Assembly (NCBI GenBank): GCA_014163555.1
Contig: JACJGO010000013.1
Coordinates: forward strand, 1 to 64,000
DNA: 64,000 nt
Reading direction: 5' to 3'
Source of the DNA: Flavisolibacter longurius
Lineage (GTDB): Bacteria; Bacteroidota; Bacteroidia; Chitinophagales; Chitinophagaceae
Every line of letters begins with the position of its first letter. Positions within the stretch are counted from its first letter, which is position 1. Positions 1-64,000 of the stretch are shown piece after piece. Below the pieces are notes generated by a model. The model was given only the letters and a program-made list of their open reading frames with translations, ran no database searches and was not told the origin of the DNA. Position numbers and translations under genes: made by a program.

Positions 1-734
1 TCACTGCGACGTATACACCAACAGAAGCTGAAATTGCAGCCGGTACAGTGCAGCTGACCTTCACAACCACAGGTCAGGCAACACCTTGTGCAGCAGCTAC
101 CAAAAATGTAACAGCAACAATTAATGCCAATCCAGAAGCACCCGAGGTTGAATACATAGGACCTTCTTGTACAGAAACTAACTTTAGGGTGAAGGTTACC
201 TCTCCAGTTGCAGGCACTTATACACTTCGTCAGATGAAGGGTGGTGTAGCTCCAATGAGTAGGAAATATCCGGAAGATGCTGTTGACGGTAAGATTATTT
301 TTGAAGGCTTAACGATTGGAAAAGGGTATAGTGTAACGCATACTGCAAATAGTTGTACCTCAGAGCCTGAAAAATGTGGCGACTTTTCAGGTGGCTATCA
401 GGAAGCAGAACAAGTTAGTGCAGGTCAGGCAAGAGTAACAGACCAGGAGGTTGTCCTGAGACGTGTGCAAAAAGCTAATGTCAGCGCAGCTCCCAATCCC
501 TTCAATGACCGCATCCGCTTTACCTTAAAGTCTGATGTATCCGGTCAGGGAACGCTGGAACTGTATAACACCCTGGGACAAAAAGTGAAAACTGTCTTTC
601 AAGGTCAGGTCAATGCAGGCCAAGTTCAAACCATTGAATACGCCGTGCCCAGTGCCCAACGCACCAACCTGATTTACCTGTTCCGCGTTGGTGATCAAAC
701 CACAACTGGTAAACTGGTAGGACTGAAACAGTAA
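1..734 (+). CDS. C-terminal part of a large secreted protein with T9SS type A sorting domain (5' end outside window)
   Basis: The frame is open from the first bases of the window, so the apparent GTG at 48 is internal and the gene starts upstream. The first visible residues (TYTPTEAEIAAGTVQLT) look like the last of a series of extracellular beta-sandwich repeats common in giant Chitinophagaceae adhesin-like proteins. The last 80 or so residues begin with the PNPFNDRI motif and continue with LYNTLGQKV, the signature of the Por secretion (type IX) C-terminal sorting domain. The protein is therefore expected to cross the outer membrane through the T9SS and be anchored or released at the surface. 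The substrate or ligand cannot be told from this fragment. A strong terminator follows. Confidence 0.9.
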   Translation, partial: TATYTPTEAEIAAGTVQLTFTTTGQATPCAAATKNVTATINANPEAPEVEYIGPSCTETNFRVKVTSPVAGTYTLRQMKGGVAPMSRKYPEDAVDGKIIFEGLTIGKGYSVTHTANSCTSEPEKCGDFSGGYQEAEQVSAGQARVTDQEVVLRRVQKANVSAAPNPFNDRIRFTLKSDVSGQGTLELYNTLGQKVKTVFQGQVNAGQVQTIEYAVPSAQRTNLIYLFRVGDQTTTGKLVGLKQ

Positions 735-757
735 GTTTTAAGAATACACGTTTCTTC

Positions 758-786
758 AAGGATGCTCCCCGGAGCATCCTTTTTTG
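758..786 (+). terminator. Rho-independent terminator of the T9SS cargo gene
   Basis: An 11-bp perfect stem (AAGGATGCTCC with GGAGCATCCTT, 2-nt loop) is followed by a T run at 779-785. It lies 24 nt after the stop codon and just before the convergent mnmD gene. Confidence 0.85.
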
Positions 787-802
787 TTTGCAGGAAAATC
801 AC

Positions 803-1465
803 CTAGGCTTTTCTTGCCCGCAGCATCTCCCGCTTACCTGGTGGCCCAGGTATTTTTTCCGCCACAAACCCCGCGGCGATTAGGGCCCGCCGCACATCGC
901 CTTTGGAACAATAGGTTACCAAAACCCCATCCGCATTCATCATCCCATACAATTTTTCAAACACTTCCCCTGTCCACAACTCTGGCTGGGCCGATGGAGC
1001 GAAGGCATCGTAATAAACAAGGTCGTATTGCCGGGAAGGCGAAAAAGCAGCAAGTTCCGTTTGTACTTTCTCTATTGTAAAAAAATCGTTCACCGCTACT
1101 TTTGTATTCCAACCGCATTGGTGCAGGCGCTGGAAAAGCTCCCGGGCTCCCAGCACATCAGCGTAATTCAGGAAAGAAGCTTCTTTTGCTGATAGCGGAA
1201 AGGCTTCAACAGCTGTATAAAAAATGGAAACCCGTTGCTCCTGGGCCACCAGCGCTGTCAGAAACGCATTCAGGCCGGTACCAAAACCCATCTCAAATAC
1301 ACATAGGTCCTGCTTGTGGGCCGACGTCAGCACAGAACCCAATCCGGCTTCAATGAACACGTGCATCGACTCCTGCACCGCACCATGTACCGAATGATAG
1401 GTAACACCTTTCTCCGGAATGGCAATCGTATGCGAACCATCTTTTGTTATGACTACCTCACGCAT
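803..1465 (-). CDS. mnmD: tRNA 5-methylaminomethyl-2-thiouridine methyltransferase MnmD-like
   Basis: This 220-residue protein matches the SAM-dependent MnmD family (free-standing form of the methyltransferase half of MnmC), which methylates the wobble uridine-34 side chain of certain tRNAs. Visible features are the SAM-binding loop GFGTGLN at about residues 60-66, the DLVYYDAFAPSAQPELW motif in the second half typical of the family, and a C-terminal GPPGKREMLRA segment. The start chosen is the ATG at 1465 (MREVVITKDGSHT), which matches usual family N-termini; an upstream in-frame start at 1498 adds 11 residues with no family support. The gene converges on the T9SS cargo gene. Confidence 0.85.
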   Translation of the reverse strand: MREVVITKDGSHTIAIPEKGVTYHSVHGAVQESMHVFIEAGLGSVLTSAHKQDLCVFEMGFGTGLNAFLTALVAQEQRVSIFYTAVEAFPLSAKEASFLNYADVLGARELFQRLHQCGWNTKVAVNDFFTIEKVQTELAAFSPSRQYDLVYYDAFAPSAQPELWTGEVFEKLYGMMNADGVLVTYCSKGDVRRALIAAGFVAEKIPGPPGKREMLRARKA

Positions 1466-1511
1466 GGCCGTAAAACTAAGGCAAAGAGGGGCAGCCAAAC
1501 GTTAAAGAGGA

Positions 1512-1543
1512 GTTCACAAGTTTACTGGTTCACGGGTTCACCA
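1512..1543 (+). repeat. Octamer array, GTTCACNN family
   Basis: Four consecutive 8-nt units are visible: GTTCACAA, GTTTACTG, GTTCACGG, GTTCACCA. The hexamer core is kept while the last two bases vary. It lies in the divergent region between mnmD and the glycosylase gene. Confidence 0.85.
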
Positions 1544-1599
1544 ATTGAAAGCCCACAAAATCTTTCGGAATACCGTTACAAATTAGAATCACCCAACAG

Positions 1600-1627
1600 T
1601 TTCACGTCTCACGTTTCCCATTTCACG
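1600..1627 (+). repeat. Heptamer array, TTTCACG family
   Basis: Four 7-nt units in tandem: TTTCACG, TCTCACG, TTTCCCA, TTTCACG. The array ends 6 nt before the promoter box of the following glycosylase gene. Confidence 0.85.
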
Positions 1628-1633
1628 TCCCTG

Positions 1634-1641
1634 TATCTTCG
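1634..1641 (+). promoter_or_regulatory. -7 box TATCTTCG of the glycosylase gene
   Basis: TATCTTCG fits the Bacteroidota -7 consensus TAnnTTTG with one change. It ends only 5 nt before the ATG at 1647, so transcription would start at or next to the start codon (leaderless mRNA). Confidence 0.55.
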
Positions 1642-1646
1642 TACAC

Positions 1647-2252
1647 ATGTCTGCCTACATCGACCATCTTTCCAAAGACAGCCGGCTGCGGAAAGTATTA
1701 TCAGAACAGGATGCGGTTTCGCTTTCTTCGCACAAAAACATTCCGCTGCGGCTTTGTGCCTCCATTATGAGCCAGCAGCTTTCCACCAAAGTAGCCAAGG
1801 TGATCTTTCACCGCTTCCTGGCCTTGTATGGTGGCGAAGAGCCCACGCCGGAGCAGATTGCGGCCACGCCGCTGGAAGTGCTGCGGGGCATAGGCCTGAG
1901 CAATGCCAAGGCGCAATATGTGTTGAACGTGGCGGAATTTTGCAGGGAACACAAGCTTACCGATAAGCAGCTGAAAAAGATGAATAATGAGGAGATCATT
2001 GACCTGCTCACGCAAATCAAGGGCGTCGGTCAATGGACGGTGGAAATGCTCCTGATGTTCACCCTGAGCCGGGAGGACGTGTTTTCCGTGGATGATTACG
2101 GCATCCAGGTGGCCATGAAAAAACTGTACAAGCTTGACGACAGCAACAAAAAAGAATTCAAAGCGGCTATGCAAAAGATTGCCGCAAAATGGTCGCCCTA
2201 CCGCACCTATGCCTGCCTGCACCTGTGGCAGTGGAAAGACGACGGCCAATAG
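1647..2252 (+). CDS. DNA-3-methyladenine glycosylase II-like, HhH-GPD superfamily
   Basis: This 201-residue protein belongs to the HhH-GPD base-excision glycosylases, closest to the AlkA group, which remove alkylated bases such as 3-methyladenine from DNA. The helix-hairpin-helix IKGVGQWTVEM lies at about residues 124-134 and the loop with the expected catalytic Asp, SVDDYGI, at 147-153 (D150 aligns with AlkA D238). There is no iron-sulfur Cys cluster at the C-terminus, arguing against a MutY/Nth role. It is compact, lacking the N-terminal domain of E. coli AlkA. The ATG lies 5 nt after a promoter box. A heptamer repeat begins at the stop codon. Confidence 0.88.
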   Translation: MSAYIDHLSKDSRLRKVLSEQDAVSLSSHKNIPLRLCASIMSQQLSTKVAKVIFHRFLALYGGEEPTPEQIAATPLEVLRGIGLSNAKAQYVLNVAEFCREHKLTDKQLKKMNNEEIIDLLTQIKGVGQWTVEMLLMFTLSREDVFSVDDYGIQVAMKKLYKLDDSNKKEFKAAMQKIAAKWSPYRTYACLHLWQWKDDGQ

Positions 2253-2344
2253 GCAATCGACAATTGGCAACAGGCAATAAGCAAGAAACAACAACACGTT
2301 GAACGTTACTCTTTGCGGATTGCTAATTGCTTATTGCCAATTGA
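2252..2344. repeat. Paired heptamer arrays, GGCAATC / ATTGCTT family
   Basis: Left arm 2252-2286 reads GGCAATC, GACAATT, GGCAACA, GGCAATA, AGCAAGA. Right arm 2317-2344 reads GGATTGC, TAATTGC, TTATTGC, CAATTGA, the reverse-complement type. A 30-nt spacer separates them. The left arm starts at the stop codon of the glycosylase gene. Confidence 0.85.
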
Positions 2345-2375
2345 AAGCCAGAATGCCAATTTTTTCCGAAGATTC

Positions 2376-2405
2376 TTGTCCAATCAGCGCTCTTGCCTAC
2401 ATTTG
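2376..2405 (+). promoter_or_regulatory. Promoter of the DUF4290 gene (TTG, 19 nt, TACATTTG)
   Basis: TTG at 2376-2378 and TACATTTG at 2398-2405 are 19 nt apart, a good match to the Bacteroidota -33/-7 promoter. The -7 box ends 5 nt before the ATG at 2411, suggesting a leaderless transcript. Confidence 0.7.
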
Positions 2406-2410
2406 TTGCA

Positions 2411-3106
2411 ATGGAATATAACACTACGAGAAACCATTTGACCATGCGGGAGTACGGCCGCCATATTCAAAAGATGGTGGAGCACCTCATGTCAATTGAA
2501 GACCGTGACCGCCGTCAGGCCAATGCCTACGCGGTAATTGAACTTATGGGGTTTTTAAACCCGCACCTCAAAAACGTTGAAGATTTCCGGCACAAACTCT
2601 GGGACCACCTTTTTTATATATCCGATTTTCAGCTGGACGTTGATTCGCCGTATCCGATTCCGCAAAAGGAAACCTACAAGGCCAAACCCGATCCGCTTCC
2701 TTATCCCAAGCGCTATCCTAAATTTTCGCACCTGGGAAAAAACCTGGAGCTCGTGATCAACAAAGCGCTGAAAGAAGAAAGCCCGGAAAAACGCCAGGGT
2801 TTTGCCAACGCCATTGCGTATTACATGAAGCTGGCCTACAACAACTGGCACAAAGACACCGTGCATGATGATGCGATCCAAAGCGAATTAAACTCCATCA
2901 CTAAAGGACAATTAGAGTTCACGAATACACCGTATGTGAAAGCCTACCGTCCGCAGCAGGAAGGTTGGGGCGAACGCGGCAGCGGCTATGGCCGGCAGCA
3001 GCAACGCGGCAAGTTTCAGCAACGGGGCGGGGGCAATGGAAACAGTGGTGGCGGCCAGCGCAACAACGACCGCAACCGTCATGGTGGAAAGAAACGATTC
3101 AAATAG
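2411..3106 (+). CDS. DUF4290 domain-containing protein with Gly/Arg/Gln-rich tail
   Basis: The first 175 or so residues match DUF4290, a family restricted to Bacteroidota with no established function. The ATG at 2411 (MEYNTTRNHLTMREYGRHIQ) is preferred to a TTG 18 nt upstream, because the promoter box overlaps that upstream region. The last 50 residues are low complexity, rich in Gly, Arg, Gln and Asn with RGG-like pieces and ending in basic GGKKRFK; such tails often bind RNA, but that is inference. There is no signal peptide, so it is expected in the cytoplasm. A terminator follows, so it is probably monocistronic. Confidence 0.85.
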   Translation: MEYNTTRNHLTMREYGRHIQKMVEHLMSIEDRDRRQANAYAVIELMGFLNPHLKNVEDFRHKLWDHLFYISDFQLDVDSPYPIPQKETYKAKPDPLPYPKRYPKFSHLGKNLELVINKALKEESPEKRQGFANAIAYYMKLAYNNWHKDTVHDDAIQSELNSITKGQLEFTNTPYVKAYRPQQEGWGERGSGYGRQQQRGKFQQRGGGNGNSGGGQRNNDRNRHGGKKRFK

Positions 3107-3163
3107 AACAGGTTGTGAAAAGCAGCAAGCAGCCGGCCTTGTTAAGAAGATAAGTCTTTTCGT

Positions 3164-3202
3164 AAACAGACCTCCTTGGAATCATGGGAGGTTGTTTTGT
3201 TT
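3164..3202 (+). terminator. Terminator after the DUF4290 gene
   Basis: AAACAGACCTCC pairs with GGAGGTTGTTT with one bulged G, and T-rich sequence follows (GTTTTGTTTT). Confidence 0.7.
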
Positions 3203-3340
3203 TAACTGAAAGGAGCCACGAATCTCCTGTTCCCGGCTGTTTTACACCACGTATCATTTAACAATCCCATTTGATTTTTCAACCTAATTTGCCTTGCTTA
3301 ACTGCTCTTGATCGATCCTTTACAGACTGAACACTTTAAC

Positions 3341-6070
3341 ATGCAACGATATCTATCCGGTTTTTTCGCATTGCTTTTCGTGCTGATTGGCTCTTTTACG
3401 TTTGCGCAGGATACGTCTAACGTTACATCGGTTGACCCCGATCTTCTGAATATAAATTCCAACCGAATTCCCAAAGAATACACCATCCGCTCTATTGCGG
3501 TTACCGGATTGAGTACGCTGGATACGGGCATTGTGCAATCCATTTCAGGACTGCTGCCCGGCGATAAAGTTTTGCTGCCTGGCGGCGAAGCGTTTTCAAG
3601 AGCCATCAACAACCTGTGGCGCCAACGCCTGTTTGCCAACGTGCAGATTTATGTTACCCGGGTAGAAGGCAACAATGTGGATATCGAGATTGCTGTACAG
3701 GAGCGGCCCCGCCTTGCCAATTTTAAAATTGTAGGTGCCACCAAAGGACAGGCGGAAGAATTGCAGGGAAAGATTGGCCTGGCCAAATCCACCATCATCA
3801 CCGAAAACATGAAGCGCAATGCCACGGAGGTGATCAAAAAATTCTTTGCCGAAAAAGGTTTTCTGAATACCCAGGTGCGCATTGAAGAACAGGCTGACCG
3901 CAGCCTGGCCAATTCCCGTTCGCTAACGTTTTATATCGACAAAGGCGAAAAGGTGCGCATCAGCGATGTAGTGTTTTATGGCAACGAGGACGTACCTACC
4001 GTCACGCTGAAAAAGAAACTTTCCGATACAAAGGAAAAAAGCCGTTTTGATTTTTCGCCCGATTCGATTCCGACGCCTTACGGCGAGATTGTTCGCCCTA
4101 CGCTGAGTGACTACATGAGCAACTACGGCTTTTTGTATCCTACCAAAACAAAACAGTTCTTGGATCCGTATTTCCGTTTTCGTCCGTTTACCGGCGCCAA
4201 GTTTAACCGCACCAAATACGAAGACGACAAAGAAAAAGTACTGGCTTATTACAACTCCCTTGGTTACCGCGATGCACAGATCATTGACGATACCCTCACT
4301 TTTAATGATGAACGCAACCGCATGCAGGTGCACATCAAGGTAAAAGAAGGCAGCAAATATTATTTTGGCGACATTACCTGGAAGGGAAACACTAAGTACC
4401 CCGATTCGGTACTGGCAGCCATTTTGAACATCAAAAAAGGCGATACGTATAATATTGACCTGATGAACAAGCGCCTGGGTAAGCAACTTAGCCCGGAAGG
4501 TGGCGACATCAGCGGTCTGTATATGGATGAAGGCTACCTGTTCTTCCGCGTGGACCCGGTGGAAACAGCGGTGTACAACGATACCATCGACTACGAGATC
4601 CGTGTGACCGAAGGTCCGCAGGCCCGTATTCGCAACGTGAACATTACGGGGAACGACAAAACAAAAGACCACGTCATCCGCCGCGAACTGCGTACGGTGC
4701 CCGGTAACCTGTTCAGCCGATCGGACCTGATTCGATCGCAGCGTGAACTGGCGGCCCTCAACTATTTTAACCAGGAAAAGATCAATCCGAACGTTGTGCC
4801 CAACCAGGACGACGGTACCGTAGATATTACCTGGGAGCTGGAAGAAAAATCTTCTGATCAGTTGGAACTCTCTGCTGGTTTTGGTGGTGGTATTGGCTTT
4901 ACCGGTACGCTGGGGGTTACCTTCAACAACTTCTCCATCAAAAATATTTTAAAGAAAGAAGCCTGGGATCCGCTGCCAATGGGCGACGGCCAAAAGCTGA
5001 GTCTTCGTTACCAGTCGAACGGACGCTATTATCGTTCGTACAACTTCTCTTTTACAGAACCTTGGTTAGGAGGCAAAAAGCGCAACTCCTTTACCATTGG
5101 TGCCAGCTCTACCAAATTTTCCAATGCCGGCTACAACTATTTTACGGGCCGCATTGATACCAAGGCTGCTGATACCAGTTACCTGAAGGCAACGACGGTG
5201 TTTGTGTCCCTGGGCAAGCAGTTGAAGTGGCCGGATGACTATTTCAGCCTGATCTACTCCCTGAACTACACCCGTTACGACATTCGTAACTATGCCATCT
5301 TCCAGGGGCTGAACTCAGGAGAGTCCAACAACGTAAGTTTCCGTTTGGGGCTGCAGCGTTCTTCCGTATTCGATCCTACGTTCCCACGCAGTGGCTCCAA
5401 TATTTCGGCTTCGGTGCAATTCACACCGCCTTACTCATCGTTTAATAAAAACCTGGCCGGTTCGGAAAACCCGTATAAGAATCCGGAGTACCACAAATGG
5501 CGCTTTACCTCGGAGTGGTTTGTACCCATTGGTAAGCCGATGGGTGCCGAACGCAGCCGCCAGTTTGTGTTGAAGCTGGCCGCCAAATACGGTTTCATGG
5601 GCCGCTACAACAAAAAGCTGGAAGTTTCACCGTTTGAACGCTTCCAGTTGGGGGGCGATGGGTTAACCAACAATAACGGTATCCTGGGTTACGACATCAT
5701 TGCCCTGCGTGGCTATCCGGTGTTCGATAATTCCGATCCTACGGTAAACAACCCGGATCAAACCAGCACCAACCGGTTCTTTACCATCTTCAACAAATAC
5801 CAGTTGGAGCTGCGTTACCCGTTGGTGACAAGTCCGGCCAGTACCATCTATGCGCTGACCTTCTTTGACGCCGCCAATGGCTGGTTTGACTTTAAAGATT
5901 ATAACCCCTTCCGCCTGCGCCGCAGTGTGGGTGTGGGCATGCGTTTCTTCCTGCCTATGTTTGGTCTGCTTGGTTTCGACTACGGTATTGGACTGGACCG
6001 TATCGGGCCGGGAACAGGGTTAAAGAATGCATCCCGCTTCACCTTTATGCTGGGTGTAGAACCGGAATAA
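3341..6070 (+). CDS. bamA: Outer membrane protein assembly factor BamA (Omp85)
   Basis: The 909-residue protein is the central BAM subunit that folds beta-barrels into the outer membrane. A signal peptide covers about residues 1-23 (hydrophobic stretch ending FTFAQ). Five POTRA repeats can be followed, starting near residues 45, 125, 205, 345 and 430, each with the typical GxxxT or GN turn (IAVTGLSTLD, FYGNEDVPT, ITWKGNTKYPD, VNITGNDKTKD). The barrel fills roughly 510-909 and ends FTFMLGVEPE. The ATG at 3341 is used; the TTG 33 nt upstream would place a hydrophilic tail before the signal peptide. Two Skp-like chaperone genes follow on the same strand, the usual Bacteroidota arrangement. Confidence 0.95.
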   Translation: MQRYLSGFFALLFVLIGSFTFAQDTSNVTSVDPDLLNINSNRIPKEYTIRSIAVTGLSTLDTGIVQSISGLLPGDKVLLPGGEAFSRAINNLWRQRLFANVQIYVTRVEGNNVDIEIAVQERPRLANFKIVGATKGQAEELQGKIGLAKSTIITENMKRNATEVIKKFFAEKGFLNTQVRIEEQADRSLANSRSLTFYIDKGEKVRISDVVFYGNEDVPTVTLKKKLSDTKEKSRFDFSPDSIPTPYGEIVRPTLSDYMSNYGFLYPTKTKQFLDPYFRFRPFTGAKFNRTKYEDDKEKVLAYYNSLGYRDAQIIDDTLTFNDERNRMQVHIKVKEGSKYYFGDITWKGNTKYPDSVLAAILNIKKGDTYNIDLMNKRLGKQLSPEGGDISGLYMDEGYLFFRVDPVETAVYNDTIDYEIRVTEGPQARIRNVNITGNDKTKDHVIRRELRTVPGNLFSRSDLIRSQRELAALNYFNQEKINPNVVPNQDDGTVDITWELEEKSSDQLELSAGFGGGIGFTGTLGVTFNNFSIKNILKKEAWDPLPMGDGQKLSLRYQSNGRYYRSYNFSFTEPWLGGKKRNSFTIGASSTKFSNAGYNYFTGRIDTKAADTSYLKATTVFVSLGKQLKWPDDYFSLIYSLNYTRYDIRNYAIFQGLNSGESNNVSFRLGLQRSSVFDPTFPRSGSNISASVQFTPPYSSFNKNLAGSENPYKNPEYHKWRFTSEWFVPIGKPMGAERSRQFVLKLAAKYGFMGRYNKKLEVSPFERFQLGGDGLTNNNGILGYDIIALRGYPVFDNSDPTVNNPDQTSTNRFFTIFNKYQLELRYPLVTSPASTIYALTFFDAANGWFDFKDYNPFRLRRSVGVGMRFFLPMFGLLGFDYGIGLDRIGPGTGLKNASRFTFMLGVEPE

Positions 6071-6073
6071 ACT

Positions 6074-6111
6074 TAGTGGGATGAACAGGCTTGCATATGT
6101 TCATCCCACTA
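6074..6111 (+). terminator. Long hairpin directly after bamA
   Basis: A 14-bp perfect inverted repeat (TAGTGGGATGAACA and its complement, 10-nt loop) starts 4 nt after the stop codon. Only a short, interrupted T run follows, so it may act as an attenuator or mRNA 3' stabiliser between bamA and ompH. Confidence 0.6.
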
Positions 6112-6216
6112 TTTATCATACGAAACAAGAAAGGTTTTAACGGAAAGTTTTGAATCAACGCCTAAACAAATTGACCATTCTTGCATCTTAATCGTCTTTA
6201 GTATATTATAAATCTC

Positions 6217-6735
6217 ATGCTGATGAAAAAATTCCTTCTGCTTGCTGCAATCAGTTTATCCATTGCCGCTACCACACAGGCACAGAAATATGCCATCATC
6301 GACACCAAATTTATCCTGGACAAAATGCCGGAATACAAAACAGCGCAGAAAAGCCTGGATGATATAGCTGCTACCTGGCAAAAGGAAATTGACCGTATGC
6401 AGCAGGAACTGGACAAAATGTACAAGGACTTTGAAGCCGAGCAGGTGATGCTGAGCGAGGACCTGAAAAAGAAACGCGAAGACCAGTTGTTTGTAAAAGA
6501 AAAAACCTTGCGTGACCTTCAGCGCACCCGTTTTGGGTTCGAGGGCGAGTTGTTTAAAAAGCGCCAGGAACTGATCAAGCCGGTGCAGGACAAAGTTTAT
6601 AACGCTGTGCAAAAATTGGCCGTACAGCGCGGATATGACTTTATATTAGATAAAAGTGAAGGGATAACGGTTATATTTGCCGACCCCAAACTGGAAAAAA
6701 GCGAAGACGTGCTTCGGGAACTGGGGGTAAAGTAA
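6217..6735 (+). CDS. OmpH/Skp family periplasmic chaperone (copy 1)
   Basis: This 172-residue protein has a signal peptide (ATTQAQ cleavage region near residue 23) followed by the OmpH/Skp fold: a short beta core (KYAIIDTKFILDKMPEY) flanking a long charged coiled-coil, about residues 45-130. Skp-type chaperones hold unfolded outer-membrane proteins in the periplasm for BamA, encoded just upstream. The ATG at 6223 (MKKFLLLAA) is an equally good start, giving two residues fewer. Homologous to the next gene but clearly diverged, so an old duplication. Confidence 0.9.
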   Translation: MLMKKFLLLAAISLSIAATTQAQKYAIIDTKFILDKMPEYKTAQKSLDDIAATWQKEIDRMQQELDKMYKDFEAEQVMLSEDLKKKREDQLFVKEKTLRDLQRTRFGFEGELFKKRQELIKPVQDKVYNAVQKLAVQRGYDFILDKSEGITVIFADPKLEKSEDVLRELGVK

Positions 6736-6814
6736 AAATCATAAAAACAAAAAAACGGACCATAACGGTTCGCAGAAATCATAATCTTAAAACAACACCA
6801 CTAAAAAAACCTCA

Positions 6815-7390
6815 ATGAGCAAGATTAAATTCTTTTTGATGGCAGCCCTGTTTGTAGCCGGAGCCAGCCAGGTACAGGCCCAAAAATCAGGCTACATCAG
6901 TGTAGAGCAGGTTGTTTACCTGATGCCGGAAGTGAGCAAGATTGACACCACCTTGCAAAAATTTCAAACTGACTCCCTGAACGCTGAATTTGCCTCCCTG
7001 GTTCAGGAGTATCAATACAAAGACAGTATTCTGAATAAAACAGATACAACCAAGATTCCTGTTGCTGTAAAACGTCAGCACCGTCAGGACCTGGAGCAGA
7101 TTGCTTACCAGGTGCAGAACTGGCAGCAGATTTCTCAGAATGTAATGCAGAACAAGCAGCAGGAACTGCTGGCGCCTGTTTACCAGAAAGTAATGAAAGC
7201 CATCAACGACGTGGCCAAAGAAAATAATTACTCGTTTGTTTACAACCAGGAAGTGCTGCTGGTAGCGCCCCCGAGCGATAACCTGCTGCCGCTGGTTGCC
7301 AAAAAACTGAACATAAAACTGCCGGCACAAAATGCGCCGCAAGCCGCTAACGGTGGAGCAAGACCTGCCGCCGGTAACCGTCGTCAGTAA
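6815..7390 (+). CDS. OmpH/Skp family periplasmic chaperone (copy 2)
   Basis: A second OmpH/Skp-like protein of 191 residues. It has a signal peptide (to about residue 22, VQAQ), the family core KSGYISVEQVVYLMPE, a helical middle rich in Gln, and an extra low-complexity C-terminus (PQAANGGARPAAGNRRQ) that copy 1 lacks. It lies 79 nt after copy 1 and is followed by a terminator, closing the bamA-ompH-ompH unit. The expected role is periplasmic holding of outer-membrane clients; the division of labour between the copies cannot be read from sequence. Confidence 0.9.
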   Translation: MSKIKFFLMAALFVAGASQVQAQKSGYISVEQVVYLMPEVSKIDTTLQKFQTDSLNAEFASLVQEYQYKDSILNKTDTTKIPVAVKRQHRQDLEQIAYQVQNWQQISQNVMQNKQQELLAPVYQKVMKAINDVAKENNYSFVYNQEVLLVAPPSDNLLPLVAKKLNIKLPAQNAPQAANGGARPAAGNRRQ

Positions 7391-7418
7391 GCAACGATTT
7401 AAAAAGTGAATAAATATC

Positions 7419-7450
7419 AGTCCTGCCTTTCTAGGCGGGACTTCTTTTTT
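7419..7450 (+). terminator. Terminator closing bamA-ompH-ompH
   Basis: AGTCCTGCC pairs with GGCGGGACT across a 6-nt loop (one G-T pair), followed by TCTTTTTT. Confidence 0.85.
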
Positions 7451-7465
7451 AATAATATATAGGTT

Positions 7466-7608
7466 ACGGTTCACAGTTTACAGTTTATTGTACGCTGTAA
7501 AAGCTATGGCTGGAGGTAAAGCAAAAAGCTAATCGATTTTTTTACTTCGAAACATGCTGACCTAACAACTGCGAACTGTGAACTGCGAACGGCAACGGTG
7601 AACTTGTA
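7466..7608. repeat. Paired heptamer arrays, GTTCACA/GTTTACA family
   Basis: Left arm 7466-7493 reads ACGGTTC, ACAGTTT, ACAGTTT, ATTGTAC. Right arm 7567-7608 reads AACTGCG, AACTGTG, AACTGCG, AACGGCA, ACGGTGA, ACTTGTA, the inverted sense of the same family. The spacer is 73 nt. The right arm ends just upstream of the gmk promoter box. Confidence 0.85.
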
Positions 7609-7618
7609 AACTTTCTTC

Positions 7619-7626
7619 TACCTTCG
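7619..7626 (+). promoter_or_regulatory. -7 box TACCTTCG upstream of gmk
   Basis: TACCTTCG, a one-mismatch form of TAnnTTTG, lies 23 nt before the first gmk ATG. Confidence 0.45.
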
Positions 7627-7649
7627 CCGCTTATACATTCTGTTGCCAC

Positions 7650-8240
7650 ATGACCATGAATATGCAGCAAAAGATCGTGATCATCACCGCTCCATCCGGC
7701 GCCGGAAAAACCAGCATTACCCGCTTTCTGCTGAACAAATATCCACAGATACTGGCCTTTTCCGTATCGGCGGCCACCAGGGAACCCCGGGGATCGGAAA
7801 GGGACGGCGTGGATTATTATTTTATGAGCGAAGAAGAGTTTACTAACAAGATCCAGCACGAAGAATTTGTAGAATGGGAGATGGTGTACAAGGGCAAATA
7901 CTATGGTACCTTAAAATCGGAGATCCACCGCATCTGGAGCGAAGGCAAAGCCCCGGTGCTGGATATTGATGTAAAAGGCGCTATTCATGTACAACAGCAA
8001 TACCCAGGCACAACACTGTCCATTTTTATAGAACCGCCAACCGTAGATGAACTCAAACGCCGACTCATGAGTCGTGGTACCGAGTCGGAAGAGTCGCTGA
8101 ACACCCGTGTCAGCAAAGCAGCCTACGAAATCTCATTTAAAAACTCGTTCGATAAGATCATTGTCAATGCCGACCTGGATACTGCCTGCAGGGAAGCGGA
8201 AGAAGTGATTCTTCATTTTCTGCAAAAGGCAGAGAACTAA
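7650..8240 (+). CDS. gmk: Guanylate kinase
   Basis: The 196-residue protein is guanylate kinase, converting GMP and ATP to GDP and ADP in purine nucleotide synthesis. The P-loop APSGAGKT is at 14-21, the GMP-binding segment SAATREPRGSERDGVDYYF at about 39-57, and the lid region SRGTESEESLNTR later on; length is normal. Three candidate ATGs (7650, 7656, 7662) lie close together; the last would give MQQKIVIITAPSGAGKT, closest to typical N-termini. The preceding heptamer arrays separate it from the ompH unit, and a promoter-like box is present, so it is probably transcribed on its own. Confidence 0.95.
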   Translation: MTMNMQQKIVIITAPSGAGKTSITRFLLNKYPQILAFSVSAATREPRGSERDGVDYYFMSEEEFTNKIQHEEFVEWEMVYKGKYYGTLKSEIHRIWSEGKAPVLDIDVKGAIHVQQQYPGTTLSIFIEPPTVDELKRRLMSRGTESEESLNTRVSKAAYEISFKNSFDKIIVNADLDTACREAEEVILHFLQKAEN

Positions 8241-8333
8241 TATCCGCTGAACAAGAACGGTGCTTTAGTGCGGCCGGCAGCATCAGTTCTTTTTTGCGTA
8301 ATTACTTTTGCGGTATCAACTATCTTTAATCCA

Positions 8334-9590
8334 ATGGTAGAGATCAATATCATCGTGTGGTTTATTGTCACCCTTTTGCTCATGGGTTTTTTTGCCGGGG
8401 TAGAAATGGCTTTTTACAGCGTTAACCGGTTTAGCATCGAACTGCGCAAAAAACAGGGAAGCCCCGATGCGGTGCTTCTCTCCAAATATTTCGAAAACCC
8501 CGAGTTGTTCCTGAGTACTATGCTCATTGGCTTTACCATTTTCCTGGTTTGGTTTGCCTTATTGTTCAATACCATCACCGAACACCTTTGGAACGCAGCG
8601 GGGTTGTACAATGTGGCGGCCCGTGTTGTTCTTGATATTGTGCTGGCCACCTTTATTGTAATGGTGCTGGGTGAATTTGTGCCCAGAGCCATGTTCCGTG
8701 CCCACAGCAATATTATTCTGACGCGGCTAGTGTGGTTGATCAATGTTATTCACACCATTCTGCAACCCATTGCCCGACTGTTTCTGGCGATGGCCAATTG
8801 GACCCTGCAATATATCTTCAACATCAAGGTAAAGGAATCGAAAGAAACCCTGCCGCCAGGAACCCTGGAAACACTTTTCCAGCAAAACGAAAACCCCGAT
8901 TATGAAGCTGAGGAAATGAATACAGAGTTATTTGAAAATGCGCTGGAATTGCCAAAAGTAAAAATTCGTCAGTGCCTGGTACCGCGAAAGGAAGTAGTAG
9001 GTGTAGACGTGAATTGCACGGTAGAAGAAGCCCGCCAAAAATTCATTGAAACCAAGTTAAGTAAACTGGTGGTGTATGAAAAAACGATCGACAACATTGT
9101 GGGCTACATTCACCAGCTAGACCTCTTTAAACATCCCGATACCCTGCAGGCTATTCTGCTGCCCATACCCGCCGTACCGGAAAGCATGAGTGCAACGGAC
9201 CTGATTAGCAAGTTTACCAAAGAACGCAAAAGCATTGCCTGGGTGGTGGATGAATTTGGCGGCACAGCCGGTATTGTTACCATGGAGGATGTGCTGGAGG
9301 AGATCTTTGGCGAGATCCACGACGAATACGACAGCGAAGAGTTTGTAGAAAAGCGGCTTTCAGAAAATGAGTACATTTTTTCCGGACGGCTGGAACTGGA
9401 TTATATCAGCGAAAAATACGAGCTGGAATTTCCCGAGAACGAATCGGAAACCCTTTCCGGTTTCATCATCTCTCACCATGAAACCATCCCACAACAAAAA
9501 GAACGCATCATCATTGACGATTTCGAATTTGATATTCTCAGTGTAAGCAATACCCGGATTGAGATGGTGAAGATGAAAGTGTTGAAGTAG
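8334..9590 (+). CDS. CNNM/CorC-type transmembrane CBS protein (HlyC/CorC family)
   Basis: The 418-residue protein has the family layout: an N-terminal CNNM (DUF21) membrane domain with about four hydrophobic segments (1-160), a linker, a CBS pair (about 200-330, including SKLVVYEKTIDNIVGYIHQ and VVDEFGGTAGIVTMEDVLEEIFGEI) and a C-terminal CorC/HlyC transporter-associated domain. Related proteins act in magnesium or cobalt export, and a Bacteroidota paralogue (GldE) aids gliding; sequence alone does not choose between these. The ATG at 8334 is preferred to a GTG 66 nt upstream because the CNNM domain starts right after it. Confidence 0.88.
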   Translation: MVEINIIVWFIVTLLLMGFFAGVEMAFYSVNRFSIELRKKQGSPDAVLLSKYFENPELFLSTMLIGFTIFLVWFALLFNTITEHLWNAAGLYNVAARVVLDIVLATFIVMVLGEFVPRAMFRAHSNIILTRLVWLINVIHTILQPIARLFLAMANWTLQYIFNIKVKESKETLPPGTLETLFQQNENPDYEAEEMNTELFENALELPKVKIRQCLVPRKEVVGVDVNCTVEEARQKFIETKLSKLVVYEKTIDNIVGYIHQLDLFKHPDTLQAILLPIPAVPESMSATDLISKFTKERKSIAWVVDEFGGTAGIVTMEDVLEEIFGEIHDEYDSEEFVEKRLSENEYIFSGRLELDYISEKYELEFPENESETLSGFIISHHETIPQQKERIIIDDFEFDILSVSNTRIEMVKMKVLK

Positions 9591-9726
9591 GAGTCAGAAT
9601 ACAGGAATCAGAATGGAAAGCAATCAATAGAGGCAATTAGCAAAATAAGTAAGCAGCAACAAATGGGTACTGCCAACTGCATACTGTCTACTCTCCTGAA
9701 TTCTGTATTCTGACTCCTGACTCCTT
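9591..9726. repeat. Paired heptamer arrays, GAGTCAG / CTCCTGA family
   Basis: Left arm 9591-9611 reads GAGTCAG, AATACAG, GAATCAG. Right arm 9693-9720 reads CTCCTGA, ATTCTGT, ATTCTGA, CTCCTGA, the inverted sense. The left arm begins immediately after the stop codon of the CorC-like gene, and the right arm ends at the tatC promoter. The spacer contains a partial GCAATTA-type array. Confidence 0.88.
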
Positions 9727-9730
9727 CGCC

Positions 9731-9738
9731 TATCTTTG
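9731..9738 (+). promoter_or_regulatory. -7 box TATCTTTG of tatC
   Basis: Exact match to TAnnTTTG, ending 15 nt before the tatC ATG at 9754. Confidence 0.65.
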
Positions 9739-9753
9739 CCCCACTTTTTCAAA

Positions 9754-10611
9754 ATGGCATTATCATTTTTCAGACGCGGCAACTCCAGTGAAGAAAGGGC
9801 AGAAATGTCATTTGTGGATCATTTGGAAGTGCTCCGCGGACACCTTTTCCGCAGTGTGCTGGCCATCCTGGCCGGCGCCGTAGTGATAGCGATCTTCAAG
9901 GATTTTTTCGTGAAAAAGGTATTGCTGGGTCCCACCCATGCTGATTTTCCCACTTATGGTGTGATCTGCGACATTGGGAAAAAGCTGAACCTCGAAGAAG
10001 CTCTTTGCATGAGTGGTTTGAATATTCAAATGCAAAGCACCGGGGTGGCTACGCAGTTCAGCACATTTATTTCCATTATGCTGATAGGCGGCATCGTGAT
10101 TGCCTTTCCTTATATCTTTTGGGAATTCTGGCGTTTTGTAAAACCAGCGCTCACCCGGAAGGAATTGCAAAATACCCGCGGGCTTATCTTCTGGGTTTCC
10201 TTCCTGTTTTTCCTGGGTGTGTTCTTTGGCTTTTTTGTGATTGCGCCGTATACACTTAACTTCTTTGGTTCTTTCCAGTTGGATGAGAACATCGAAAACC
10301 GCTGGACCATCGCCAGTTATTTCGATACGATGATTCCCCTGATTTTAGGTACGGGTCTGGCTTTTCAATTGCCGCTTTTAATGATTCTGCTGGCCAAGAT
10401 CGGGATTGTATCCGGTTCGTTTTTACGGAAGCAACGCAAGTATGCCATTGTACTCATATTGATCCTCGCGGCCGTTATTACTCCCGGTCCGGATGTGATC
10501 AGCCAAATGACGGTTGCCATTCCGCTTTATATTCTTTTTGAGATCAGCATTGTTCTCACCCGCCGCATCGAAAAGCGGGAGCAGGAAGAAGAAGCAAGAG
10601 AATGGAGCTGA
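9754..10611 (+). CDS. tatC: Sec-independent protein translocase TatC
   Basis: The 285-residue protein is TatC, the membrane receptor that binds twin-arginine signal peptides. Seen are the N-terminal MSFVDHLEVLRGHLFRSV motif (family signature SFxxHLxELR), six hydrophobic segments, a periplasmic loop of about 60 residues between segments 1 and 2, and the EFWRFVKPALTRKE stretch. The C-terminal tail is charged (RRIEKREQEEEAREWS). The ATG at 9754 is used rather than the TTG at 9736, because the promoter box TATCTTTG covers that region. No tatA/tatB gene is next to it, so the partner must be elsewhere. Confidence 0.93.
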   Translation: MALSFFRRGNSSEERAEMSFVDHLEVLRGHLFRSVLAILAGAVVIAIFKDFFVKKVLLGPTHADFPTYGVICDIGKKLNLEEALCMSGLNIQMQSTGVATQFSTFISIMLIGGIVIAFPYIFWEFWRFVKPALTRKELQNTRGLIFWVSFLFFLGVFFGFFVIAPYTLNFFGSFQLDENIENRWTIASYFDTMIPLILGTGLAFQLPLLMILLAKIGIVSGSFLRKQRKYAIVLILILAAVITPGPDVISQMTVAIPLYILFEISIVLTRRIEKREQEEEAREWS

Positions 10612-10613
10612 GG

Positions 10614-10760
10614 ACGTGAAACGTGAATCGTCAAACGTGAAACTGTAGCGTCCTTCTATTTTCAGTCTGCCTTATGTTAACCTATTACGGCTTTCTACTT
10701 GTGAACTCGTGAACTTGTGGATGGTCTCTTGTCTCACGTCTGACGATTCACGTTTCACGT
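10614..10760. repeat. Paired heptamer arrays, ACGTGAA / TTCACGT family, with nested octamers
   Basis: Left arm 10614-10641: ACGTGAA, ACGTGAA, TCGTCAA, ACGTGAA. Right arm 10733-10760: CTCACGT, CTGACGA, TTCACGT, TTCACGT, inverted sense. Between them, 10699-10714 holds two octamers TTGTGAAC, TCGTGAAC of the GTTCACNN family. The left arm starts 2 nt after the tatC stop codon. The rest of the 261-nt gap up to 10872 shows nothing else. Confidence 0.88.
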
Positions 10761-10872
10761 CATTAACCTTAATTAATAAAGCCCGTGTTAATCTCTTTTG
10801 AAGCACGGCCCCTTAACAACATACGGCGCTAAAATTGACGGTAGTAAAGCCTAAAACAGAAAGGACTTTGCT

Positions 10873-11805
10873 ATGAAAAACCGACTATTGTTCGCTCTAT
10901 TCTCAATCCTTTTGTCAGGTGCGGCGATGGCACAGACAGGGCGGTTGGGCGAGCACGCCAACATCACCAAATGGACAGTGCCCCAAACCAGCTTTACTAC
11001 GGCTGCACAGGGGAGGGACATTGCTGACCGCATCATCGATGCGGTAGGCCTGCGGGCAGAACTCGATATCCGGCCTGCCAACATCGATAATGCAGCAGCC
11101 GTTGTTTACGGCGGCAAACGTTATGTTTTATACAATCCAACCTTCATCAACAAGCTCATTCAAACCACCGGTACCGAGTGGGCTGCCATCAGTGTATTGG
11201 CCCACGAAATTGGTCATCACCTCAATGGGCACACGGTAAGCGGTAGTGGCAGCCAGCCTTCCATGGAACTGGAAGCCGATGAGTTCTCGGGGTACGTGTT
11301 GCGGAAGATGGGTGCCAGCCTGCAAGAGGCGCAAGCCGCCATGCAAACGCTGGCCAGTGCAAGAGCCAGCCGTACGCATCCGGGCAAGTACGACCGCTTA
11401 ACATCCATTGAAGAAGGCTGGAACCATGCCGATGACCAATTGGCAGGCCGCTCTACCGAACGGAAAAAACCGGCGGTTATACAACCCCGTGTGGAGCCAA
11501 CCATTACAACCCGGGATGTGGCCAGCAACAGCAGTCGCGTAAAACTGGACTCACGGTATATACTGGGTGATGTGTATTTCTCAGCCGATCCGTCGAGCCG
11601 CTACCATGTTACCAGCAATTATAACCTGGTAAAAGTAGGCCAAAGCGGATTGAATGTATTGGGTAAAATGGCCCGCCTGAACAGCAGTCAGTTTCCTTAC
11701 GTGATTTACGATTCGCAAAACACCCAATTGTTTGTAGATGCCCGTGGTAAAATTGTTAACCGCAATGGCAAACAGGTTGGCTTGCTGAAAAATCATATCG
11801 GTTAA
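10873..11805 (+). CDS. Secreted M48-like zinc metalloprotease
   Basis: The 310-residue protein has a signal peptide (residues 1-21, GAAMAQ) and a metalloprotease core with HEIGHHLNGH at 111-120; the MELEADEF motif at 131-138 supplies the likely third zinc ligand (ExxAD type, Peptidase M48). This places it in the periplasm or outside the cell. The C-terminal 80 residues, after a Pro/Arg/Thr-rich linker, look like a small beta domain (SRYHVTSNYNLVKVG, then FPYVIYDSQNTQLFVDARGKI) that I do not recognise. The core of about 170 residues is shorter than HtpX-type M48 enzymes and lacks their membrane segments. A terminator follows. Confidence 0.75.
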   Translation: MKNRLLFALFSILLSGAAMAQTGRLGEHANITKWTVPQTSFTTAAQGRDIADRIIDAVGLRAELDIRPANIDNAAAVVYGGKRYVLYNPTFINKLIQTTGTEWAAISVLAHEIGHHLNGHTVSGSGSQPSMELEADEFSGYVLRKMGASLQEAQAAMQTLASARASRTHPGKYDRLTSIEEGWNHADDQLAGRSTERKKPAVIQPRVEPTITTRDVASNSSRVKLDSRYILGDVYFSADPSSRYHVTSNYNLVKVGQSGLNVLGKMARLNSSQFPYVIYDSQNTQLFVDARGKIVNRNGKQVGLLKNHIG

Positions 11806-11821
11806 TCCATCTGCCGCAAAT

Positions 11822-11852
11822 AAAAAGTCCCGCAACAAAGCGGGACTTTTTT
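11822..11852 (+). terminator. Terminator after the M48-like gene
   Basis: AAAAGTCCCGC and GCGGGACTTTT form an 11-bp stem with a 6-nt loop, followed by T residues. A-rich sequence on the other side makes it potentially bidirectional, serving the convergent proline-rich gene as well. Confidence 0.9.
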
Positions 11853-11911
11853 ATGTTCGGATCATTTCAATCGGGTAGTCTTCCTTGCTGGTAATCTATT
11901 GTCCATTGAGG

Positions 11912-12340
11912 CTATTGTTCCGGTTCAGGTGCCGCAGGTGCTTTGGGTGGTTTGGGAGGTGGGGGCGGCGTTATCGTCCTTTCCACTAGCGGCGGCGGAG
12001 GTGGTGGTGCAGGCAGCTTGCCGTATTTCTCTTCTGCTGCCTTCCGGCTTTCGTTATTGTTTAGTTGGTACCGCTCTTCCTTGCCCGATTTTAAACGAAC
12101 AATCACTTCGTTCTCAAAATTCCAGTGCAACGATTTGACAGAAGGGTTTCTTTTCAAAAATGCTTTGTAATGGTTCGATGGTGCTTTTGGAGGCTTAGGA
12201 GGCAGCGGGGGTGGCGGCGGAAGTTTTGTCATTTCAACAACAGGCGGCGCCGGCGGGGGTGGCGGCGGAACTTTCTTTTTGGTTTGTGCCGATGCCGCCA
12301 TAGCTACAACAAGAAATGCCGGTAAAAATATTTTCTTCAT
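11912..12340 (-). CDS. Small secreted proline-rich protein
   Basis: A 142-residue protein with a signal peptide (MKKIFLPAFLVVAMAASAQ). Two blocks of polyproline (VPPPPPPAPP, LPPPPPLPPKPPKAP; later APPPPPPLVE, TPPPPPKPPKAP) flank a 50-residue folded-looking middle (HYKAFLKRNPSVKSLHWNFE to SRKAAEEKYGKL). Pro-rich tracts like these can span the periplasm or bind TonB-like or cell-wall partners, but no function is assigned. The middle segment resembles small periplasmic domains often seen in Bacteroidota. Convergent with the M48-like gene. Confidence 0.65.
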   Translation of the reverse strand: MKKIFLPAFLVVAMAASAQTKKKVPPPPPPAPPVVEMTKLPPPPPLPPKPPKAPSNHYKAFLKRNPSVKSLHWNFENEVIVRLKSGKEERYQLNNNESRKAAEEKYGKLPAPPPPPPLVERTITPPPPPKPPKAPAAPEPEQ

Positions 12341-12475
12341 AAAAATGGTTTCCCGCTAAGACGCAGAAAAAACATTCTTCCATAAATAAGGGAGAAGAAA
12401 TATTTATTTCTTTTTTTAATTGGCTGATTTGCGTGCCGGTGAAAGTTACAACGCTGCCTGTAGCCACTTCACTCT

Positions 12476-14137
12476 TTAATTGCTTGTTGGCGATTGCCGG
12501 CTGGTATTGCGACGGTAAAAAACGAAACCATTCTTCTCGTAAAGCGTTTCCAGGTAAGGCATATCACGGCTGTTCTCCTCGCGGTTCTGAACTTTTCCCA
12601 CGTAATAAACAGGTATTTCGGGATGCGAATTGAATTGTTTTATGCTGTCAGCCAGTGAACGGGTGAATTGCGGTTGGCGCTTCGTGTAAAACAGGTGTGC
12701 ATAGCTTTTGTAACGCAACGGTTCTATGATCGCTGCTTCACCTTGTTTGCTTTTATAAAACTCAATGGCTGCACCTTGCGAGTAAGGCTCAACCTTTGGT
12801 GTGATCAAAACGATCAAGAGGTTAATGGCGATCATCGAAAGCAGGAACAAACCCACCAGCGAACGGCGTATACTTTTGTCTGCCCGGGCAGCAAAAAGAA
12901 CCACAGCCAACAGTAGCAACCCACCGGGAACCTTCTCCCAACCGCTCCAATGAACGTCTGCTGCCAGGTTGGCTCTTGCAAATTCATCGCGGATTCTGCC
13001 GGGGGCCAAAAGAAATGGTTTGAGTTGATCGATAAACGTGATAACCAGCAGCAAAACCGAGAGCAGCAGGCCGGTGCCAACCTGCAGCCATTTGTTCCAG
13101 GCTGGCAGTGTCCATTTGCGTTTGTACAGGTGATAAAAACTAACGGCCGCCAGGTAAGTCAGCGGAAAATAACAAAGTGAAGAGTAGTGAACGATCTTGG
13201 TTTTGACAATGGAAAAAAGCAGCAGCGTTACCCAAAACAGGATCGACATCCACAGCAAAAAATGACGCGATGTTTCGTTGGTACGTTTGCGGATGCGCAT
13301 GGATAAAATACTCAAGGCCGCCGCCGGGAAACAACCAATCAGCAAAATGATAAAATGATAAAAGAAAGGCCCGCCATGACCGGCATCTTCGGTTTGAAAC
13401 AACCGGATCTGGTACACGATAAATTCGGTAATGATGTGTTGCTGCCCATTTATGAGGAGTGCAATAAACCATATGCCGCCGGCGAGTAACGTCACCAGCA
13501 GGAAATACAAAATGTGCAGCGGCTTCATGAAATTGTGAAAGCGGTTGATGATGGCAAACACGCCATAACATAGCCCAACAATCAGCAGTGCTACGGGACC
13601 TTTTGTCATTACGGCCAAACCAGTAAAAAGGCCTGCCAACAAAATGCGTTTGACGGGACGACTAAGAGCGCTATCGCTGTAAAGCGCCAGTTGATAAATG
13701 GCCAGGAAAATAAAAAGATTAAACCAGGGATCGATAATGCCAGACTTGAAATAAAATTGTGGCAGCAGCGATCCTGCATAGATCAGTACCCACATCCAGC
13801 CGAATTGATCATTTACCAGCTTTTTGCCCAGGCGATATAATACAAGTAAGGTGATGATACCGCAAATGGCATTGGGAAGCCTGGCCGCAAATTCATTCAC
13901 ACCAAAAATTTTCATGGAAATGGCCTGCAGCCAAAAGAATAAGGGTGGCTTTTCCCAGAAGGGTTCAAACCCGATTTGCGGAATGGCCCAGTTGCCGGTG
14001 ACCAGCATTTCGCGACTGGCTTCTGCAAAGTTGATCTCGTCCCAGTCGAACAGGTGCGTGGCTCCCAAAAAGGGAACAAATAAGAGTGTGGCTCCAAGGA
14101 TAATGATCAGTTCTGCGGGAAATCTTCGCACCGGCAA
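12476..14137 (-). CDS. GT39-family membrane glycosyltransferase (ArnT/PMT-like)
   Basis: The protein, about 553 residues, has the GT-C fold layout: a first transmembrane helix, then the catalytic acidic motif FDWDEINFAEASREM in the first periplasmic loop, the EKPPLFFWLQ segment, about ten more hydrophobic helices, and a C-terminal periplasmic domain. Such enzymes move a sugar from a polyprenyl-phosphate donor onto lipid A, protein or another acceptor; the substrate is unknown. The start is uncertain: TTG at 14137 puts the first helix where the family has it, while extension to TTG at 14233 would overlap the divergent gene and adds 32 residues without family support. Confidence 0.8.
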   Translation of the reverse strand: MPVRRFPAELIIILGATLLFVPFLGATHLFDWDEINFAEASREMLVTGNWAIPQIGFEPFWEKPPLFFWLQAISMKIFGVNEFAARLPNAICGIITLLVLYRLGKKLVNDQFGWMWVLIYAGSLLPQFYFKSGIIDPWFNLFIFLAIYQLALYSDSALSRPVKRILLAGLFTGLAVMTKGPVALLIVGLCYGVFAIINRFHNFMKPLHILYFLLVTLLAGGIWFIALLINGQQHIITEFIVYQIRLFQTEDAGHGGPFFYHFIILLIGCFPAAALSILSMRIRKRTNETSRHFLLWMSILFWVTLLLFSIVKTKIVHYSSLCYFPLTYLAAVSFYHLYKRKWTLPAWNKWLQVGTGLLLSVLLLVITFIDQLKPFLLAPGRIRDEFARANLAADVHWSGWEKVPGGLLLLAVVLFAARADKSIRRSLVGLFLLSMIAINLLIVLITPKVEPYSQGAAIEFYKSKQGEAAIIEPLRYKSYAHLFYTKRQPQFTRSLADSIKQFNSHPEIPVYYVGKVQNREENSRDMPYLETLYEKNGFVFYRRNTSRQSPTSN

Positions 14138-14218
14138 TGTGTTTTCGCCGTCAAAGGTGCGGTAAGCAGTTTGAAAATTGAAATTTGGTGTTCGATATTT
14201 GAAGAGAGGAGAAATGCT

Positions 14219-14632
14219 ATGACCAAGGTTCAAACGGAATCGTTTCGCTCTGTAGAAGATTTGCTGGCAATATTACCAGCGGAAGAGCGGATAATTGTTG
14301 AACAATTGCGGGAGATCATTCTGACCTGCTTGCCCAACGCAAAAGAGAAACTTTCGTACAACGTGCCGTATTATTTTTTGCAGTCGCGGGTTTGTTTTAT
14401 CTGGCCCGCTTTCGTACCCTGGGGTGGTATCAAACAAGGCGTGCTGATTGGCTTTTGCAAGGGACAGCTTTTAAGCGATGCCAGTTATCTGCAAGCGGGC
14501 AAGCGAAAGCAGGTTCTTACCAAAACTTTTTTTTCTACGAAAGAAATTGACAGGGAAGAACTGAGCCGGTTGTTATTTGAAGCGGCCTGGATAGATGAAG
14601 AGGAAAAGAAGAGAAAACAGAACAGGACCTGA
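14219..14632 (+). CDS. DUF1801 domain-containing protein
   Basis: The 137-residue protein matches DUF1801 (YdhG-like fold), with the motif KEKLSYNVPYYFL in the first half and a basic QAGKRKQVLTKTF segment. Members are small cytoplasmic proteins, some described as iron-chaperone-like, with no firmly established reaction. The ATG at 14219 is preceded by the purine-rich GAGAGGAG, which may serve as a ribosome site and is unusual for this window; an upstream TTG at 14171 is less likely. Divergent from the GT39 gene. Confidence 0.75.
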   Translation: MTKVQTESFRSVEDLLAILPAEERIIVEQLREIILTCLPNAKEKLSYNVPYYFLQSRVCFIWPAFVPWGGIKQGVLIGFCKGQLLSDASYLQAGKRKQVLTKTFFSTKEIDREELSRLLFEAAWIDEEEKKRKQNRT

Positions 14633-14633
14633 T

Positions 14634-14825
14634 TCAATGTTTCCTCGTCCGCTTAAACCAAAAACGGATACCCATTAACACAACCAGCGCAAGGACCGCA
14701 ATAATGAGGAGTTCGTAATTCTCAAAACTGGTTTCCCGGTCGGGTTCTATTTCACGGGTGGCATCGGTTTGTGCCCATAAAAAAAGCGAAGTGAAAATGC
14801 TTGCCAGTAACAAGAGGTATTTCAT
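14634..14825 (-). CDS. Small single-span membrane protein with signal-like N-terminus
   Basis: A 63-residue protein beginning MKYLLLLASIFTSLFLWAQ (signal peptide or first helix), then an acidic 20-residue loop, then one strong transmembrane helix (LLIIAVLALVVLMGIRFWF) and a basic tail RTRKH. No family recognised. It lies directly downstream of recX on the same strand; its start at 14825 falls 29 nt after the recX stop, and a longer form starting within recX is not favoured. Function unknown. Confidence 0.55.
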   Translation of the reverse strand: MKYLLLLASIFTSLFLWAQTDATREIEPDRETSFENYELLIIAVLALVVLMGIRFWFKRTRKH

Positions 14826-14853
14826 CAAAAATCCGTTTATCGTTGAAATTACA

Positions 14854-15330
14854 TTATTCCGTTTTGCCAAAGCTGTTTACCACACCGGTTACCAGTTCCG
14901 GTTCATATCCTTTCTGCAATAAATAATCCATTGTTTTCTTTTTACGAATGAGATGTTGTTCGCCCTTCAGGCTTTCGTATTTTTTTTCAGCCAGTTGCCG
15001 AAGGGATTTTTGGTATTGGTCTTCATCAATTTCTTTCATGGCCCGCTTGATGAGGTAATCGCTGATGCCTTTTTCTTTTAAACCATAATAGATCTTTTTG
15101 CGCCCCCAGTCCTTCATGCGAAACTTACCACCGACAAATGCTTTGGCAAAGCGTTCTTCGTTCAGGTAATCATCTTCAATCAGCGAAGCAATGATTTCGT
15201 CATGCTCCGATCGCCAAACACCCAGTTCCCAAAGCTTTTGTTTTACCTCGGCATGACTGCGCTCCTGATAGGCGCAGTATTGACGTAGCTTCATGATGGC
15301 CTGTTCTTTGGTTAGATGTTTTTTCTGCAC
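14854..15330 (-). CDS. recX: Regulatory protein RecX
   Basis: The 158-residue protein matches RecX, which binds RecA filaments and modulates recombination and SOS activity. It is made of three-helix repeats, as in the family: AIMKLRQYCAYQERSHAEVK, then DYLNEERFAKAFVGGKFRMK followed by WGRKKIYYGLKEKGISD (the most conserved part), then a C-terminal repeat with TMDYLLQKGYEPELV. The start codon is GTG at 15330. No recA gene is adjacent. The upstream gap is filled by an octamer array pair. Confidence 0.88.
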   Translation of the reverse strand: MQKKHLTKEQAIMKLRQYCAYQERSHAEVKQKLWELGVWRSEHDEIIASLIEDDYLNEERFAKAFVGGKFRMKDWGRKKIYYGLKEKGISDYLIKRAMKEIDEDQYQKSLRQLAEKKYESLKGEQHLIRKKKTMDYLLQKGYEPELVTGVVNSFGKTE

Positions 15331-15337
15331 ACAAAAA

Positions 15338-15447
15338 GTTTACAAGTTCACGGGTTCACTCGTTCACAAGTTAAATGTTCACTTGTATACAAGATTGCCA
15401 CAACAAAAAAACAACTCGTGAACAAGTGAACTTGTGAACCCGTGAAC
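15338..15447. repeat. Paired octamer arrays, GTTCACNN / NNGTGAAC family
   Basis: Left arm 15338-15392: GTTTACAA, GTTCACGG, GTTCACTC, GTTCACAA, a 7-nt GTTAAAT, GTTCACTT, GTATACAA. Right arm 15416-15447: TCGTGAAC, AAGTGAAC, TTGTGAAC, CCGTGAAC. The spacer is 23 nt. The hexamer is fixed and the two flanking bases vary through AA, GG, TC, TT and CC. The right arm touches the stop codon of the protease gene. Confidence 0.92.
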
Positions 15448-16547
15448 TATTCTTCCAGCAATTCCTGGCAACCATATTCCTTTTCAAACAACTGGTCGTA
15501 GAAGTCGGCTTTTCGAAACAATTCACGGAACATGTCGGTGCCGTTCTCCTTGGTCATGTCCAGATCGTACATGATGCAGGAAAGCACAATATTTTGCTTG
15601 ACACAACTTAGCACCAGTCCGTCCAGCGTATAATTTTCCTGCAGCAAAAACTGGTACAGCGGTTTGATCCTGGTAGTATCGGCGGGCAACTGGCAGAGAT
15701 AGGCATCCCCTGCAACAAAATAGTTATCCGGGTTGTAATTGATCTTGATCTTGGCGCCGCCTTCTTTTACCGTCCAATTGTTATTGCCATCGCGGGCCAG
15801 TTTTACATCTTTACCCAATTCACCCAGAATTTCTTCAATGGTTTTGGCAATGCCTACCGGCTTGCTTTCTTTTTCAGGCGGCTGTGGCAGTTTGACTTCG
15901 GTACCGCAGTACGGGCAGTATTTGGTGGCTTCGATGTTGGATGACAGCACCAGGTTGTTGCAACTATGACAACGCGTAGAAGCCTGGCCTTTGTGCGGCT
16001 GGTAAAGCCTGAGCGCTTCTTGCAGGTAGCTGACGGGCAGAGCAAAGCCCAGATTATCACCGCCGCGAATGATGAAGGAGTTAACGCCAATGACCTCTCC
16101 TTTTTTATTCACCAGCGGACCACCACTGTTCCCGGGATTAATGGCCGCATCAATCTGAATGTATTTCACACCGTCGCGTACACGGTCCACTTTCGAGATC
16201 ACTCCCTGCGTAGCAGTATAATTCAATCCAAACGGATGACCAATGGCCACCACCACTTCGCCGTCCTGCATTTCGGCATAATCGCCCAGCTTCACTTCCG
16301 GAATCACCACATCAACAGGGGATTGCAAAAAAGCCAGGTCGTGTTTTTTATCCGTGTACCAAACCCGTCCCAGCGTTCGTTCGAAAAGTCGGCCGGCGAT
16401 GGTGACCTCGGCATTTTTTCCTACTACGTGTTCGTTGGTAACTATAAGGTCAAATTCCTTTACATAAAAACCCGTACCCGTACTCGTTTGTGTGGCAATC
16501 TGGATGATCGTTGGCCGGTATAGTTCTATGATCTGCTGTGTATTCAA
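15447..16547 (-). CDS. Trypsin-like (S1C) serine protease with zinc ribbon and YbjN-like C-terminal domain
   Basis: A 366-residue protein with three parts. Residues 1-190 are a trypsin fold of the DegP/HtrA type with the full triad: H40 (TNEHVV), D70 (KKHDLAF), S141 (NPGNSGGP). Residues 192-220 hold a zinc ribbon (CHSC ... CPYC). Residues 230-366 look like the YbjN/type III chaperone-like alpha-beta fold. There is no signal peptide and no PDZ domain, so it is probably cytoplasmic, unlike classic DegP. It starts with TTG, whose TG overlaps the TGA stop of the upstream gene, implying translational coupling. A housekeeping protease acting with its upstream partner is inferred. Confidence 0.8.
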   Translation of the reverse strand: MNTQQIIELYRPTIIQIATQTSTGTGFYVKEFDLIVTNEHVVGKNAEVTIAGRLFERTLGRVWYTDKKHDLAFLQSPVDVVIPEVKLGDYAEMQDGEVVVAIGHPFGLNYTATQGVISKVDRVRDGVKYIQIDAAINPGNSGGPLVNKKGEVIGVNSFIIRGGDNLGFALPVSYLQEALRLYQPHKGQASTRCHSCNNLVLSSNIEATKYCPYCGTEVKLPQPPEKESKPVGIAKTIEEILGELGKDVKLARDGNNNWTVKEGGAKIKINYNPDNYFVAGDAYLCQLPADTTRIKPLYQFLLQENYTLDGLVLSCVKQNIVLSCIMYDLDMTKENGTDMFRELFRKADFYDQLFEKEYGCQELLEE

Positions 16548-17878
16548 CGCGTTTCTAAGTTTAAGTATTCCACTTCCGTTGTGAATGTTTGATTGAAGGC
16601 AACTGCATTTTCATATTTCAGCTTCGCGGTATCAAACTTCAGCTCGGGATATTTTTCTTTCCATTTCTCTACAATGGCACTAATAGCGCCGGCAATCTTT
16701 TCCTGGCTGTAGGTTTCTTTTTCCAAGTCGTAATACTCATCTTTCATGCCCAGCGCTTTAAAATAATCGGCGTGGTTGATCATCATAAACAGGTGAAACA
16801 ACTCCGTTACCGGCCTGGGTAAACTGTACGAGTACTGGCAATACGAAAATCCATACTCGCTGATCTGCGAAGCCACCTTTGGCATTTTATGCTCTTTGTA
16901 CCAGGCAATGTTCTGGTTGGCATTGTAAATGGCATCCGCTACGGTTTTATAATTCTGCGGCGATACAATGGAAAACGTGTAACAGGAACGAAACAGGTAA
17001 GGATAAAACGCCGCTTCGTCACGGGTTGCCAGCTTCTGAAAGCAATCCATCATTTCGCTGTTCTTTTCCGTTACCTGGCGGTTATCTTTCCGGAAATAAA
17101 TTTCAACAATCTTTTCCAGTTCCGACAGCAAGCGGCCATCAGGAACAACAAGGTAATCGATGCGATACGCCAGTGCCAGCAGGAGGTATGCAATACCACC
17201 CGAATATTTATCATTGTCAATAGTGCCAATTAATTCTAGTGTTTCGGTAATCCATTTTTTAAAGAAGCGAAACTTCACCGCTTTTTCTTCATCCGGAATC
17301 TGAACAACATGTTCGGTATCGATGGGCTGTAAGGTCGTAAAATCCTGCACCAGTAAATCGTCGTGCTTATCGGCCTTGGTGGCCAGTTCTTTTAAACCAT
17401 AATATAATTTACTGGGATTGGCCGTTTCAATATCACTGTCGAAAAACATATAGATTTTATCCTCGTGCAGCGCATAACGGGTGTAATAAAGGTTGAAATT
17501 CATTTCCAGCAGGCGCCGCATCACCGGCACGCTGGGTTGCGGCATTTTTGCCAGCACCACTTCGGCTTCCAGCGTTTTATCGTCGAAGAAACCACGAATG
17601 ATTTTCGACCCCTGGCAGATCTGGAATTCATACCTCTCTCCTTCGCCATCGAGCTTTACGTTGTCCATGTTTTCATCCCGCAGGTAATCGAAAAAAGCCA
17701 GAATGCTTTCCCTGTATTTTTTCTCTTTGAATAAGCTTTCCGCTTCATTCCAGCGCTCCACTTTGGCAACCGACTTGTTGTTGTCCGAATAGCGGCCAAA
17801 ACGGATCGCAGGTTCTTCCTGTACAGTTCCTTCCTCTTCTTCTTTTTTCTTTGACCAGGTAAACAATTTTTCCAGCAT
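16544..17878 (-). CDS. Unknown cytoplasmic protein coupled to the protease gene
   Basis: A 444-residue protein that I cannot place in a named family. It opens with MLEKLFTWSKKKEEEEG, an acidic/basic linker, then a segment (about 45-190) with alternating strands and helices resembling the YbjN/type III chaperone-like fold of its neighbour's C-terminus (EFQICQGSKIIRGFFDDKT, MNFNLYYTRYALHEDKIYMF). The rest is mainly helical. No signal or membrane segment. The start at 17878 is preferred to upstream ATGs at 17905 and 17935, which add an unrelated stretch. Its stop overlaps the start of the protease gene, so the two are made together. Confidence 0.7.
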   Translation of the reverse strand: MLEKLFTWSKKKEEEEGTVQEEPAIRFGRYSDNNKSVAKVERWNEAESLFKEKKYRESILAFFDYLRDENMDNVKLDGEGERYEFQICQGSKIIRGFFDDKTLEAEVVLAKMPQPSVPVMRRLLEMNFNLYYTRYALHEDKIYMFFDSDIETANPSKLYYGLKELATKADKHDDLLVQDFTTLQPIDTEHVVQIPDEEKAVKFRFFKKWITETLELIGTIDNDKYSGGIAYLLLALAYRIDYLVVPDGRLLSELEKIVEIYFRKDNRQVTEKNSEMMDCFQKLATRDEAAFYPYLFRSCYTFSIVSPQNYKTVADAIYNANQNIAWYKEHKMPKVASQISEYGFSYCQYSYSLPRPVTELFHLFMMINHADYFKALGMKDEYYDLEKETYSQEKIAGAISAIVEKWKEKYPELKFDTAKLKYENAVAFNQTFTTEVEYLNLETR

Positions 17879-18182
17879 ATTTTGTTTTAAACAAACAATC
17901 TCCATGAATCGGTTGGCAGTAATCGACCGGTGCATTAAGAATGCAGTTGTTCAGCCTCTTTCTTCCCGTTTTACAAAAAGGCTGAACGAACCGTTGCCAA
18001 CACCTTCGACCGGCAACCAACGGATGGTGGCGGGCCTGTGCAAAAGCAATGCATTACTTCAAAATACGGGCCGCATCCGGTGTTGGCCAAAGCGGAAAGT
18101 TAGGCAGAGATAACCGTTGATAAACAACAAAGAACTTTGCCCTAAAATTCCTTAGTTTCGCCACCACTGAAACCGGATTTTC
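17879..18182. other. Divergent intergenic region upstream of dnaN
   Basis: About 300 nt between two divergent genes. It holds the dnaN promoter box; otherwise I see only short imperfect repeats of TTGCC and CCGGC words, with no DnaA-box cluster and no RNA gene. Confidence 0.6.
18153..18160 (+). promoter_or_regulatory. -7 box TAGTTTCG of dnaN
   Basis: TAGTTTCG, one mismatch from TAnnTTTG, 22 nt before the dnaN ATG. Confidence 0.5.
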
Positions 18183-19298
18183 ATGAAATTTATTGTTTCG
18201 TCTACCCAATTACTCAAACAGCTGCAACACATAGCCGGCGTCATCAACGCCAATACTGTTTTACCCATTTTAGAAGATTTTTTATTTGAGATAGACAAAG
18301 GCAAACTAAGCGTAGTGGCCACCGACCTGGAGACTGTCATGCGCATTCAGTTGGATGTGGAAGCCAAGGAAGCCGGCAAGGTTTGCATCCCGGCAAAGAT
18401 CCTGATGGACTCGCTGAAGAATATTCCCGATCAGCCGCTGTCGTTCAACATTGATAAAAACTTTGCCATTGAACTGACCAGCGATAATGGGAAGTACAAG
18501 GTAATGGGTGAAAACCCCGATAACTTTCCGAAAGAGCCTGCTGCAGATGATACCACTTCATTTACCATGGCATCATCAGCATTGGTAACGGCTATCAACA
18601 AAACCCTGTTTGCCGTTAGCAACGATGACTTGCGTCCTGCCATGACCGGTGTGTTCTTCGAGCTCAACAAAGATTTTATCCAGTTTGTCGCTACCGATGC
18701 ACACCGCCTGGTTCGTTATAAGCGAACTGATGTAAGCTGTCCGAAGAATGATTCGTTCATCGTTCCGAAAAAACCGCTGAACCTCTTAAAGTCAGCCTTG
18801 CCGGTGAACGAAGACGAGATCACCATCAGCTACAACAGCAACCACCTGTTTGTTACACATGGTACCACGCAGATGAGTTGTCGCCTGATTGATGCCCGCT
18901 TCCCCGATTACAAAGTGGTGATCCCAGCTGATAACCCGTATAAAATGACGGTGCCGAAAAGTGATTTTCAAAGTGCCCTTCGTCGGGTGAGCATTTTCAG
19001 TAACAAAAGCACCAACCAGGTAGCCCTGCAGATTAGTGGCAGCGAATTGCAACTGGCAGCGCAGGACGTAGACTTCAGCTTTGAAGGAAACGAACGCATG
19101 AAATGCCAGTACGATGGTGAAGACCTGACCATTGCGTTTAATGCCCGCTTCCTGATTGAAATGCTGAATGCTGCCGATAGCGACGAGGTGCGGATGGAAC
19201 TGAGCACGCCGACAAAAGCCGGCCTCATCAAGCCAACCGAAAAAGACGAAGAAGAAGATTTGCTGATGTTGGTGATGCCGCTGATGTTGAATCAGTAG
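18183..19298 (+). CDS. dnaN: DNA polymerase III subunit beta (sliding clamp)
   Basis: The 371-residue protein is the ring-forming clamp that tethers DNA polymerase III to DNA. It has full length and the three clamp domains; characteristic parts are the N-terminus (MKFIVSSTQLLKQLQHIAGV), NTVLPILEDFLFEI, the ATDLETVMR segment, FVATDAHRLVRYK, and the C-terminal LLMLVMPLMLNQ, corresponding to the family's VxPMR end but with Leu-Met-Leu in place of Pro-Met-Arg, as is usual in this phylum. No dnaA or recF gene is adjacent, so this is not a classic origin-linked dnaN. Confidence 0.96.
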   Translation: MKFIVSSTQLLKQLQHIAGVINANTVLPILEDFLFEIDKGKLSVVATDLETVMRIQLDVEAKEAGKVCIPAKILMDSLKNIPDQPLSFNIDKNFAIELTSDNGKYKVMGENPDNFPKEPAADDTTSFTMASSALVTAINKTLFAVSNDDLRPAMTGVFFELNKDFIQFVATDAHRLVRYKRTDVSCPKNDSFIVPKKPLNLLKSALPVNEDEITISYNSNHLFVTHGTTQMSCRLIDARFPDYKVVIPADNPYKMTVPKSDFQSALRRVSIFSNKSTNQVALQISGSELQLAAQDVDFSFEGNERMKCQYDGEDLTIAFNARFLIEMLNAADSDEVRMELSTPTKAGLIKPTEKDEEEDLLMLVMPLMLNQ

Positions 19299-19369
19299 GG
19301 CCTCGCCAAACCCCTCCGGTGGAGGGACTTTCTACAGCGCAGCGCCCCGCTTTTGCACAATACTATTTT

Positions 19370-19401
19370 AGCCTCTGCCTGTTTGCTGGCGGAGGCTTTT
19401 T
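19370..19401 (+). terminator. Terminator downstream of dnaN
   Basis: AGCCTCTGCC pairs with GGCGGAGGCT (one T-G pair) and is followed by TTTT. Confidence 0.75.
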
Positions 19402-19477
19402 GTTTATGGATTCGAAATGCTTTCTGCTATTATTATCCTTTTGCCATAAGCCAGATAGGGCTTTAATGTTAATAGCG

Positions 19478-19530
19478 CCGGGTAAAACCCGGTGAAAAAA
19501 TGATTGATGAACCGAACCCCGAAGGGGTTC
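19478..19530. repeat. Double palindrome element (CCGGGT..ACCCGG and GAACCCC..GGGGTTC)
   Basis: Two perfect short hairpins with 3-nt loops, stems of 6 and 7 bp, 21 nt apart. This combination looks like a repeated intergenic cassette rather than a terminator, since no T run follows either one. Confidence 0.6.
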
Positions 19531-19703
19531 AACTTTCCTTCATTTGCAACCGCAATTTAGATCGATAGCAACTTTTTCCTAAGCGGATGTCTTAGTTTGA
19601 GGATTGGCATTTTTTACTTTTTGCCAACAACGGTTTGCATTATTCAATTCTCCTGTTCAAAGGCCATTGCTTATTTTCATAGGAATAAATTTTCTTTCAT
19701 CCT

Positions 19704-20600
19704 ATGTGGGAAAACGTTCTTCACTATTTCGAAACCCTTGAGCAGCGACCGGTAGAGCGAATGGCCTTTATTGTGGGCGGCCTGCTTTTTTTCTGGATAT
19801 TGGAAGGTGCCATTCCGCTGCTGGAACCCAAATATAAAAGGACCAAGGCCCGCCATGCGATGATCAATTTTTCGTTTACGGCCATTCACCTGGTTATTCA
19901 AACCGGGATTGCCGTGCTGATTGTATTACTGAGCGACTGGTGCCAGAAGGCTGATTTCGGTCTTGCGCAATGGATGGATTTAGGGGTGATGGGAACGATT
20001 CTCCTCGCCTTTTTTGTGTATGATTTTTTTATTGGCTGGCTGGCCCATTTTGTCGAACACAAATCGTTTACGCTTTGGCGTTTCCATATCGTGCATCATG
20101 CCGACAATAATGTAGATGCCACCACCGGGCTTCGGCATCACCCAATTGAAAGTATCATTCGCGGTTCTTTTTTTTTGCTGGCAACGGTGGTAGTTGGTGC
20201 GCCCATTTATACCCTAATGATCTTCCAGACCTTCCTGGTTTTTTTCACAGCCTTTACCCATGCTAACATCAGCCTGCCGCCAAAACTCGATAAAGCACTT
20301 TCGTATTTTTTTGTTTCGCCCAACATGCACAAGGTGCATCACCACTGGGTGCAGCCGTATACCGACAGCAACTACGGCGCTGTGCTTTCCATTTGGGATC
20401 GTTTGTTTGGCACATATCGCCAGTTAGCGCCTTCAGAGATTCGGTACGGTCTTGATCGGTATTACCCCAACGAGCAGGACGAAAATTTTTGGATGCTGCT
20501 TAAAAGCCCATTTAATTTGCGGGAGACGTCAAACGTCAAACGTGAAATTGATGAGAGTGCCAACATAGATCATCCTGCGCATTCAAAAGCTTCCGTTTGA
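19704..20600 (+). CDS. Sterol desaturase / fatty acid hydroxylase family membrane protein
   Basis: A 298-residue integral membrane protein with the eight-histidine di-iron signature: H115xxxH119, H128xxHH132, H145H146 and H209xxHHH214. It has four to five hydrophobic segments (24-42, 60-78, 96-112, 155-185). Members hydroxylate or desaturate lipids or carotenoids; the substrate is unknown. Residues 274-298 after the family domain (which ends LLKSPFNL) are encoded by the left arm and spacer of a heptamer repeat pair, and the stop codon lies at the start of the right arm, so the C-terminal tail is repeat-derived. Confidence 0.85.
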   Translation: MWENVLHYFETLEQRPVERMAFIVGGLLFFWILEGAIPLLEPKYKRTKARHAMINFSFTAIHLVIQTGIAVLIVLLSDWCQKADFGLAQWMDLGVMGTILLAFFVYDFFIGWLAHFVEHKSFTLWRFHIVHHADNNVDATTGLRHHPIESIIRGSFFLLATVVVGAPIYTLMIFQTFLVFFTAFTHANISLPPKLDKALSYFFVSPNMHKVHHHWVQPYTDSNYGAVLSIWDRLFGTYRQLAPSEIRYGLDRYYPNEQDENFWMLLKSPFNLRETSNVKREIDESANIDHPAHSKASV

Positions 20601-20624
20601 CGTCTCACGTTTCACATCTCACGT
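20525..20624. repeat. Paired heptamer arrays, GACGTCA / CTCACGT family, inside the 3' end of a CDS
   Basis: Left arm 20525-20545: GACGTCA, AACGTCA, AACGTGA, inside the hydroxylase gene. Right arm 20597-20624: TTGACGT, CTCACGT, TTCACAT, CTCACGT, starting at the stop codon and ending next to the kdsB promoter. Confidence 0.88.
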
Positions 20625-20628
20625 TCCT

Positions 20629-20636
20629 TATTTTCG
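20629..20636 (+). promoter_or_regulatory. -7 box TATTTTCG of kdsB
   Basis: TATTTTCG ends 4 nt before the kdsB ATG, predicting a leaderless mRNA. It follows directly on the repeat's right arm. Confidence 0.5.
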
Positions 20637-20640
20637 TTGC

Positions 20641-21357
20641 ATGAAAAGCATTGCTCTTATTCCCGCCCGATATGCTGCTACCCGTTTTCCTGCCAAGCTA
20701 ATGCAGGAGTTAAAAGGTAAAACTGTGATCCGCCATACTTACGATGGCACAGTGGCTACCGGACTGTTTGACGAAGTGATTGTAGCGACGGACAGCGAGG
20801 TTATTTTCAACGAGATTACATCGCACGGCGGTAAAGCGGTAATGACAACCGGCAATCATGAAAGTGGTACGGACCGAATTGCCGAAGCGGCGCAGGAGCT
20901 GGAGGCCGATGTGATCGTGAATGTGCAGGGCGATACACCTTTTGTAAAACGGGAGCCGCTGGAAAAATTGTTGCAGCAGTTTGAAGATTCTTCTGTGCAG
21001 GTAGGTTCGTTGATGCAGGTGCTGGAAGAGGAAACCCTTATTGCTGATCCCAACTATGTAAAAGTTTGTGTTGATAAAAATGGAAATGCGTTGTTTTTTA
21101 GTCGCAGTGTGATTCCTTATCCCCGTAACAAAAACATTCCGATCACTTACTACGAACACATCGGTGTGTATGCTTTCCGCAAACAGGCCCTGATTGATTT
21201 TACCAACTGGCCCGTATCACCGCTGGAAGATGCGGAAAAAGTAGAATGTCTTCGTTACCTCGAAAACGGTGTTCCGATTCGCATGGTGGTGACCGATTTT
21301 ATGGGCGTGGAGATCGATACGCCGGAAGATTTGGAAAGGGCGGAAAATTTGTTGTGA
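20641..21357 (+). CDS. kdsB: 3-deoxy-manno-octulosonate cytidylyltransferase (CMP-KDO synthetase)
   Basis: The 238-residue protein activates KDO with CTP for lipopolysaccharide core synthesis. The N-terminal ALIPARYAATRFPAKLM nucleotide-binding motif, ESGTDRIAEAA (residues about 73-83), VIVNVQGDTPF (about 91-101) and the C-terminal GVEIDTPEDLERAENLL are all family hallmarks. One oddity: the usual QGDEP motif reads QGDTP here. Length and the other motifs are normal, so the enzyme is probably active. Confidence 0.93.
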   Translation: MKSIALIPARYAATRFPAKLMQELKGKTVIRHTYDGTVATGLFDEVIVATDSEVIFNEITSHGGKAVMTTGNHESGTDRIAEAAQELEADVIVNVQGDTPFVKREPLEKLLQQFEDSSVQVGSLMQVLEEETLIADPNYVKVCVDKNGNALFFSRSVIPYPRNKNIPITYYEHIGVYAFRKQALIDFTNWPVSPLEDAEKVECLRYLENGVPIRMVVTDFMGVEIDTPEDLERAENLL

Positions 21358-21394
21358 TAGTTGTATTTTACCAATTAAATAGAATGCGGTTGAT

Positions 21395-21607
21395 ATGGCA
21401 AGTCCATTAAAATACATTGTTGACGACAACGGCCGGCGTACATCGGTGTTGGTGCCCATCAAGCAATGGGAAGAACTGAATGCAGAATACAGCCGAATGC
21501 AGCAAAAGCTCGCCATCTTACAGGGCATCGCTACTGGTCTACAGGAAGTTTCTGAAGCCAAAAAGAGCGGTAAGAAATTACAAACGCTGAAAGATTTTTT
21601 AAAGTGA
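21395..21607 (+). CDS. Antitoxin of a RelE-type toxin-antitoxin pair
   Basis: A 70-residue protein with an N-terminal beta-strand region (KYIVDDNGRRTSVLVPIKQWEELN) like Phd/YefM-type antitoxins and a charged helical C-terminus (EAKKSGKKLQTLKDFLK) expected to wrap the toxin. The stop codon overlaps the GTG start of the next gene, the typical coupled layout of type II toxin-antitoxin modules. Such antitoxins usually also repress their own promoter. Confidence 0.75.
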   Translation: MASPLKYIVDDNGRRTSVLVPIKQWEELNAEYSRMQQKLAILQGIATGLQEVSEAKKSGKKLQTLKDFLK

Positions 21608-21963
21608 AAGTAACCGTAGTTGTTACGGAAAACTTTAGAATTGCTGCAAAGCCACTTTTAAAGAAGTTTCCTTCGTTGAAAAACGACTTGCTTTGGCTGG
21701 AGCAGGAACTAACAGGAAACCCAAAGATGGGCACAAGCCTTGGACATGATGCTTACAAGATCCGTTTGCGCATCGGAAGCAAAGGGAAAGGAAAAAGCGG
21801 TGGTGCAAGAGTAATTACGCTGGTTGAAACCACCATCATTGTCAACAGGAATGAAGAGGCAAATACCGTCAACCTCTTAACCATTTACGACAAATCTGAT
21901 ACAGCTACCATAACAGACAAAGAATTAAAAGCATTGATTAAAAATTTCAATGCGGGCAAATAA
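21604..21963 (+). CDS. Type II toxin, RelE/ParE superfamily
   Basis: A 119-residue protein with the RelE/ParE fold pattern: strand VTVVVTENF, helices PLLKKFPSLKNDLLWLEQEL, then basic strands YKIRLRIGSKGKGKSGGARVITLVE with the Lys/Arg-rich surface used by mRNA-cleaving toxins, and a C-terminal helix. GTG start at 21604 overlaps the antitoxin stop. Ribosome-dependent mRNA cleavage is the usual activity in the family; the exact subtype (RelE, HigB-like) is not settled. The HerA-like gene begins 15 nt downstream, so it may be read through from this module. Confidence 0.75.
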   Translation: MKVTVVVTENFRIAAKPLLKKFPSLKNDLLWLEQELTGNPKMGTSLGHDAYKIRLRIGSKGKGKSGGARVITLVETTIIVNRNEEANTVNLLTIYDKSDTATITDKELKALIKNFNAGK

Positions 21964-21978
21964 TAAAACAAACTCGCG

Positions 21979-23559
21979 ATGGCAACAAACGAACAATTTC
22001 TGCAACGGGTAAATGAAGGCTATACATTCAAAGGCGAAACCCTGAAGATCGGTCGTGCTGTGCTGAATGGCCAGGTAGTGGAAGGCGCCGATGTTTTGCT
22101 TCCGCTGCGCACCATGAACCGCCACGGCCTTATTGCCGGCGCCACCGGGACCGGTAAAACCAAAACCTTGCAGGCCATCAGCGAAGGGCTCAGTGATGCC
22201 AGCGTGCCGGTACTCCTGCTCGACATCAAGGGCGACCTGAGTGGCATTGCTGCCGCCGGTGCTCCTAACGAAAAACTGTCTGAAAGAGCCACTACACTGG
22301 GCATGGACTACAAGCCACAGTCCTACCCGGTTGAATTGCTGACACTGAGTGCCAACAGGGCCGGTGTTCGGTTGCGGGCCACCGTTAGTGAGTTTGGTCC
22401 CGTGCTGCTTTCCAAGATCCTTGGCCTGAACGATACGCAAGGCGGTATTGTGGCCATGATCTTTAAGTATTGCGACGATAACAAGCTACCCCTGCTCGAC
22501 CTGAAGGATTTTATCAAGGTGCTGCAATACGTAACACAGGAAGGCAAGGCCGAAATTGAAAAAGCCTATGGCAAAATTTCCACTACATCGACAGGCACCA
22601 TTCTGCGCAAAGTGATCGAACTGCAGCAGCAGGGTGCCGATGATTTTTTTGGTGAAAGAAGCTTTGAAGTGGATGACCTCATGCGCATAGCCGATGATGG
22701 CCGAGGGGTGATCTCCATCCTTCGTGTGGCCGAACTGCAGGACCGGCCCAAGATGTTCTCCACCTTTATGCTGCAACTGCTGGCTGAACTCTATGCCACA
22801 GCACCGGAAGAAGGCGACCTGGATAAACCCAAGCTGGTGATCTTTATCGATGAAGCCCACCTCATTTTTGACGAGGCGTCGGAGGTGTTGCTGGACCAGA
22901 TTGAAACGGTGATCAAACTGATTCGTTCCAAAGGCATCGGCGTTTTCTTCTGCACACAAAACCCCATGGATGTGCCGCAGGCCGTGCTGGGACAACTGGG
23001 GATGAAGGTGCAGCATGCCCTTCGGGCCTTTACCGCCGTTGACCGCAAGGCTATTAAACAGGCGGCAGAAAACTATCCCGAAACGGAGTTTTATAAAACG
23101 GAAGACTTACTTACACAACTGGGAATTGGCGAAGCCCTTATTACCACATTAAGTGAAAAAGGTATTCCCACACCATTGGTGCATGTGATGATCGCACCTC
23201 CCCGCAGCCGCATGGATATATTGTCAGAAGGAGAAGTGGTTGATCTTACCAACAAATCGAAACTGGTGCAGAAATACAACCAGGCCGTGGACAATGAAAG
23301 TGCCCACGAGATCCTGACAAAAAAAATTGAGTTGGCTGAACAGCGTTCGCAGGAAATTAAAGAGATGGAAGCACAGGCTAAAATCGAAGCCAAAGAAGAA
23401 GAAAAACGGGCTGCTGCCAAACCGGAAAAAACCTGGATGGATAACCCGGCGGTAAAACAGGCGGGTCGTACAGCGGCTTCTATCTTAACCCGTTCACTCC
23501 TGGGTGTGTTGGGACTTGGCGGAACCACCCGCAGAAGAAAAAAAACAAGCTGGTTTTAA
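21979..23559 (+). CDS. HerA-like ATPase (DUF853 helicase family)
   Basis: A 526-residue P-loop ATPase of the HerA/FtsK superfamily, DUF853 branch. Walker A GATGTGKT is at 54-61 and Walker B with the DEAH-like [12 protein letters not shown] near residue 290; an arginine-finger-type region [13 protein letters not shown] follows. The C-terminus has a charged coiled-coil ([19 protein letters not shown] region, about 445-480) and a Gly-rich basic tail ending RRRKKTSWF. These proteins are predicted DNA translocases, often found alone as here. It lies 15 nt after the toxin gene on the same strand. Confidence 0.85.
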
Positions 23560-23665
23560 CAGTTTTGAACCACAGTGTCACAGCGTCTCGGAGGTGTGTA
23601 CAGGGTATGTTCTCTGTGATGCGCTGTGTTCTTTTCCTGTCCCCTGTGGCGCTAAAAAATTTTAC

Positions 23666-24199
23666 ATGCAAAACAAAATATCCGTCATCAAAGCTGACAT
23701 CACGAAAGTGGAAGTTGATGCGATTGTCAACGCCGCCAATTCATCGTTGTTGGGTGGCGGCGGTGTGGATGGTGCTATTCACCGAGCCGGCGGCCCGGCT
23801 ATTTTGGAAGAGTGCAGAAAGATTGTGGTGCGACAAGGTGGTTGCCGCCCCGGAGAAGCCGTGAAAACAACAGCAGGTATGCTGCCCGCAAAATTTGTCA
23901 TTCATACCGTCGGTCCGGTTTGGAATGGTGGCCATCGGAACGAAAGAGAATTGCTGGCGAATTGTTACCGAAATTCGTTGCAACTGGCAGTTGACAACCA
24001 GTGCCGGTCCATTGCTTTTCCTAACATTAGTACGGGTGTGTATCGTTTTCCCAAAGCAGAAGCGGCAACTATTGCGGTACAAACCGTACATGATTTTTTG
24101 GCGGGGGATGATACATTAGAGAAAGTCGTTTTTGTTTGTTTTGATGAGGAAAATTTTGGCCTGGTGGAAAAGGAACTTGCACGGTTGGGGATTGCATAA
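23666..24199 (+). CDS. Macro domain protein (O-acetyl-ADP-ribose deacetylase-like)
   Basis: The 177-residue protein is a single macro domain of the MacroD/YmdB type: [20 protein letters not shown] with the catalytic-loop Asn and Asp, [10 protein letters not shown] in the middle and the loop [12 protein letters not shown] binding the distal ribose. Such enzymes remove ADP-ribose from proteins or hydrolyse O-acetyl-ADP-ribose. The ATG at 23666 is chosen; the longer frame from 23504 overlaps the HerA-like gene and runs through an intergenic repeat-like sequence. Confidence 0.88.
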
Positions 24200-24240
24200 G
24201 TGGTCATCGGTTGCAGTTTTGTTTTTCTTTAGGTTGTTTT

Positions 24241-24309
24241 CCACCTTTTCTCTCCGAAAAGGTGGAGCCAAAAGTTCAAGGAAAAGGCAATTGCTCCGCT
24301 GCCTTTTCC
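24241..24309. repeat. Double 10-bp hairpin element
   Basis: CCACCTTTTC/GAAAAGGTGG with a 5-nt loop (24241-24265) is followed after 14 nt by GGAAAAGGCA/TGCCTTTTCC with a 10-nt loop (24280-24309). Both stems are perfect. No T run follows, so it is not a plain terminator. Confidence 0.7.
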
Positions 24310-24607
24310 AGGCCAGCGCACAACAGGCATCATTACACGTTGCTTGTTTCACTACGTACGCTGTTTTTCTTTTCAGCCACATTCTGCACGAAAGATTGCA
24401 TGAGGCTATTCCTTTTTAATGGCCGATAATGCAAACTACTGCAGGCGCTGTATTGCGCTATCCCTTATTTACTGCAAAAAGGTGCGTTAACCCATGCGCA
24501 ATAAGGCGCTGAACCAGCGGGTGAAGGATAAATAATAATGGAAGGTTTCCCTCTTTGAAAATTGATCGTTGGGCATTGAACATTGCTCATTATGAGGCAC
24601 AAACAAA

Positions 24608-24637
24608 AAGCCTCCATCAAATGGCTGACAGAGGCTA
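24608..24637 (-). terminator. Terminator of the murI-DUF3078 unit
   Basis: Read on the minus strand, AGCCTC and GAGGCT form the stem and TTTTTGTTTG follows. It lies about 90 nt after the DUF3078 stop. Confidence 0.6.
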
Positions 24638-24677
24638 AAAACATTTCGTGCAAAAGCAAGGGTCTGTGCTTAGACCA

Positions 24678-24694
24678 CCCCTCCACCGGAGGGG
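24678..24694. repeat. REP-like palindrome CCCCTCC-ACC-GGAGGGG
   Basis: Seven-base perfect arms with a 3-nt loop, flanked by GGCCGGGGGAGG. Same type as 19312-19326. Confidence 0.7.
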
Positions 24695-24724
24695 CCGGGG
24701 GAGGCTAGGTGGGAGCCGTGCCTT

Positions 24725-25648
24725 CTAAAACTTCAACTGCAACCCCGCGCCAAGGAGTGATTTTATTTGCAGCGCCGGGGATTTTCCTTCTTTCCCAAAA
24801 AGGCGTACATCATCATCATAAATTAGATCGAGATTCCAGTTAGCCGTTAAGAACCGAGAAACCTTAATGGAAATCACGTTGGTCATAAACACATCGATGT
24901 TCTGCGGGTTGTGCCGGTAGTTTGAAAACAGGTCCAGCCGGCCGCGGTACTGCAGGTTCGGCGTAAAATCCTTGATATAATTGGCGCTGGCAAAGGCTCC
25001 CAGCTCGGCATTCACATGGCGGCCCGAATCCACACCATAAGCACCTTTTGCCGATAGCGAATCGTTCTTCACAATCACCAAACGGCTGGTGATGGGCGAA
25101 ATAAAAAACGAAAAGCTGGGACCGGGTTTGTAGTCCAGACCAATACTCGTCAGCAAATAAGCCGGTGATAAAAAAGAGGAAGCAAATGTTTTTACATTTT
25201 CAGGATAAGTATACCCCCGGGCTAATTGCGAACGAAAGTTGCCCAGCGCAGAAAGATTCCATACCGAATCCAAGGCATACCCATATTTGGAAAGAACATC
25301 TAGGCGGTCGTCGTTTTTGCGGCTTCCCAGGCTGGTGGTGTTTACATAACCAAAGTTAAAATCAAGTGTATTGTCCCAACTGTGTTTCCCTTTTTTGTAA
25401 AACGAATAGAGATTGAGGTAAGAGGTCAATGTCAATGAAAAATCATCGCCGCCCGCGGCCCAGTTGCTCAACGATCCCTGCGCCAGATTAAGGTTGTAGA
25501 TGCCGCCACGCCGCCAGGCAATCGTGTCCTCACCTTCTTTTTTTATTTCCTTTCGGGCTTCTTCCCGTAATTTCTTTACCGTTTCATCTTGTGCTGCCAG
25601 CGAAAGAAAAAATAAGCTCCAGCAAACGGTAAAAAGGATCTTTTTCAT
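24725..25648 (-). CDS. DUF3078 domain-containing outer-membrane-like protein
   Basis: A 307-residue protein with a signal peptide (MKKILFTVCWSLFFLSLAAQ) and the DUF3078 pattern found only in Bacteroidota: an early WRRGGIYNLNLAQGSLSNWAAGG motif region, then alternating amphipathic strands ending GAGLQLKF, consistent with a small beta-barrel in the outer membrane. Function of the family is unknown. It is 31 nt downstream of murI on the same strand, so the two are probably co-transcribed. Confidence 0.85.
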   Translation of the reverse strand: MKKILFTVCWSLFFLSLAAQDETVKKLREEARKEIKKEGEDTIAWRRGGIYNLNLAQGSLSNWAAGGDDFSLTLTSYLNLYSFYKKGKHSWDNTLDFNFGYVNTTSLGSRKNDDRLDVLSKYGYALDSVWNLSALGNFRSQLARGYTYPENVKTFASSFLSPAYLLTSIGLDYKPGPSFSFFISPITSRLVIVKNDSLSAKGAYGVDSGRHVNAELGAFASANYIKDFTPNLQYRGRLDLFSNYRHNPQNIDVFMTNVISIKVSRFLTANWNLDLIYDDDVRLFGKEGKSPALQIKSLLGAGLQLKF

Positions 25649-25679
25649 GAACAGCGGATGGTTGGTGGTTGAAAAATGG

Positions 25680-26501
25680 CTACAAATCTACGTGTCTTCC
25701 CAAAACGGGTTGACCGAAGAAAAGTGAAGCCTTGCTGGTAAAATCATCTGCCGAATCAGTGGTGTAAAAATGGCGTTGTCCCTGTCGTGAAATTTTCTGT
25801 TCAATTTCAGGATGGCGTTGCAGGTAATCCTGCAGACTGTGCGCCACAATCTCGCCCTGCGAAAGCAGCGTGACCTGCGAGGGCAGATGGGTTTCTATTT
25901 TTTCTTTCAACAACGGGTAATGCGTACAGGCCAGTAGCAGCGTATCAATGGCATCGTCTTTCGAAAGAATATTCCGGATGTGTTTTTTTATAAAATAATC
26001 AGCCCCTTCACTTTCGTGTTCGTTATTCTCCACCAGGGGAACCCACATCGGGCAGGCCTCCTGGGTGATTTTTAATTCTGGGAAAAATTTTTCAATTTCA
26101 ATCCCATAGGAATCAGATTGCACGGTGCCATTGGTGGCCAGGATGCCGATATGCTTTGTGTTTGTTTTTTGGCCAATGATTTCGGTGGTCGGACGAATCA
26201 CTCCCAGCACTCTGGCCGTGGGATGCAGGCGCTGCAGATCGTTCTGCTGAATGCTGCGAAGGGCCTTTGCCGATGCTGTGTTGCAGGCAAGAATCACAAG
26301 CGGGCAATTCTGTTTCAACAGCCATTCCACACACTGCAGGGTATAACGGTAAACCGTCTCAAAACTGCGGGTACCATATGGTGCCCGGGCATTGTCGCCG
26401 AGGTAGAGATAATCGTATTGCGGCAGAGCTTTTACAATTTCACGCAGTACCGTAAGGCCGCCATAGCCCGAATCAAAAACACCAATGGGAGAAACGTTCA
26501 A
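25680..26501 (-). CDS. murI: Glutamate racemase
   Basis: The 273-residue enzyme interconverts L- and D-glutamate for peptidoglycan. Both catalytic cysteines are present, C73 in LACNTASA and C192 in LACTHYPLL, together with the N-terminal GVFDSGYGGLTV and GDNARAPYG motifs. The start appears to be TTG at 26501 (codons then read NVSPIGVFDSG); no ATG lies close enough. This TTG is inside the left arm of a heptamer array, so the repeat supplies the start region. Confidence 0.93.
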   Translation of the reverse strand: MNVSPIGVFDSGYGGLTVLREIVKALPQYDYLYLGDNARAPYGTRSFETVYRYTLQCVEWLLKQNCPLVILACNTASAKALRSIQQNDLQRLHPTARVLGVIRPTTEIIGQKTNTKHIGILATNGTVQSDSYGIEIEKFFPELKITQEACPMWVPLVENNEHESEGADYFIKKHIRNILSKDDAIDTLLLACTHYPLLKEKIETHLPSQVTLLSQGEIVAHSLQDYLQRHPEIEQKISRQGQRHFYTTDSADDFTSKASLFFGQPVLGRHVDL

Positions 26502-26577
26502 AGTTCAAAGTTTAAAGTTCAAAGTTATTGATCGGTCATAGCAAACGGTGAACGGTTAACTGTAAACGGTTAACTTT
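26496..26577. repeat. Two adjoining heptamer arrays, GTTCAAA and AAACGGT families
   Basis: 26496-26530: GTTCAAA, GTTCAAA, GTTTAAA, GTTCAAA, GTTATTG. 26543-26577: AAACGGT, GAACGGT, TAACTGT, AAACGGT, TAACTTT. They lie between the divergent murI and AraC-type genes and must contain both promoters. The last unit resembles a -7 box 5 nt before the AraC start. Confidence 0.9.
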
Positions 26578-26582
26578 ATTCC

Positions 26583-27428
26583 GTGCAGCATGTGGAGTTT
26601 TTTCATAAGGATCATTTCGAGTTTCGCTACCATCGCCAAAAAGCAAAGCGGTCGCTTTCGCAGTTTATTGACTATTTCTGGGAAACCGATTTCGACACCT
26701 TATACCCGCAATATCCCGGCGGGTTTTCCGATGCCTTGTTTCCAAACGTCGGTTACACGTACCTCATTAACCTGGGCACACCATTCGTGATGCAATTGGA
26801 AGAAGAGAAGTTTGATGTAAAAGGCGATGGCTTTTTACCCCGGTATAAGAACATGATCTGCCATCATTCAACGGGCAATAAAATTTTCGGCATCAAGTTC
26901 AATGTGTCGCCGGTTCTTTTTCAGAAAAGGATCAATTTCTCGGAATACCGGGAATACATTTTCCCCCTGGCTTATCTCATTGACCGAAGCGTTGTGGAAA
27001 AAGTAAAAGCTGCCCCTTCGTTTGAGCAGCGGATGCAGATTCTCACGGCGTATTACGAAGACATTATTCAGCAATATGCCGGTTCACTCAACCCGGTGGA
27101 TATTGTAACGGAGATCCTGCAGGATTGTGTAGATTCCAATACGTATGATGTTTCCATTGAAGAACTGGCCGTTCGCTACCGGATCAGTACCCGCACCCTG
27201 CAGCGTTATTTTGAAGCCACCACCAGCATCACCAGCAAACAAGCCTTGCAAATTCTTCGCATTCGCAAGGCCGTGGAAAAGCTGGCAAACAAACCGCAAG
27301 ATTTTCATTACACGCAGTTTGGCTATTACGATTACAGTCATTTTTACAAACACCTGAAGCACTTCCTTTGCCGCCATTCCGTGGATATTGTTCAGCCGCA
27401 CCTGGCCTTGCTTGCAAGGAGTAAGTAG
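26583..27428 (+). CDS. AraC family transcriptional regulator
   Basis: A 281-residue regulator. The N-terminal 150 residues match the DUF6597-type sensing domain common in Bacteroidota AraC proteins (FIDYFWETDFDTLYPQYP). The C-terminal 100 hold the two helix-turn-helix motifs (SIEELAVRYRISTRTLQRYF; HYTQFGYYDYSHFYKHLKHF). GTG at 26583 is the likely start. The ligand and targets are not evident; divergent murI and convergent TonB-type gene are not obvious targets. Confidence 0.83.
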   Translation: MQHVEFFHKDHFEFRYHRQKAKRSLSQFIDYFWETDFDTLYPQYPGGFSDALFPNVGYTYLINLGTPFVMQLEEEKFDVKGDGFLPRYKNMICHHSTGNKIFGIKFNVSPVLFQKRINFSEYREYIFPLAYLIDRSVVEKVKAAPSFEQRMQILTAYYEDIIQQYAGSLNPVDIVTEILQDCVDSNTYDVSIEELAVRYRISTRTLQRYFEATTSITSKQALQILRIRKAVEKLANKPQDFHYTQFGYYDYSHFYKHLKHFLCRHSVDIVQPHLALLARSK

Positions 27429-27569
27429 TCAATAGCGAGTAGCAAGTAGCCTTTTTGCGCAAACCTTCTTACATAACAAAACCTTTCTAAAGGTCAGAGA
27501 GGTTTTGTTATGTAAAGGATTGATTCTGCTAAATGGCTACTCACCACTGACCATTCACCACTCACGATC
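27424..27569. repeat. Paired heptamer arrays around a long hairpin, AGTAGCA / CACCACT families
   Basis: Left arm 27424-27451: AGTAGTC, AATAGCG, AGTAGCA, AGTAGCC, overlapping the AraC stop. Right arm 27535-27569: GGCTACT, CACCACT, GACCATT, CACCACT, CACGATC, ending 2 nt before the stop of the convergent gene. The GGCTACT unit is the complement of AGTAGCC. Confidence 0.85.
27469..27515. terminator. Bidirectional terminator-like 16-bp inverted repeat
   Basis: Perfect 16-bp arms TTACATAACAAAACCT / AGGTTTTGTTATGTAA around a 15-nt loop, between two convergent genes. It sits in the spacer of the heptamer pair. Confidence 0.7.
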
Positions 27570-27570
27570 C

Positions 27571-30039
27571 TCAGTTCGCTCCTGCCCGCTGCCGCTCTTC
27601 TTCCGAAGCTGTTGTTCGTCTGCGGGCCGCCTGCACCTTGCTGTTACCAAAGCGGTAGGTAAAGCTAAGGTTCGCCACCCTGGATTCGCGGTAGGCATGC
27701 CAGTTCTCTACGTAGCTGCCTTCGTATTCTACTTTTGCCCGCGGTCGACTGGTCCAGAAGATATCGTTGACGTTAAAGCGAAGCGTACCTTTTCCTTCCA
27801 GTACTGTTTTTTGTACACCAGCACCTAAACCCCATTGGGTTTTAAACGTGGCATAGCCATAGCGTCCGCCGGTATTCAGGTTGGCATTCAGTTCAGCCGT
27901 CCAGCCTTTTTTAAACGTAAAGGTGTTGTTGGTGCGGATGTTCGCCGCCGGTGCGCCTTCGCTCAGTTGGGCACCGCTGATATTGCCATTGAATTTGTTG
28001 TAAAAAACATTGAGGTTATTCATCATGTTCCACCAGCCATTGATGCGGATGGGTGCCGATGCAGTCAGGCCTACGTATTCCGAAAGACCCAAGTTGACGG
28101 GCAGTTGCACGGTAATGTTGCTGTCCTGCCCCGGTTGAATTTCAAAAGTGGGAATCACATCCAGGATCTTGGCCAGCACAAAGTTTTGCGTGTTTTGGGT
28201 GCGACTATAACCCAGCGTAAAATTCAGGTTCTTCAGGGTGTAATTCATTTCGTACGACCAGGTGGTTTGCGGTTTCAGCAGGGGCTCACCGGTAGAATAA
28301 ATGGTGGCATCTACCTGGAACAGAAAAGGATTGAGCGATTGGTAACCCGGCCTGTCGATGCGGCGGCTGACCGAAACACCCAGCGTTTGGTCCTGCGTCA
28401 ATTTGTAATTGAAATAAGCACTGGGGAAAAGCTGGAAATAATCATTCTTGTACCGGCGATCGCCCTTTACCTGGCGGGTACGCAGGTTAGTCAGTTCACC
28501 CCGCAATCCCACCTGCACGTTGAATTTTTTGTATTCCTTGCTGAAATTCGTGTAGGCAGCATTGTTATATTCCTCGTAAAAAAAGCGGTTGGTCTTGCCT
28601 TCATCCACCCGGGTTCCTGTAGGAAATACGTTGTAGAATTTCGCATCGTTGTCCGAAGAAACATAACTGGTCTTAAGCCCGGCTTCCAGCTTGGCACCGC
28701 CTTTCATAGGATTGGTAAAATCTACCTTGGCTGTTTTGAGCGTCAACTTGCCTTTCTGATCACCATCGAGAATATCATCTGCACGGCGTTTGTCGCCATT
28801 CAGGTTAAAAAAGTAGGATGCCGTCCGTGTGAGAGAGCTGTTGTTGAACACACCATAGTCCACATCTGCCGTCAACTCTTTGCCGGTTGTGTCCAGTTTT
28901 TGTTTGAGGTTGATGTTGGCTACTGTGTTATCAAAAGCATCGTCATTCGTACCCCGGGTATCGAACCAAAAAGAGGGCCTGCCGGAAAGGTCGTTTACCC
29001 TTGTTTTGATGTTTCCGATCCGCTCAAAACTGTTGTAATTGCCATTGACCACAAAGCCAATGATGGTTTTTTGTGAAGGGAAAAAATCGGCACCAAAGCG
29101 CACCGTATTGGAACGAAATGGCATGCGGGCATAATTGTCCTTGTCGTCGGAACCGTTGAAAACACCGTTGTTATAAAAGTTACGGTTGATGATCAGGTGG
29201 TTCAGGTTTTCGCGGTAGCTATGCGTATAGTTCCCAAAAACATTCACGCTTTTGTTCCGGTAATTAAACGTAGTGCCGGCATTCCATTTGGGATAAACGC
29301 CCTGGCCGTAACCGGCGGTCAGTGTACCGTTGTAACCCAGGCGTTGGTCTTTTTTCAGGCGAATATCAATGATGCCCGAGTTTCCGGCTGCATCGTATTT
29401 GGAGGAAGGATTGGTAATGATCTCGATACGTTCAATGGCATTTACAGGAAGGCCGCGTAAGTAGTTGGCCAGATCGGCACCCGTCATGGGTGATACTCTC
29501 CCGTCGATCATAATGATCACACCCTGGCGGCCTCGGAGGGCAATGTTGTCGTTTTGATCAATGGTAACACCCGGCGACCGCTCCAGCACATCAAAGGCAG
29601 CGCTGCCGGCGTTCACCACGCTGTTGTCTACGTTTACAATCAGGCGATCGTTCAACCGCTGGATAAAAGGCTTGCGGGCACTGACGGTAACGCCTTGCAT
29701 CTCGTTTTCGCTTTTCGCCAAACGAATGGCAGGCGGTGAGGCTACCTGCCCTTCCGCTACGGCAAACGCCTGGCCAAAGGCCGCCTGGAAGCCCACTGCC
29801 GTTATGCGAACCCTGTACGAGGAAGAAGGAATGTTTTCCATTTCCGCCAACCCGTTTTTATCGGTAAGTGCGGTTTTCACCAGTGCTGAGTCTTTGCTGC
29901 GCAGCAACTCCACTGTAGCACCATCCAGTGGCGAACCTTGTTCATTGTGTACGGTGATGGTTACCCTGCCTTTGCCGCCCTGGGCAGAAAGTAAGAGGGA
30001 GAAAAAGAGGGTGGCCATAAGGGTAAAAAATTTCTGCAT
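27571..30039 (-). CDS. TonB-dependent receptor-like outer membrane protein
   Basis: An 822-residue outer-membrane protein: signal peptide (1-19), a carboxypeptidase-like regulatory beta domain (about 25-105), a TonB plug domain (about 115-230, with GRQGVIIMIDGRVSPMTGADL and the AGNSGIIDIRLKK motif), and a large C-terminal beta-barrel of the OMP_b-brl_3 type. This architecture is the SusC-related branch without a SusD neighbour, so it probably imports something other than a starch-like glycan; the ligand is unknown. C-terminus ends with a basic, Arg-rich tail (RRRTTASEEERQRAGAN), unusual for barrels, which normally end in an aromatic residue. Confidence 0.87.
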   Translation of the reverse strand: MQKFFTLMATLFFSLLLSAQGGKGRVTITVHNEQGSPLDGATVELLRSKDSALVKTALTDKNGLAEMENIPSSSYRVRITAVGFQAAFGQAFAVAEGQVASPPAIRLAKSENEMQGVTVSARKPFIQRLNDRLIVNVDNSVVNAGSAAFDVLERSPGVTIDQNDNIALRGRQGVIIMIDGRVSPMTGADLANYLRGLPVNAIERIEIITNPSSKYDAAGNSGIIDIRLKKDQRLGYNGTLTAGYGQGVYPKWNAGTTFNYRNKSVNVFGNYTHSYRENLNHLIINRNFYNNGVFNGSDDKDNYARMPFRSNTVRFGADFFPSQKTIIGFVVNGNYNSFERIGNIKTRVNDLSGRPSFWFDTRGTNDDAFDNTVANINLKQKLDTTGKELTADVDYGVFNNSSLTRTASYFFNLNGDKRRADDILDGDQKGKLTLKTAKVDFTNPMKGGAKLEAGLKTSYVSSDNDAKFYNVFPTGTRVDEGKTNRFFYEEYNNAAYTNFSKEYKKFNVQVGLRGELTNLRTRQVKGDRRYKNDYFQLFPSAYFNYKLTQDQTLGVSVSRRIDRPGYQSLNPFLFQVDATIYSTGEPLLKPQTTWSYEMNYTLKNLNFTLGYSRTQNTQNFVLAKILDVIPTFEIQPGQDSNITVQLPVNLGLSEYVGLTASAPIRINGWWNMMNNLNVFYNKFNGNISGAQLSEGAPAANIRTNNTFTFKKGWTAELNANLNTGGRYGYATFKTQWGLGAGVQKTVLEGKGTLRFNVNDIFWTSRPRAKVEYEGSYVENWHAYRESRVANLSFTYRFGNSKVQAARRRTTASEEERQRAGAN

Positions 30040-30233
30040 AATCCTTGACTTTACTGTAAAGAAGCAGCAGATCCGGAGCAGAAAAAAGGGAAAATCCGCT
30101 AGCCGTTGGAGGAAGAAGATGGATGGACAAAACGATACGTATAATAAAAATTGCGCTGTCGTTTTTTTACATCCCTATTTTTCCGGGGAAATGCCCTTTA
30201 AAAGCCTGAATTTTGCGCACTTAACGAAGAAGC

Positions 30234-30821
30234 ATGGAATTCAATAAAGAAGAGATCAACCGCCTCATACGAAACCGCCGCTCTGTTTTTCCAAAACAAT
30301 ATGCCGAAGGACAACCGGTGGATGATGCTATTGTCAGCCAGATACTGGAGAACGCCACCTGGGCGCCGAGCCATGGAAACATCGAACCATGGAAGTTTAT
30401 CGTATATACCGGTGAAGGCCTGCAAAAGCTGGCTACCTTTCAGGCTGAACTTTATAAAAAGGAAGCTGGTGATAATTTCAAGGAAACGGTTTATCAGAAC
30501 TTACTGGCGAACCCTTTAAGAGCATCACATGTGATTGCTCTTTGTATGAAGCGAGACCCCAATAAAAAATTCCCGGAGCAGGAAGAAATTGCAGCCGTGG
30601 CCTGTGCCGTACAGAACATGTATCTCACCACCACCGCTTACGGCTTGGGTGGTTACTGGACCACGGGTGGCCCTACCTATAAACCTACCGCCAAGGAATT
30701 TTTTGGCTTAGGGGAAGATGACAAGCTGATGGGATTTTTTTACGTGGCGCACATTGCCGTGCCATCTCCCGACAGCAAACGCAAACCACTGGAAGAAAAA
30801 GTAGAGTGGGTGCGAGGGTAA
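30234..30821 (+). CDS. Nitroreductase family flavoprotein
   Basis: The 195-residue protein matches the FMN-dependent nitroreductase family: RNRRSVFPKQY near the N-terminus (FMN phosphate-binding Arg residues), the APSHGNIEPWKF motif at about 44-55, and the GLGGYWTTGGPTY segment at about 140. Close to the YdjA-type small nitroreductases. The physiological substrate is unknown. It stands alone on its strand with a short weak repeat after it. Confidence 0.85.
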   Translation: MEFNKEEINRLIRNRRSVFPKQYAEGQPVDDAIVSQILENATWAPSHGNIEPWKFIVYTGEGLQKLATFQAELYKKEAGDNFKETVYQNLLANPLRASHVIALCMKRDPNKKFPEQEEIAAVACAVQNMYLTTTAYGLGGYWTTGGPTYKPTAKEFFGLGEDDKLMGFFYVAHIAVPSPDSKRKPLEEKVEWVRG

Positions 30822-30842
30822 GTGGCAAGTTGCGAATAGTGA
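30822..30842. repeat. Short degraded heptamer array
   Basis: GTGGCAA, GTTGCGA, ATAGTGA follow the nitroreductase stop directly; a possible complementary GGCTACT lies at 30874-30880. Weaker than the other arrays. Confidence 0.4.
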
Positions 30843-30913
30843 GTGAAGATCATCTTTCCATCTAATCATCACTGGCTACTCCGATGCCTGCTGAAAATCC
30901 TAATTGTTAGTGC

Positions 30914-32626
30914 ATGCCTGAAGCTCTTTTGCCCGACCACAGGAATACGCTGTACCGTTTTTGGACTGTATTTGCAGCAAAGCCGGTACAGGTTTTCCTG
31001 GTTTTCTGGACTGTTTTAAATCTGCTCCAGGTAGGCCTGTTGGACCTTACGTCCGACGAAGGCTACTACTGGTTTTACGCTCAGCACCTGCAATGGGGCT
31101 ATTACGATCATCCGCCCATGATTGCCGTATTGATTAAAGCCGGTACAGCTATTCTGCCGGGAGAGTTGGGCGTACGCTTTTTTAATGTAGTGCTTAGCAC
31201 CGCTGGACTTGCCTTGTTTTTTTCCTTATTGAAGGAGGAGCAGAAGCAAAGCTTGAAAACCTACTGGGTCTTGTTGTCTGCGCCGTTGCTGCATTACCTA
31301 ACCTTTCTTCTCTTTCCCGATGGGCCGCTGCTTTTTTTCAGCCTGCTTTTTTTAGTGGTATACAAAAAATTCTTGCAGAAGGGGAGTTTTGCAACAGCTA
31401 TCCTTCTTGGCCTTTCACTAGCGCTGATGGCCTACTCTAAATATCACGGTGCTTTGGTTTTGATCTTTACGGTATTGGCCAATCCAAGGCTTTTAAAGAA
31501 TGGATATTTCTATGTGTCGCTGCTGACAGCTTTGGTGTTGTTTGCCCCGCACCTGTGGTGGCAATACAAAGAGGGCTTTCCTACGCTGCAGTATCACCTG
31601 AGCGGACGAACCGGCCAGTGGGGGCTGCGCTATGTGGGTGAATATCTTTCGCAGCAATTGGTTGCCATCGGGCCCGGACTGATCTTTATTCCTTTTATCA
31701 GTAAAACCAAAGATCTTTTTGAGCGAACACTAAAGGTGATCATCATCGGCACATTTGTATTCTTTCTGGTCAGTTCTTTTAAAACTTTTGTGCACTTCCA
31801 CTGGACTTCCATTGCCCTTTATCCCCTGCTGTATTTTGCGGTAGCTTACTACGGGCAGGCGCATACGAAAAAACGTTTTCGCTGGCTCATCCTTCCTTTT
31901 GTTGCATTATTTTTCATCGCACGTTTGTTGCTCATGATTCCTCTCATTCCCAACATGCACGTGGGCGAAGATTATTACCACGGAAGAGAAACCTGGGCGA
32001 AAGAAGTTTCGGCACTTGCTGGCGACCGGCCTGTGTTCATGCCCAACAACTTGCGGGAAGCGTCGCTTTACGCTTATTATTCGGGCAAGCCGGGTGTAAC
32101 CCTGTACAATCGTCCCGAAAAAAAATCGCAGTATGAATTGTGGGGCTATGAAGACAGCCTGCAGGGAAAAGAAGTGGTGCTGCTAACCAAGTACCCGTTT
32201 TATGAAAGCAGGGAACTGGCCACCAACCTGCGAACGTTGCACTATAGCGCCATACCGTCTTTTCGTTCTTTTTACACTGGTGTTTCTATTGAGCCGATTT
32301 CTGTGCAGCAAACCGGCGACAGCATTGTAGCGAGGCTTGTCATCAGCAACCAGCGCAACTATCCCTTACCATTTGAAAAAGGTCCCGAGGGAGAAACTAC
32401 AGCGCTGGTGTATTCAGTGGAAAAAACCAGAAAGATCATTCAGGCAGATGTAGCTAAACAGCTTTCTGTTGTTGATCGTATCGAAGCAAACGGACGCATC
32501 GAACGGACAATTGTTATTCCGAAAAAAGACCTTCCGGCGGACACCTATACCTTGTTTTTTGGATTGAGATACGGTGTGTTGCCGGATGCGATTCTCTCAA
32601 AAGGAATGAGTATTTTAATAAGGTGA
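30914..32626 (+). CDS. GT39-family membrane glycosyltransferase (second copy)
   Basis: A 570-residue GT-C glycosyltransferase. The acidic catalytic motif LTSDEGYYWFYAQHLQWGYY sits in the first periplasmic loop after helix 1, followed by DHPPMIAVLI; about ten more hydrophobic helices extend to residue 350 and a periplasmic C-terminal domain to 570. Related to PMT/ArnT-like enzymes using polyprenyl-phosphate sugars. It is not closely similar to the GT39 at 12.5-14.1 kb. Its stop codon is 1 nt from the stop of convergent murA. Confidence 0.82.
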   Translation: MPEALLPDHRNTLYRFWTVFAAKPVQVFLVFWTVLNLLQVGLLDLTSDEGYYWFYAQHLQWGYYDHPPMIAVLIKAGTAILPGELGVRFFNVVLSTAGLALFFSLLKEEQKQSLKTYWVLLSAPLLHYLTFLLFPDGPLLFFSLLFLVVYKKFLQKGSFATAILLGLSLALMAYSKYHGALVLIFTVLANPRLLKNGYFYVSLLTALVLFAPHLWWQYKEGFPTLQYHLSGRTGQWGLRYVGEYLSQQLVAIGPGLIFIPFISKTKDLFERTLKVIIIGTFVFFLVSSFKTFVHFHWTSIALYPLLYFAVAYYGQAHTKKRFRWLILPFVALFFIARLLLMIPLIPNMHVGEDYYHGRETWAKEVSALAGDRPVFMPNNLREASLYAYYSGKPGVTLYNRPEKKSQYELWGYEDSLQGKEVVLLTKYPFYESRELATNLRTLHYSAIPSFRSFYTGVSIEPISVQQTGDSIVARLVISNQRNYPLPFEKGPEGETTALVYSVEKTRKIIQADVAKQLSVVDRIEANGRIERTIVIPKKDLPADTYTLFFGLRYGVLPDAILSKGMSILIR

Positions 32627-32627
32627 A

Positions 32628-33938
32628 TTACACCCGCCGTATCTCCGCTCCCAGGCTTTGCAAGCGTTTATCAATGTACTGATACCCGCGGTCGATCTGG
32701 TCGATGTTCTGGATAACACTTCTACCTTCGGCACTCAGCGCTGCAATCAGCAGGGATACACCCGCACGAATGTCGGGAGAACTCATGGTAATGCCCCGCA
32801 ACTTGTGTTTGCGTTCCAGGCCAATTACGGCCGCACGGTGCGGGTCGCAAAGAATAATTTGCGCACCCATGTCAATGAGTTTATCCACGAAGAACAACCG
32901 GCTTTCAAACATTTTCTGGTGAATGAGCAGCGAACCTCTTGCCTGCGTGGCTACTACCAGCACAATCGAGATCAGGTCTGGGGTAAAGCCCGGCCAGGGA
33001 TGATCGTAGATGGTCAGCACGCCGCCGTCCATATAGGTTTGAATCTGGTAGATCTCCTGCTCGGGAATGTGAATGTCGTCGCCAACAATATTCATCTGAA
33101 TGCCCAGTTGGCGGAATTTTTCAGGGATCACACCCAGGTATTCAACGCTGCAATCTTTGATGGTAATATCACTTTGCGTCATTGCCGCCATACCGATAAA
33201 AGAGCCGATCTCAATCATATCGGGTAAGATGCGGTGCGTAGTGCCGTGCAACTTGTCCACACCGGAAATTACCAGCAGGTTGCTGCCTATGCCTTGGATG
33301 TCGGCACCCATCTTGTTCAGCATGCGGCAAAGCTGCTGGATATAGGGCTCGCAGGCAGCGTTGTAAATAGCGGTTTCACCTCTGGCCAGAACAGCAGCCA
33401 TAATAATATTGGCTGTACCCGTTACAGAAGGCTCATCCAGCAAAATATACGTGCCTTTCAACCCTTCGGTAGAGAAATAAAAAAAGGCATCATCAGGGTA
33501 ATAAATGTATTCGGCACCCAGCTTTTGAAAACCCAGCAGGTGCGTATCCAGGCGACGGCGGCCAATCTTATCGCCACCGGGTTTGGGAATAAAGGCTTTT
33601 TTATAGCGGCCCAGCATCGGCCCGGCCAGCATCACCGATCCGCGCAGCATACCGCTTTTGCTTTTAAAATCGGGGCTGCGTAAAATGTTCAGGTCCACAT
33701 CATCGGCCTGGAAAGTGCAGGTGTGACGGTCGGTACGTTCCACCTTTACATTCATCGCCTTCAGCAGTTCAATGAGGTTGTTGACATCCAGGATGTCAGG
33801 AATGTTGGTGATGGTTACTTTTTCATCGGTCAACAAAACCGCACTGATAATTTGCAGGGCCTCGTTTTTGGCGCCCTGCGGAATAATCTCGCCACTTAAT
33901 TTTTTCCCGCCGATTACTTCAAATGATGCTGCCGTCAT
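32628..33938 (-). CDS. murA: UDP-N-acetylglucosamine 1-carboxyvinyltransferase, Asp-type active site
   Basis: The 436-residue enzyme transfers enolpyruvate to UDP-GlcNAc, the first committed peptidoglycan step. Family motifs include LSGEIIPQGAKNEAL at the N-terminus and PGGDKIGRRRLDTHLLG. In the latter, D123 takes the place of the catalytic Cys (C115 in E. coli). Cys-to-Asp MurA enzymes are active and insensitive to fosfomycin. The ATG at 33938 (MTAASFEVIGGKKL) is used; the upstream TTG-type extension to 33989 is not conserved. Confidence 0.93.
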   Translation of the reverse strand: MTAASFEVIGGKKLSGEIIPQGAKNEALQIISAVLLTDEKVTITNIPDILDVNNLIELLKAMNVKVERTDRHTCTFQADDVDLNILRSPDFKSKSGMLRGSVMLAGPMLGRYKKAFIPKPGGDKIGRRRLDTHLLGFQKLGAEYIYYPDDAFFYFSTEGLKGTYILLDEPSVTGTANIIMAAVLARGETAIYNAACEPYIQQLCRMLNKMGADIQGIGSNLLVISGVDKLHGTTHRILPDMIEIGSFIGMAAMTQSDITIKDCSVEYLGVIPEKFRQLGIQMNIVGDDIHIPEQEIYQIQTYMDGGVLTIYDHPWPGFTPDLISIVLVVATQARGSLLIHQKMFESRLFFVDKLIDMGAQIILCDPHRAAVIGLERKHKLRGITMSSPDIRAGVSLLIAALSAEGRSVIQNIDQIDRGYQYIDKRLQSLGAEIRRV

Positions 33939-34051
33939 GTGGTGTGAATATGAAAATGAAAAATGTGAAACTGTGCAAATAAAAATCATTCCGTCAATCC
34001 TGTTTACGGAATGACAATGGTATAATCGAAAGGTTTTCGGTTGTTGTCATG

Positions 34052-34079
34052 CAACTACAAACCAAAAACTACAAACTCG
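34052..34079. repeat. Heptamer array, CAACTAC/AAACTAC family
   Basis: CAACTAC, AAACCAA, AAACTAC, AAACTCG; it contains the stop codon of uppS (34069-34071). Confidence 0.75.
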
Positions 34080-34818
34080 TCGTCACCTGCTCGCTGGTTT
34101 TTCCGAAACGACGTTCACGGTTCTGGTAATCGATCAGGGCTTCATAAAGATTTTGTTTCCGGAAATCGGGCCAGCGCACTTGCGTAAAATACAGTTCGGC
34201 ATAGGCCAGTTGGTAAAGCAAAAAGTTGGAGATGCGGTATTCCCCGCTGGTACGGATCATCAGCTCCGGGTCGGGAAAATCAGACGTGGTCAGGAATTTT
34301 TGCAGGGTATCCTGGTCAATTTCCTCTACGGCCAGTCGTCCGCTTTTGACTTCGTAGGCAATGCTTTTTACGGCGTTCAGCAACTCCCAGCGACCACTGT
34401 AACTCAGGGCCATCACCAGTTGCAGACCGGTATTTTCACCGGTGATCTGCAGCGCCTCCGCCAGTTCCCGCTGGGCATAATCGGGCAGCATATTGATATC
34501 GCCGATCACATGCAGGCGAATGTTGTTTTTGTTCAGGCTTTCCACTTCCCCGCGGATGGTTTTTACCAGCAGTTCCATCAGGCCCACCACTTCGTATTGC
34601 GGCCTGTCCCAGTTTTCGGTGGAAAACGCATAAAGCGTCAGGTAGCCAATGCCCAATTCGGCGCAGCCTTCCACAATATCCCGTACGCTTTCCACGCCGT
34701 GGTAATGGCCAAACAACCGGTCTTGTCCCTGCTCTTTGGCCCAGCGGCCGTTGCCATCCATAATAATAGCGATGTGCCGGGGCAGACGGCTTTTATCGAT
34801 TTGTTCCAGAAGGTCCAT
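34069..34818 (-). CDS. uppS: Isoprenyl transferase (undecaprenyl diphosphate synthase-like)
   Basis: The 249-residue cis-prenyltransferase makes the C55 lipid carrier for peptidoglycan and LPS. Catalytic D21 is in IIMDGNGRWA; LTLYAFSTENWDRP, ALSYSGRWELLNA and MIRTSGEYRISNFLLYQLAY are the other conserved regions. ATG at 34818. In most Bacteroidota this gene sits directly before bamA; here bamA is about 28 kb away. The last codons lie in a heptamer array, and an octamer array plus promoter box precede the gene. Confidence 0.94.
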   Translation of the reverse strand: MDLLEQIDKSRLPRHIAIIMDGNGRWAKEQGQDRLFGHYHGVESVRDIVEGCAELGIGYLTLYAFSTENWDRPQYEVVGLMELLVKTIRGEVESLNKNNIRLHVIGDINMLPDYAQRELAEALQITGENTGLQLVMALSYSGRWELLNAVKSIAYEVKSGRLAVEEIDQDTLQKFLTTSDFPDPELMIRTSGEYRISNFLLYQLAYAELYFTQVRWPDFRKQNLYEALIDYQNRERRFGKTSEQVTTSL

Positions 34819-34825
34819 GGTAAAA

Positions 34826-34849
34826 GTTTACAAGTTCATGGGTTCACAA
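34826..34849 (+). repeat. Octamer array, GTTCACNN family
   Basis: GTTTACAA, GTTCATGG, GTTCACAA in the leader of uppS, 8 nt before its start codon on the opposite strand. Confidence 0.75.
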
Positions 34850-34875
34850 GTTGTTATCCCGGTGCGAACAGAACG

Positions 34876-34883
34876 CAAAGGTA
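34876..34883 (-). promoter_or_regulatory. -7 box TACCTTTG upstream of uppS
   Basis: Exact TAnnTTTG on the minus strand, 57 nt before the uppS ATG. The octamer array would lie in the transcribed leader. Confidence 0.55.
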
Positions 34884-34973
34884 AACCGCAGAATGGCAGA
34901 AGGGAAAAGATATTGGGATATTCAGAAATGGAATATTTCACGGTTAGCAGAACTCTTTCAATCTTAACGGGCA

Positions 34974-35006
34974 AAAAAAAGCACGGATGTCTTCCGTGCT
35001 TTTTTG
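34974..35006 (-). terminator. Terminator of the DUF6089 transcript (bidirectional)
   Basis: GCACGGA/TCCGTGC stem extended by A8 and T6 flanks, so it can work on both strands. It lies between DUF6089 and uppS, showing they are separate transcription units in part. Confidence 0.8.
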
Positions 35007-35016
35007 TTCTATTTGT

Positions 35017-35058
35017 CAATTGCTCATTGCTTATTGTCAATTGTCAGTTGGCCGTTGG
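35017..35058. repeat. Heptamer array, CAATTGC/CATTGCT family
   Basis: CAATTGC, TCATTGC, TTATTGT, CAATTGT, CAGTTGG, CCGTTGG. It encodes the last residues and the stop of the DUF6089 gene. Confidence 0.85.
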
Positions 35059-35886
35059 GCATTTGTACGACTGCAGGTTCAGGCTGATGGTGAACATGGC
35101 TGTAACAAACTGGTCTTTGTTCTGACTGTTGCCCCGCTGAATGTCTTTTCCGCCAATGCGGGTACCGGTTTCATACGAGCGGTCCTGCAACAGAAACGCC
35201 ACGGACGGTGTGCCATCCGGATTGGGTGGAAAGGCCGCCGGGTCAGCATAGGTTCTGCTCACGTCATCCAGGTAATCGGTATTGGTAAAGCGGTACAGCA
35301 CTTCAAAACCAAGGTTGATACGGTCGTTCAGCGCATATTTCAAGCCCACACCCAACGGAATGGCCAGGGCCATGGTACCGTACTGTTTACGGTCGGGATA
35401 CAAGGTACTCCCCTGTCCTTCGGTGCCCAACTGACGCAGGTTGTATTTTTCATCCTTTAGATATGCATAAGGGTCGAAGCTAAAAGCACTGACACCCAGC
35501 GTTACATAAGGGGTAAAGCTAAAATCCGGATCACCGGGCATAAAGCGGTAAAAATTGAAATCGCCCTGCAGGGCCAGTTCCCATACGTTGGTATTGAAAC
35601 TAAGGTTGCGGCGCTTCATGGCTTCGTTATGCGTATTGTACACATCCGAATACCCGAGTTGGGCAAAATTGCCGGCAAGACGCAGGGCAATGTAGTTACC
35701 GAAATTTTTCCGGAAAAAAAGACCGGCCGCCAGCTTTGGGCGGTTGAGCTTTGCTCTTGTATTCAGATCACCGAAATAATGAGCAGCACCGAGGCCAAAG
35801 CCAAATTCTCCTTCCTGCACAATGCTGTTTTGCGAAAAAAGCGAGAGTGGCAGGCTTAAACATAAAGCAGCGATAAGTTTCTTCAT
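35044..35886 (-). CDS. DUF6089 family outer-membrane beta-barrel protein
   Basis: The 280-residue protein has a signal peptide (MKKLIAALCLSLPLSLFSQ), then EGEFGFGLGAAHYFGDLNT and amphipathic strands typical of DUF6089, a small barrel family found only in Bacteroidota and commonly encoded next to uppS and nadK, as here. No function is established. ATG at 35886 is used rather than the codon 9 nt upstream. The C-terminal residues CPTAN are read from a heptamer array. Confidence 0.88.
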   Translation of the reverse strand: MKKLIAALCLSLPLSLFSQNSIVQEGEFGFGLGAAHYFGDLNTRAKLNRPKLAAGLFFRKNFGNYIALRLAGNFAQLGYSDVYNTHNEAMKRRNLSFNTNVWELALQGDFNFYRFMPGDPDFSFTPYVTLGVSAFSFDPYAYLKDEKYNLRQLGTEGQGSTLYPDRKQYGTMALAIPLGVGLKYALNDRINLGFEVLYRFTNTDYLDDVSRTYADPAAFPPNPDGTPSVAFLLQDRSYETGTRIGGKDIQRGNSQNKDQFVTAMFTISLNLQSYKCPTAN

Positions 35887-36049
35887 CACAATCAAATTCG
35901 TGTCTTACTAGGTTAAACGAAAAAAAGGTTTTTTTGGTATTGGGGTTGGAAGGAATTGAAGGCAATGTATTTATTCAAAACCAAAAATCAAAAGCAGGGG
36001 ATAAAAAAAATGGACGCTTAAAGGAAAATCGCGTATTTATCCACAGCCC

Positions 36050-36928
36050 TTAATTCCGCTTATCCAGTCCCCACGATAATTTGTTGCGCAGGGTTTGCAA
36101 AAAGTTGTTTTCGTTCAGCCGTACAAGGTTAATCGAAAAATTTTCCCTGCGTACGGCCAGCAATACGTTTTTGTCCACCCATTCGCGGCGGGAGTCCAGG
36201 GCACAGATGATCTCGTCGGCACGGCTTTCCACTTCAAACGAAACAATGGTATTGTCCGGAATCACAATAGGCCGTACGTTGAGGTTGTGCGGTGCAATGG
36301 GCGTCAGTACAAATGAACCCGATTCAGGAAAGACCACGGGGCCTGCACAACTCAGCGAGTAGCCCGTTGACCCGGTTGGGGTGGCCAGAATCAGGCCATC
36401 GGCCCAGTAGGTATTCAGCAACTCCCCGTTGATGTACGTATGAATCTTGATCATAGGGGCAATGTCCCGTTTGTGAATAGCAAATTCATTCAGGGCATAG
36501 GGCACATCATTGAACAGGGGAATGTTGGAGTCGAGGTGAATGAGTGATCGCTTGTCGATAATATAGGAACGCCGGGCCAGGGCTTTTACCGCTTCCGCCA
36601 TTTCATCGGGACCAATGGAGGCGAGGAAGCCCAGTCGTCCGAAATTAATGCCGACAACAGGAATATTTTTTTCCCGGATCAGGGTTACGGTATCCAATAA
36701 GGTGCCGTCGCCACCCAGGCTGATGAGAAAATCAATATCGCTGGTAAGTTCAGAATGGTGCGAGAATGTTTGAGTATCCGGGGGGAGAGTCAGGTAACGG
36801 ATCAGTTGTTCGTAGTATTCCGAGAAAATGACCGCCTGAATGCCTTCTTTCGTAAGCTCGTCAAAAAAAAATTGAATGTTTTGTTGTTGTGTGCTTTCCA
36901 GCACCCGGCTATAGATCGCTACTTTCAA
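36050..36928 (-). CDS. nadK: NAD kinase
   Basis: The 292-residue enzyme phosphorylates NAD to NADP. The conserved GGDGT is at 72-76, INFGRLGFLA around 94, the ATPTGSTGYSLSCAGP motif around 180-195 and NLNVRPIVIPD further on. The start codon is TTG at 36928 (then AAA GTA GCG), with no alternative ATG nearby. Located between DUF6089 and an Omp85-like gene on the same strand. Confidence 0.94.
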   Translation of the reverse strand: MKVAIYSRVLESTQQQNIQFFFDELTKEGIQAVIFSEYYEQLIRYLTLPPDTQTFSHHSELTSDIDFLISLGGDGTLLDTVTLIREKNIPVVGINFGRLGFLASIGPDEMAEAVKALARRSYIIDKRSLIHLDSNIPLFNDVPYALNEFAIHKRDIAPMIKIHTYINGELLNTYWADGLILATPTGSTGYSLSCAGPVVFPESGSFVLTPIAPHNLNVRPIVIPDNTIVSFEVESRADEIICALDSRREWVDKNVLLAVRRENFSINLVRLNENNFLQTLRNKLSWGLDKRN

Positions 36929-36938
36929 AATTGTTCCC

Positions 36939-37010
36939 GTTTACTGTTCACAGTTTACCGTTTACAGCGTTTAATAACTGTAAACTATGAACGGAAAACT
37001 GTAAACGTTC
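36939..37010. repeat. Paired heptamer arrays, GTTTACT / AACTGTA family
   Basis: Left arm 36939-36966: GTTTACT, GTTCACA, GTTTACC, GTTTACA. Right arm 36976-37010: AACTGTA, AACTATG, AACGGAA, AACTGTA, AACGTTC, inverted sense, only 9 nt apart. The pair fills the space between the Omp85-like stop and the nadK start. Confidence 0.92.
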
Positions 37011-38458
37011 TATTGATGTAAATATATAGCGTTTTGCCCTAACTGGTTAAAGCTCCACTCGATCTTGAAAATCATGTCGGCAAAGGCAATAATGTCCAGT
37101 CCAAAGCCGGTGCTGTAGAGCATCCGGTTATTTAGTTGGTTGCGGTACTGCGATTCGTTGGGATTGTACGAATAGCCGGCATTGACGTAAGTTTTGGCAT
37201 ACACCTTCAGCGGTACGCTGCGCAGCGATTTGAACCATTTGTTGGTTGGCAGCGGAATCTCTGTTTTCAAAACATTAAAGCCGATAGTAGCCTTGGTATA
37301 ACCGCCGGTTACCCCGTCCACAATATAGTTTTCGTAACCCTGCAGGTAAGCATCGCCGTACCCCATAAACCGCTGCGTAATGTAGGGCTGGCGGAAGGGC
37401 AGCTTGAGTACACCACCGGCGTTGAGGCTAAAATAACTTTTTGACCCCAATGCCCAGAAGTTGGTACCGGTAGCCGTTAACTGCCAAAGATTGATGGCGC
37501 CGCCAAAACCCGCTTTGTGCAGGGTAATGGTAGCCCGGCGGCCCCGGGTGGGATAGGGGTTAAAATCATGGTCGAGAAAAGAGACGTTATACGTAAAATA
37601 AGGATAGCTGTAGGAGTTATTGGCCGGCGCAAAGAGTGCATTCAGCTTCATCACCGTATCGCCTACACGGTTATAGTTAAAGCCAACGGTAAACGTATGT
37701 TTTGTTTTGATGGCCGGACGGTACGCCACATCGATTGAGCTTTCCACAAATTCGTAGAGGTAGCCATCAGGATTTTTTACCGGCAGCAATTTGTTGTTTT
37801 CAGTAGCGTAATTCAGTTCCCGGTTTTTGCCATGACTGAAATTGATACTGGACGACCATTTCAGTTCCTTGTCCAGGAAAAAGCCCTGGTATTGAAGAGC
37901 GAATTTTTTGGTGTAGCCATTGGCCAGGTGCAGGTGCATTTTATCGCCACGACCGGAAAAATTGAATTGTGAAAGTTTGATGCCATAGTTGAGGTGCTCC
38001 AACTTACGACCCCGTTCATTCCATTGTGAAAAAGTTCCATTAGCTACCCGAACAAACGGCTGCGGAAAAAAATACCAGCGTTCTTCCACATCCACATTTA
38101 TATAGACATCGTGTTCCTGTAAACTGCGAAGCGTTACTTCCACCGTGCGGAAAAGCGAAGTATTCATCAGTTGGCGTTTCGACTGCTCCAGTTTTTCAAT
38201 GATAACGGGCAGTGGATAGGCTTCTCCGTCGGCAAAGGAAAGTTCCCGCAAGACCGTTGACCGGCGGGTACGTTTGTTCCCGCTCACGGAAATTTCGCGA
38301 ATGGTAAATTCAACATTGGAAGTTGTATCCAGTACAGCTTCCCCAGGACTTTTCGTGGAATAGAAAAAGGTTTGCGCAACAGAAGCTTCCTGTGCAACCA
38401 GTTGCTTGCTTAACAAAAGCAACACCCAACATCCCATTATCAGCAAGCAAGTTTTCAT
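37010..38458 (-). CDS. Omp85-type outer-membrane protein with one POTRA domain
   Basis: A 482-residue BamA-superfamily protein: signal peptide (to about residue 22, KQLVAQ), a single POTRA domain (about 50-130, EFTIREISVSGNKRTRRSTVL to EERWYF), and a C-terminal barrel (about 150-482). Shorter than BamA (five POTRAs). Single-POTRA members of this group are seen across Bacteroidota; role unknown, possibly in insertion of a specific surface protein. Followed by nadK on the same strand. Confidence 0.83.
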   Translation of the reverse strand: MKTCLLIMGCWVLLLLSKQLVAQEASVAQTFFYSTKSPGEAVLDTTSNVEFTIREISVSGNKRTRRSTVLRELSFADGEAYPLPVIIEKLEQSKRQLMNTSLFRTVEVTLRSLQEHDVYINVDVEERWYFFPQPFVRVANGTFSQWNERGRKLEHLNYGIKLSQFNFSGRGDKMHLHLANGYTKKFALQYQGFFLDKELKWSSSINFSHGKNRELNYATENNKLLPVKNPDGYLYEFVESSIDVAYRPAIKTKHTFTVGFNYNRVGDTVMKLNALFAPANNSYSYPYFTYNVSFLDHDFNPYPTRGRRATITLHKAGFGGAINLWQLTATGTNFWALGSKSYFSLNAGGVLKLPFRQPYITQRFMGYGDAYLQGYENYIVDGVTGGYTKATIGFNVLKTEIPLPTNKWFKSLRSVPLKVYAKTYVNAGYSYNPNESQYRNQLNNRMLYSTGFGLDIIAFADMIFKIEWSFNQLGQNAIYLHQ

Positions 38459-38700
38459 TAGCGGCTTACCTCACATAATTGTATTAAAATAACGTACCGA
38501 ACCCTCAAAACTGGTGTAAGTGAAAAGGAAGTTAATGAAATTTCATATCAGAAGGCCAGTAAAATTTGTGCAGACCCTTATAAATCACTGTTTTGAACTT
38601 TCCAGCTTTGCTTCCTAGTGGTCATTAAATCATCATGGAAATTATCGTCTGAAGAGGTGCAGGGTGTAGAATCGGCTTGCTATTCCGGGATTGTACAGTG

Positions 38701-39357
38701 CTAAATGTTCAGGTAATTCATCAGGTTGTCGTAATTGGTCCGAAGCTCATTCTGGTAAAGCTCCTCACCAAAATAGTGTTTTACGTTGTATTCATACCGC
38801 TGAAACGTACTCACCAGGTCCGATACTTCTATTTTATTAACACGGATCGTAACCTGGATGGTGCCATTTTCCGGGTCGGTAAGGGTGTTGAGCTGGGTAA
38901 TTTGAGCATCAACGGATTCCACAATACGGTTGATCTCGGTAAACGAGTACTGGTGTGTATCAATCTCCAAGACAATCAGGGCGCCGGGCTGGCTAAGGCT
39001 CATAAAATCCGAGGCATTGCGCAACAGATCCGTGTAGGTAACAATACCCAGGAGCTGCTTTTCTTCCACCACTGGAACGATACTCAGTTTATTGACAACC
39101 GCTGTTTGAATGGCTTTTAAAAAGTGCTCGTTGGCCTGCACCGATGTGGTGCCGTCGGAAATGTGAAGATCGGTTAGCTGCGTTTCTTCGTCGTTTTGGA
39201 GCAGTTGCTCCTCGCTGATGATCCCGAGATAGCTGTCGTTCTCCACCACCGGCAGGTGCGCCACATGATAATCGTTCATCAGCTGCAAGGCATGATAAAC
39301 CGTATCATCTTTATGGAGATATGGAATGGCGTTCGATATGAGATCACGGGTTAACAT
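38701..39357 (-). CDS. CBS domain pair protein
   Basis: The 218-residue protein has two CBS domains (about 1-60 and 70-130; DYHVAHLPVVENDSYLGIISEE and KLSIVPVVEEKQLLGIVTY) and a C-terminal ACT-like beta-alpha region (GALIVLEIDTHQYSFTEINRIVE). It probably binds an adenine nucleotide and regulates a partner. It is conserved upstream of nadK in many Bacteroidota. ATG at 39357 is used; the TTG-started extension to 39384 is unsupported. Confidence 0.85.
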   Translation of the reverse strand: MLTRDLISNAIPYLHKDDTVYHALQLMNDYHVAHLPVVENDSYLGIISEEQLLQNDEETQLTDLHISDGTTSVQANEHFLKAIQTAVVNKLSIVPVVEEKQLLGIVTYTDLLRNASDFMSLSQPGALIVLEIDTHQYSFTEINRIVESVDAQITQLNTLTDPENGTIQVTIRVNKIEVSDLVSTFQRYEYNVKHYFGEELYQNELRTNYDNLMNYLNI

Positions 39358-39390
39358 AGCACGGTGATATATACAATTAGACAAGCGATC

Positions 39391-40167
39391 CTATACAACT
39401 GTTGCAGTGGCCGCCAGTTTTTTCAAAAAATTTTCTAAGATCACGTTAAACTCCCCGGCTTGTTCCATCATCGGCGCATGGCCGCAACGGTCAATAAAAT
39501 GGAGTTCACTATTCGGTATCAAACGTTGAAATTCCCGTGCCACAAAAGGAGGGGTAATGGTATCGTTGTTTCCCCAAACCAATAAAGTGGGTTGCTGTAT
39601 GTTCTGCAATTCTTCGCCCAGGTTGTTTCGGATGGCGCTTTTAGCCAGTGCAATAATTTTGATGACTTTCAGCCGGTTGCGGGTAATTTCAAACACTTCA
39701 TCCACAAGTTCATTGGTGGCCATAGCCGGATCATAAAACGTCAGCTCTGTCTTTTTTCGTATGTATTCGTAATCACCCCGTTTGGGATAGGTGTCGCCCA
39801 TGCCGTTTTCAAACAGGCCCGACGAGCCAGTAAGGATCAGCGACTTAATACGTTCGGGATGTTTCAGGGTATGCACCAGCGCTACGTGGCCGCCCAGTGA
39901 ATTTCCAAGTAGGTGAACCCCGCGGTAGTCCTTTGTTTCCAAAAACTTGTGTACATGCTTGGCCAGTCCGCCAACGGTTGTGTGTAAAATATCCAGTTCA
40001 AAAAGCGGCAGCAGGGGCACCACCACTTTGTACTGGTGCCTGAAATGTTCCACCAGATCTTTAAAGTTGCTCAAGGCACCAAATAACCCGTGCAGCAATA
40101 CGAGGGGTTCGCCCTCTCCCTCTTCAACATACTTAAACCTTCCTAATTCTTTAACCTTGTATTGCAT
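39391..40167 (-). CDS. Alpha/beta hydrolase
   Basis: The 258-residue protein is a soluble alpha/beta hydrolase with oxyanion-hole segment VLLHGLFGAL, nucleophile S90 in GNSLGG, an acidic residue in WGNNDTITPP and the catalytic His in RCGHAPMMEQ near the C-terminus. Substrate unknown; the overall pattern resembles small ester or C-C hydrolases. It lies 33 nt upstream of the CBS gene, same strand, and is probably the first gene of the run to nadK. Confidence 0.85.
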   Translation of the reverse strand: MQYKVKELGRFKYVEEGEGEPLVLLHGLFGALSNFKDLVEHFRHQYKVVVPLLPLFELDILHTTVGGLAKHVHKFLETKDYRGVHLLGNSLGGHVALVHTLKHPERIKSLILTGSSGLFENGMGDTYPKRGDYEYIRKKTELTFYDPAMATNELVDEVFEITRNRLKVIKIIALAKSAIRNNLGEELQNIQQPTLLVWGNNDTITPPFVAREFQRLIPNSELHFIDRCGHAPMMEQAGEFNVILENFLKKLAATATVV

Positions 40168-40338
40168 GAATCTGTGTTCTGATGTTGCTAAAGTAACTGT
40201 TTTTTAGTTAAAGCTATTTGTACGAAGCCGTTAGCCGATTGCCTTTTGCCATCAGCAATCTGTTGCCAAAAAGACCATTGAATTTTGTGATAACCCAACA
40301 GCGCAAAATGGTGGTGACCATTTGTTGATAGCAACCAA

Positions 40339-40881
40339 TCATTGTGTTGCCTTGTTGGTTCCCACTTCTTCAAAAAAGTGGAGCAAATCGGCAAACATAT
40401 CCCGGAAGAGAGGAATAACTGTGCCAACAGCCGCAATGAGTTTGGGCGCAAACGGCGCAATATAGGGATACACAACCGATGCTTCAATGGTTGCGGGCTG
40501 CAGTACCGAAAGCTGCGTTGCATAAAAAAGGATGATGCTGTAGATAAAATAATAAATGAGGATGTAGAACACCATACCGCCAATTCGGTTCAGCCATCCC
40601 AGCATCATCATTTTTACTGCGCTTTCAATGGCCTTGGCGCCAAGCCGAACCAGCAATACCACCAGGGCAAACACTACCAAAAAGGAAATAAAAGGAAGCC
40701 AGCGTTGCGAAACCTGTATGTTGGTGCCGATATAATCGGCCACAAATGTGGAGAGCTTAAGCGCAGCCGCCAGGCCAATGAGGTAAGCAAGAAACGAAAA
40801 CAGGGCCACGATGAGACCCCTGCTCAACCCTTTGAACACGGCTATGATGAGTAGAACAACAGCGATGATGTCAATCAGCAT
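40339..40881 (-). CDS. CvpA family membrane protein
   Basis: A 180-residue membrane protein with four hydrophobic helices and the CvpA signature (DIIAVVLLIIAVFKGLSRGLI). The family is linked to colicin V production in E. coli and to envelope or purine-stress phenotypes, without a settled function. ATG at 40881 is used; a TTG three codons upstream falls in an octamer array. Confidence 0.82.
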   Translation of the reverse strand: MLIDIIAVVLLIIAVFKGLSRGLIVALFSFLAYLIGLAAALKLSTFVADYIGTNIQVSQRWLPFISFLVVFALVVLLVRLGAKAIESAVKMMMLGWLNRIGGMVFYILIYYFIYSIILFYATQLSVLQPATIEASVVYPYIAPFAPKLIAAVGTVIPLFRDMFADLLHFFEEVGTNKATQ

Positions 40882-40890
40882 AAAATTCAA

Positions 40891-40998
40891 TTCACGTATT
40901 CACGTGTTCACGTGTTCACAAGTTGATAAGGGCCAGAACTGGCTTTGGCAGCCATGTCATGAACCCGTGAACTTGTGAACCTGTAAACTTGTGAACTT
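40891..40998. repeat. Paired octamer arrays, TTCACGTN / GTGAACNN family
   Basis: Left arm 40891-40922: TTCACGTA, TTCACGTG, TTCACGTG, TTCACAAG. Right arm 40959-40998: ATGAACCC, GTGAACTT, GTGAACCT, GTAAACTT, GTGAACTT. The pair fills the cvpA-yqeY gap; the right arm overlaps the yqeY stop codon. Confidence 0.92.
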
Positions 40999-41449
40999 AT
41001 TTCGCGAGAAGTTCCTTCACGGCGGCTGAGATGGATTTACCATCGGCCCGGCCGGCCAGTTGTTTTGTAGCCACGCCCATTACTTTGCCCATATCGGCTG
41101 GGGAGGAAGCTCCGGTTTGCGCAATAATGTTTTGCAATTCTGCCCGCAGTTCTTCAGGACTTAGCTGCTTGGGCAGGAATTTTTCGATCACACGGATTTC
41201 TTCTTCTTCTTTCTGGGCCAGGTCGGTGCGACCCTGTTGCTGAAAGATCTCCAGCGAGTCTTTGCGCTGCTTGACCATTTTCTGCAGAACAGTTAGTTCC
41301 TTGTCGGTCGTAATCTCGCCACCGGCGCCGGGTTCGGTTTTGGCCTTGATGATCTCGGCTTTAATGGCCCGCAGCCCCCTTAGGGCCGCTTCGTCTTTTG
41401 CTTTCATGGCTTCTTTCATTTCCGCCATGATTTGTTGTTCCAAACGCAT
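40997..41449 (-). CDS. GatB/YqeY domain-containing protein
   Basis: The 150-residue protein matches the YqeY family, the stand-alone form of the helical tail domain of GatB (tRNA amidotransferase): RGLRAIKAEIIKAKTEPG, IEKFLPKQLSPEELR and PADMGKVMGVATKQLAGRAD are typical. It may bind tRNA; no catalytic role is established. ATG at 41449. Confidence 0.9.
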   Translation of the reverse strand: MRLEQQIMAEMKEAMKAKDEAALRGLRAIKAEIIKAKTEPGAGGEITTDKELTVLQKMVKQRKDSLEIFQQQGRTDLAQKEEEEIRVIEKFLPKQLSPEELRAELQNIIAQTGASSPADMGKVMGVATKQLAGRADGKSISAAVKELLAK

Positions 41450-41458
41450 ATAGAAAAG

Positions 41459-41510
41459 GTTTGTAGTTGGTCGTTTGTGGTTTTTGAGCAGGACACGCCG
41501 CGGCGTGTCC
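41459..41510. repeat. Heptamer array GTTTGTA plus a 20-bp perfect palindrome
   Basis: GTTTGTA, GTTGGTC, GTTTGTG, GTTTTTG at 41459-41486, followed at 41491-41510 by a 20-bp perfect palindrome with arm GGACACGCCG. A 9-nt doublet TTCGTGCAA, TCCGTGCAA follows at 41532-41549. Confidence 0.8.
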
Positions 41511-41559
41511 CTACGTTTGCTGTTCAGAAAATTCGTGCAATCCGTGCAAAAATTCTTGT

Positions 41560-41907
41560 TTAAGCCTTATTTTCCTTCATCTGCAGTTCCTGGAATTTCT
41601 GGTAGAACTGCTGGGCAAAGGCCTTCATGTCGTCGGTAAGTTCCGTCATGCGGGTGGCCCGCTGAAAGGTGTCGGCCATGGTCATCATGGTCTGGTAATA
41701 AAAATCGGCCATTTCGTCCACCATCATTTTCTGCGTCCACAGGTCAATGCGCAGGGCCGCTTTATCAGCGCCATCCCAAAGCGAAAGCATAAAAGCTCTT
41801 GCCTGCTGGGGTTTTTCTATGCTACTATCAGTAGCCGTCCACTCAATTGCCGAAGGCACTTTCTGCTCGTCCAGCTCTACATCTATTTTGATTGTTGATT
41901 TTGCCAT
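41560..41907 (-). CDS. gldC: Gliding motility protein GldC
   Basis: The 115-residue protein matches GldC, a small cytoplasmic protein linked to gliding in Bacteroidota: MAKSTIKIDVELDEQKVP at the start, then IEWTATDS and AFMLSLWDGADKAALRIDLWT. Many non-motile T9SS-bearing species keep it. ATG at 41907 is chosen; the longer frame to 41991 runs into repeats. A promoter box lies just upstream. Fits with the T9SS cargo gene at the left edge of the window. Confidence 0.9.
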   Translation of the reverse strand: MAKSTIKIDVELDEQKVPSAIEWTATDSSIEKPQQARAFMLSLWDGADKAALRIDLWTQKMMVDEMADFYYQTMMTMADTFQRATRMTELTDDMKAFAQQFYQKFQELQMKENKA

Positions 41908-41924
41908 GTGTTTGATTTTCGCGG

Positions 41925-41932
41925 CGAAGATA
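41925..41932 (-). promoter_or_regulatory. -7 box TATCTTCG of gldC
   Basis: On the minus strand TATCTTCG ends 17 nt before the gldC ATG. Confidence 0.5.
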
Positions 41933-41945
41933 GGAAGGGAGGAGG

Positions 41946-42100
41946 TGAAACGTGAGACGTGAGATATCAGATGTGAAACAGATGAGTTCACAAGTTTATG
42001 GGTTCACTTGTTCACGAGTTGAGGGCCCAACTAACTTTCACAAAAAAGATTGAATCTATAGTGTTGCTACGGTTTCACGTCTGGCGTTTGACCTCTCACG
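41946..42100. repeat. Paired heptamer arrays (GTGAAAC / TTTCACG) with a nested octamer array
   Basis: Left arm 41946-41980: GTGAAAC, GTGAGAC, GTGAGAT, ATCAGAT, GTGAAAC. Octamers 41987-42018: GTTCACAA, GTTTATGG, GTTCACTT, GTTCACGA. Right arm 42073-42100: TTTCACG, TCTGGCG, TTTGACC, TCTCACG, which encodes the last codons of the GT4 gene. Confidence 0.9.
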
Positions 42101-43215
42101 ATCGACGCAATACCATCCCATACCAGGTCCGCTGTGCGCTGCCAGGTGTAGTGGGCGCCGATGGAGAGGCCTTTTTGAACCAGTTCTTTCCGTTCCCCTT
42201 CATTTTTGTAAATGAACATCAACTTGTAGGCGATATCGTCAACGTTGGCTGGGTCGAAATAGAGCCCGGCGCCGCCACTGATCTCTTCCATTGCCGAATC
42301 TTTGGACGTGAGTACCGGCACCTTGCACCACATGGCTTCCGCCACCGGTACGCCAAAGCCTTCAAAAAACGATGGATACACCGCTGCGTAAGCCGATGCC
42401 GTTAGTGCGGCCAGGTCTTCTTCCGGCAGGTATCCCGTCAGCACCACATCTTCTCTGTATTTGTAGGTTTTCAGCAGTTCCAGAAATTCATCGTTCTTCC
42501 AGGCCAGCCGGCCGGCCAGCACCAGCTTGAGGGAACTTTGCAGCCGACGCTTAAATACCGAATAGGCCTTTAAGAGATTAACCAGGTTTTTCCGGGGATG
42601 GATAGCGCCTGTGTAAAGGAAAAACTCTGCCCCACTTGTGTACTTATCCTTCACGGCCATCTGCTCATCGAACGAAAACGGCCGGAAAATCTCTTTCACA
42701 CCGTTGTACACCACGGCGATTTTCTCTGGGGCAATCTCATACGTTTTTATGATATCGTCCTTTGAAAACTGCGAAACGGTGGCAACAGCGCTGGCTTTAC
42801 GGATGAATTTCGGCGTATAGTGTTTGTAATACGCCAGGTGCGATTTCTGGTAACCTTCCGGGTAGTGTAAAAAGCCCAGATCGTGCACTACCACGTACTG
42901 GGGCACCCGGGTCGTTAGTGAGCACTGGCCATCGGGAGAGAAAAACACATCGGCTTTGATCTTTTGCAAACGACGGGTAACCGCAACGTCAAACCAGTAC
43001 TTCCACAACAGGGGATGCCGTGCCGGTGGCGAAAGCACATGACCGGTTACGTTGGGAGCAAAAAGATAGGCCTGCTGAAAAGGCCTGTCAAAGAAAAAAT
43101 GAAACTGGTGTTCGGGATGTTGCTCGGTTATTCGCCGCAGTACTTCTTTGCTGAAATAGCCATAGCCTTCCAGTTGGTCATCCAGCAAAAAACGGGTGTT
43201 GACAGCAACGATCAT
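42067..43215 (-). CDS. GT4-family glycosyltransferase
   Basis: The 382-residue enzyme has the GT-B fold of glycosyltransferase family 4: an N-terminal domain with VVHDLGFLHYPE, a middle FFLYTGAIHPRKNLVNLLKAY, and the C-terminal donor site motif VYPSFFEGFGVPVAEAMWC with its conserved Glu residues. It probably adds a sugar from a nucleotide donor in polysaccharide or LPS synthesis; acceptor unknown. ATG at 43215; an exact promoter box ends 6 nt upstream. The C-terminal residues are coded by a heptamer arm. Confidence 0.87.
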   Translation of the reverse strand: MIVAVNTRFLLDDQLEGYGYFSKEVLRRITEQHPEHQFHFFFDRPFQQAYLFAPNVTGHVLSPPARHPLLWKYWFDVAVTRRLQKIKADVFFSPDGQCSLTTRVPQYVVVHDLGFLHYPEGYQKSHLAYYKHYTPKFIRKASAVATVSQFSKDDIIKTYEIAPEKIAVVYNGVKEIFRPFSFDEQMAVKDKYTSGAEFFLYTGAIHPRKNLVNLLKAYSVFKRRLQSSLKLVLAGRLAWKNDEFLELLKTYKYREDVVLTGYLPEEDLAALTASAYAAVYPSFFEGFGVPVAEAMWCKVPVLTSKDSAMEEISGGAGLYFDPANVDDIAYKLMFIYKNEGERKELVQKGLSIGAHYTWQRTADLVWDGIASIVRGQTPDVKP

Positions 43216-43221
43216 GGGGCG

Positions 43222-43229
43222 CAAAGGTA
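43222..43229 (-). promoter_or_regulatory. -7 box TACCTTTG of the GT4 gene
   Basis: Exact TAnnTTTG on the minus strand, 6 nt before the ATG; leaderless mRNA expected. Confidence 0.6.
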
Positions 43230-43510
43230 GCGGCAGAAAGGACTGCGAATTCTTTGCTCCTAGATCACTTTCAATTGTATTATTTGTTTAAAGTTGGGGA
43301 ATTGGGTAAAAATTTTCTTTACACAACTGCAAGTGTTGTTATTCTTCAACAATTTTTTGGGGAAAGATGATTGTGCACGTTCATTTTTCCGCTGAAAATC
43401 TGTTTGGTATGAGGTTTGTTTCAATCCAATACGAATGCGATAATGCTTCACCCTTAATCTTACAAACTTAGTATAAACGACCTCTTAGGTGGAAGAGGAT
43501 GGTGGCTTGT

Positions 43511-43547
43511 AAAAGGGGCCTTGGTTCGGGGCCCCTTTCTTTTTTTC
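43511..43547 (+). terminator. Strong terminator without an upstream gene
   Basis: AAAGGGGCC and GGCCCCTTT-type arms with an 8-9 nt loop, followed by CTTTTTTT. No plus-strand ORF precedes it. Confidence 0.75.
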
Positions 43548-43549
43548 GG

Positions 43550-43826
43550 CCCCCTGTCCCCCAGTGGGGAAACTTAGGTCAATTTCACTTTTCTTTTTCG
43601 GTCAATCATTAAGCAATAACTTTCTTTTTAATAAAAAAATGCCTGTTGTTGAAACAGGCATTTTTCTTTTTATGTAGTAAACAGAGGTACTACTATTCAT
43701 CTTCCGTTGCGTCGCACACTTTTGCGTTCGGTAATCCTATTCAGCAGAAAAAAACATTTTGCAGTAGGAAATGATAGATGATTAAAGGAAACATGGACCT
43801 AAGTTCCCCCACCGGGGGACAGGGGG
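43550..43826. repeat. REP-like inverted pair (29-nt arms) flanking about 220 nt
   Basis: Left arm 43550-43578 reads CCCCCTGTCCCCC then AGTGGGGAAACTTAGG; right arm 43798-43826 is its inverted copy with two differences. Each arm contains its own palindrome (TCCCCC..GGGGGA). The interior holds a hairpin but no ORF, like a small non-autonomous element. The right arm is the 3' end of the epimerase gene. Confidence 0.75.
43634..43670. terminator. Bidirectional terminator-like hairpin
   Basis: AAAAATGCCTGTT / AACAGGCATTTTT with a 4-nt loop, A-rich before and T-rich after; it may terminate the epimerase transcript on the minus strand. Confidence 0.75.
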
Positions 43827-44938
43827 CTTTTCCAGCCATTCGCTTCACTCAAAAAACTTTCATCAATCACCGCCCCCAAGCCGGGAACTTCCGGTACGTC
43901 AATCACACCGTTTTCTAAATAGCGGATACCGCCAATTACCGGGTCTTCGGTGTACATCAACGGTGTATCAAAATCGCAGTGGTGAATATGATCATTGCTC
44001 AGGGCCAGATGGGCAGCCGCAGTCATGCCCAGTCGTGATTCCATAAAGCCGCCTACCTGCATGTGCAGGCCGGCTGCTGCGCCCAGTTCTGCAATCTTTT
44101 TTCCCTTGTAAAAACCACCCGATTTTCCCAGCTTAATATTAAACATCTGGCAGGCCTTCATCCCAATCAGCCGCTCCGCATCCCAATGATCACCGCAGCT
44201 TTCATCGGCCATAATAGGAATAGGGGATGCTTCGGAAACTTTCCGTAACTCCATAAAGCGGTAGCGTGAAATGGGCTCTTCGCAATGCTCGATGTTGAAC
44301 GGTGCCAGGGCCTGCAACACAGCGATGGCATTATCCGCCGTACCCCAACCCTGGTTGGCGTCGATCCGCAAGGGTACATCCGCACCAATGCCTTCGCGAA
44401 TGGCCCTGATTCGTTCCACATCTTCTTCAAGGCTGCCGCCCAGTTTTACTTTTATAGCAGGAAACCCTTCGGATTTGAACCGCACCGCATCGGACTTCAT
44501 TTTCTGCGGATCACCAATGCTCACGGTCATATCGGTTTCCAATACTTTGGTCTTTTCTCCTCCCAAAAGTTTATACAGGGGTACGCCTGCATGCTGCGCA
44601 GCAATGTCGTAAAGCGCCATGTCAAAAGCACTTTTAATGCTGCTGTTGCCATAAATGGTTTTGTCCATGGCATCAATACAACCGGGAATGTCCAGCGCAT
44701 CCTTTCCCCTCAATACCTGGGCAAAATATTGTCCTACCACAAAGCATGTGTCAATGCTTTCGCCGTTTATGGTCATGTACGGACTGCACTCGCCATAACC
44801 GGCACAGCCATCGGCCGTGCGCAGAATCACCACCAGGTTTTGAACGTTGTGAATCGGACCCAGTGAAATCACAAAGGGTTCTTTCAGCGGAATAAAAAGC
44901 TTATAGAGTTCAATGGACTGAATGGATGTTCCTTGCAT
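43799..44938 (-). CDS. Enolase-superfamily enzyme (dipeptide epimerase / muconate lactonizing type)
   Basis: The 379-residue protein has the mandelate racemase/MLE capping domain and barrel: AIKVKLGG with the KxK catalytic pair (about 160-167), RIDANQGW (metal Asp), EEPIS (metal Glu), IMADESC (metal Asp) and FNIKLGKSGG (second catalytic Lys). This set fits a 1,1-proton transfer enzyme such as L-Ala-D/L-Glu epimerase; the substrate is inferred, not proven. The last nine residues (SPLSPGGGT) and the stop codon are coded by a REP-like arm. Promoter box TATTTTTG upstream. Confidence 0.85.
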   Translation of the reverse strand: MQGTSIQSIELYKLFIPLKEPFVISLGPIHNVQNLVVILRTADGCAGYGECSPYMTINGESIDTCFVVGQYFAQVLRGKDALDIPGCIDAMDKTIYGNSSIKSAFDMALYDIAAQHAGVPLYKLLGGEKTKVLETDMTVSIGDPQKMKSDAVRFKSEGFPAIKVKLGGSLEEDVERIRAIREGIGADVPLRIDANQGWGTADNAIAVLQALAPFNIEHCEEPISRYRFMELRKVSEASPIPIMADESCGDHWDAERLIGMKACQMFNIKLGKSGGFYKGKKIAELGAAAGLHMQVGGFMESRLGMTAAAHLALSNDHIHHCDFDTPLMYTEDPVIGGIRYLENGVIDVPEVPGLGAVIDESFLSEANGWKSPLSPGGGT

Positions 44939-44967
44939 GGGTTGGTTTTATGAAACTGCAATTACGG

Positions 44968-44975
44968 CAAAAATA
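44968..44975 (-). promoter_or_regulatory. -7 box TATTTTTG of the epimerase gene
   Basis: Exact TAnnTTTG on the minus strand, 29 nt before the ATG at 44938. Confidence 0.5.
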
Positions 44976-45035
44976 GTGAGTGGTGAATGGTAAGACAGGA
45001 GCAGATCGACTCACAACTGACCACTCACCACTCAC
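44975..45035. repeat. Paired heptamer arrays, AGTGAGT / CACTCAC family
   Basis: Left arm 44975-44995: AGTGAGT, GGTGAAT, GGTAAGA. Right arm 45008-45035: GACTCAC, AACTGAC, CACTCAC, CACTCAC, ending on the stop codon of the small membrane protein gene (45032). Confidence 0.88.
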
Positions 45036-45316
45036 GAATCCGGTTCGCCAAATGCCATGGCCACAGAAGCAAAAAACAGCACAACAATGGTAACGATCAG
45101 CACTACAAAATGAAAATTGTCATCGGTCAGTGCTTTTGAGATGGTAGTGGCAATCTCGTAAAGCGTGTACAATAAACCGGCAGCCACAATAACAACAGCG
45201 GCTATCCGGAATCCTTTGTGCGGCACCTTTAGCGCTTTGCGAAAAATCCAGATATAGAGCGCAAGCGAAACGGCGTATGGAAAAATATACATGAAAAGGC
45301 GAAAGAGGGTTTCCAT
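45032..45316 (-). CDS. Small membrane protein of unknown function
   Basis: A 94-residue protein with three hydrophobic helices (MYIFPYAVSLALYIWIF; IAAVVIVAAGLLYTLYEIA; VVLIVTIVVLFFASVAMAF) joined by short charged loops. No family recognised. It lies 11 nt downstream of obg on the same strand, so it is probably co-transcribed. Its final codons lie in a heptamer arm. Confidence 0.65.
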   Translation of the reverse strand: METLFRLFMYIFPYAVSLALYIWIFRKALKVPHKGFRIAAVVIVAAGLLYTLYEIATTISKALTDDNFHFVVLIVTIVVLFFASVAMAFGEPDS

Positions 45317-45327
45317 AAAGGATAGGC

Positions 45328-46335
45328 TTAAGCGTTAGTAATGGGTGTGTTTAATGTTTTCCACAACAGGTCTTTCAGTTGCTGGATGTTTTTATTTGTC
45401 ATGGATGAAATGAAGAGGTGCGGAATATTTTGGGGCAGTTCTTTTTCAATGGCCTCGGTCAGTTCTTCATCCAGCATATCACTTTTGGAAATGGCAATAA
45501 TGAATTGTTTGTGCATCAGTTCCGGATTGTATTCCTCCAGTTCATTTACCAGGATATCGTATTCTTTGCGGTGGTCTTTGCTATCGGCTGGAATAAGAAA
45601 GAGCAAAACCGAGTTGCGTTCAATATGGCGCAGAAAGCGGTGTCCCAGTCCCCGGCCTTCGGCAGCGCCTTCAATAATCCCTGGCAGATCGGCCATGCAA
45701 AAGCTGCGGCCATCGCGGTATTCCACCATGCCCAGGTTAGGGGTGATGGTGGTAAAAGCATAATCAGCAATTTTAGGTTTGGCGGCTGTCATCACCGAAA
45801 GCAAGGTGGATTTACCAGCATTGGGAAAGCCCACCAGGCCCACATCAGCCAGTACTTTCAGCTCCAGTACTTTCCAGCCTTCCAGGCCCGGTAGTCCGGG
45901 TTGTGAATATTCGGGAGCTTGGTTGGTTGGCGTTTTAAAATTGGTATTGCCCAAACCACCTTTTCCGCCCGGCAGCCAGACAATCTCTTGGCCGTCGTGT
46001 AAAATTTCCGCTTCTTTTTCGCCGGTTTCCTCATCGCGAGCAATGGTTCCCAACGGTACTTCCAGCACAATGTCTTTGCCGTTGCGGCCTGTCTGGTTGT
46101 TGTCGCGACCTTTGTCGCCGTCCTCCGCCAGCACATTTTTATGATAGCGCAGGTGCAACAGGGTCCACAGGTTGCGGTTGCCCCGTAATATAATATGTCC
46201 CCCCCGGCCACCGTCGCCGCCATCGGGCCCGCCCAACGCGGTTAATTTATCTCTGCGAAAATGTTTGATACCTGCCCCACCATGCCCACTCCGGCAGTAC
46301 ACACGGATCTGGTCAACAAAATTGCTTTTCTCCAA
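45328..46335 (-). CDS. obg: GTPase Obg/CgtA
   Basis: The 335-residue GTPase associates with the large ribosomal subunit and links growth to stress. The Gly-rich Obg domain fills the first 155 residues (GGPDGGDGGRGGHI), then G1 GFPNAGKST, G3 DLPGIIEGA and a G4-type ISKSDML. The TG-less start was judged by context: TTG at 46335 (LEKSNFVDQIRVYCRSG) fits the family N-terminus, and a TATCTTTG box lies 18 nt upstream; longer forms to 46401 or 46611 would overlap the divergent gene. Confidence 0.92.
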   Translation of the reverse strand: MEKSNFVDQIRVYCRSGHGGAGIKHFRRDKLTALGGPDGGDGGRGGHIILRGNRNLWTLLHLRYHKNVLAEDGDKGRDNNQTGRNGKDIVLEVPLGTIARDEETGEKEAEILHDGQEIVWLPGGKGGLGNTNFKTPTNQAPEYSQPGLPGLEGWKVLELKVLADVGLVGFPNAGKSTLLSVMTAAKPKIADYAFTTITPNLGMVEYRDGRSFCMADLPGIIEGAAEGRGLGHRFLRHIERNSVLLFLIPADSKDHRKEYDILVNELEEYNPELMHKQFIIAISKSDMLDEELTEAIEKELPQNIPHLFISSMTNKNIQQLKDLLWKTLNTPITNA

Positions 46336-46353
46336 ATTATTGTTTTTGCTTTG

Positions 46354-46361
46354 CAAAGATA
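46354..46361 (-). promoter_or_regulatory. -7 box TATCTTTG of obg
   Basis: Exact TAnnTTTG on the minus strand; supports the TTG start at 46335. Confidence 0.6.
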
Positions 46362-46381
46362 AAGGCCCGACACCCGGTTTT

Positions 46382-46732
46382 ATGAATCCATTGCTATTCA
46401 TCACATTCTTCTTTGTTGCCCTGCTGCCGCAAACCTGCAGAAAAATGGTTGGGAAAAGTCTTCCTTCCTGTGTGCAGGCAAGGATAGAAGCTATAAAAAA
46501 AGAACCCCGATGGAACCCACCCGCTACAGTGACCGAATACCGGTACGAGGGTCGCACCGTGTACCTGTTCAGCAGCCCTTGCTGCGACCAGTACAACGAA
46601 CTTTGGGACACCGATTGCCACTACATTTGTGCCCCCAGCGGTGGCTATACCGGCCGGGGCGACGAGAAATGCACCGGTTTTAAGGACAAAGCGGAACGGG
46701 TAAAAGGGGTATGGAAGGATGACCGGGAATAA
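46382..46732 (+). CDS. DUF6970 family small secreted protein
   Basis: A 116-residue protein with a signal peptide or lipoprotein-like leader (MNPLLFITFFFVALLPQTC) and the DUF6970 pattern: NPPATVTEYRYEGRTVYLF, SSPCCDQYNELWDTDC, then CAPSGGYTGRGDEKC. Four conserved Cys residues suggest disulfides outside the cytoplasm. The Cys after LLPQT could be a lipid attachment site. Function unknown. ATG at 46382 is used; the longer frame overlaps obg. Confidence 0.8.
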   Translation: MNPLLFITFFFVALLPQTCRKMVGKSLPSCVQARIEAIKKEPRWNPPATVTEYRYEGRTVYLFSSPCCDQYNELWDTDCHYICAPSGGYTGRGDEKCTGFKDKAERVKGVWKDDRE

Positions 46733-46786
46733 TCAGCAAGAAACGACAGACAAAACCAGTTTAAGGAAGGCGCAAACTGCTACCTT

Positions 46787-46807
46787 CAAACGACAAACCA
46801 CAAACGT
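46787..46807. repeat. Short heptamer array, CAAACGA family
   Basis: CAAACGA, CAAACCA, CAAACGT, 6 nt before the holin-family ATG. Confidence 0.6.
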
Positions 46808-46813
46808 TTTTTT

Positions 46814-47158
46814 ATGGGTTTTATTTTGAAACTTCTGGCCACTGCCATTGCCGCTTATGTGGCGTCATGGATCCTCTCTGGCGTAACGATTGATTCAGCG
46901 GGGACGGCTATTATCGTTGCCCTTGTATTTGCCCTGTTAAACGCTATCATACGTCCTATCCTTGTCTTGCTTACTATCCCCATTACCATTGTTACGCTGG
47001 GATTGTTTTTGCTGGTCATCAACATCATCATTGTAAAACTGACCGATTATCTTATCGATGGCTTTGAAGTCGATGGCTTGCTAACAGCCCTGCTCTTCAG
47101 CTTTATTGTATCCGGGGTTAGCGGGCTTATTAATGCCATTGTTGGCGACAAAGACTAA
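46814..47158 (+). CDS. Phage holin family (4 TM, YvlD-like) membrane protein
   Basis: The 114-residue protein has four hydrophobic helices and matches the Phage_holin_4_2 family (YvlD-like): WILSGVTIDSAGTAIIVALV, NAIIRPILVLLTIPIT with the conserved NxxxRP motif, and GLINAIVG. Despite the name these are usually chromosomal membrane proteins unrelated to lysis. No phage genes are near. Function unknown. Confidence 0.87.
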   Translation: MGFILKLLATAIAAYVASWILSGVTIDSAGTAIIVALVFALLNAIIRPILVLLTIPITIVTLGLFLLVINIIIVKLTDYLIDGFEVDGLLTALLFSFIVSGVSGLINAIVGDKD

Positions 47159-47188
47159 ATCATCATTCCTCTCACAAATCATTTTTGA

Positions 47189-47562
47189 ATGCTTGCAATC
47201 TTTCGTCCTGTGCCGTTATATGTAAAGGTTTATCCCAACGCCATCTCCATTACCAATCTATTAACCGGCGAAACGGTACACCGCACAGCACCCGAGCCTT
47301 TTTCCAATAGCCACCTTGTGGTAATAATTTTGGCATTGCTGAAAAACTGGGTCGTGAAATGGTTAAAGAACTGCGTCTTTCCCGCCGGTCGTTAAAAACA
47401 ATGGTGCAGCAAATGGAGGTGTATGAAGAAGTTTTGTCCGAAGTTGAAAAGCGCATTCTCCGCGACCTTTGTGAGCAGATCGGCAGCAGGGCTGTATTCA
47501 TCATTACCAACGATAAGGAACTCTCCAACGAAGAAGTGCTCAGGGTGCTGAAAGAAAACTAA
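47189..47562 (+). pseudogene. Frameshifted rod shape-determining-type protein gene
   Basis: Two frames make one protein. Frame one (47189 on) gives PLYVKVYPNAISITNLLTGETVH to about SHLVVI near 47330. The other frame, one base back, continues FGIAEKLGREMVKELRLSRR and runs to 47562 (EVEKRILRDLCEQIGSRAVF). Joined, they resemble the short (about 120 aa) Bacteroidota proteins annotated as rod shape-determining, with the MreB-like C-terminal pattern. A missing base in the GTAATAATTTTGG stretch (47321-47335) would explain it. It may be a sequencing deletion or a real inactivation. The upstream ATG at 47359 is internal. Confidence 0.6.
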
Positions 47563-47612
47563 TCGTACATACATTCTTAAGAGTAGCTTCGGGTAAAACC
47601 CCACGGCCTTGT

Positions 47613-47620
47613 TACTTTCG
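47613..47620 (+). promoter_or_regulatory. -7 box TACTTTCG of the E1 gene
   Basis: TACTTTCG (one mismatch from TAnnTTTG) ends 15 nt before the ATG at 47636. Confidence 0.5.
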
Positions 47621-47635
47621 CTTTAATTTTTACCC

Positions 47636-49711
47636 ATGGATTTTCGCAGAAACAACCTGGATGACGACACCTTGCTTTCGCTTTACCAAAACCTTCTTTG
47701 GCCCCGGCTGATCGAAGAAAAAATGCTGGTGCTCCTGCGGCAGGGACGCATCTCCAAATGGTTCAGCGGCATTGGACAAGAAGCCATTGCCGTAGGCGCT
47801 ACAATGGCCATGCAACCCGACGAATGGATCATGCCCCTGCACCGCAACCTGGGTGTATTCACTTCCCGTCAAATGCCCCTGCACAAATTGTTCAAACAAT
47901 GGCAGGGCGCACAGGATGGTTACAGCAAGGGCCGTGAACGAAGTTTTCATTTTGGCTCGAAAGAACACCATATCTGCGGCATGATCTCTCACCTGGGTCC
48001 GCAACTGGCCATTGCTGATGGGGTGGCCCTGGCCTATAAATTAAAAGAGCAGAAAAAAGTGTCCATGGCCTTTACCGGCGATGGCGGTACTTCGGAGGGT
48101 GATTTTCACGAAGCGCTGAATACCGCTGCCGTGTGGGACCTGCCCGTAATCTTTCTTATTGAAAATAACGGGTACGGCTTAAGTACGCCAGTGAGTGAGC
48201 AGTACCGTTGCGAAAGTTTGGCGGAAAGAGCCAAAGGTTACGGCATGGAATCCATCATCATTGACGGCAACAATATCTTACAGGTGTACGACACCGTGAA
48301 AGGGGTGCGGGACTATTGCATCCGCAACCAAAAACCGTATCTTATCGAGTGCCTCACTTTCCGCATGCGCGGACATGAAGAGGCAAGCGGTACAAAGTAT
48401 GTTCCCAAGGAATTGTTTGAAGCCTGGCAGGTAAAAGATCCCATCAAAAACTACGAGGAATGGTTGCTGGCGGAAGGCGTTCTTACCGAAGAAGCCATTG
48501 CCACTACAAGAGGTGACATGCGTCAGCAGATTGAAGATGAATTACGCATTGGCTTTGATAGCAAACCGGTTGTTGTCAATATCGAAAACGAATTGAGGGA
48601 TGTTTATGCCCCCCCACCCCCCAAGGGGAGATTGTCCAACACACAGCCCTTGCCTGCCGGAGAGTCTGAAAATACTTTAACCTTGCTGCAAAGCGGGCCT
48701 GCGCAGCCGGGCCAATCCCCCCTTGGGGGGTGGGGGGGCGGGGAGGCTCGGGAACTACGCTTCATCGATGCCATCAAAGAAGGCCTCTACCAATCTATGC
48801 AGCAGCACCATAATCTGATCTTGATGGGACAGGACATTGCCGAATACGGCGGCGCCTTTAAGATTACCGAAGGCTTTGTGGAAGCCTTTGGTAAGGCAAG
48901 GGTTCGTAACACGCCGCTTTGCGAAAGTGCCATAGTGGGTGCGGCACTGGGACTTTCGCTGGAAGGTTTTAAAAGTATGATGGAAATGCAGTTTGCCGAT
49001 TTTGTAACGGTAGGGTTTAACCAGATTGTAAACAACCTGGCCAAGATCCATTATCGGTGGGGACAGGCCTCTGATGTGGTGATACGCATGCCCACCGGTG
49101 CCGGTGTGGGAGCAGGGCCTTTTCACAGCCAGAGCAACGAAGCCTGGTTTGTGCACACACCGGGATTAAAAGTGGTGTATCCTTCCACGCCTTATGATGC
49201 AAAAGGTTTGCTGATTGCTGCCATCAACGATCCCAACCCGGTGATGTATTTCGAGCACAAAGCCCTTTACCGCAGTGTCAGCGGCAGTGTGCCGCAAGAC
49301 TATTATGAAGTGGAAATAGGAAAAGCCAGAAGCGTACAGCAGGGCGAAGACATATCCATCATTACATACGGCGCCGGTGTGCATTGGGCTACCGATTACG
49401 CGGCCGCCAACAAAGACGTTTCATTTGATATCCTGGACCTGCGCACCTTGTTGCCACTCGATTACGAAGCCATTGCGGCATCGGTTAAGCGAACTGGCAA
49501 AGTGTTGTTGCTGCACGAAGACACGATGATCGGTGGCATTGGCGGTGAGATTGCTGCCTGGATCGCGGAAAACTGTTTTGAATCCCTTGATGCGCCGGTG
49601 ATGCGGTGCGCCTCGCTCGATACACCGGTACCCTTTAATATGAAATTGGAAAAAGCCTTTCTGGCAAAAAGCCGGCTAGACGAAACAGTGCAAAAGCTTA
49701 TGCAGTATTAA
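47636..49711 (+). CDS. 2-oxoacid dehydrogenase E1, fused alpha and beta subunits
   Basis: A 691-residue fusion: E1 alpha (about 1-324) with the thiamine diphosphate motif GDGGTSEGDFHEAL to NNGY (148-180), then E1 beta (about 372-691; IAEYGGAFKITEGF, GAGPFHSQSNEAW, LHEDTMIGGIGGEI). It decarboxylates a 2-oxoacid (pyruvate or branched-chain 2-oxoacids) and passes the acyl group to E2. Alpha-beta fusions are common in Bacteroidota, usually annotated as branched-chain or generic E1. The linker 325-371 (APPPPKGRLSN, SPLGGWGGGEA) is coded by a REP-like inverted pair. Confidence 0.9.
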   Translation: MDFRRNNLDDDTLLSLYQNLLWPRLIEEKMLVLLRQGRISKWFSGIGQEAIAVGATMAMQPDEWIMPLHRNLGVFTSRQMPLHKLFKQWQGAQDGYSKGRERSFHFGSKEHHICGMISHLGPQLAIADGVALAYKLKEQKKVSMAFTGDGGTSEGDFHEALNTAAVWDLPVIFLIENNGYGLSTPVSEQYRCESLAERAKGYGMESIIIDGNNILQVYDTVKGVRDYCIRNQKPYLIECLTFRMRGHEEASGTKYVPKELFEAWQVKDPIKNYEEWLLAEGVLTEEAIATTRGDMRQQIEDELRIGFDSKPVVVNIENELRDVYAPPPPKGRLSNTQPLPAGESENTLTLLQSGPAQPGQSPLGGWGGGEARELRFIDAIKEGLYQSMQQHHNLILMGQDIAEYGGAFKITEGFVEAFGKARVRNTPLCESAIVGAALGLSLEGFKSMMEMQFADFVTVGFNQIVNNLAKIHYRWGQASDVVIRMPTGAGVGAGPFHSQSNEAWFVHTPGLKVVYPSTPYDAKGLLIAAINDPNPVMYFEHKALYRSVSGSVPQDYYEVEIGKARSVQQGEDISIITYGAGVHWATDYAAANKDVSFDILDLRTLLPLDYEAIAASVKRTGKVLLLHEDTMIGGIGGEIAAWIAENCFESLDAPVMRCASLDTPVPFNMKLEKAFLAKSRLDETVQKLMQY
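48608..48747. repeat. REP-like inverted pair inserted in frame in the E1 linker
   Basis: Left arm 48608-48634 (GCCCCCCCACCCCCCAAGGGG then AGATTG, 27 nt) and right arm 48721-48747 region (inverse, starting CAATCCCCCCTTGGGG at 48713) differ at about one base over 27. The spacer is 78 nt. The whole unit keeps the reading frame and has no stop codon. Confidence 0.85.
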
Positions 49712-49749
49712 CTTGGCACTGATGCTGGTTTGATGATAGATAGGGATAG

Positions 49750-49968
49750 TCATCTTCCCGCCCGGAAGCCAATGGTCACCTTATCCTCCCCATTGATCTT
49801 TTTGACCAGGTCTTCTGCTGCCATCGCCACTTTCACGGCTTCGCTCTTGCCCCCTTCCAGTTCAAGCAGGCTGCTTCCTTCTGCAAGCTTTTGCACCAAT
49901 ACAATTTTATCAAGACTTAGATACACTTCTGCTTTGCGGTTTTCGCAATACACGTTCAGGAATTTCAT
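49750..49968 (-). CDS. Small protein of unknown function
   Basis: A 72-residue, mainly beta then helical protein (MKFLNVYCENRKAEVYLSLDKIVLV ... SEAVKVAMAAEDLVKKINGEDKVTIGF region). The layout resembles FlbD-like or LytTR-like small folds only vaguely; no family is claimed. Coding support is moderate: ATG start, charged composition, conserved-looking frame, opposite strand to neighbours. Convergent with the E1 gene. Confidence 0.55.
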   Translation of the reverse strand: MKFLNVYCENRKAEVYLSLDKIVLVQKLAEGSSLLELEGGKSEAVKVAMAAEDLVKKINGEDKVTIGFRAGR

Positions 49969-50167
49969 TCGGTAAAGTTCTCAATTTTCAAATTCTTCCT
50001 GTGCCCCCAAAAGGAAAACTATTTTTGATGTGGCTGGGTATATTCTGGAAACAGACTTCCGGAGTAAGATGTAAACCGAAACCGCTTGCTGGTAAAATCA
50101 TAGTGAAAGGCAAAACTGGCCTGCCGCACGGCCGGGTATAGCAATTGCTGAAGCTAAATGCGTTTCT

Positions 50168-50995
50168 ATGAAGCAGGGTAAAAAAGAAACATGGCAGGAA
50201 AAACTTCACGAGGTGATTTACGAAAGTAATACGCCGGCGGGTAAGTTGTTTGACATACTGTTGCTGGTTGCCATCCTTGCCAGCATTGCTGTAGTAATGC
50301 TGGATAGCGTAGCCGAACTTCACCAGGCGTATGGAAACCTGTTTTATGCCCTTGAATGGACCTTCACCATATTGTTCAGCATTGAATACATCCTGCGGCT
50401 GCTTTGCCTGAAAAAGCCCATGCATTATGTTACATCCTCGTTGGGTATTATCGATTTACTGGCCATTATTCCCACTTATCTCAGTATTTTCTTTACAGGA
50501 GCGCAGTCGCTGTTGGTTTTGCGGGCCCTGCGCCTGCTTCGGGTGTTTCGCATTTTCAAGCTCACACATTTTTTGTCCGAAATGGCTTTTCTCGGTTCGG
50601 CTGTGCGGGGCAGTCTGAAGAAGATCTTCATTTTTATGCTCATTGTGGTGACGCTGGTAGTCATTTTGGGCTCTATCATGTACCTGGTAGAAGGTGGGCC
50701 CGACGGCGAAAGTGGTTTTCGCAGCATACCCGAAAGCATTTACTGGTCTATCGTTACCATTACAACGGTGGGTTATGGCGATATTACACCAGTTACTTCG
50801 CTGGGAAAATTCATTGCATCCCTGATTATGATCATCGGTTATGGCATTATTGCCGTACCTACTGGGATTGTTACCACCGAGATGGTGATGAAGGCCCGTG
50901 AAAAAGGTCATCACCCCGACGTTTGCCCCTCCTGTGGCCGCGAAGGGCATGATGCTGATGCCGTGTTTTGCAAATGGTGTGGAGAAAGATTATGA
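50168..50995 (+). CDS. Voltage-gated-type ion channel (Kv-like) with C-terminal zinc ribbon
   Basis: The 275-residue protein has six transmembrane segments: S1-S3 (28-46, 58-78, 91-110), S4 with Arg residues at about every third position (R119, R122, R125, R128), S5 (153-173), and a pore with selectivity filter TTVGYGD at 199-205, the potassium-selective type. The C-terminus (250-275) is a CPSC/CKWC zinc ribbon, an unusual addition to bacterial Kv channels. It likely conducts potassium across the inner membrane in response to voltage. Confidence 0.87.
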   Translation: MKQGKKETWQEKLHEVIYESNTPAGKLFDILLLVAILASIAVVMLDSVAELHQAYGNLFYALEWTFTILFSIEYILRLLCLKKPMHYVTSSLGIIDLLAIIPTYLSIFFTGAQSLLVLRALRLLRVFRIFKLTHFLSEMAFLGSAVRGSLKKIFIFMLIVVTLVVILGSIMYLVEGGPDGESGFRSIPESIYWSIVTITTVGYGDITPVTSLGKFIASLIMIIGYGIIAVPTGIVTTEMVMKAREKGHHPDVCPSCGREGHDADAVFCKWCGERL

Positions 50996-51061
50996 GGTTC
51001 GTGAATTGTGGCTGGACAGCCAGCAATTGGGAACGGGAATGAAACTTGCAGGAATAATAGT

Positions 51062-51154
51062 ATGAAAAACAAAGAAAAAAGTCTTGCCCTTATCGGCACA
51101 GCAGTATTTGCGGCACTGTCAGCGCTTGTCGGCACTTTTATCCGCAGGCTGTAA
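51062..51154 (+). CDS. Possible 30-residue membrane peptide
   Basis: ATG-initiated frame giving MKNKEKSLALIGTAVFAALS and then ALVGTFIRRL, a basic N-terminus followed by one hydrophobic helix. Such a compact single-span peptide is plausible but the length gives little statistical weight. A hairpin at 51183-51214 lies just after it. Confidence 0.3.
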   Translation: MKNKEKSLALIGTAVFAALSALVGTFIRRL

Positions 51155-51182
51155 TAAAAATTTTACTCGGCCCCAAGATCAG

Positions 51183-51214
51183 GAAAAGGCTAGCACACAA
51201 TCCCCAGCCTTTTC
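51183..51214. terminator. Hairpin GAAAAGGCT / AGCCTTTTC
   Basis: A 9-bp perfect stem with a 14-nt loop and a weak T-rich tail between convergent genes; likely terminator, possibly for both strands. Confidence 0.5.
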
Positions 51215-51299
51215 TCTTTCCCGAAAGTTTTTGACTTTTAAAACTGGTCCTGATTAATTATCACCGGGCCCGCTGTTTTCTTCGACTTTCCTTTATCCT

Positions 51300-52061
51300 T
51301 TACAGATTAATTCCGCCGCTCACTTCAATCCGTTGCCCGTTTACCCACCTGGCTTCGTCCGTGCAAAGAAAGGCCACCACGCCACCAATGTCTTCGGCTG
51401 TGCCCACACGTCCCAGTGGTGTTACCGATGCCAGCATCTCTTTGCGTTGGGGATTGGTGCGGATGGCAGCGTTGTTGAAATCCGTTTCAATAGGACCGGG
51501 TGCTACCACGTTGGCACGGATGCCTTTCGGGCCCAATTCCTTGGCCCAATACCGGGTCAGCACTTCGATAGCGCCTTTCATGGAGGCATACACTGAATAG
51601 CCCGGATTGACAAAGCGGGTTGTCCCCGTAGAAATGTTTACAATGCCCCCGCCTTCATTAAGATAAGGCAGTAATTTTTGGGTGAGGAAATAAACACTTT
51701 TGAAATGCACGTTCATAAATTCATCGAAATGCGCTTCGGTTGCCTGCTCAAACGGAATGGTAGCGCCCATGCCGGCATTATTTATCAGGTAATCGATACC
51801 GCTAGCCTGCCAAAGTGTTTTCAGTTCGATGCAAAGGCCTTTTACAAAAGCATCCAGTGAGGAAAACGCGGCCATGTCCAGGTGCAGGGCAAAAGCTTTT
51901 TGGCCGAGGCTTTCGATTTCCCTGACAACGGCTGCCGCTTCGGCTTCTTTGCTACGATAGGTAATAACAACGTCGAGTCCTTTGCGGGCCAGGCTGAGGG
52001 CCATGTCTTTGCCAAGACCACGGCTGCCACCGGTGACAAGTGCAATTTTTGCTGGGTTCAT
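51300..52061 (-). CDS. SDR family oxidoreductase (FabG-like)
   Basis: The 253-residue protein is a classical short-chain dehydrogenase: NAD(P) motif TGGSRGLG (10-17), NNAG (94-97), catalytic S144, Y158 and K162 (YASMK), and the C-terminal VNGQRIEVSGG. Similar to 3-oxoacyl-ACP reductases, though a stand-alone location makes another carbonyl substrate possible. Arg in VVITYRSK after strand beta-2 suggests NADPH. Confidence 0.87.
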   Translation of the reverse strand: MNPAKIALVTGGSRGLGKDMALSLARKGLDVVITYRSKEAEAAAVVREIESLGQKAFALHLDMAAFSSLDAFVKGLCIELKTLWQASGIDYLINNAGMGATIPFEQATEAHFDEFMNVHFKSVYFLTQKLLPYLNEGGGIVNISTGTTRFVNPGYSVYASMKGAIEVLTRYWAKELGPKGIRANVVAPGPIETDFNNAAIRTNPQRKEMLASVTPLGRVGTAEDIGGVVAFLCTDEARWVNGQRIEVSGGINL

Positions 52062-52079
52062 GGTAAGGGTTTAAGGAGG

Positions 52080-52087
52080 CAAAGCTA
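52080..52087 (-). promoter_or_regulatory. -7 box TAGCTTTG of the SDR gene
   Basis: Exact TAnnTTTG on the minus strand, 18 nt before the ATG. Confidence 0.55.
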
Positions 52088-52277
52088 CGGGTTGTTGCAC
52101 CGACAGAAACCAGCCTGTTGTGAACGGTGAAAATATCTTCCCGAAAGCTGTTGGGAAAACTTTCCTGTACAGAATTTACGCCATGTAACCCCAACCCACA
52201 ACCGGGAAAATGTTTGCTTGTGTTCTCACGATTTTATTTTAAATTCAACAGGAACAATCATACAAAACTAATCGACC

Positions 52278-52883
52278 ATGTTAAAGGAAATCTTTGAGCT
52301 GGTAAAAGGGTCAGCAACTGAAACCGTTATTCAAAATCCTGCCGTGCCCGACGCACAAAATGAAGAAGTGGTAGCAGAAGCCACCAATACTGTTGCGTCC
52401 GGCCTGCGAAACATTGTAGCGGGAGGCGGCGTGCAAAGCCTGCTGGGACTGTTCGGCAGCAGCACCGATAAAAGAAGTCTACTGGGCAATCCCATTGTTG
52501 CCATGATGATGGGCCACTTTGCCGGAAAGCTGATGAACAAATTCAACATGGATCCGGCCCAGGCCAATCAATTATCGGGCAGCCTGATTCCCGGTGTTTT
52601 GGGTAGCCTCATTGGTAAGGCCAACGACCCGAACGAGTCGGCCATTTCGCTGGAAAAGCTGATTGCTTCCATCACCGGCAAAAAAGACGAGCTAACTGGT
52701 GCACAAGGTGGCGGTGGCCTTGGCGACCTGCTATCGCAGATCAGCGGCGACGGATCGCAGCAAAGTGGCGGCAGCATGCTGGATATCATCAAAGAACTGG
52801 CCGGTGGCGCCCAGCAACAGCAGAGAACCAATGGCAGCCTGCTGGACCTTATCAAAGGTTTGCGCGGTAAAACACATCTTTAG
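52278..52883 (+). CDS. Ala/Gly/Ser-rich protein, DUF937-like
   Basis: A 201-residue protein without signal peptide. The middle (about 40-120: SGLRNIVAGGGVQSLLGLFG, NPIVAMMMGHFAGKLMNKFN, SGSLIPGVLGSLIGKAND) is like the small helical DUF937/YidB-type repeats. Then a low-complexity Gly/Gln/Ser linker with two similar modules, GGGLGDLLSQISG and NGSLLDLIKGLRG. Function unknown. Dodecin follows 68 nt downstream on the same strand. Confidence 0.6.
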   Translation: MLKEIFELVKGSATETVIQNPAVPDAQNEEVVAEATNTVASGLRNIVAGGGVQSLLGLFGSSTDKRSLLGNPIVAMMMGHFAGKLMNKFNMDPAQANQLSGSLIPGVLGSLIGKANDPNESAISLEKLIASITGKKDELTGAQGGGGLGDLLSQISGDGSQQSGGSMLDIIKELAGGAQQQQRTNGSLLDLIKGLRGKTHL

Positions 52884-52951
52884 GCACCAGCCTGAACGAA
52901 CTTTCCTGCTTGCCCTTTCCCAAAGCATTTTTCACCTTTAAATACAGCGAT

Positions 52952-53164
52952 ATGAAACTTGTAAAAGTGATCGAAGTTATCTCTGCATCCGACAAAAGCA
53001 TTGAAGATGCCGTGCACAATGCGGTAGCAGAAGTATCGAAAACCGTCCGCAACATCGATTCGGTTTATGTCAAGGAGATCAAGGCACATGTGAAAGATGG
53101 TAAGGTGACTACGTTTGGCGTTAACTGCAAGGTTTCCTTCAGGGTAGAAGGGTCGGAGGAGTAG
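52952..53164 (+). CDS. Dodecin family flavin-binding protein
   Basis: The 70-residue protein matches dodecin: KVIEVISASDKSIEDAVHNA, VYVKEIKAHVKDGKVTTFGV and a C-terminal SFRVEG. Dodecins form hollow dodecamers storing or buffering flavins. The ATG at 52952 fits the normal family length; the ATG upstream at 52910 is not needed. Confidence 0.9.
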   Translation: MKLVKVIEVISASDKSIEDAVHNAVAEVSKTVRNIDSVYVKEIKAHVKDGKVTTFGVNCKVSFRVEGSEE

Positions 53165-53518
53165 AGACTGTTTATCGGAGCTAAATGACAAGATTGGATT
53201 TTTTAAGAAACAATCCTGGCTTTGTCGCCGGGGTGATTCCTTCTTGTATATAGAGTCTAGCTTTTATTAGCAGCATATTGTTGCCACAAACATGCGGCAT
53301 TCCTGTCTGTACCCCTAAAACCAACAATCACCAGCCATCTTCCCAATATGATGCCGCAGGTTTACTTTTGATTACCCGTAACAACAGTTTTTTCGTGTAT
53401 GCCTTACCGTTTTTTTATCTCTTTTATAGCATGGATGATTTTTCCTTCGCAGGATAACACCACTGTTTAACAATTTCTTTCTGCTCCTTGCCCTACCTTA
53501 CATACACAACGGTATAGA
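53165..53518. other. 354-nt gene-free region
   Basis: T-rich sequence with no convincing ORF, hairpin or repeat. It must hold the promoter of the following gene. Confidence 0.6.
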
Positions 53519-54235
53519 ATGCAGAAGTTACTGCTGGTCCTGGCCTGCTTTGTCTTTATGGCAACCGGAACTATGGCGCAAACCATAACCCTCAATGGTT
53601 TTGTAAAGGATAGTCTTACCCATTTGCCGGTATTTGGTGCGACCCTTTCCAACAGTACAAAAGCACAAAAAGTAAGCACCGACGGTCATGGCTTTTTTCG
53701 CATGCAAGTTTCTCCTAACGACCTGTTGTATGCACTGGCAAGGGGCTATCATTATGATACACTTCGCTATTCCTTGCTTTTCCAGGACACCATCACCATT
53801 TTTCTTTCTCCGGTAAATGTGCTGCAAACGGTCACCATCGAAACCGGTTACCAGAAGTACCAGCAGGATAGCCTGGAGCGGCGGCGGGAATTTGAAGAAG
53901 CCCGTGGCCACCAGTTATCGGCAATCGATAAATCGAAACACAAACAAACCTTTGGTCTTACGTTTAACCTTGATCGTCTCTTTAAAAGAAAATATAACGA
54001 CGGCAGCAAGGCAGAAGAGGTGTTAACCGCCCGGGAACGGGAAGCCTATGTCCGGTTTCGGTTTTCGCCGCAGATGGTTTCTTTTTATACCGGGTTGAAA
54101 GGGGAAGCCCTGCTTTCCTTCCTACGACAGCACACGCCGTCTTACGAATGGCTGCGAAGCCATCCGCACCGCGAAGAACTGATCGACTACCTCGGCGAAA
54201 AGCTGAAAGCCTATCGCAACAGTAACAGGCAGTAA
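53519..54235 (+). CDS. Secreted protein with carboxypeptidase-like regulatory domain
   Basis: The 238-residue protein has a signal peptide (ending TGTMAQ, residue 21), a carboxypeptidase-D-like regulatory beta-sandwich (22-108: ITLNGFVKDSLTHLPVFGAT to TVTIETGY), and a charged helical C-terminal half with EAREREAYVRF-type segments. Such proteins are common exported proteins of Bacteroidota with unknown roles, often near TonB-type genes, but none is near here. Confidence 0.75.
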   Translation: MQKLLLVLACFVFMATGTMAQTITLNGFVKDSLTHLPVFGATLSNSTKAQKVSTDGHGFFRMQVSPNDLLYALARGYHYDTLRYSLLFQDTITIFLSPVNVLQTVTIETGYQKYQQDSLERRREFEEARGHQLSAIDKSKHKQTFGLTFNLDRLFKRKYNDGSKAEEVLTAREREAYVRFRFSPQMVSFYTGLKGEALLSFLRQHTPSYEWLRSHPHREELIDYLGEKLKAYRNSNRQ

Positions 54236-54292
54236 ATCGGAAAGCCGTTTTATCAAATGTTAAACGTTTCCGTTTTTTTAAAGAGAGCTACC

Positions 54293-54327
54293 ATCACTCA
54301 CCATTCACCACTGACCACTCACCTCTT
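54293..54327. repeat. Heptamer array, ACCACTC family
   Basis: ATCACTC, ACCATTC, ACCACTG, ACCACTC, ACCTCTT between two co-directional genes. Confidence 0.85.
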
Positions 54328-54390
54328 GGCATTGTTTTCGTTTTAACCAGTCTGGAAAACAGATTCCTCAACCTTTAAAAACAAATAACC

Positions 54391-54711
54391 ATGAAAAAAA
54401 TTTTTGGAATCGCTATAATCGCCCTGTTGGGACTTTCAGCCCCAGCTTTTGCACAGGACAACAAAGTAGAAAAAGGCGCTAAAAAAGCCTGGAAAGGAAC
54501 CAAAAAAGGGGCAAAAGCTGCGGGTCATAAAACGGCTGAATTGGCTTCGAAAGGCAAGGCTGGTGTAGCTGATAAAAAGTCCGACGTATGGATTGGTCCC
54601 GAAGGACAAACCATTTATATAACAGGTGATAACCGGTATTACTGGGTGAACGGTCGTGGTAAACGCATTTGGGTAAGCGAAGATGCCCTCCGGGCCCGCA
54701 ACAAGAATTAA
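54391..54711 (+). CDS. Small secreted Lys-rich protein
   Basis: A 106-residue protein: signal peptide (MKKIFGIAIIALLGLSAPAFAQ), then a Lys/Ala/Gly-rich stretch (KGAKKAWKGTKKGAKAAGH) like short cationic helices, then a compact beta segment (VWIGPEGQTIYITGDNRYYWV) ending RNKN. The strongly positive region may bind LPS, nucleic acid or wall polymers; no family or function recognised. A terminator follows. Confidence 0.65.
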   Translation: MKKIFGIAIIALLGLSAPAFAQDNKVEKGAKKAWKGTKKGAKAAGHKTAELASKGKAGVADKKSDVWIGPEGQTIYITGDNRYYWVNGRGKRIWVSEDALRARNKN

Positions 54712-55036
54712 GCTTTACAAACACCAATCAGAAATACTTCGTACAAGGCTGGTGTTCATGATTGATTCCCGGCAGATCGTCTTAATGATGATCTGCCTTT
54801 TTTTATGCTCTTGCTCTCTCATGAGTTGCACCAACCCAAAACCTCAAACCTCAAATCCACCCTTCACAATTCTTTCACCCCTCTTGCCAATTGTTCACCG
54901 CTCAGGAACAATTGAATCATTTTCTGTATGGATGCCTTGTTGGATTGTTTACCTTTAAAAGACAGTTCCTGCTTCTGTATCCCCTGAGCGATTCCCCCGT
55001 GCCTGAAGACGATTCATTCACCTCTAAATTTTTTGT
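54712..55036. other. 325-nt gene-free region
   Basis: Holds the terminator at 54771-54804 and a short AACACCA/TGGTGTT inverted pair; otherwise nothing visible. Confidence 0.6.
54771..54804 (+). terminator. Terminator of the small Lys-rich protein gene
   Basis: GGCAGATC / GATCTGCC 8-bp stem followed by seven T. Confidence 0.85.
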
Positions 55037-55768
55037 ATGGAAGAATTGCTGCTAAAAAGCGAAGCCTTACAGCTTGCTGAAAAAAACATGCTCGATTATT
55101 TTGCTACCCATGACGTAAAGTACATAGCCGAAGACGGCGTGTTTCGCAACATGGGAACCGGCGAAACCTACCGCGGCCGTGCTGAGATTGGCGCCATGCT
55201 GCACTATTTTTACCGGGTGGCCTTTGATGCCCGTGCCGAAACGACCAACCATTACATCTCCGAAGACACCGCCATGGTAGAAGGTATGATTCGCGGAAAT
55301 CACACAGGAGAATTTATGGGCATTCCGGCTACCGGCAAGGAGATCAACTTGCCCGTTTGCGTTACCTACCGGTTGAAGAATGGCCTGATACAGGAAGCGC
55401 ACATCTTCATGATGAATGATGTGATCCTGCGGCAGCTTGGCTGCAAACAGGCAGCGTTTAAAGTAAAGACCACTTACCTGGTCCGGGATATTTTTTACCT
55501 GAAGTTTGGCCAGTACCGGGCGGCTAAAAAACTGGTAGACGAAGCCGTGGAAAAAGGTATGCTGCCTGAAAACCAGTCGACCCGGATGTACACGGACTTT
55601 ACCGGCGACAGCTACCGCCTCATTTTTGAAGAAGGTCACCAAAGCCTGGAGGACTACGAAACCTCCCTTACCCGTGAACTGCAGGGAGCAGACTGGAAAG
55701 GCTGGTACGACCGCTTTACCCCCCTGGTGGAAAAGGGCCACCGCGAAATATTAAAACAGGTGATGTAG
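55037..55768 (+). CDS. SnoaL-like domain fused to an NIPSNAP-like domain
   Basis: A 243-residue protein. Residues 1-130 have the NTF2/SnoaL-like fold (LDYFATHDVKYIAEDGVF, YRGRAEIGAMLHYFYRVAF, AHIFMMNDVILRQLG), used for small-molecule cyclases and many other roles. Residues 140-240 look like an NIPSNAP/ABM-type ferredoxin-like domain (VRDIFYLKFGQYRAAKKLV, MYTDFTGDSYRLIFEEG). This pairing is uncommon to my knowledge. Substrate unknown; no signal peptide. ATG at 55037. Confidence 0.65.
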   Translation: MEELLLKSEALQLAEKNMLDYFATHDVKYIAEDGVFRNMGTGETYRGRAEIGAMLHYFYRVAFDARAETTNHYISEDTAMVEGMIRGNHTGEFMGIPATGKEINLPVCVTYRLKNGLIQEAHIFMMNDVILRQLGCKQAAFKVKTTYLVRDIFYLKFGQYRAAKKLVDEAVEKGMLPENQSTRMYTDFTGDSYRLIFEEGHQSLEDYETSLTRELQGADWKGWYDRFTPLVEKGHREILKQVM

Positions 55769-55800
55769 TATCGTTTGCATAACAAGTCTGGGAGGTGAGC

Positions 55801-55818
55801 AAAGCCAGCCAGGCTTTT
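55801..55818. terminator. Hairpin between convergent genes
   Basis: AAAGCC/GGCTTT with a 5-nt loop, followed by T residues; likely terminator of the SnoaL-like gene. Confidence 0.55.
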
Positions 55819-55820
55819 TT

Positions 55821-57407
55821 TCAGAAGCCTTTTACAGTGTTTATGTTGGTGAGCATCGCTCCGCTACGTACACCCGTGTGCTTTCCATCCTCAACGATCA
55901 ACGCACCATTCACCAGTACATAATGAAAGCCCTTGGAATAAGCATGCGGCTTTTCGTAGGTAGAGAGATCAGCCACTTCGGCCTCATCAAACACCACCAC
56001 GTCGGCAGCCATTCCTTCCCGCAAGAGGCCGCGGTCTTTCAACCCAAACTTTTGCGCCGGCAGGGAAGTCATGCGGCGCACGGCTTCTTCCAGCGGAATC
56101 ACGCCTTCTTCCCGTACGTACTTACCCAACACACGGGCATTGGTGCCATATCCCCTGGGGTGCGGTGCACCCTGGTTAAACACCCGGATGGAAGCATCGG
56201 ACGCAAACATGTTAAAGGGATATTGCATGATGCGCTTTACATCCGCATCACCCATGCCATGAAACACCATCGAAGCGCCACCTTTCATCATCATGTCCAT
56301 CACCGTTTCGGCTTCTTCTTTTGCCTTGTGCCTGCGGCCCATCAGCCGGTTTACTTCTTCAATGCTTTTCCCATTCATGGTAGTATCGGCGCGGTAATAA
56401 GCCACCACGGGATAGCTGAAATGTTTGAGCTTTCGCCGCTTCAGCCGCTGCAGCATATAGTCGGAAACATATTTGCGTACCTCCGGTCTTGCCAGCCGTG
56501 CACGGATGGAATCCTGTTCGTCGGCAAGAATTTCATCGGGCAGCAGGGTGCCCAGGTTGGTGCTGCTGGCCGTGTAGGGATACTGGTCGATGGTTACGTC
56601 CAGCCCTTCACTTCTGGCTTTGATGATCATGGGGATTGTTTCCGAGCTGCGTCCCCAGTTTTGCTGCCCGCTTAATTTAAAATGCGAGATCTCTACCGGC
56701 ATGCCGGCCTCCCGGCCAATGTGCAGGGCTTCGTTGATCGCATCGGTTATTTTGTCGCCTTCATCCCGCATATGCGTGGCATACACACCGTTGTGCCGGG
56801 AGGCGGCTTTTGCCAGGCGCAGCACTTCATCAGTAGTGGAATAGGTTCCCGGGATATAAATGAGTCCTGTGCTCAGGCCCACGGCGCCGTCCAGCATGGC
56901 TTTTTCCACCAAAGCCTCCATTTGCTTTAGCTCGTCTTCGGTGGGTTTGCGGTTGGCAGTGCCCATCACGGCACGGCGCACACTGTTGTGACCCACCAGC
57001 GTAGCCACGTTAACGGACACACGTAAGGAATCAAGCTGCCGGAAATAGCGGCCAATATCGGTTTGCGATGAACCGCAGTTGCCGGTAACAACCGTGGTCA
57101 CGCCGTCGTAAATAAAATTGTCGGCTGTGGGATTTTTGACTTCGTCGCCTTCAATATGCGTATGCACATCAATAAAGCCGGGAGCAACAATCCGCCCTTT
57201 GGCATCAATGGTTTTTGCCGCCGGCATGTTTTGCAGGTTGCCGATCTTCAGGATTTTGCCATCCTTTACAGCCACATCACCCCGGAACCAGGAGTTGCCG
57301 GTGCCATCAAGAATACGGCCATCCCGGATCAGCACATCGGCTTTTACCTGGGCTTTTGAAACGGTACAAAGGCAAAAGAACAGGAAGAGAAATATACCAT
57401 CACGCAT
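55821..57407 (-). CDS. D-aminoacylase / N-acyl-D-amino-acid deacylase-like amidohydrolase
   Basis: The 528-residue secreted protein has a signal peptide (MRDGIFLFLFFCLCTVSKAQ) and the amidohydrolase fold: metal HxH in DVHTHIEG, a GNCGSSQTDIG loop, ATHMRDEGD with metal His, and a final FASDASI metal Asp. Most like D-aminoacylases, which remove acyl groups from N-acyl-D-amino acids; substrates may include peptidoglycan-derived D-amino acids, which is inference. Length is normal for the family. Confidence 0.83.
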   Translation of the reverse strand: MRDGIFLFLFFCLCTVSKAQVKADVLIRDGRILDGTGNSWFRGDVAVKDGKILKIGNLQNMPAAKTIDAKGRIVAPGFIDVHTHIEGDEVKNPTADNFIYDGVTTVVTGNCGSSQTDIGRYFRQLDSLRVSVNVATLVGHNSVRRAVMGTANRKPTEDELKQMEALVEKAMLDGAVGLSTGLIYIPGTYSTTDEVLRLAKAASRHNGVYATHMRDEGDKITDAINEALHIGREAGMPVEISHFKLSGQQNWGRSSETIPMIIKARSEGLDVTIDQYPYTASSTNLGTLLPDEILADEQDSIRARLARPEVRKYVSDYMLQRLKRRKLKHFSYPVVAYYRADTTMNGKSIEEVNRLMGRRHKAKEEAETVMDMMMKGGASMVFHGMGDADVKRIMQYPFNMFASDASIRVFNQGAPHPRGYGTNARVLGKYVREEGVIPLEEAVRRMTSLPAQKFGLKDRGLLREGMAADVVVFDEAEVADLSTYEKPHAYSKGFHYVLVNGALIVEDGKHTGVRSGAMLTNINTVKGF

Positions 57408-57437
57408 GCTTAAAAATACGGAACAGAAGGGAAAATC

Positions 57438-57569
57438 GTGAATGGTGAGTGGTCAGTAGTGAGTGGCGATGCTTTTTAGCACAGACTCTATTTTCTTTGG
57501 TTAGTGCATGTTGAAGTCTTCAGACAGGCCCAACTTTACTTACCATTCACCACTGACCACTCACCACCT
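57438..57569. repeat. Paired heptamer arrays, GTGAATG / ACCACTC family
   Basis: Left arm 57438-57465: GTGAATG, GTGAGTG, GTCAGTA, GTGAGTG. Right arm 57542-57569: ACCATTC, ACCACTG, ACCACTC, ACCACCT, inverted sense, ending on the stop codon of the next gene. Spacer 76 nt. Confidence 0.92.
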
Positions 57570-58798
57570 TATACATAGCTCAGCCACCACTGTTTGTGGG
57601 TTTGCTTGTAGCGACTGTACCACCGGCAAACGGGATAGAGTGCCAGCACCACGCTGATCCAAACCACGTAGGTGATGAGGAGGGAGTAGCCCTCACCGGG
57701 ATAGATAAATTTGAACGGCATGCCGGGTACACCGGCTGCGCCTTCGGCAAAGCTGTGCCCGCGGGTAAACGAAAGCAGGGCAGCTATCAGGTGAATGAGG
57801 TAAAAATGCAGTATGTAATAAAAGAAGGGCACCCTGCCAAAAACGGTAATGGCCTTGCTAAAGCCATTGCGGATGTTCTCGGCAAAGGCGAGGAAGATAA
57901 TGGCCGGGCCGATGGTCATGCAGAGATATAGCAGTGATGGCGGGTATTTGGTGGTATTGATAAAAGAAAAGAAAGTGAACAGCGAATTTTTTTGTGCGGC
58001 CCAGTGCGAAGGATCGCCATAGCCGTTAAAAGCCCGGAGCAGGATAAAAAATGCGATGGTGCCGCTTCCCAGCCAGAGCAATCTTTTTTTCCGTTCCGCC
58101 CCTTCGTATTGGGTATACAGCTTTCCAAAGCCATAACCCAAAAACATCAGTCCCGTCCAGGGCAGGAAGGGATACAGGATGCCCAGCACTTTATTTTCAG
58201 TAATGGGAATAAAATTTTGTGTGTGCAGCAGCGAATAAAGGAGTCCTGGTCTTTCTTTCAGTCCCGCTTCATAATAATCCAGGCTATTATGACCCAGTAC
58301 AATCAGCAGGCCGATGGCAAGAATGGCTTTGAACGGCAGCCAAATGGCCAGTCCCAGGAGCACCATGCTGATACCAATGGCCCAGATTACCTGCAGAAAG
58401 AAAATGCTGAAAGAAATATCGAACGAAATACCAAAGGTGACAATGGTTACTTCAGCCAGAATAAGCCAGAGCCCCCGCTTGACCAGGAAGCTGCAAAGTT
58501 CCCCTTTTGATTTGCGCCGGCTTTGAAAAAAGGCAGATGTACCGGCCAGGAAAACAAATACCGGTGCACAAAAATGGGTGATCCACCGGGTAAGGAAGAG
58601 CCAGGGAGAGGTAGTAGCAAAATTCAGCGGATCGCCTGTCATGGCTTCCTGGTGAATAAAATCTCGGGTGTGGTCCAGCGCCATGATAACCATCACCAGG
58701 CCACGCAATAAATCAATGCTGTCGATGCGGTAGGCTGTACGTTGCAGTTCCGGTTGTGCGGGGCGTTTGATGCGCAGTTTGACAAGTGTGGTAAACAT
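57569..58798 (-). CDS. Heparan-alpha-glucosaminide N-acetyltransferase-type membrane protein (DUF1624-like)
   Basis: A 409-residue polytopic protein with about ten hydrophobic helices. The start of helix 1 carries IDSIDLLRGLVMVIMALDHTRDF, the family signature with an active-site His seen in the human lysosomal enzyme HGSNAT and its bacterial relatives (DUF1624/DUF5009 types). These move an acetyl group across a membrane onto a sugar amine. Acceptor unknown. ATG at 58798 is used rather than an upstream start at 58879. Confidence 0.83.
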   Translation of the reverse strand: MFTTLVKLRIKRPAQPELQRTAYRIDSIDLLRGLVMVIMALDHTRDFIHQEAMTGDPLNFATTSPWLFLTRWITHFCAPVFVFLAGTSAFFQSRRKSKGELCSFLVKRGLWLILAEVTIVTFGISFDISFSIFFLQVIWAIGISMVLLGLAIWLPFKAILAIGLLIVLGHNSLDYYEAGLKERPGLLYSLLHTQNFIPITENKVLGILYPFLPWTGLMFLGYGFGKLYTQYEGAERKKRLLWLGSGTIAFFILLRAFNGYGDPSHWAAQKNSLFTFFSFINTTKYPPSLLYLCMTIGPAIIFLAFAENIRNGFSKAITVFGRVPFFYYILHFYLIHLIAALLSFTRGHSFAEGAAGVPGMPFKFIYPGEGYSLLITYVVWISVVLALYPVCRWYSRYKQTHKQWWLSYV

Positions 58799-58901
58799 AA
58801 GCGAGGTTTTGTAAGAGAAGCCGTTGCTCCAATTAAAGCTACTCGATTTTCTATCACCATTTGCATTGACGCAAATCATAATATTTTTTTGGGCCGGCCG
58901 G

Positions 58902-58909
58902 TAGTTTCG
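58902..58909 (+). promoter_or_regulatory. -7 box TAGTTTCG of the DUF2892 gene
   Basis: TAGTTTCG (one mismatch) ends 15 nt before the ATG at 58925. Confidence 0.45.
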
Positions 58910-58924
58910 GACAAAATTGTTTTT

Positions 58925-59131
58925 ATGAAAAAGAACATGGCCGTACTGGACCGGTTTATTCGCCTGGTACTGGGTTTTGTAATGGGGATCCTGTTTTTTA
59001 CGGAAGACTATTCGCTGGGTGCTAACGCCGGCTTGCTCACTGTGGCTATCGTTTTCATTTTTACGGCGCTTTCCGGTCGTTGCCCTCTTTACTCCTTGCT
59101 GGGATTGAACACCCGGCAGTTTAATTATTGA
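58925..59131 (+). CDS. DUF2892 (YgaP-like) small membrane protein
   Basis: The 68-residue protein matches DUF2892: a leading MKKNMAVLDRFIRLVLGF, two hydrophobic helices, and the RCPLYSLLGLNT motif characteristic of the family. In rhodanese YgaP the same domain forms the membrane anchor. Stand-alone here, function unknown. The longer reading frame from 58742 overlaps the divergent gene and is rejected. Confidence 0.83.
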   Translation: MKKNMAVLDRFIRLVLGFVMGILFFTEDYSLGANAGLLTVAIVFIFTALSGRCPLYSLLGLNTRQFNY

Positions 59132-59164
59132 AAGAAAGCAATCAATAAAAAATGTTGTTTACAA

Positions 59165-59194
59165 AAAAGGGCCATCACCGGACAGCCCTCTTTT
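59165..59194 (+). terminator. Possible weak terminator
   Basis: AAAGGGC/GCCCTCTTTT with a 12-nt loop; weak stem. Confidence 0.35.
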
Positions 59195-59302
59195 GCATAT
59201 AAGTTTTTTTGTATCTGGTTGATGCATAAATCCTGCATAATCAGTAGCGAGCCGGGATTCAATTACAATACCGGTTAGCAATGCCAAGTATAAAAACTTT
59301 TT

Positions 59303-60157
59303 TTATACTGCTTCAGCCGCTGCCGATTCCAGTGCAGCAATGTCAAATTTTTTCATTTTAAAAAATGCTTCCATTACCCGCGGCGCTTTTTTGCTGTCGT
59401 TCATCAAGGTTTTCAGCACTTCCGGCACTACTTGCCACGATACACCGTAGCGGTCTTTAAGCCAGCCGCACCTGCTTTCGGTACCCCCTTCTGTCAGGCT
59501 GTTCCAGAAAAAATCAACCTCCTTCTGGTCTTTGCATTCCACTACAAAGGATACCGCTTCATTGAAGCTAAATCCGTGGGGGTGCGAACTATCCATCACC
59601 ATAAATACATTTCCCCCAAGGCTGAACTGGGCATGTTTTACACGGCCTTCGGTATCACCTTCATTTGGGCCGTATCGTAAAATACCGGTAACCGAAGAAG
59701 GCGTAAACACCGTTGTGTAAAACTGAATGGCTTCTTCTGCCTTGCCGGCATTGTCACCGGTGAACATAAGCGAAGGCGTGAACGTCTGCCCTACATCCTC
59801 CAGCTTACCGAACGAAAGTTGCCAGCTAAAGCCAAAGCGGTCCTGCACCCAACCGTATCGGCTGCTCCAGGGATAGGCGTCGAGCGGCATTAATATCTTG
59901 CCGTCGTCGGCCAGTTTGCGCCAGGCAGCATCAACTTCCTCCGCTGTTTCATGCACTACAAAAAAAGAAAGCGAAGGGTTGGGTTTGAATTCAGGTCCGC
60001 CATTCAGAAGCATGAACTTCTGGCCGGAGGCGGTAAAACTGACAACCAATGGCGTGTCATTGGTGATGGTGCAGTTGGCAAACACCGAGCAATAAAATGC
60101 AGCGGCTTCTTTAGCATTGCCATTGAACCAAAGGCAGGGATAGATTTGCTGTTTCAT
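59303..60157 (-). CDS. Two-domain VOC (PhnB-like) protein
   Basis: A 284-residue protein with two glyoxalase/VOC domains of the PhnB-type (3-demethylubiquinone-9 methyltransferase-like fold): YPCLWFNGNAKEAAAFYCSVF (residue 6 on) and TPSLMFTGDNAGKAEEAIQFY (about 137 on), each ending in a SWQL/SWQV strand with RYGVSWQVV near 235. Chemistry of the group is unclear. It follows the SRPBCC gene by 30 nt, a pairing common in Bacteroidota. Confidence 0.85.
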   Translation of the reverse strand: MKQQIYPCLWFNGNAKEAAAFYCSVFANCTITNDTPLVVSFTASGQKFMLLNGGPEFKPNPSLSFFVVHETAEEVDAAWRKLADDGKILMPLDAYPWSSRYGWVQDRFGFSWQLSFGKLEDVGQTFTPSLMFTGDNAGKAEEAIQFYTTVFTPSSVTGILRYGPNEGDTEGRVKHAQFSLGGNVFMVMDSSHPHGFSFNEAVSFVVECKDQKEVDFFWNSLTEGGTESRCGWLKDRYGVSWQVVPEVLKTLMNDSKKAPRVMEAFFKMKKFDIAALESAAAEAV

Positions 60158-60187
60158 TGGAAAAACGTTGTTAGATGAAGAAATGCA

Positions 60188-61066
60188 TCAGGCTTCGCAG
60201 AGTTCTTTCAGCCGGGCCAATGCTTTGGGCCAGGTTTCAAAAAAGTAAGCATGAAATTCTTTGTTGGTGTCAACATCTACTGACACGAGGGTTTGTCCAT
60301 CTTCTTCTGTGAAGGTGTAATTCTCCAACGAGCCCGCCCATGCTTCCACTTCGGGACCACTGGTAATTTCCTGACCATCTTTTAAAATGCCGATATGCTC
60401 AATGGAAACAAAACGGGCCGGAATGTTTTCTTTGATGCGGCTTACCATGCCGCCGCTGTTGCCGTCTTTATCCTCACCTACAAAAAGGAGTTTGGCACCC
60501 TTTTCCCACGAACCTTCGTACCGGGAGGAGGGATTAAAAACCGCCGTCCACTGCTGATACGTTTCCTGGTCAAGCATGGTTTTGTACACGGTGTCAACCG
60601 GCGCTTTAATAATGGTTTGAAAATGCATGGTGTTGAGGGTGCCTGGCGCTTCGGCATACTGCTTAAAGTTGTGCATAATGGCCTGCCAGCCCTGCCGCTG
60701 CATTTCTACCGGATGCGTTCCTTCCGCTTCAAAAGTTTCTTTTACCGTTGTTTCGTTGCCATACGGGATAAACAGGACCTGCACCTTACGGCCATCCTCA
60801 ATGGTAAAAGAAAGCTCTTTGTTTTCCTCTACTTTGGTGAAGGTGCCGCTAAAGTCAAAACCCATACTGCCATCCCTGCTTTCCATGCGGTAGTTGAAGC
60901 GGCCACCCTCCTGCAGGTCAGCTTCTGCTTTCGGAGAATGCCAATCGTCGGCGGCAAAGTTCCAGTTGACAATATGTGTGGGATCGGTCCAAAGGGTCCA
61001 TACTTTTTGCACGGGTGCCTGGATGGTAGCGGCAACAGTGATGAGAGTGGTTTCAGTAGTGGTCAT
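60188..61066 (-). CDS. Two-domain SRPBCC (AHSA1-like) protein
   Basis: A 292-residue protein with two START-like/SRPBCC domains: one begins AATIQAPVQKVWTLWTDPTH (12 on) and the other FQTIIKAPVDTVYKTMLDQE (about 150 on). Both have the AHSA1-like ending WQAIMHNFKQYAE and WPKALARLKEL. The fold makes a hydrophobic ligand cavity; the ligand is unknown. Probably one transcription unit with the VOC gene downstream. Confidence 0.83.
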   Translation of the reverse strand: MTTTETTLITVAATIQAPVQKVWTLWTDPTHIVNWNFAADDWHSPKAEADLQEGGRFNYRMESRDGSMGFDFSGTFTKVEENKELSFTIEDGRKVQVLFIPYGNETTVKETFEAEGTHPVEMQRQGWQAIMHNFKQYAEAPGTLNTMHFQTIIKAPVDTVYKTMLDQETYQQWTAVFNPSSRYEGSWEKGAKLLFVGEDKDGNSGGMVSRIKENIPARFVSIEHIGILKDGQEITSGPEVEAWAGSLENYTFTEEDGQTLVSVDVDTNKEFHAYFFETWPKALARLKELCEA

Positions 61067-61467
61067 AGCTGCTGTTTTTGATGTTTGAAAGATAGTACAA
61101 ACCTACGGTGGATTTTGCCGGAAGTCGGTGTGCAAATCCGGCAAATGAAGGGGGTATTGCGACAAGGTTACCGGGTTGAAAACCGGCCCGCTCCGGAACC
61201 GGAAATGTTGTTTCATGCATTAGGAATACGCTGTTACACAGTGGTTACAAATGGGGTGATGAGGGCCCGTTCGGCCAACGATAGCACTTCTAAAATTGTA
61301 GGTTATATCATTGTTCATCCGGAAAGAAAATTTAGGTCCTTGGCTTTCCGCAGGCAACCCTTTTTAGTAATTCCCGTTTTCAATAGAACAAGCGCTTACA
61401 ACCGGGACGGATGCAGTTCTGCAACCGGCCATTACATTCCTTATCTGTTCATTTAAAACGATCAATT
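61067..61467. other. 401-nt gene-free region upstream of the cytochrome operon
   Basis: Divergent region between the SRPBCC gene and the cytochrome operon. It contains one 123-codon open frame on the plus strand with poor coding character, short CCGG-rich words, and no clear promoter box or hairpin. Confidence 0.55.
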
Positions 61468-61854
61468 ATGATACGGTTCCTTTATTTGGCGGGCATTGCC
61501 TGCCTGGCCACCGCATGCAGCAGCAACAAAGCAAGGCAGGACAATCCAGGGGGTGGAAACAATCCTGGCAACTGCGCCACCGCCAATATTACCTACACGA
61601 CCGGTGTTTCTGCCATCATTGGAGCAAATGGCTGTTTGGGATGCCACGGCGCTACGCCAACAGCGCCTTTCTCCCTGCAGACGTACGAGCAGGTGAAAGC
61701 AAAGGCCGCCGAAACCCGTAGCGGCAACTCTGTATTGTATGGCGCTGTAGCCCACCTGAGCGGCTTTTCGCCTATGCCGCAGGGCATGGGTAAAATCAGT
61801 GCCTGTGATATTTCAAAAATAAAGGCATGGGTTGATGCCGGTATGCCGCAGTAA
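61468..61854 (+). CDS. c-type cytochrome lipoprotein
   Basis: A 128-residue lipoprotein: lipobox LATAC with the lipidated Cys at residue 17, a Gly/Asn/Pro-rich linker with an extra Cys, and one heme-binding CLGCH motif (56-60). The C-terminal segment MPQGMGKISACDISKIKAWVDAGMPQ, rephrased as the MPxG ... KAWVDAG pattern, is like the Planctomycete-type cytochrome c domain, with a Met as likely axial ligand. It is expected in the periplasm, membrane-anchored. First gene of a four-gene operon. Confidence 0.85.
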   Translation: MIRFLYLAGIACLATACSSNKARQDNPGGGNNPGNCATANITYTTGVSAIIGANGCLGCHGATPTAPFSLQTYEQVKAKAAETRSGNSVLYGAVAHLSGFSPMPQGMGKISACDISKIKAWVDAGMPQ

Positions 61855-61863
61855 ACCGTTGGC

Positions 61864-62301
61864 ATGAAGAGAAAAATCATCATTGCGGGTTTGATCATTG
61901 CTGCCGCAGCCGGCCTGTTCGGAGTAAAGGAATATTTCCGCACCCACGATGACCTGTCGGGAGAAGAACCGGTTGCTGATTTTACGGTGCCGCAGTTGAT
62001 AGCCGCATTTGAAACCAATGCCGAAAAAAGTAAGCAGCAATATATCGATCGTATTATACGGGTAACAGGTTATGTAACGGCCATATCGGCTGATGATAAC
62101 CCGGTGGTGATCTCGCTTGGTGAAAAAGGCAGGATGTCTTCGGTGCAGTGCAGCATGGATTCGACGCATCAATTACCTGCTACCAATATTGTAGGAAAAC
62201 AGGTAACAGTAAAAGGGATATGTACCGGCGTCCTTGCCGAAGAATTGTTCGGTACCGATGTAAAGCTGGACCGCTGCCTTTTGGAAATGAAAAAAACCTA
62301 A
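61864..62301 (+). CDS. OB-fold protein, tRNA_anti-like family, membrane anchored
   Basis: A 145-residue protein with an N-terminal anchor or signal (KIIIAGLIIAAAAGLFGV) and the OB-fold tRNA_anti-like domain (VPQLIAAFETNAEKSKQQYI, IRVTGYVTAISADDN, GKQVTVKGICTGV). In Bacteroidota such exported OB-folds are often found near YceI and cytochrome genes, as here; they do not bind tRNA as far as known. It lies 9 nt after the cytochrome stop and 11 nt before yceI. Confidence 0.8.
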   Translation: MKRKIIIAGLIIAAAAGLFGVKEYFRTHDDLSGEEPVADFTVPQLIAAFETNAEKSKQQYIDRIIRVTGYVTAISADDNPVVISLGEKGRMSSVQCSMDSTHQLPATNIVGKQVTVKGICTGVLAEELFGTDVKLDRCLLEMKKT

Positions 62302-62312
62302 AACAGGAATGC

Positions 62313-62870
62313 ATGCAGAAATGTGTATGGATCATGAGTCTTTGTTTTTTCGTGGCAGCTACGGTGCAGGCGCAGGGACGGTACTTTACCAAAACGGGCC
62401 GGATCAGCTTTTATTCCCATGCGCCGCTGGAGGATATTGAAGCCGTGAACAAAACCGCCAGCGCTGTGCTGGACGCTAAAACGGGGCAGATACAGTTTGC
62501 TGTTTTGATGAAAGGCTTTGCTTTTAAAAAAGCACTGATGCAGGAGCACTTCAATGAAAATTATGTGGAATCGCACAAATACCCGAAAGCGGAATTCAGG
62601 GGCAGTATCGTTAACAACAGCGAGGTGAATTATACAAAAGATGGTACCTATGCAGTAAGGGCCAAAGGCCAACTGAGCCTGCATGGTGTAACCCGCGACA
62701 TTGAGGTGCCAGCCACGCTGCAGGTACAGGGTGGGAAGATTGAAGGCAAAGCAACCTTCCCGGTGAGGGTGGCAGATTACCGCATCACCATTCCTTCCCT
62801 GATGAAAGACAAGATCAGCAACACGGTAAACGTAACCGTGCTGGTAAAGCTAGATCCATTGAATAACTAA
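62313..62870 (+). CDS. YceI family lipid-binding-type protein
   Basis: A 185-residue exported protein with a signal peptide (ending AATVQAQG, residue 21) and the YceI lipocalin-like barrel: YFTKTGRISFYSHAPLEDIE, IQFAVLMKGFAFKKALMQEH, GQLSLHGVTRDIEVPATL. YceI proteins of known structure bind long polyprenyl chains. ATG at 62313 is chosen because the longer frame overlaps the OB-fold gene. Confidence 0.88.
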   Translation: MQKCVWIMSLCFFVAATVQAQGRYFTKTGRISFYSHAPLEDIEAVNKTASAVLDAKTGQIQFAVLMKGFAFKKALMQEHFNENYVESHKYPKAEFRGSIVNNSEVNYTKDGTYAVRAKGQLSLHGVTRDIEVPATLQVQGGKIEGKATFPVRVADYRITIPSLMKDKISNTVNVTVLVKLDPLNN

Positions 62871-62889
62871 CGGCAGTAAACAAACGTAA

Positions 62890-63771
62890 ATGAGATACAA
62901 CGCTTTTGCTTTTCTTTTTTTATGTATGGCTTCCGGCCGCCTTGCGGCGCAGGACCTTTTGTCGGAGTTGCAAGACAGCACGCCCCAAAAAGAGTATGTA
63001 ACGGCCGCCTTCAAGTCAACAAGGGTGATCATGACGCACAGCATGGAAATGCTGGGCTCCGGAGTGCTGGACTTTCGCATCCTGCACCGGTTTGGAAACA
63101 TCAACCAGGGCATTGGTGAATTTTTTGGTCTGGATGATGCCACCATTCGTTTGGGACTTGATTACGGTCTTTCAAAAAACCTGACCATTGGTGTGGGCCG
63201 TGGCAGCCATCGTAAAGAAGTAGATGGTTTTTTAAAGTTCAGGGCAGTGCAGCAGGCTACCGGACTTGGCGGCTCTCCCCTTTCCCTATTGGCCGTGGGC
63301 GGCATGATGGTGCAAACAGCTCCCTGGTCGGGACACAAAGAAGATGAAAGCGTTGGCAACCGCATGGCGTATTATGCACAGCTGATCGTTGGCAGAAAAT
63401 TCAGTGATGCTTTTACCCTGCAATTCACACCCACCCTGGTGCACCGCAACCTGGTGGCAGCCGAAGACAATAACAAGACTTTCGCCCTGGGTACCGGTGG
63501 CCGCATCCGCCTGTCCCGCCGTGTGTCGCTGAACGTTGACCACTATATCGTTTTCAACACCGAAAAAAGCTTTGATACCTACTTCCCGCTCAGTGTTGGA
63601 TTTGACATTGAAACCGGCGGGCATGTTTTTCAATTGCATTTCACCAATGCCATTGGCATGAACGAAAGGGCTTTTCTTACCGAAACCATCAATCGCTGGG
63701 GCAACGGCGATATTCAATTTGGGTTCAACATTTCCCGGACCTTTCAACTAAAAAAGAAGCGACTGGATTAG
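62890..63771 (+). CDS. DUF5777 family beta-barrel protein
   Basis: A 293-residue protein with a signal peptide (to about residue 21, GRLAAQ) and DUF5777 features: TRVIMTHSMEMLGSGVLDFRILHRFG near the start, then repeating amphipathic strands to NISRTFQLKKKRLD, as in a beta-barrel. Function unknown. Fourth gene of the operon, 19 nt after yceI. Conserved adjacency with YceI and cytochrome genes suggests a common envelope or electron-transfer role, which is inference. Confidence 0.85.
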   Translation: MRYNAFAFLFLCMASGRLAAQDLLSELQDSTPQKEYVTAAFKSTRVIMTHSMEMLGSGVLDFRILHRFGNINQGIGEFFGLDDATIRLGLDYGLSKNLTIGVGRGSHRKEVDGFLKFRAVQQATGLGGSPLSLLAVGGMMVQTAPWSGHKEDESVGNRMAYYAQLIVGRKFSDAFTLQFTPTLVHRNLVAAEDNNKTFALGTGGRIRLSRRVSLNVDHYIVFNTEKSFDTYFPLSVGFDIETGGHVFQLHFTNAIGMNERAFLTETINRWGNGDIQFGFNISRTFQLKKKRLD

Positions 63772-64000
63772 ACGATGCAGCAAACATATTGGAGTGGAGC
63801 TTCTTCATTTTCTCACTTCTCTTGTATGCCAAGCAAAGAAAGTCAAAAGCTCTACAAAATGGTCAGGATGTTCACAAGAGAAAGGAGCACGGAGAATCTT
63901 TTGAAATTGCATTGATACGGATGAGTAACATGTAGCGGCAATGAACTGATTTTCTCTCCTGTGATTTTCTGCAAAAGCTTCTTTCCCTTACACATCATTC

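Follow-up and report, generated by a model that had tools for sequence, protein, structure and literature searches.

Arrays of short tandem units in the window

The window is the whole 64,000-nt stretch analyzed here, from the soil bacterium Flavisolibacter longurius (Chitinophagaceae). Its intergenic regions carry degenerate arrays of 7- and 8-nt units, often as two arms in inverted orientation. All six loci singled out in the first-pass annotation contain arrays as described there. The features that we delimited are listed below, unstranded unless a strand is given; G014 denotes a sister species.

1479..1633, + strand: copy of element A, a dispersed unit of ~160 bp (nhmmer 119.9, in the seed alignment), with outer CGTGAAA-family 7-mer arms, a one-sided inner GTTYACNN array (1511-1541), a conserved core without repeats and a right 7-mer arm (1599-1624)
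2247..2343: GCAATNN 7-mer arm pair (CAATNGG/TTGCNNA; left 2247-2294, right 2313-2343), right at the stop codon of gene 1647-2252
7466..7593: GTTYACA 7-mer arm pair (7466-7487, 7567-7593); a GTGAACTTGTAAAC octamer pair comes next
9591..9725: GAGTCAG 7-mer arm pair (left 9591-9614, by eye; right 9696-9725) with ACTGCNN units arrayed inside (9669-9695); the GAGTCAG family also occurs in Nostoc plasmid arrays and in the array adjoining the S23 gene at G000 C14:42285
10609..10760, - strand: element A copy (nhmmer 95.9, outside the seed) with outer CGTGAAA 7-mer arms (10614-10643, 10724-10760) and inner GTTCAC octamers (10697-10719), abutting the tatC stop codon; different family in the G014 ortholog
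15336..15447: GTTYACNN 8-mer arm pair (the GTTCACNN pair; 15336-15372, 15413-15447; loop 40 nt); 7-mer GTTTAC arms in the G014 ortholog
20526..20622: CGTCAAA 7-mer arm pair (ACGTCAA; 20526-20547, 20594-20622), the left arm inside the 3' end of predicted ORF 19704-20600
26493..26574: inverted 7-mer arms, AGTTCAA type left and GTTNAC type right, filling a divergent intergenic region of 81 nt; kept in G014
27416..27565: a GAGTAGC arm (27416-27450) and an arm of another family, ACTCACC (27539-27565), with a further hairpin between them (by eye)
34053..34077: AACTACAAAC 7-mer array
35019..35058: ATTGCNN 7-mer array, directly next to a stop codon
36934..37007: GTTTACN 7-mer arm pair, the right arm (36976-37007) degenerate and under the array threshold; kept in G014
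40890..40998: GTTYACNN 8-mer arm pair (40890-40930, 40960-40998); 7-mer GCAGTAG arms in the G014 ortholog
41459..41486: GTTTGTAG 7-mer array
41949..42103, + strand: element A copy (nhmmer 136.8, in the seed) with a left 7-mer arm (41945-41972), an inner GTTYACNN array and a right 7-mer arm
44976..45040: GGTGAGT 7-mer arm pair (left from 44976 by eye, right 45009-45040)
54292..54326: ACTCACC 7-mer array; CTACTCG family in the G014 ortholog
57434..57567: GGTGAGT 7-mer arm pair (57434-57469, 57542-57567; loop 72 nt); kept in G014

According to our counts, periods 7 and 8 and their multiples are the only ones at which the window's intergenic DNA has more tandem segments than shuffled sequence. Counting local windows with 11 or more matches out of 14, we obtained 130 hits at lag 7 against 3.0 after shuffling and 50 at lag 8 against 0.27; there was no excess over the shuffle range at lags 4-6 and 9-13. 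Array segments behaved likewise (25 versus 0.0 at lag 7, 7 versus 0.2 at lag 8), and the 34 arms scoring at least 8 are spread over 23 of the 54 intergenic regions of the window. Autocorrelation of the same DNA peaks at lags 7 (z=7.7) and 14 (z=7.2) and is weak at lag 8 (z=1.0). It is also raised at lags 3 (z=7.1), 18 (4.6), 21 (3.9) and 6 (3.3), as expected if coding remnants stay in the intergenic set. Contig C21 shows the same preference for 7 and 8 over 400 kb (43 versus 1.4 and 29 versus 1.0, with a small excess at lag 5, 6 versus 1.2), and so does G014 over 400 kb (85 versus 0.8 and 26 versus 1.6). Lag-7 segments are scarce in coding DNA, numbering 1, 6 and 7 in the window, C21 and G014 sets, counts made without a shuffle control.

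The 206 arrays group into 18 period-7 clusters and eight period-8 clusters, counting small ones too, with degeneracy at fixed unit positions. When two arms of one family form a pair, they are head to head in 64 cases and direct in 3; unrelated arm pairs reach the paired-arm score in 3.7%. The paired, multifamily design proposed earlier is therefore supported. Polarity is fixed within each family (307:5 locus pairs, which are not independent of one another) and does not change at start codons (22:1), regardless of gene direction. Likeness at variable positions falls with unit distance (0.455, 0.352, 0.376, 0.289; the first value is inflated by detection); therefore, local duplication occurs. 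At orthologous intergenic sites in the sister species, an array is often kept while its family has changed.

S23 genes lie between cognate arms

In array-rich genomes, many genes for S23 (PF05635), the 23S rRNA intervening-sequence protein, lie between inverted arms; S23 belongs to a four-helix-bundle family that takes its name from these intervening sequences. The S23 associated with GTTCAC-type arms matches the Pfam profile with an E value of 2.9e-30, and S23 also weakly matches bAvd. An inverted array pair within 320 nt enclosed 25 of 38 sampled S23 loci, against 1 of 40 length-matched control genes, and 20 of 32 after removal of the six loci first noticed beside arrays. An array was present on at least one side of 37/38 S23 loci, whereas 14/40 control genes had one on one side. 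In genomes without an array in their 20-kb sample, 3/8 S23 loci had a two-sided pair. A profile search recovered four S23 ORFs, two each in C21 and in contig C22 of G014, all of them between arms. By eye, inverted arrays flank all three S23 genes of Nostoc, which are on two of the five Nostocales plasmids searched; the other three plasmids had no S23 match, and two of these were seen to carry arrays. Among seven further plasmid S23 loci, drawn from 11 matches, five had inverted flanks with z>6.

Protein and arm family co-vary. S23 pairs with at least 55% identity shared an arm family in 14 of 14 cases (three of which share a site), compared with 6/21 at 45-55%, 2/34 at 35-45% and 6/231 below 35% (Mantel r=0.37, p=0.0002, n=25). 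No nucleotide homology between flanks was found in 13/16 same-family comparisons, which between genera is a weak sign of different sites. Pairs lacking an ORF matched an S23-linked family in the same polarity at 54 of 63 loci, against 16 with polarity reversed. GTTCAC arrays and their close S23 occurred together in 5/7 genomes, compared with 1/30 genomes chosen as array negative (one-sided p=2.7e-4). Array-rich genomes carried a median of 10 S23 copies and array-free genomes one of 2 (p=8e-5; p=4e-4 for genomes of the family alone), p values that ignore genome size and phylogeny, both of which copy number also tracks.

The S23 gene and its arm family are present or absent jointly. At the four orthologous sites compared, both were missing in the other species:

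C21 306569-307061: S23 gene and arms, against 90 nt in the other species
G014 351297 and 279996: S23 gene and arms, against another family in G000
C21 31192-31731: S23 gene and arms, against a 7-mer pair in a gap of ~100 nt

In the window, none of 572 ORFs of at least 35 aa matched the S23 profile at E 1e-3; therefore, its copies are ORF-less. Rfam identified no rRNA there, and the units of the window are intergenic.

A probable mobile element built around S23

We consider it probable that small mobile S23 elements, relatives of rRNA intervening sequences, have these arrays as their terminal arms; the copies in the window are all ORF-less. What is new here is S23 as the partner of the arrays. 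A full element would consist of about four 7- to 9-nt units, usually richer in G than in C in the 5' sense, followed by an S23 gene and the same array inverted. Each S23 lineage would have its own arm family, presumably because the S23 protein recognizes it, and most genomic copies would be ORF-less pairs of S23-linked families. Copies would arrive, vanish and replace each other at sites that tolerate them, for the most part after a stop codon and before the following gene, and tandem duplication would then alter their unit number and variable positions. S23 may bind the arms, units may move through an S23-dependent process, and ORF-less pairs may be mobilized in trans. Alternatively, the arms could be preexisting targets into which S23 genes home. 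We know of no catalytic activity for S23. Among the roles suggested in the first-pass annotation, selfish spread is supported, and the idea of a repeat-reading protein that binds the arrays may hold in one particular version, with S23 as the candidate cognate partner gene.

Several observations count against the S23 element reading. Arms of one locus were no more similar to each other than to arms of other loci in five of six families tested, and the loops of ORF-less pairs are mostly unrelated among themselves. A two-sided pair was absent at 13/38 S23 loci. Two genomes, G248 and G307 (the latter 67% complete), have a GTTCAC array without a close S23; a third, G099, has a 70% identical S23, yet no triple-GTTCAC match; and array-rich G005 has no PF05635 match. 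Presence/absence alignments revealed no target-site duplication by eye and no clean empty site with a defined junction.

If this reading holds, two features so far without explanation, the STRR heptamer arrays and the S23 proteins, would be linked, STRRs gaining an owner and S23 a candidate ligand. The intervening sequences of rRNA would be one niche within a much larger family of intergenic elements. The pairing of protein and arm would offer a ready-made recognition code, with dozens of natural S23/arm pairs built on 7-, 8- and 9-nt units, and the spread of an element without a recognizable recombinase would become testable.

Alternative explanations

The arrays might instead be primary, arising at the ends of genes through slippage and strand switching, with S23 genes as passengers inserting into cognate arrays. 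The local duplication seen in the variable positions fits this model, as does the number of arrays, which is far above that of S23 genes. We nevertheless find it unlikely, since slippage explains neither the fixed polarity nor the families in common with Nostoc, and gene and arm family were missing together at all four orthologous sites. A telomere-like addition of G-rich units to each 3' end at a break in an intergenic region, followed by rejoining into head-to-head arms, would predict the polarity, a shared family whose variable positions are independent, and the replacement of both arms together. Ku was found in 16/20 array-rich and 6/18 array-free genomes (p=0.008); yet four of the 20 array-rich genomes lack it, 12/20 lack an RVT_1 match, and the S23 genes between arms are left unexplained, which makes end addition very improbable. 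Still less credible is a REPIN/RAYT-like element moved by a Y1 transposase. Strong Y1_Tnp matches are somewhat more frequent in array-rich genomes (15/20 versus 8/18, p=0.10), but array-rich G005, G010 (62% complete) and G024 have none, and no array lay within the 1.05-1.6 kb searched around three Y1 loci (two in G000, one in G014). Palindromes occur beside these Y1 loci, TAACCCCAGCATTTATGCTGGGG at two and GCTCCTTCGGAGC at one.

A role as mRNA 3'-end structures or bidirectional terminators, also raised in the first-pass annotation, is at best weakly supported, and we regard it as highly doubtful. In its favor, 73 of 213 array edges lie at most 5 nt from a stop codon, arrays are rarer between divergent genes, and paired modules fold more stably than shuffled sequences (median z -5.5, n=62). 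Canonical terminators are also fewer where arrays are present, in both tandem (10/102 versus 53/274) and convergent (12/31 versus 35/65) regions. However, such terminators still occur separately beside arrays or within their loops by eye, and in 22/133 array-bearing tandem or convergent regions; arm mismatches in tandem regions show no G-U preference (G-U 33, A-C 38); and the polarity is independent of gene direction and identical at start codons. Formation of G-quadruplexes, as proposed for Xanthomonas and Nostoc, has the least to recommend it. The geometry and four-unit preference do match the repeats described in the available portion of PMC4692102, but four G3 tracts in one arm occurred at 0/63 Flavisolibacter paired loci and four GG at 11/63. 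The four-unit mode (58 of 126 arms at these loci) persists without G3 tracts, and polarity and unit number are largely independent of G tracts here. Terminators, G-quadruplexes, reverse transcriptase and RAYT each explain less than S23 elements do.

Relation to known repeats

The closest parallel to the S23 elements is the 23S rRNA intervening sequence with an S23 ORF (Coxiella, Leptospira, Xanthomonas, Brucella), which has the same layout of an S23 ORF within inverted repeats. In Coxiella, as far as the accessible text of PMC4990558 goes, the terminal inverted repeats pair into a stem of 28 bp, and a varying number of heptameric repeats lies upstream of the intervening sequence. The Flavisolibacter units differ in being intergenic, with many copies and arm families per genome and with ORF-less forms. 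Like REPIN/RAYT and MITE/transposase systems, they combine nonautonomous paired repeats with a cognate protein gene bearing the same ends, and their terminal inverted repeats have fixed polarity, as in MITEs. In contrast to both, S23 comes from a four-helix-bundle family and is no transposase, the ends are tandem 7- to 9-mers and no target duplication was seen by eye.

The first-pass annotation knew of no counterpart in Bacteroidota. The literature searched contained none except TAACTGA repeats in five Bacteroidetes, according to the available part of PMC4679880. These repeats, from Beggiatoaceae, cyanobacteria and some Bacteroidetes, are likewise intergenic heptamer arrays, patchy across phyla, but as described there they are one family, mostly before start codons in the main genome, with a single inverted repeat. 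Tandem repeats of Bacillus are similarly constant in size, with sequence varying by locus and species; they are 20-21 and 52 nt long, and no inverted pairs or partner gene appear in the portion of PMC8161180 at hand.

The design itself is not unique to Flavisolibacter. Xanthomonas GGGAATC and Nostoc GGGGAYT repeats are published, in the sections available of PMC4692102, as convergent inverted pairs of about four units near the ends of ORFs, lying near the 5' neighboring ORF in any direction, rare between divergent genes and conserved in site between species. Geometry, position, unit number and site conservation are thus as in Flavisolibacter, which differs in its many families free of G tracts, in family switching at orthologous sites and in its protein partner.

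It is possible, though we suggest this only tentatively, that a single class of mobile element comprises the intergenic heptamer and octamer arrays of Bacteroidota, Cyanobacteria and probably Xanthomonas and Beggiatoaceae as well as the intervening sequences of 23S rRNA; it would lack a classical transposase and have S23 as its only protein, reading a 7- to 9-nt repeat code in the arms of the element itself. Cyanobacterial STRRs are degenerate heptamers that serve as stem arms, as in Flavisolibacter, and they include the P6b stem of the Nostoc tRNA-Leu intron, where the available text of PMC4476775 reports stem class NNTGAGT swapped for TDNGATT at one site. The published literature searched contained no link between STRRs and S23. 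Flavisolibacter has several intergenic families of degenerate tandem heptamers per genome, as STRR-bearing genomes do, and differs in that octamer families are common in addition. Nostoc plasmids carry the same paired, polar, multifamily arrays, and the two clear families in common between Flavisolibacter and Nostocales, GAGTCAG and GCAATNN, agree in polarity in 34:0 cross-phylum locus pairs.

Periodicity and polarity of the intergenic arrays

The first-pass annotation had described tandem arrays of 7- and 8-nt units between the genes of the window. The positions it gave proved correct on re-inspection, and the excess over shuffled sequence by which such arrays should be recognizable is present in the window's intergenic DNA (12.3 kb). 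The host is a Flavisolibacter; the closest named genome, F. longurius, matches its TatC at 93%. Self-match windows stand out at lag 7 (130 versus 3.0 in shuffles), lag 8 (50 versus 0.27), and lag 14 (65 versus 0.07). The same lags are prominent in 400 kb of another contig of this genome (G000) and in 400 kb of a sister species (G014). Such segments are few in coding DNA, and a negative control of 50 kb from E. coli K-12 gave 0 segments at lags 4 to 12. An Rfam search of the window returned no match. Counts from one arm threshold, which gave 1052 arms versus 764 in shuffles, were set aside.

Clustering of 206 arrays resolved families whose units have some five or six positions conserved and about two that vary. 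Most commonly, an arm consists of four units (58 of 126 arms). Arms that share an intergenic region are paired head to head, with 64 inverted versus 3 direct pairs, against a background in which 3.7% of unrelated pairs reach an equal score. Each family keeps its polarity, as 307 locus pairs agree and 5 are opposite (these pairs are not independent of each other); among them, locus pairs across phyla agree in 34:0. GTTYAC families aside, G exceeds C in the 5' arm in 44:4 cases in Flavisolibacter, in 23:2 in other Chitinophagaceae, and in 13:6 on two Nostoc plasmids. Arrays adjoin stop codons and are less common between divergent genes. Among skewed arrays within 25 nt of a gene, counted without GTTYAC arrays and those with a small G-C difference, the outward sense prevails in 69:8 at stop codons and in 22:1 at start codons. 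Since both kinds of edge show one outward sense, array polarity is a matter of geometry, not of translation; a supply of stop codons was rejected as its cause, given the ratio at start codons. At window positions 20526-20547, a left arm lies within the 3' end of an ORF (19704-20600) and may have been turned into its coding tail.

Turnover at orthologous sites

We compared 152 orthologous intergenic regions, each at least 60 nt long in both species, between contig C21 of G000 plus the first part of the window and contig C22 of G014. Arrays were present in both species at 35 regions, in one species only at 8 and 17, and in neither at 92 (odds ratio, 23.7; p=3e-14). The family was kept at 23 of the 35 shared sites and changed at 12, and the changed sites alone are still more numerous than expected by chance (odds ratio, 8.1; p=8e-5). 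For the remainder of the window, the counts for both, window only, other species only, and neither were 11, 4, 2, and 9 against contig C2 of G014 and 7, 11, 2, and 13 against the more distant genome G008. Joint change of both arms is frequent at orthologous sites. Two examples from the window follow.

Examples of arm switches between the window and G014
15336-15447: 8-mer GTTCAC in the window, 7-mer GTTTAC in G014
40890-40998: 8-mer GTTCAC in the window, 7-mer GCAGTAG in G014

At 25 same-family sites, identity was 91.8% at core positions, 63.7% at variable positions, 82.7% in flanks, and 78.2% in loops, a contrast that arises partly by construction. At variable positions, neighbouring units are more similar than distant ones, indicating that local duplication occurs. 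Snap-back copying of one arm from the other is unsupported, since in five of six families the two arms of a locus resemble each other no more than they resemble arms at other loci.

S23 genes often lie between inverted arms

Up to 20 kb at tatC was surveyed in each of 40 genomes, of which 18 were array rich, 18 array free, and four low. With G000 and G014 added, the searches covered 38 genomes, 20 rich and 18 free ("array free" being judged from a single stretch of at most 20 kb); those with few arrays (G004, G021, G022, and G046) were left out. For S23 (PF05635), a protein named after 23S rRNA intervening sequences, the median copy number is 10 in array-rich versus 2 in array-free genomes (p=8e-5; within family, p=4e-4).

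Of 38 S23 loci sampled from array-rich genomes, 25 have inverted arms around the gene, versus 1 of 40 control genes. The 38 loci are a subset, mostly best scoring, from seven genomes (G000, 10 of 11; G014, 8 of 10; G003, 7 of 14; G015, 4 of 16; G008, 4 of 17; G023, 3 of 12; G025, 2 of 6). Six had been noticed beside arrays beforehand, five of them with a pair; without these six the count is 20 of 32. One G023 locus was known beforehand to be near a GTTCAC match. In array-free genomes, three of eight S23 loci lie between inverted arms. A profile search of C21 and G014 contig C22 (800 kb) found four S23 ORFs, all between arms; at all four sites the other species lacks both the gene and its arm family, and the site there is array free or occupied by a different family.

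The association extends to plasmids. Three S23 genes occur on two of the five Nostocales plasmids searched, and by eye each of the three is flanked by an inverted array pair. Of 11 plasmid matches, seven further loci (from Riemerella, Anabaena, Calothrix, and Nostoc) were inspected, near-duplicates being left out; inverted flanks at z>6 were seen in five, and the remaining two have arrays on both sides below that score. In Anabaena sp. 90 (L319, 318-1156), an S23 gene and a 275-nt heptamer array lie between cas6 and cas4, and in Nostoc edaphicum (L321, 592-1082), an S23 unit with AGTAGGG arms lies between two ribonucleotide reductase genes.

Arm family follows S23 sequence

The comparison used 25 of 49 S23 loci: in 9 the script found no ORF (including C21:306661 and the three Nostoc loci), and 15 lacked a pair of equal period. 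The arm family was the same in 14 of 14 protein pairs at or above 55% identity, three of them at a shared site, and in 6 of 231 pairs below 35% (Mantel p=0.0002). The nearest S23 neighbour has the same arm family at 16 of 25 loci versus 2.3 expected. Flanks were homologous in 3 of 16 within-family comparisons and not in 13, by a nucleotide search that is weak between genera.

Among more distant relatives of the GTTCAC-type S23, L313 (52% identical) and L315 (49%) have GTTTAA-like arms of period 9, L314 (57%) has such arms of period 7, L317 (56%) has a one-sided 7-mer array, and L316 (44%) has no array. Period-9 arrays of the same paired plan accompany more distant S23 genes, and they also occur in Pinibacter (L021). 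A close S23 is found in five of seven genomes with GTTCAC arrays versus 1 of 30 array-negative genomes, the latter hand-picked from a larger set surveyed.

ORF-less pairs of inverted arms, the kind present in the window, mostly follow the same families. In G000 and G014, 54 of 63 such pairs fall in an S23-linked family of matching polarity, 34 of them in one linked to S23 within their own genome, versus 16 with reversed polarity. One S23 protein matched the bAvd-like family (PF22296; E 2e-6, below the family cut-off), and the closest solved structure is PDB 2gsc (XCC0516, from Xanthomonas campestris by its locus tag).

Proposed origin of the arrays

The Coxiella rRNA intervening sequence is described as an element composed of an S23 ORF with terminal inverted repeats (28-bp stem) and a variable number of heptameric repeats in its upstream region (PMC4990558). 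The Flavisolibacter units share the plan described there but have many copies and families; we therefore read the window arrays as probable S23 elements in their ORF-less form. Passing from association to a mechanism, in which S23 would bind the arms and the units would move, is inference; no insertion junction was seen. Beyond that paper, we found no printed link between S23 and heptamer arrays in the openly licensed literature.

Several other explanations were considered and set aside as less likely. These include a terminator function, G-quadruplexes, and selection for RNA hairpins as read from G-U bias; the RNA fold z-score was not taken as evidence of function, as any inverted repeat would fit. 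A reverse transcriptase is rejected as array writer because RVT_1 is absent from 12 of 20 array-rich genomes. RAYT as mover and Ku-dependent end addition are likewise rejected, Y1 transposases and Ku each correlating only partly with arrays. Ku is more common in array-rich genomes (16 of 20 versus 6 of 18; p=0.008; 38 genomes), a difference that could stem from genome size or from an involvement of end joining.

Related repeats in other phyla

Two Nostoc plasmids (400 kb) have 56 versus 1 segments at lag 7 and 13 versus 0 at lag 8; lags 6 and 11 are raised too (10 versus 1 and 8 versus 0). Their arm pairs are inverted in 19 cases and direct in 1. Flavisolibacter families are matched by 27 of 50 arrays versus 8 in a column-permuted control, 23 of the 27 in two families. 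Two Xanthomonas genomes are reported to have 70 and 75 convergent pairs of GGGAATC repeats (PMC4692102); these and Nostoc GGGGAYT repeats lie near the 5' neighbouring ORF regardless of its direction and are scarce between divergent ORFs. The P6b stem of the Nostoc tRNA-Leu intron consists of one of two heptamer classes, with repeated replacement of one by the other (PMC4476775). TAACTGA heptamers are patchy across Beggiatoaceae, cyanobacteria, and five Bacteroidetes (PMC4679880). GAGTCAG is patchy as well, with 28 overlapping pattern matches in G000, 20 in G003, and none in the nearest sister, G014; it occurs in three of five Nostocales plasmids.

Other dispersed repeats

Element A, which arises from one combination of families, is a dispersed sequence of roughly 160 bp: 7-mer arms lie on the outside, an octamer array lies within them, and the non-repeat core is conserved. 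Of its three copies in the window, two were part of the model's seed. Long, nearly perfect GGAGTCA arrays occur in L255 at about 8381-8505 (G000 C58:270380-270504) and in L256 (C43:171892). Palindromes of the form GCTCCTTCGGAGC adjoin the former and a related array in L258, and resemble those beside a RAYT gene. Next to an ORF at 23594-24199, whose sequence by eye resembles a macrodomain (ADP-ribose binding) protein, window positions 24200-24720 hold a non-coding dispersed repeat of ~500 bp with a degenerate ATTGAAA array, whose single-linkage cluster comprises 32 intergenic regions in 860 kb sampled from G000.
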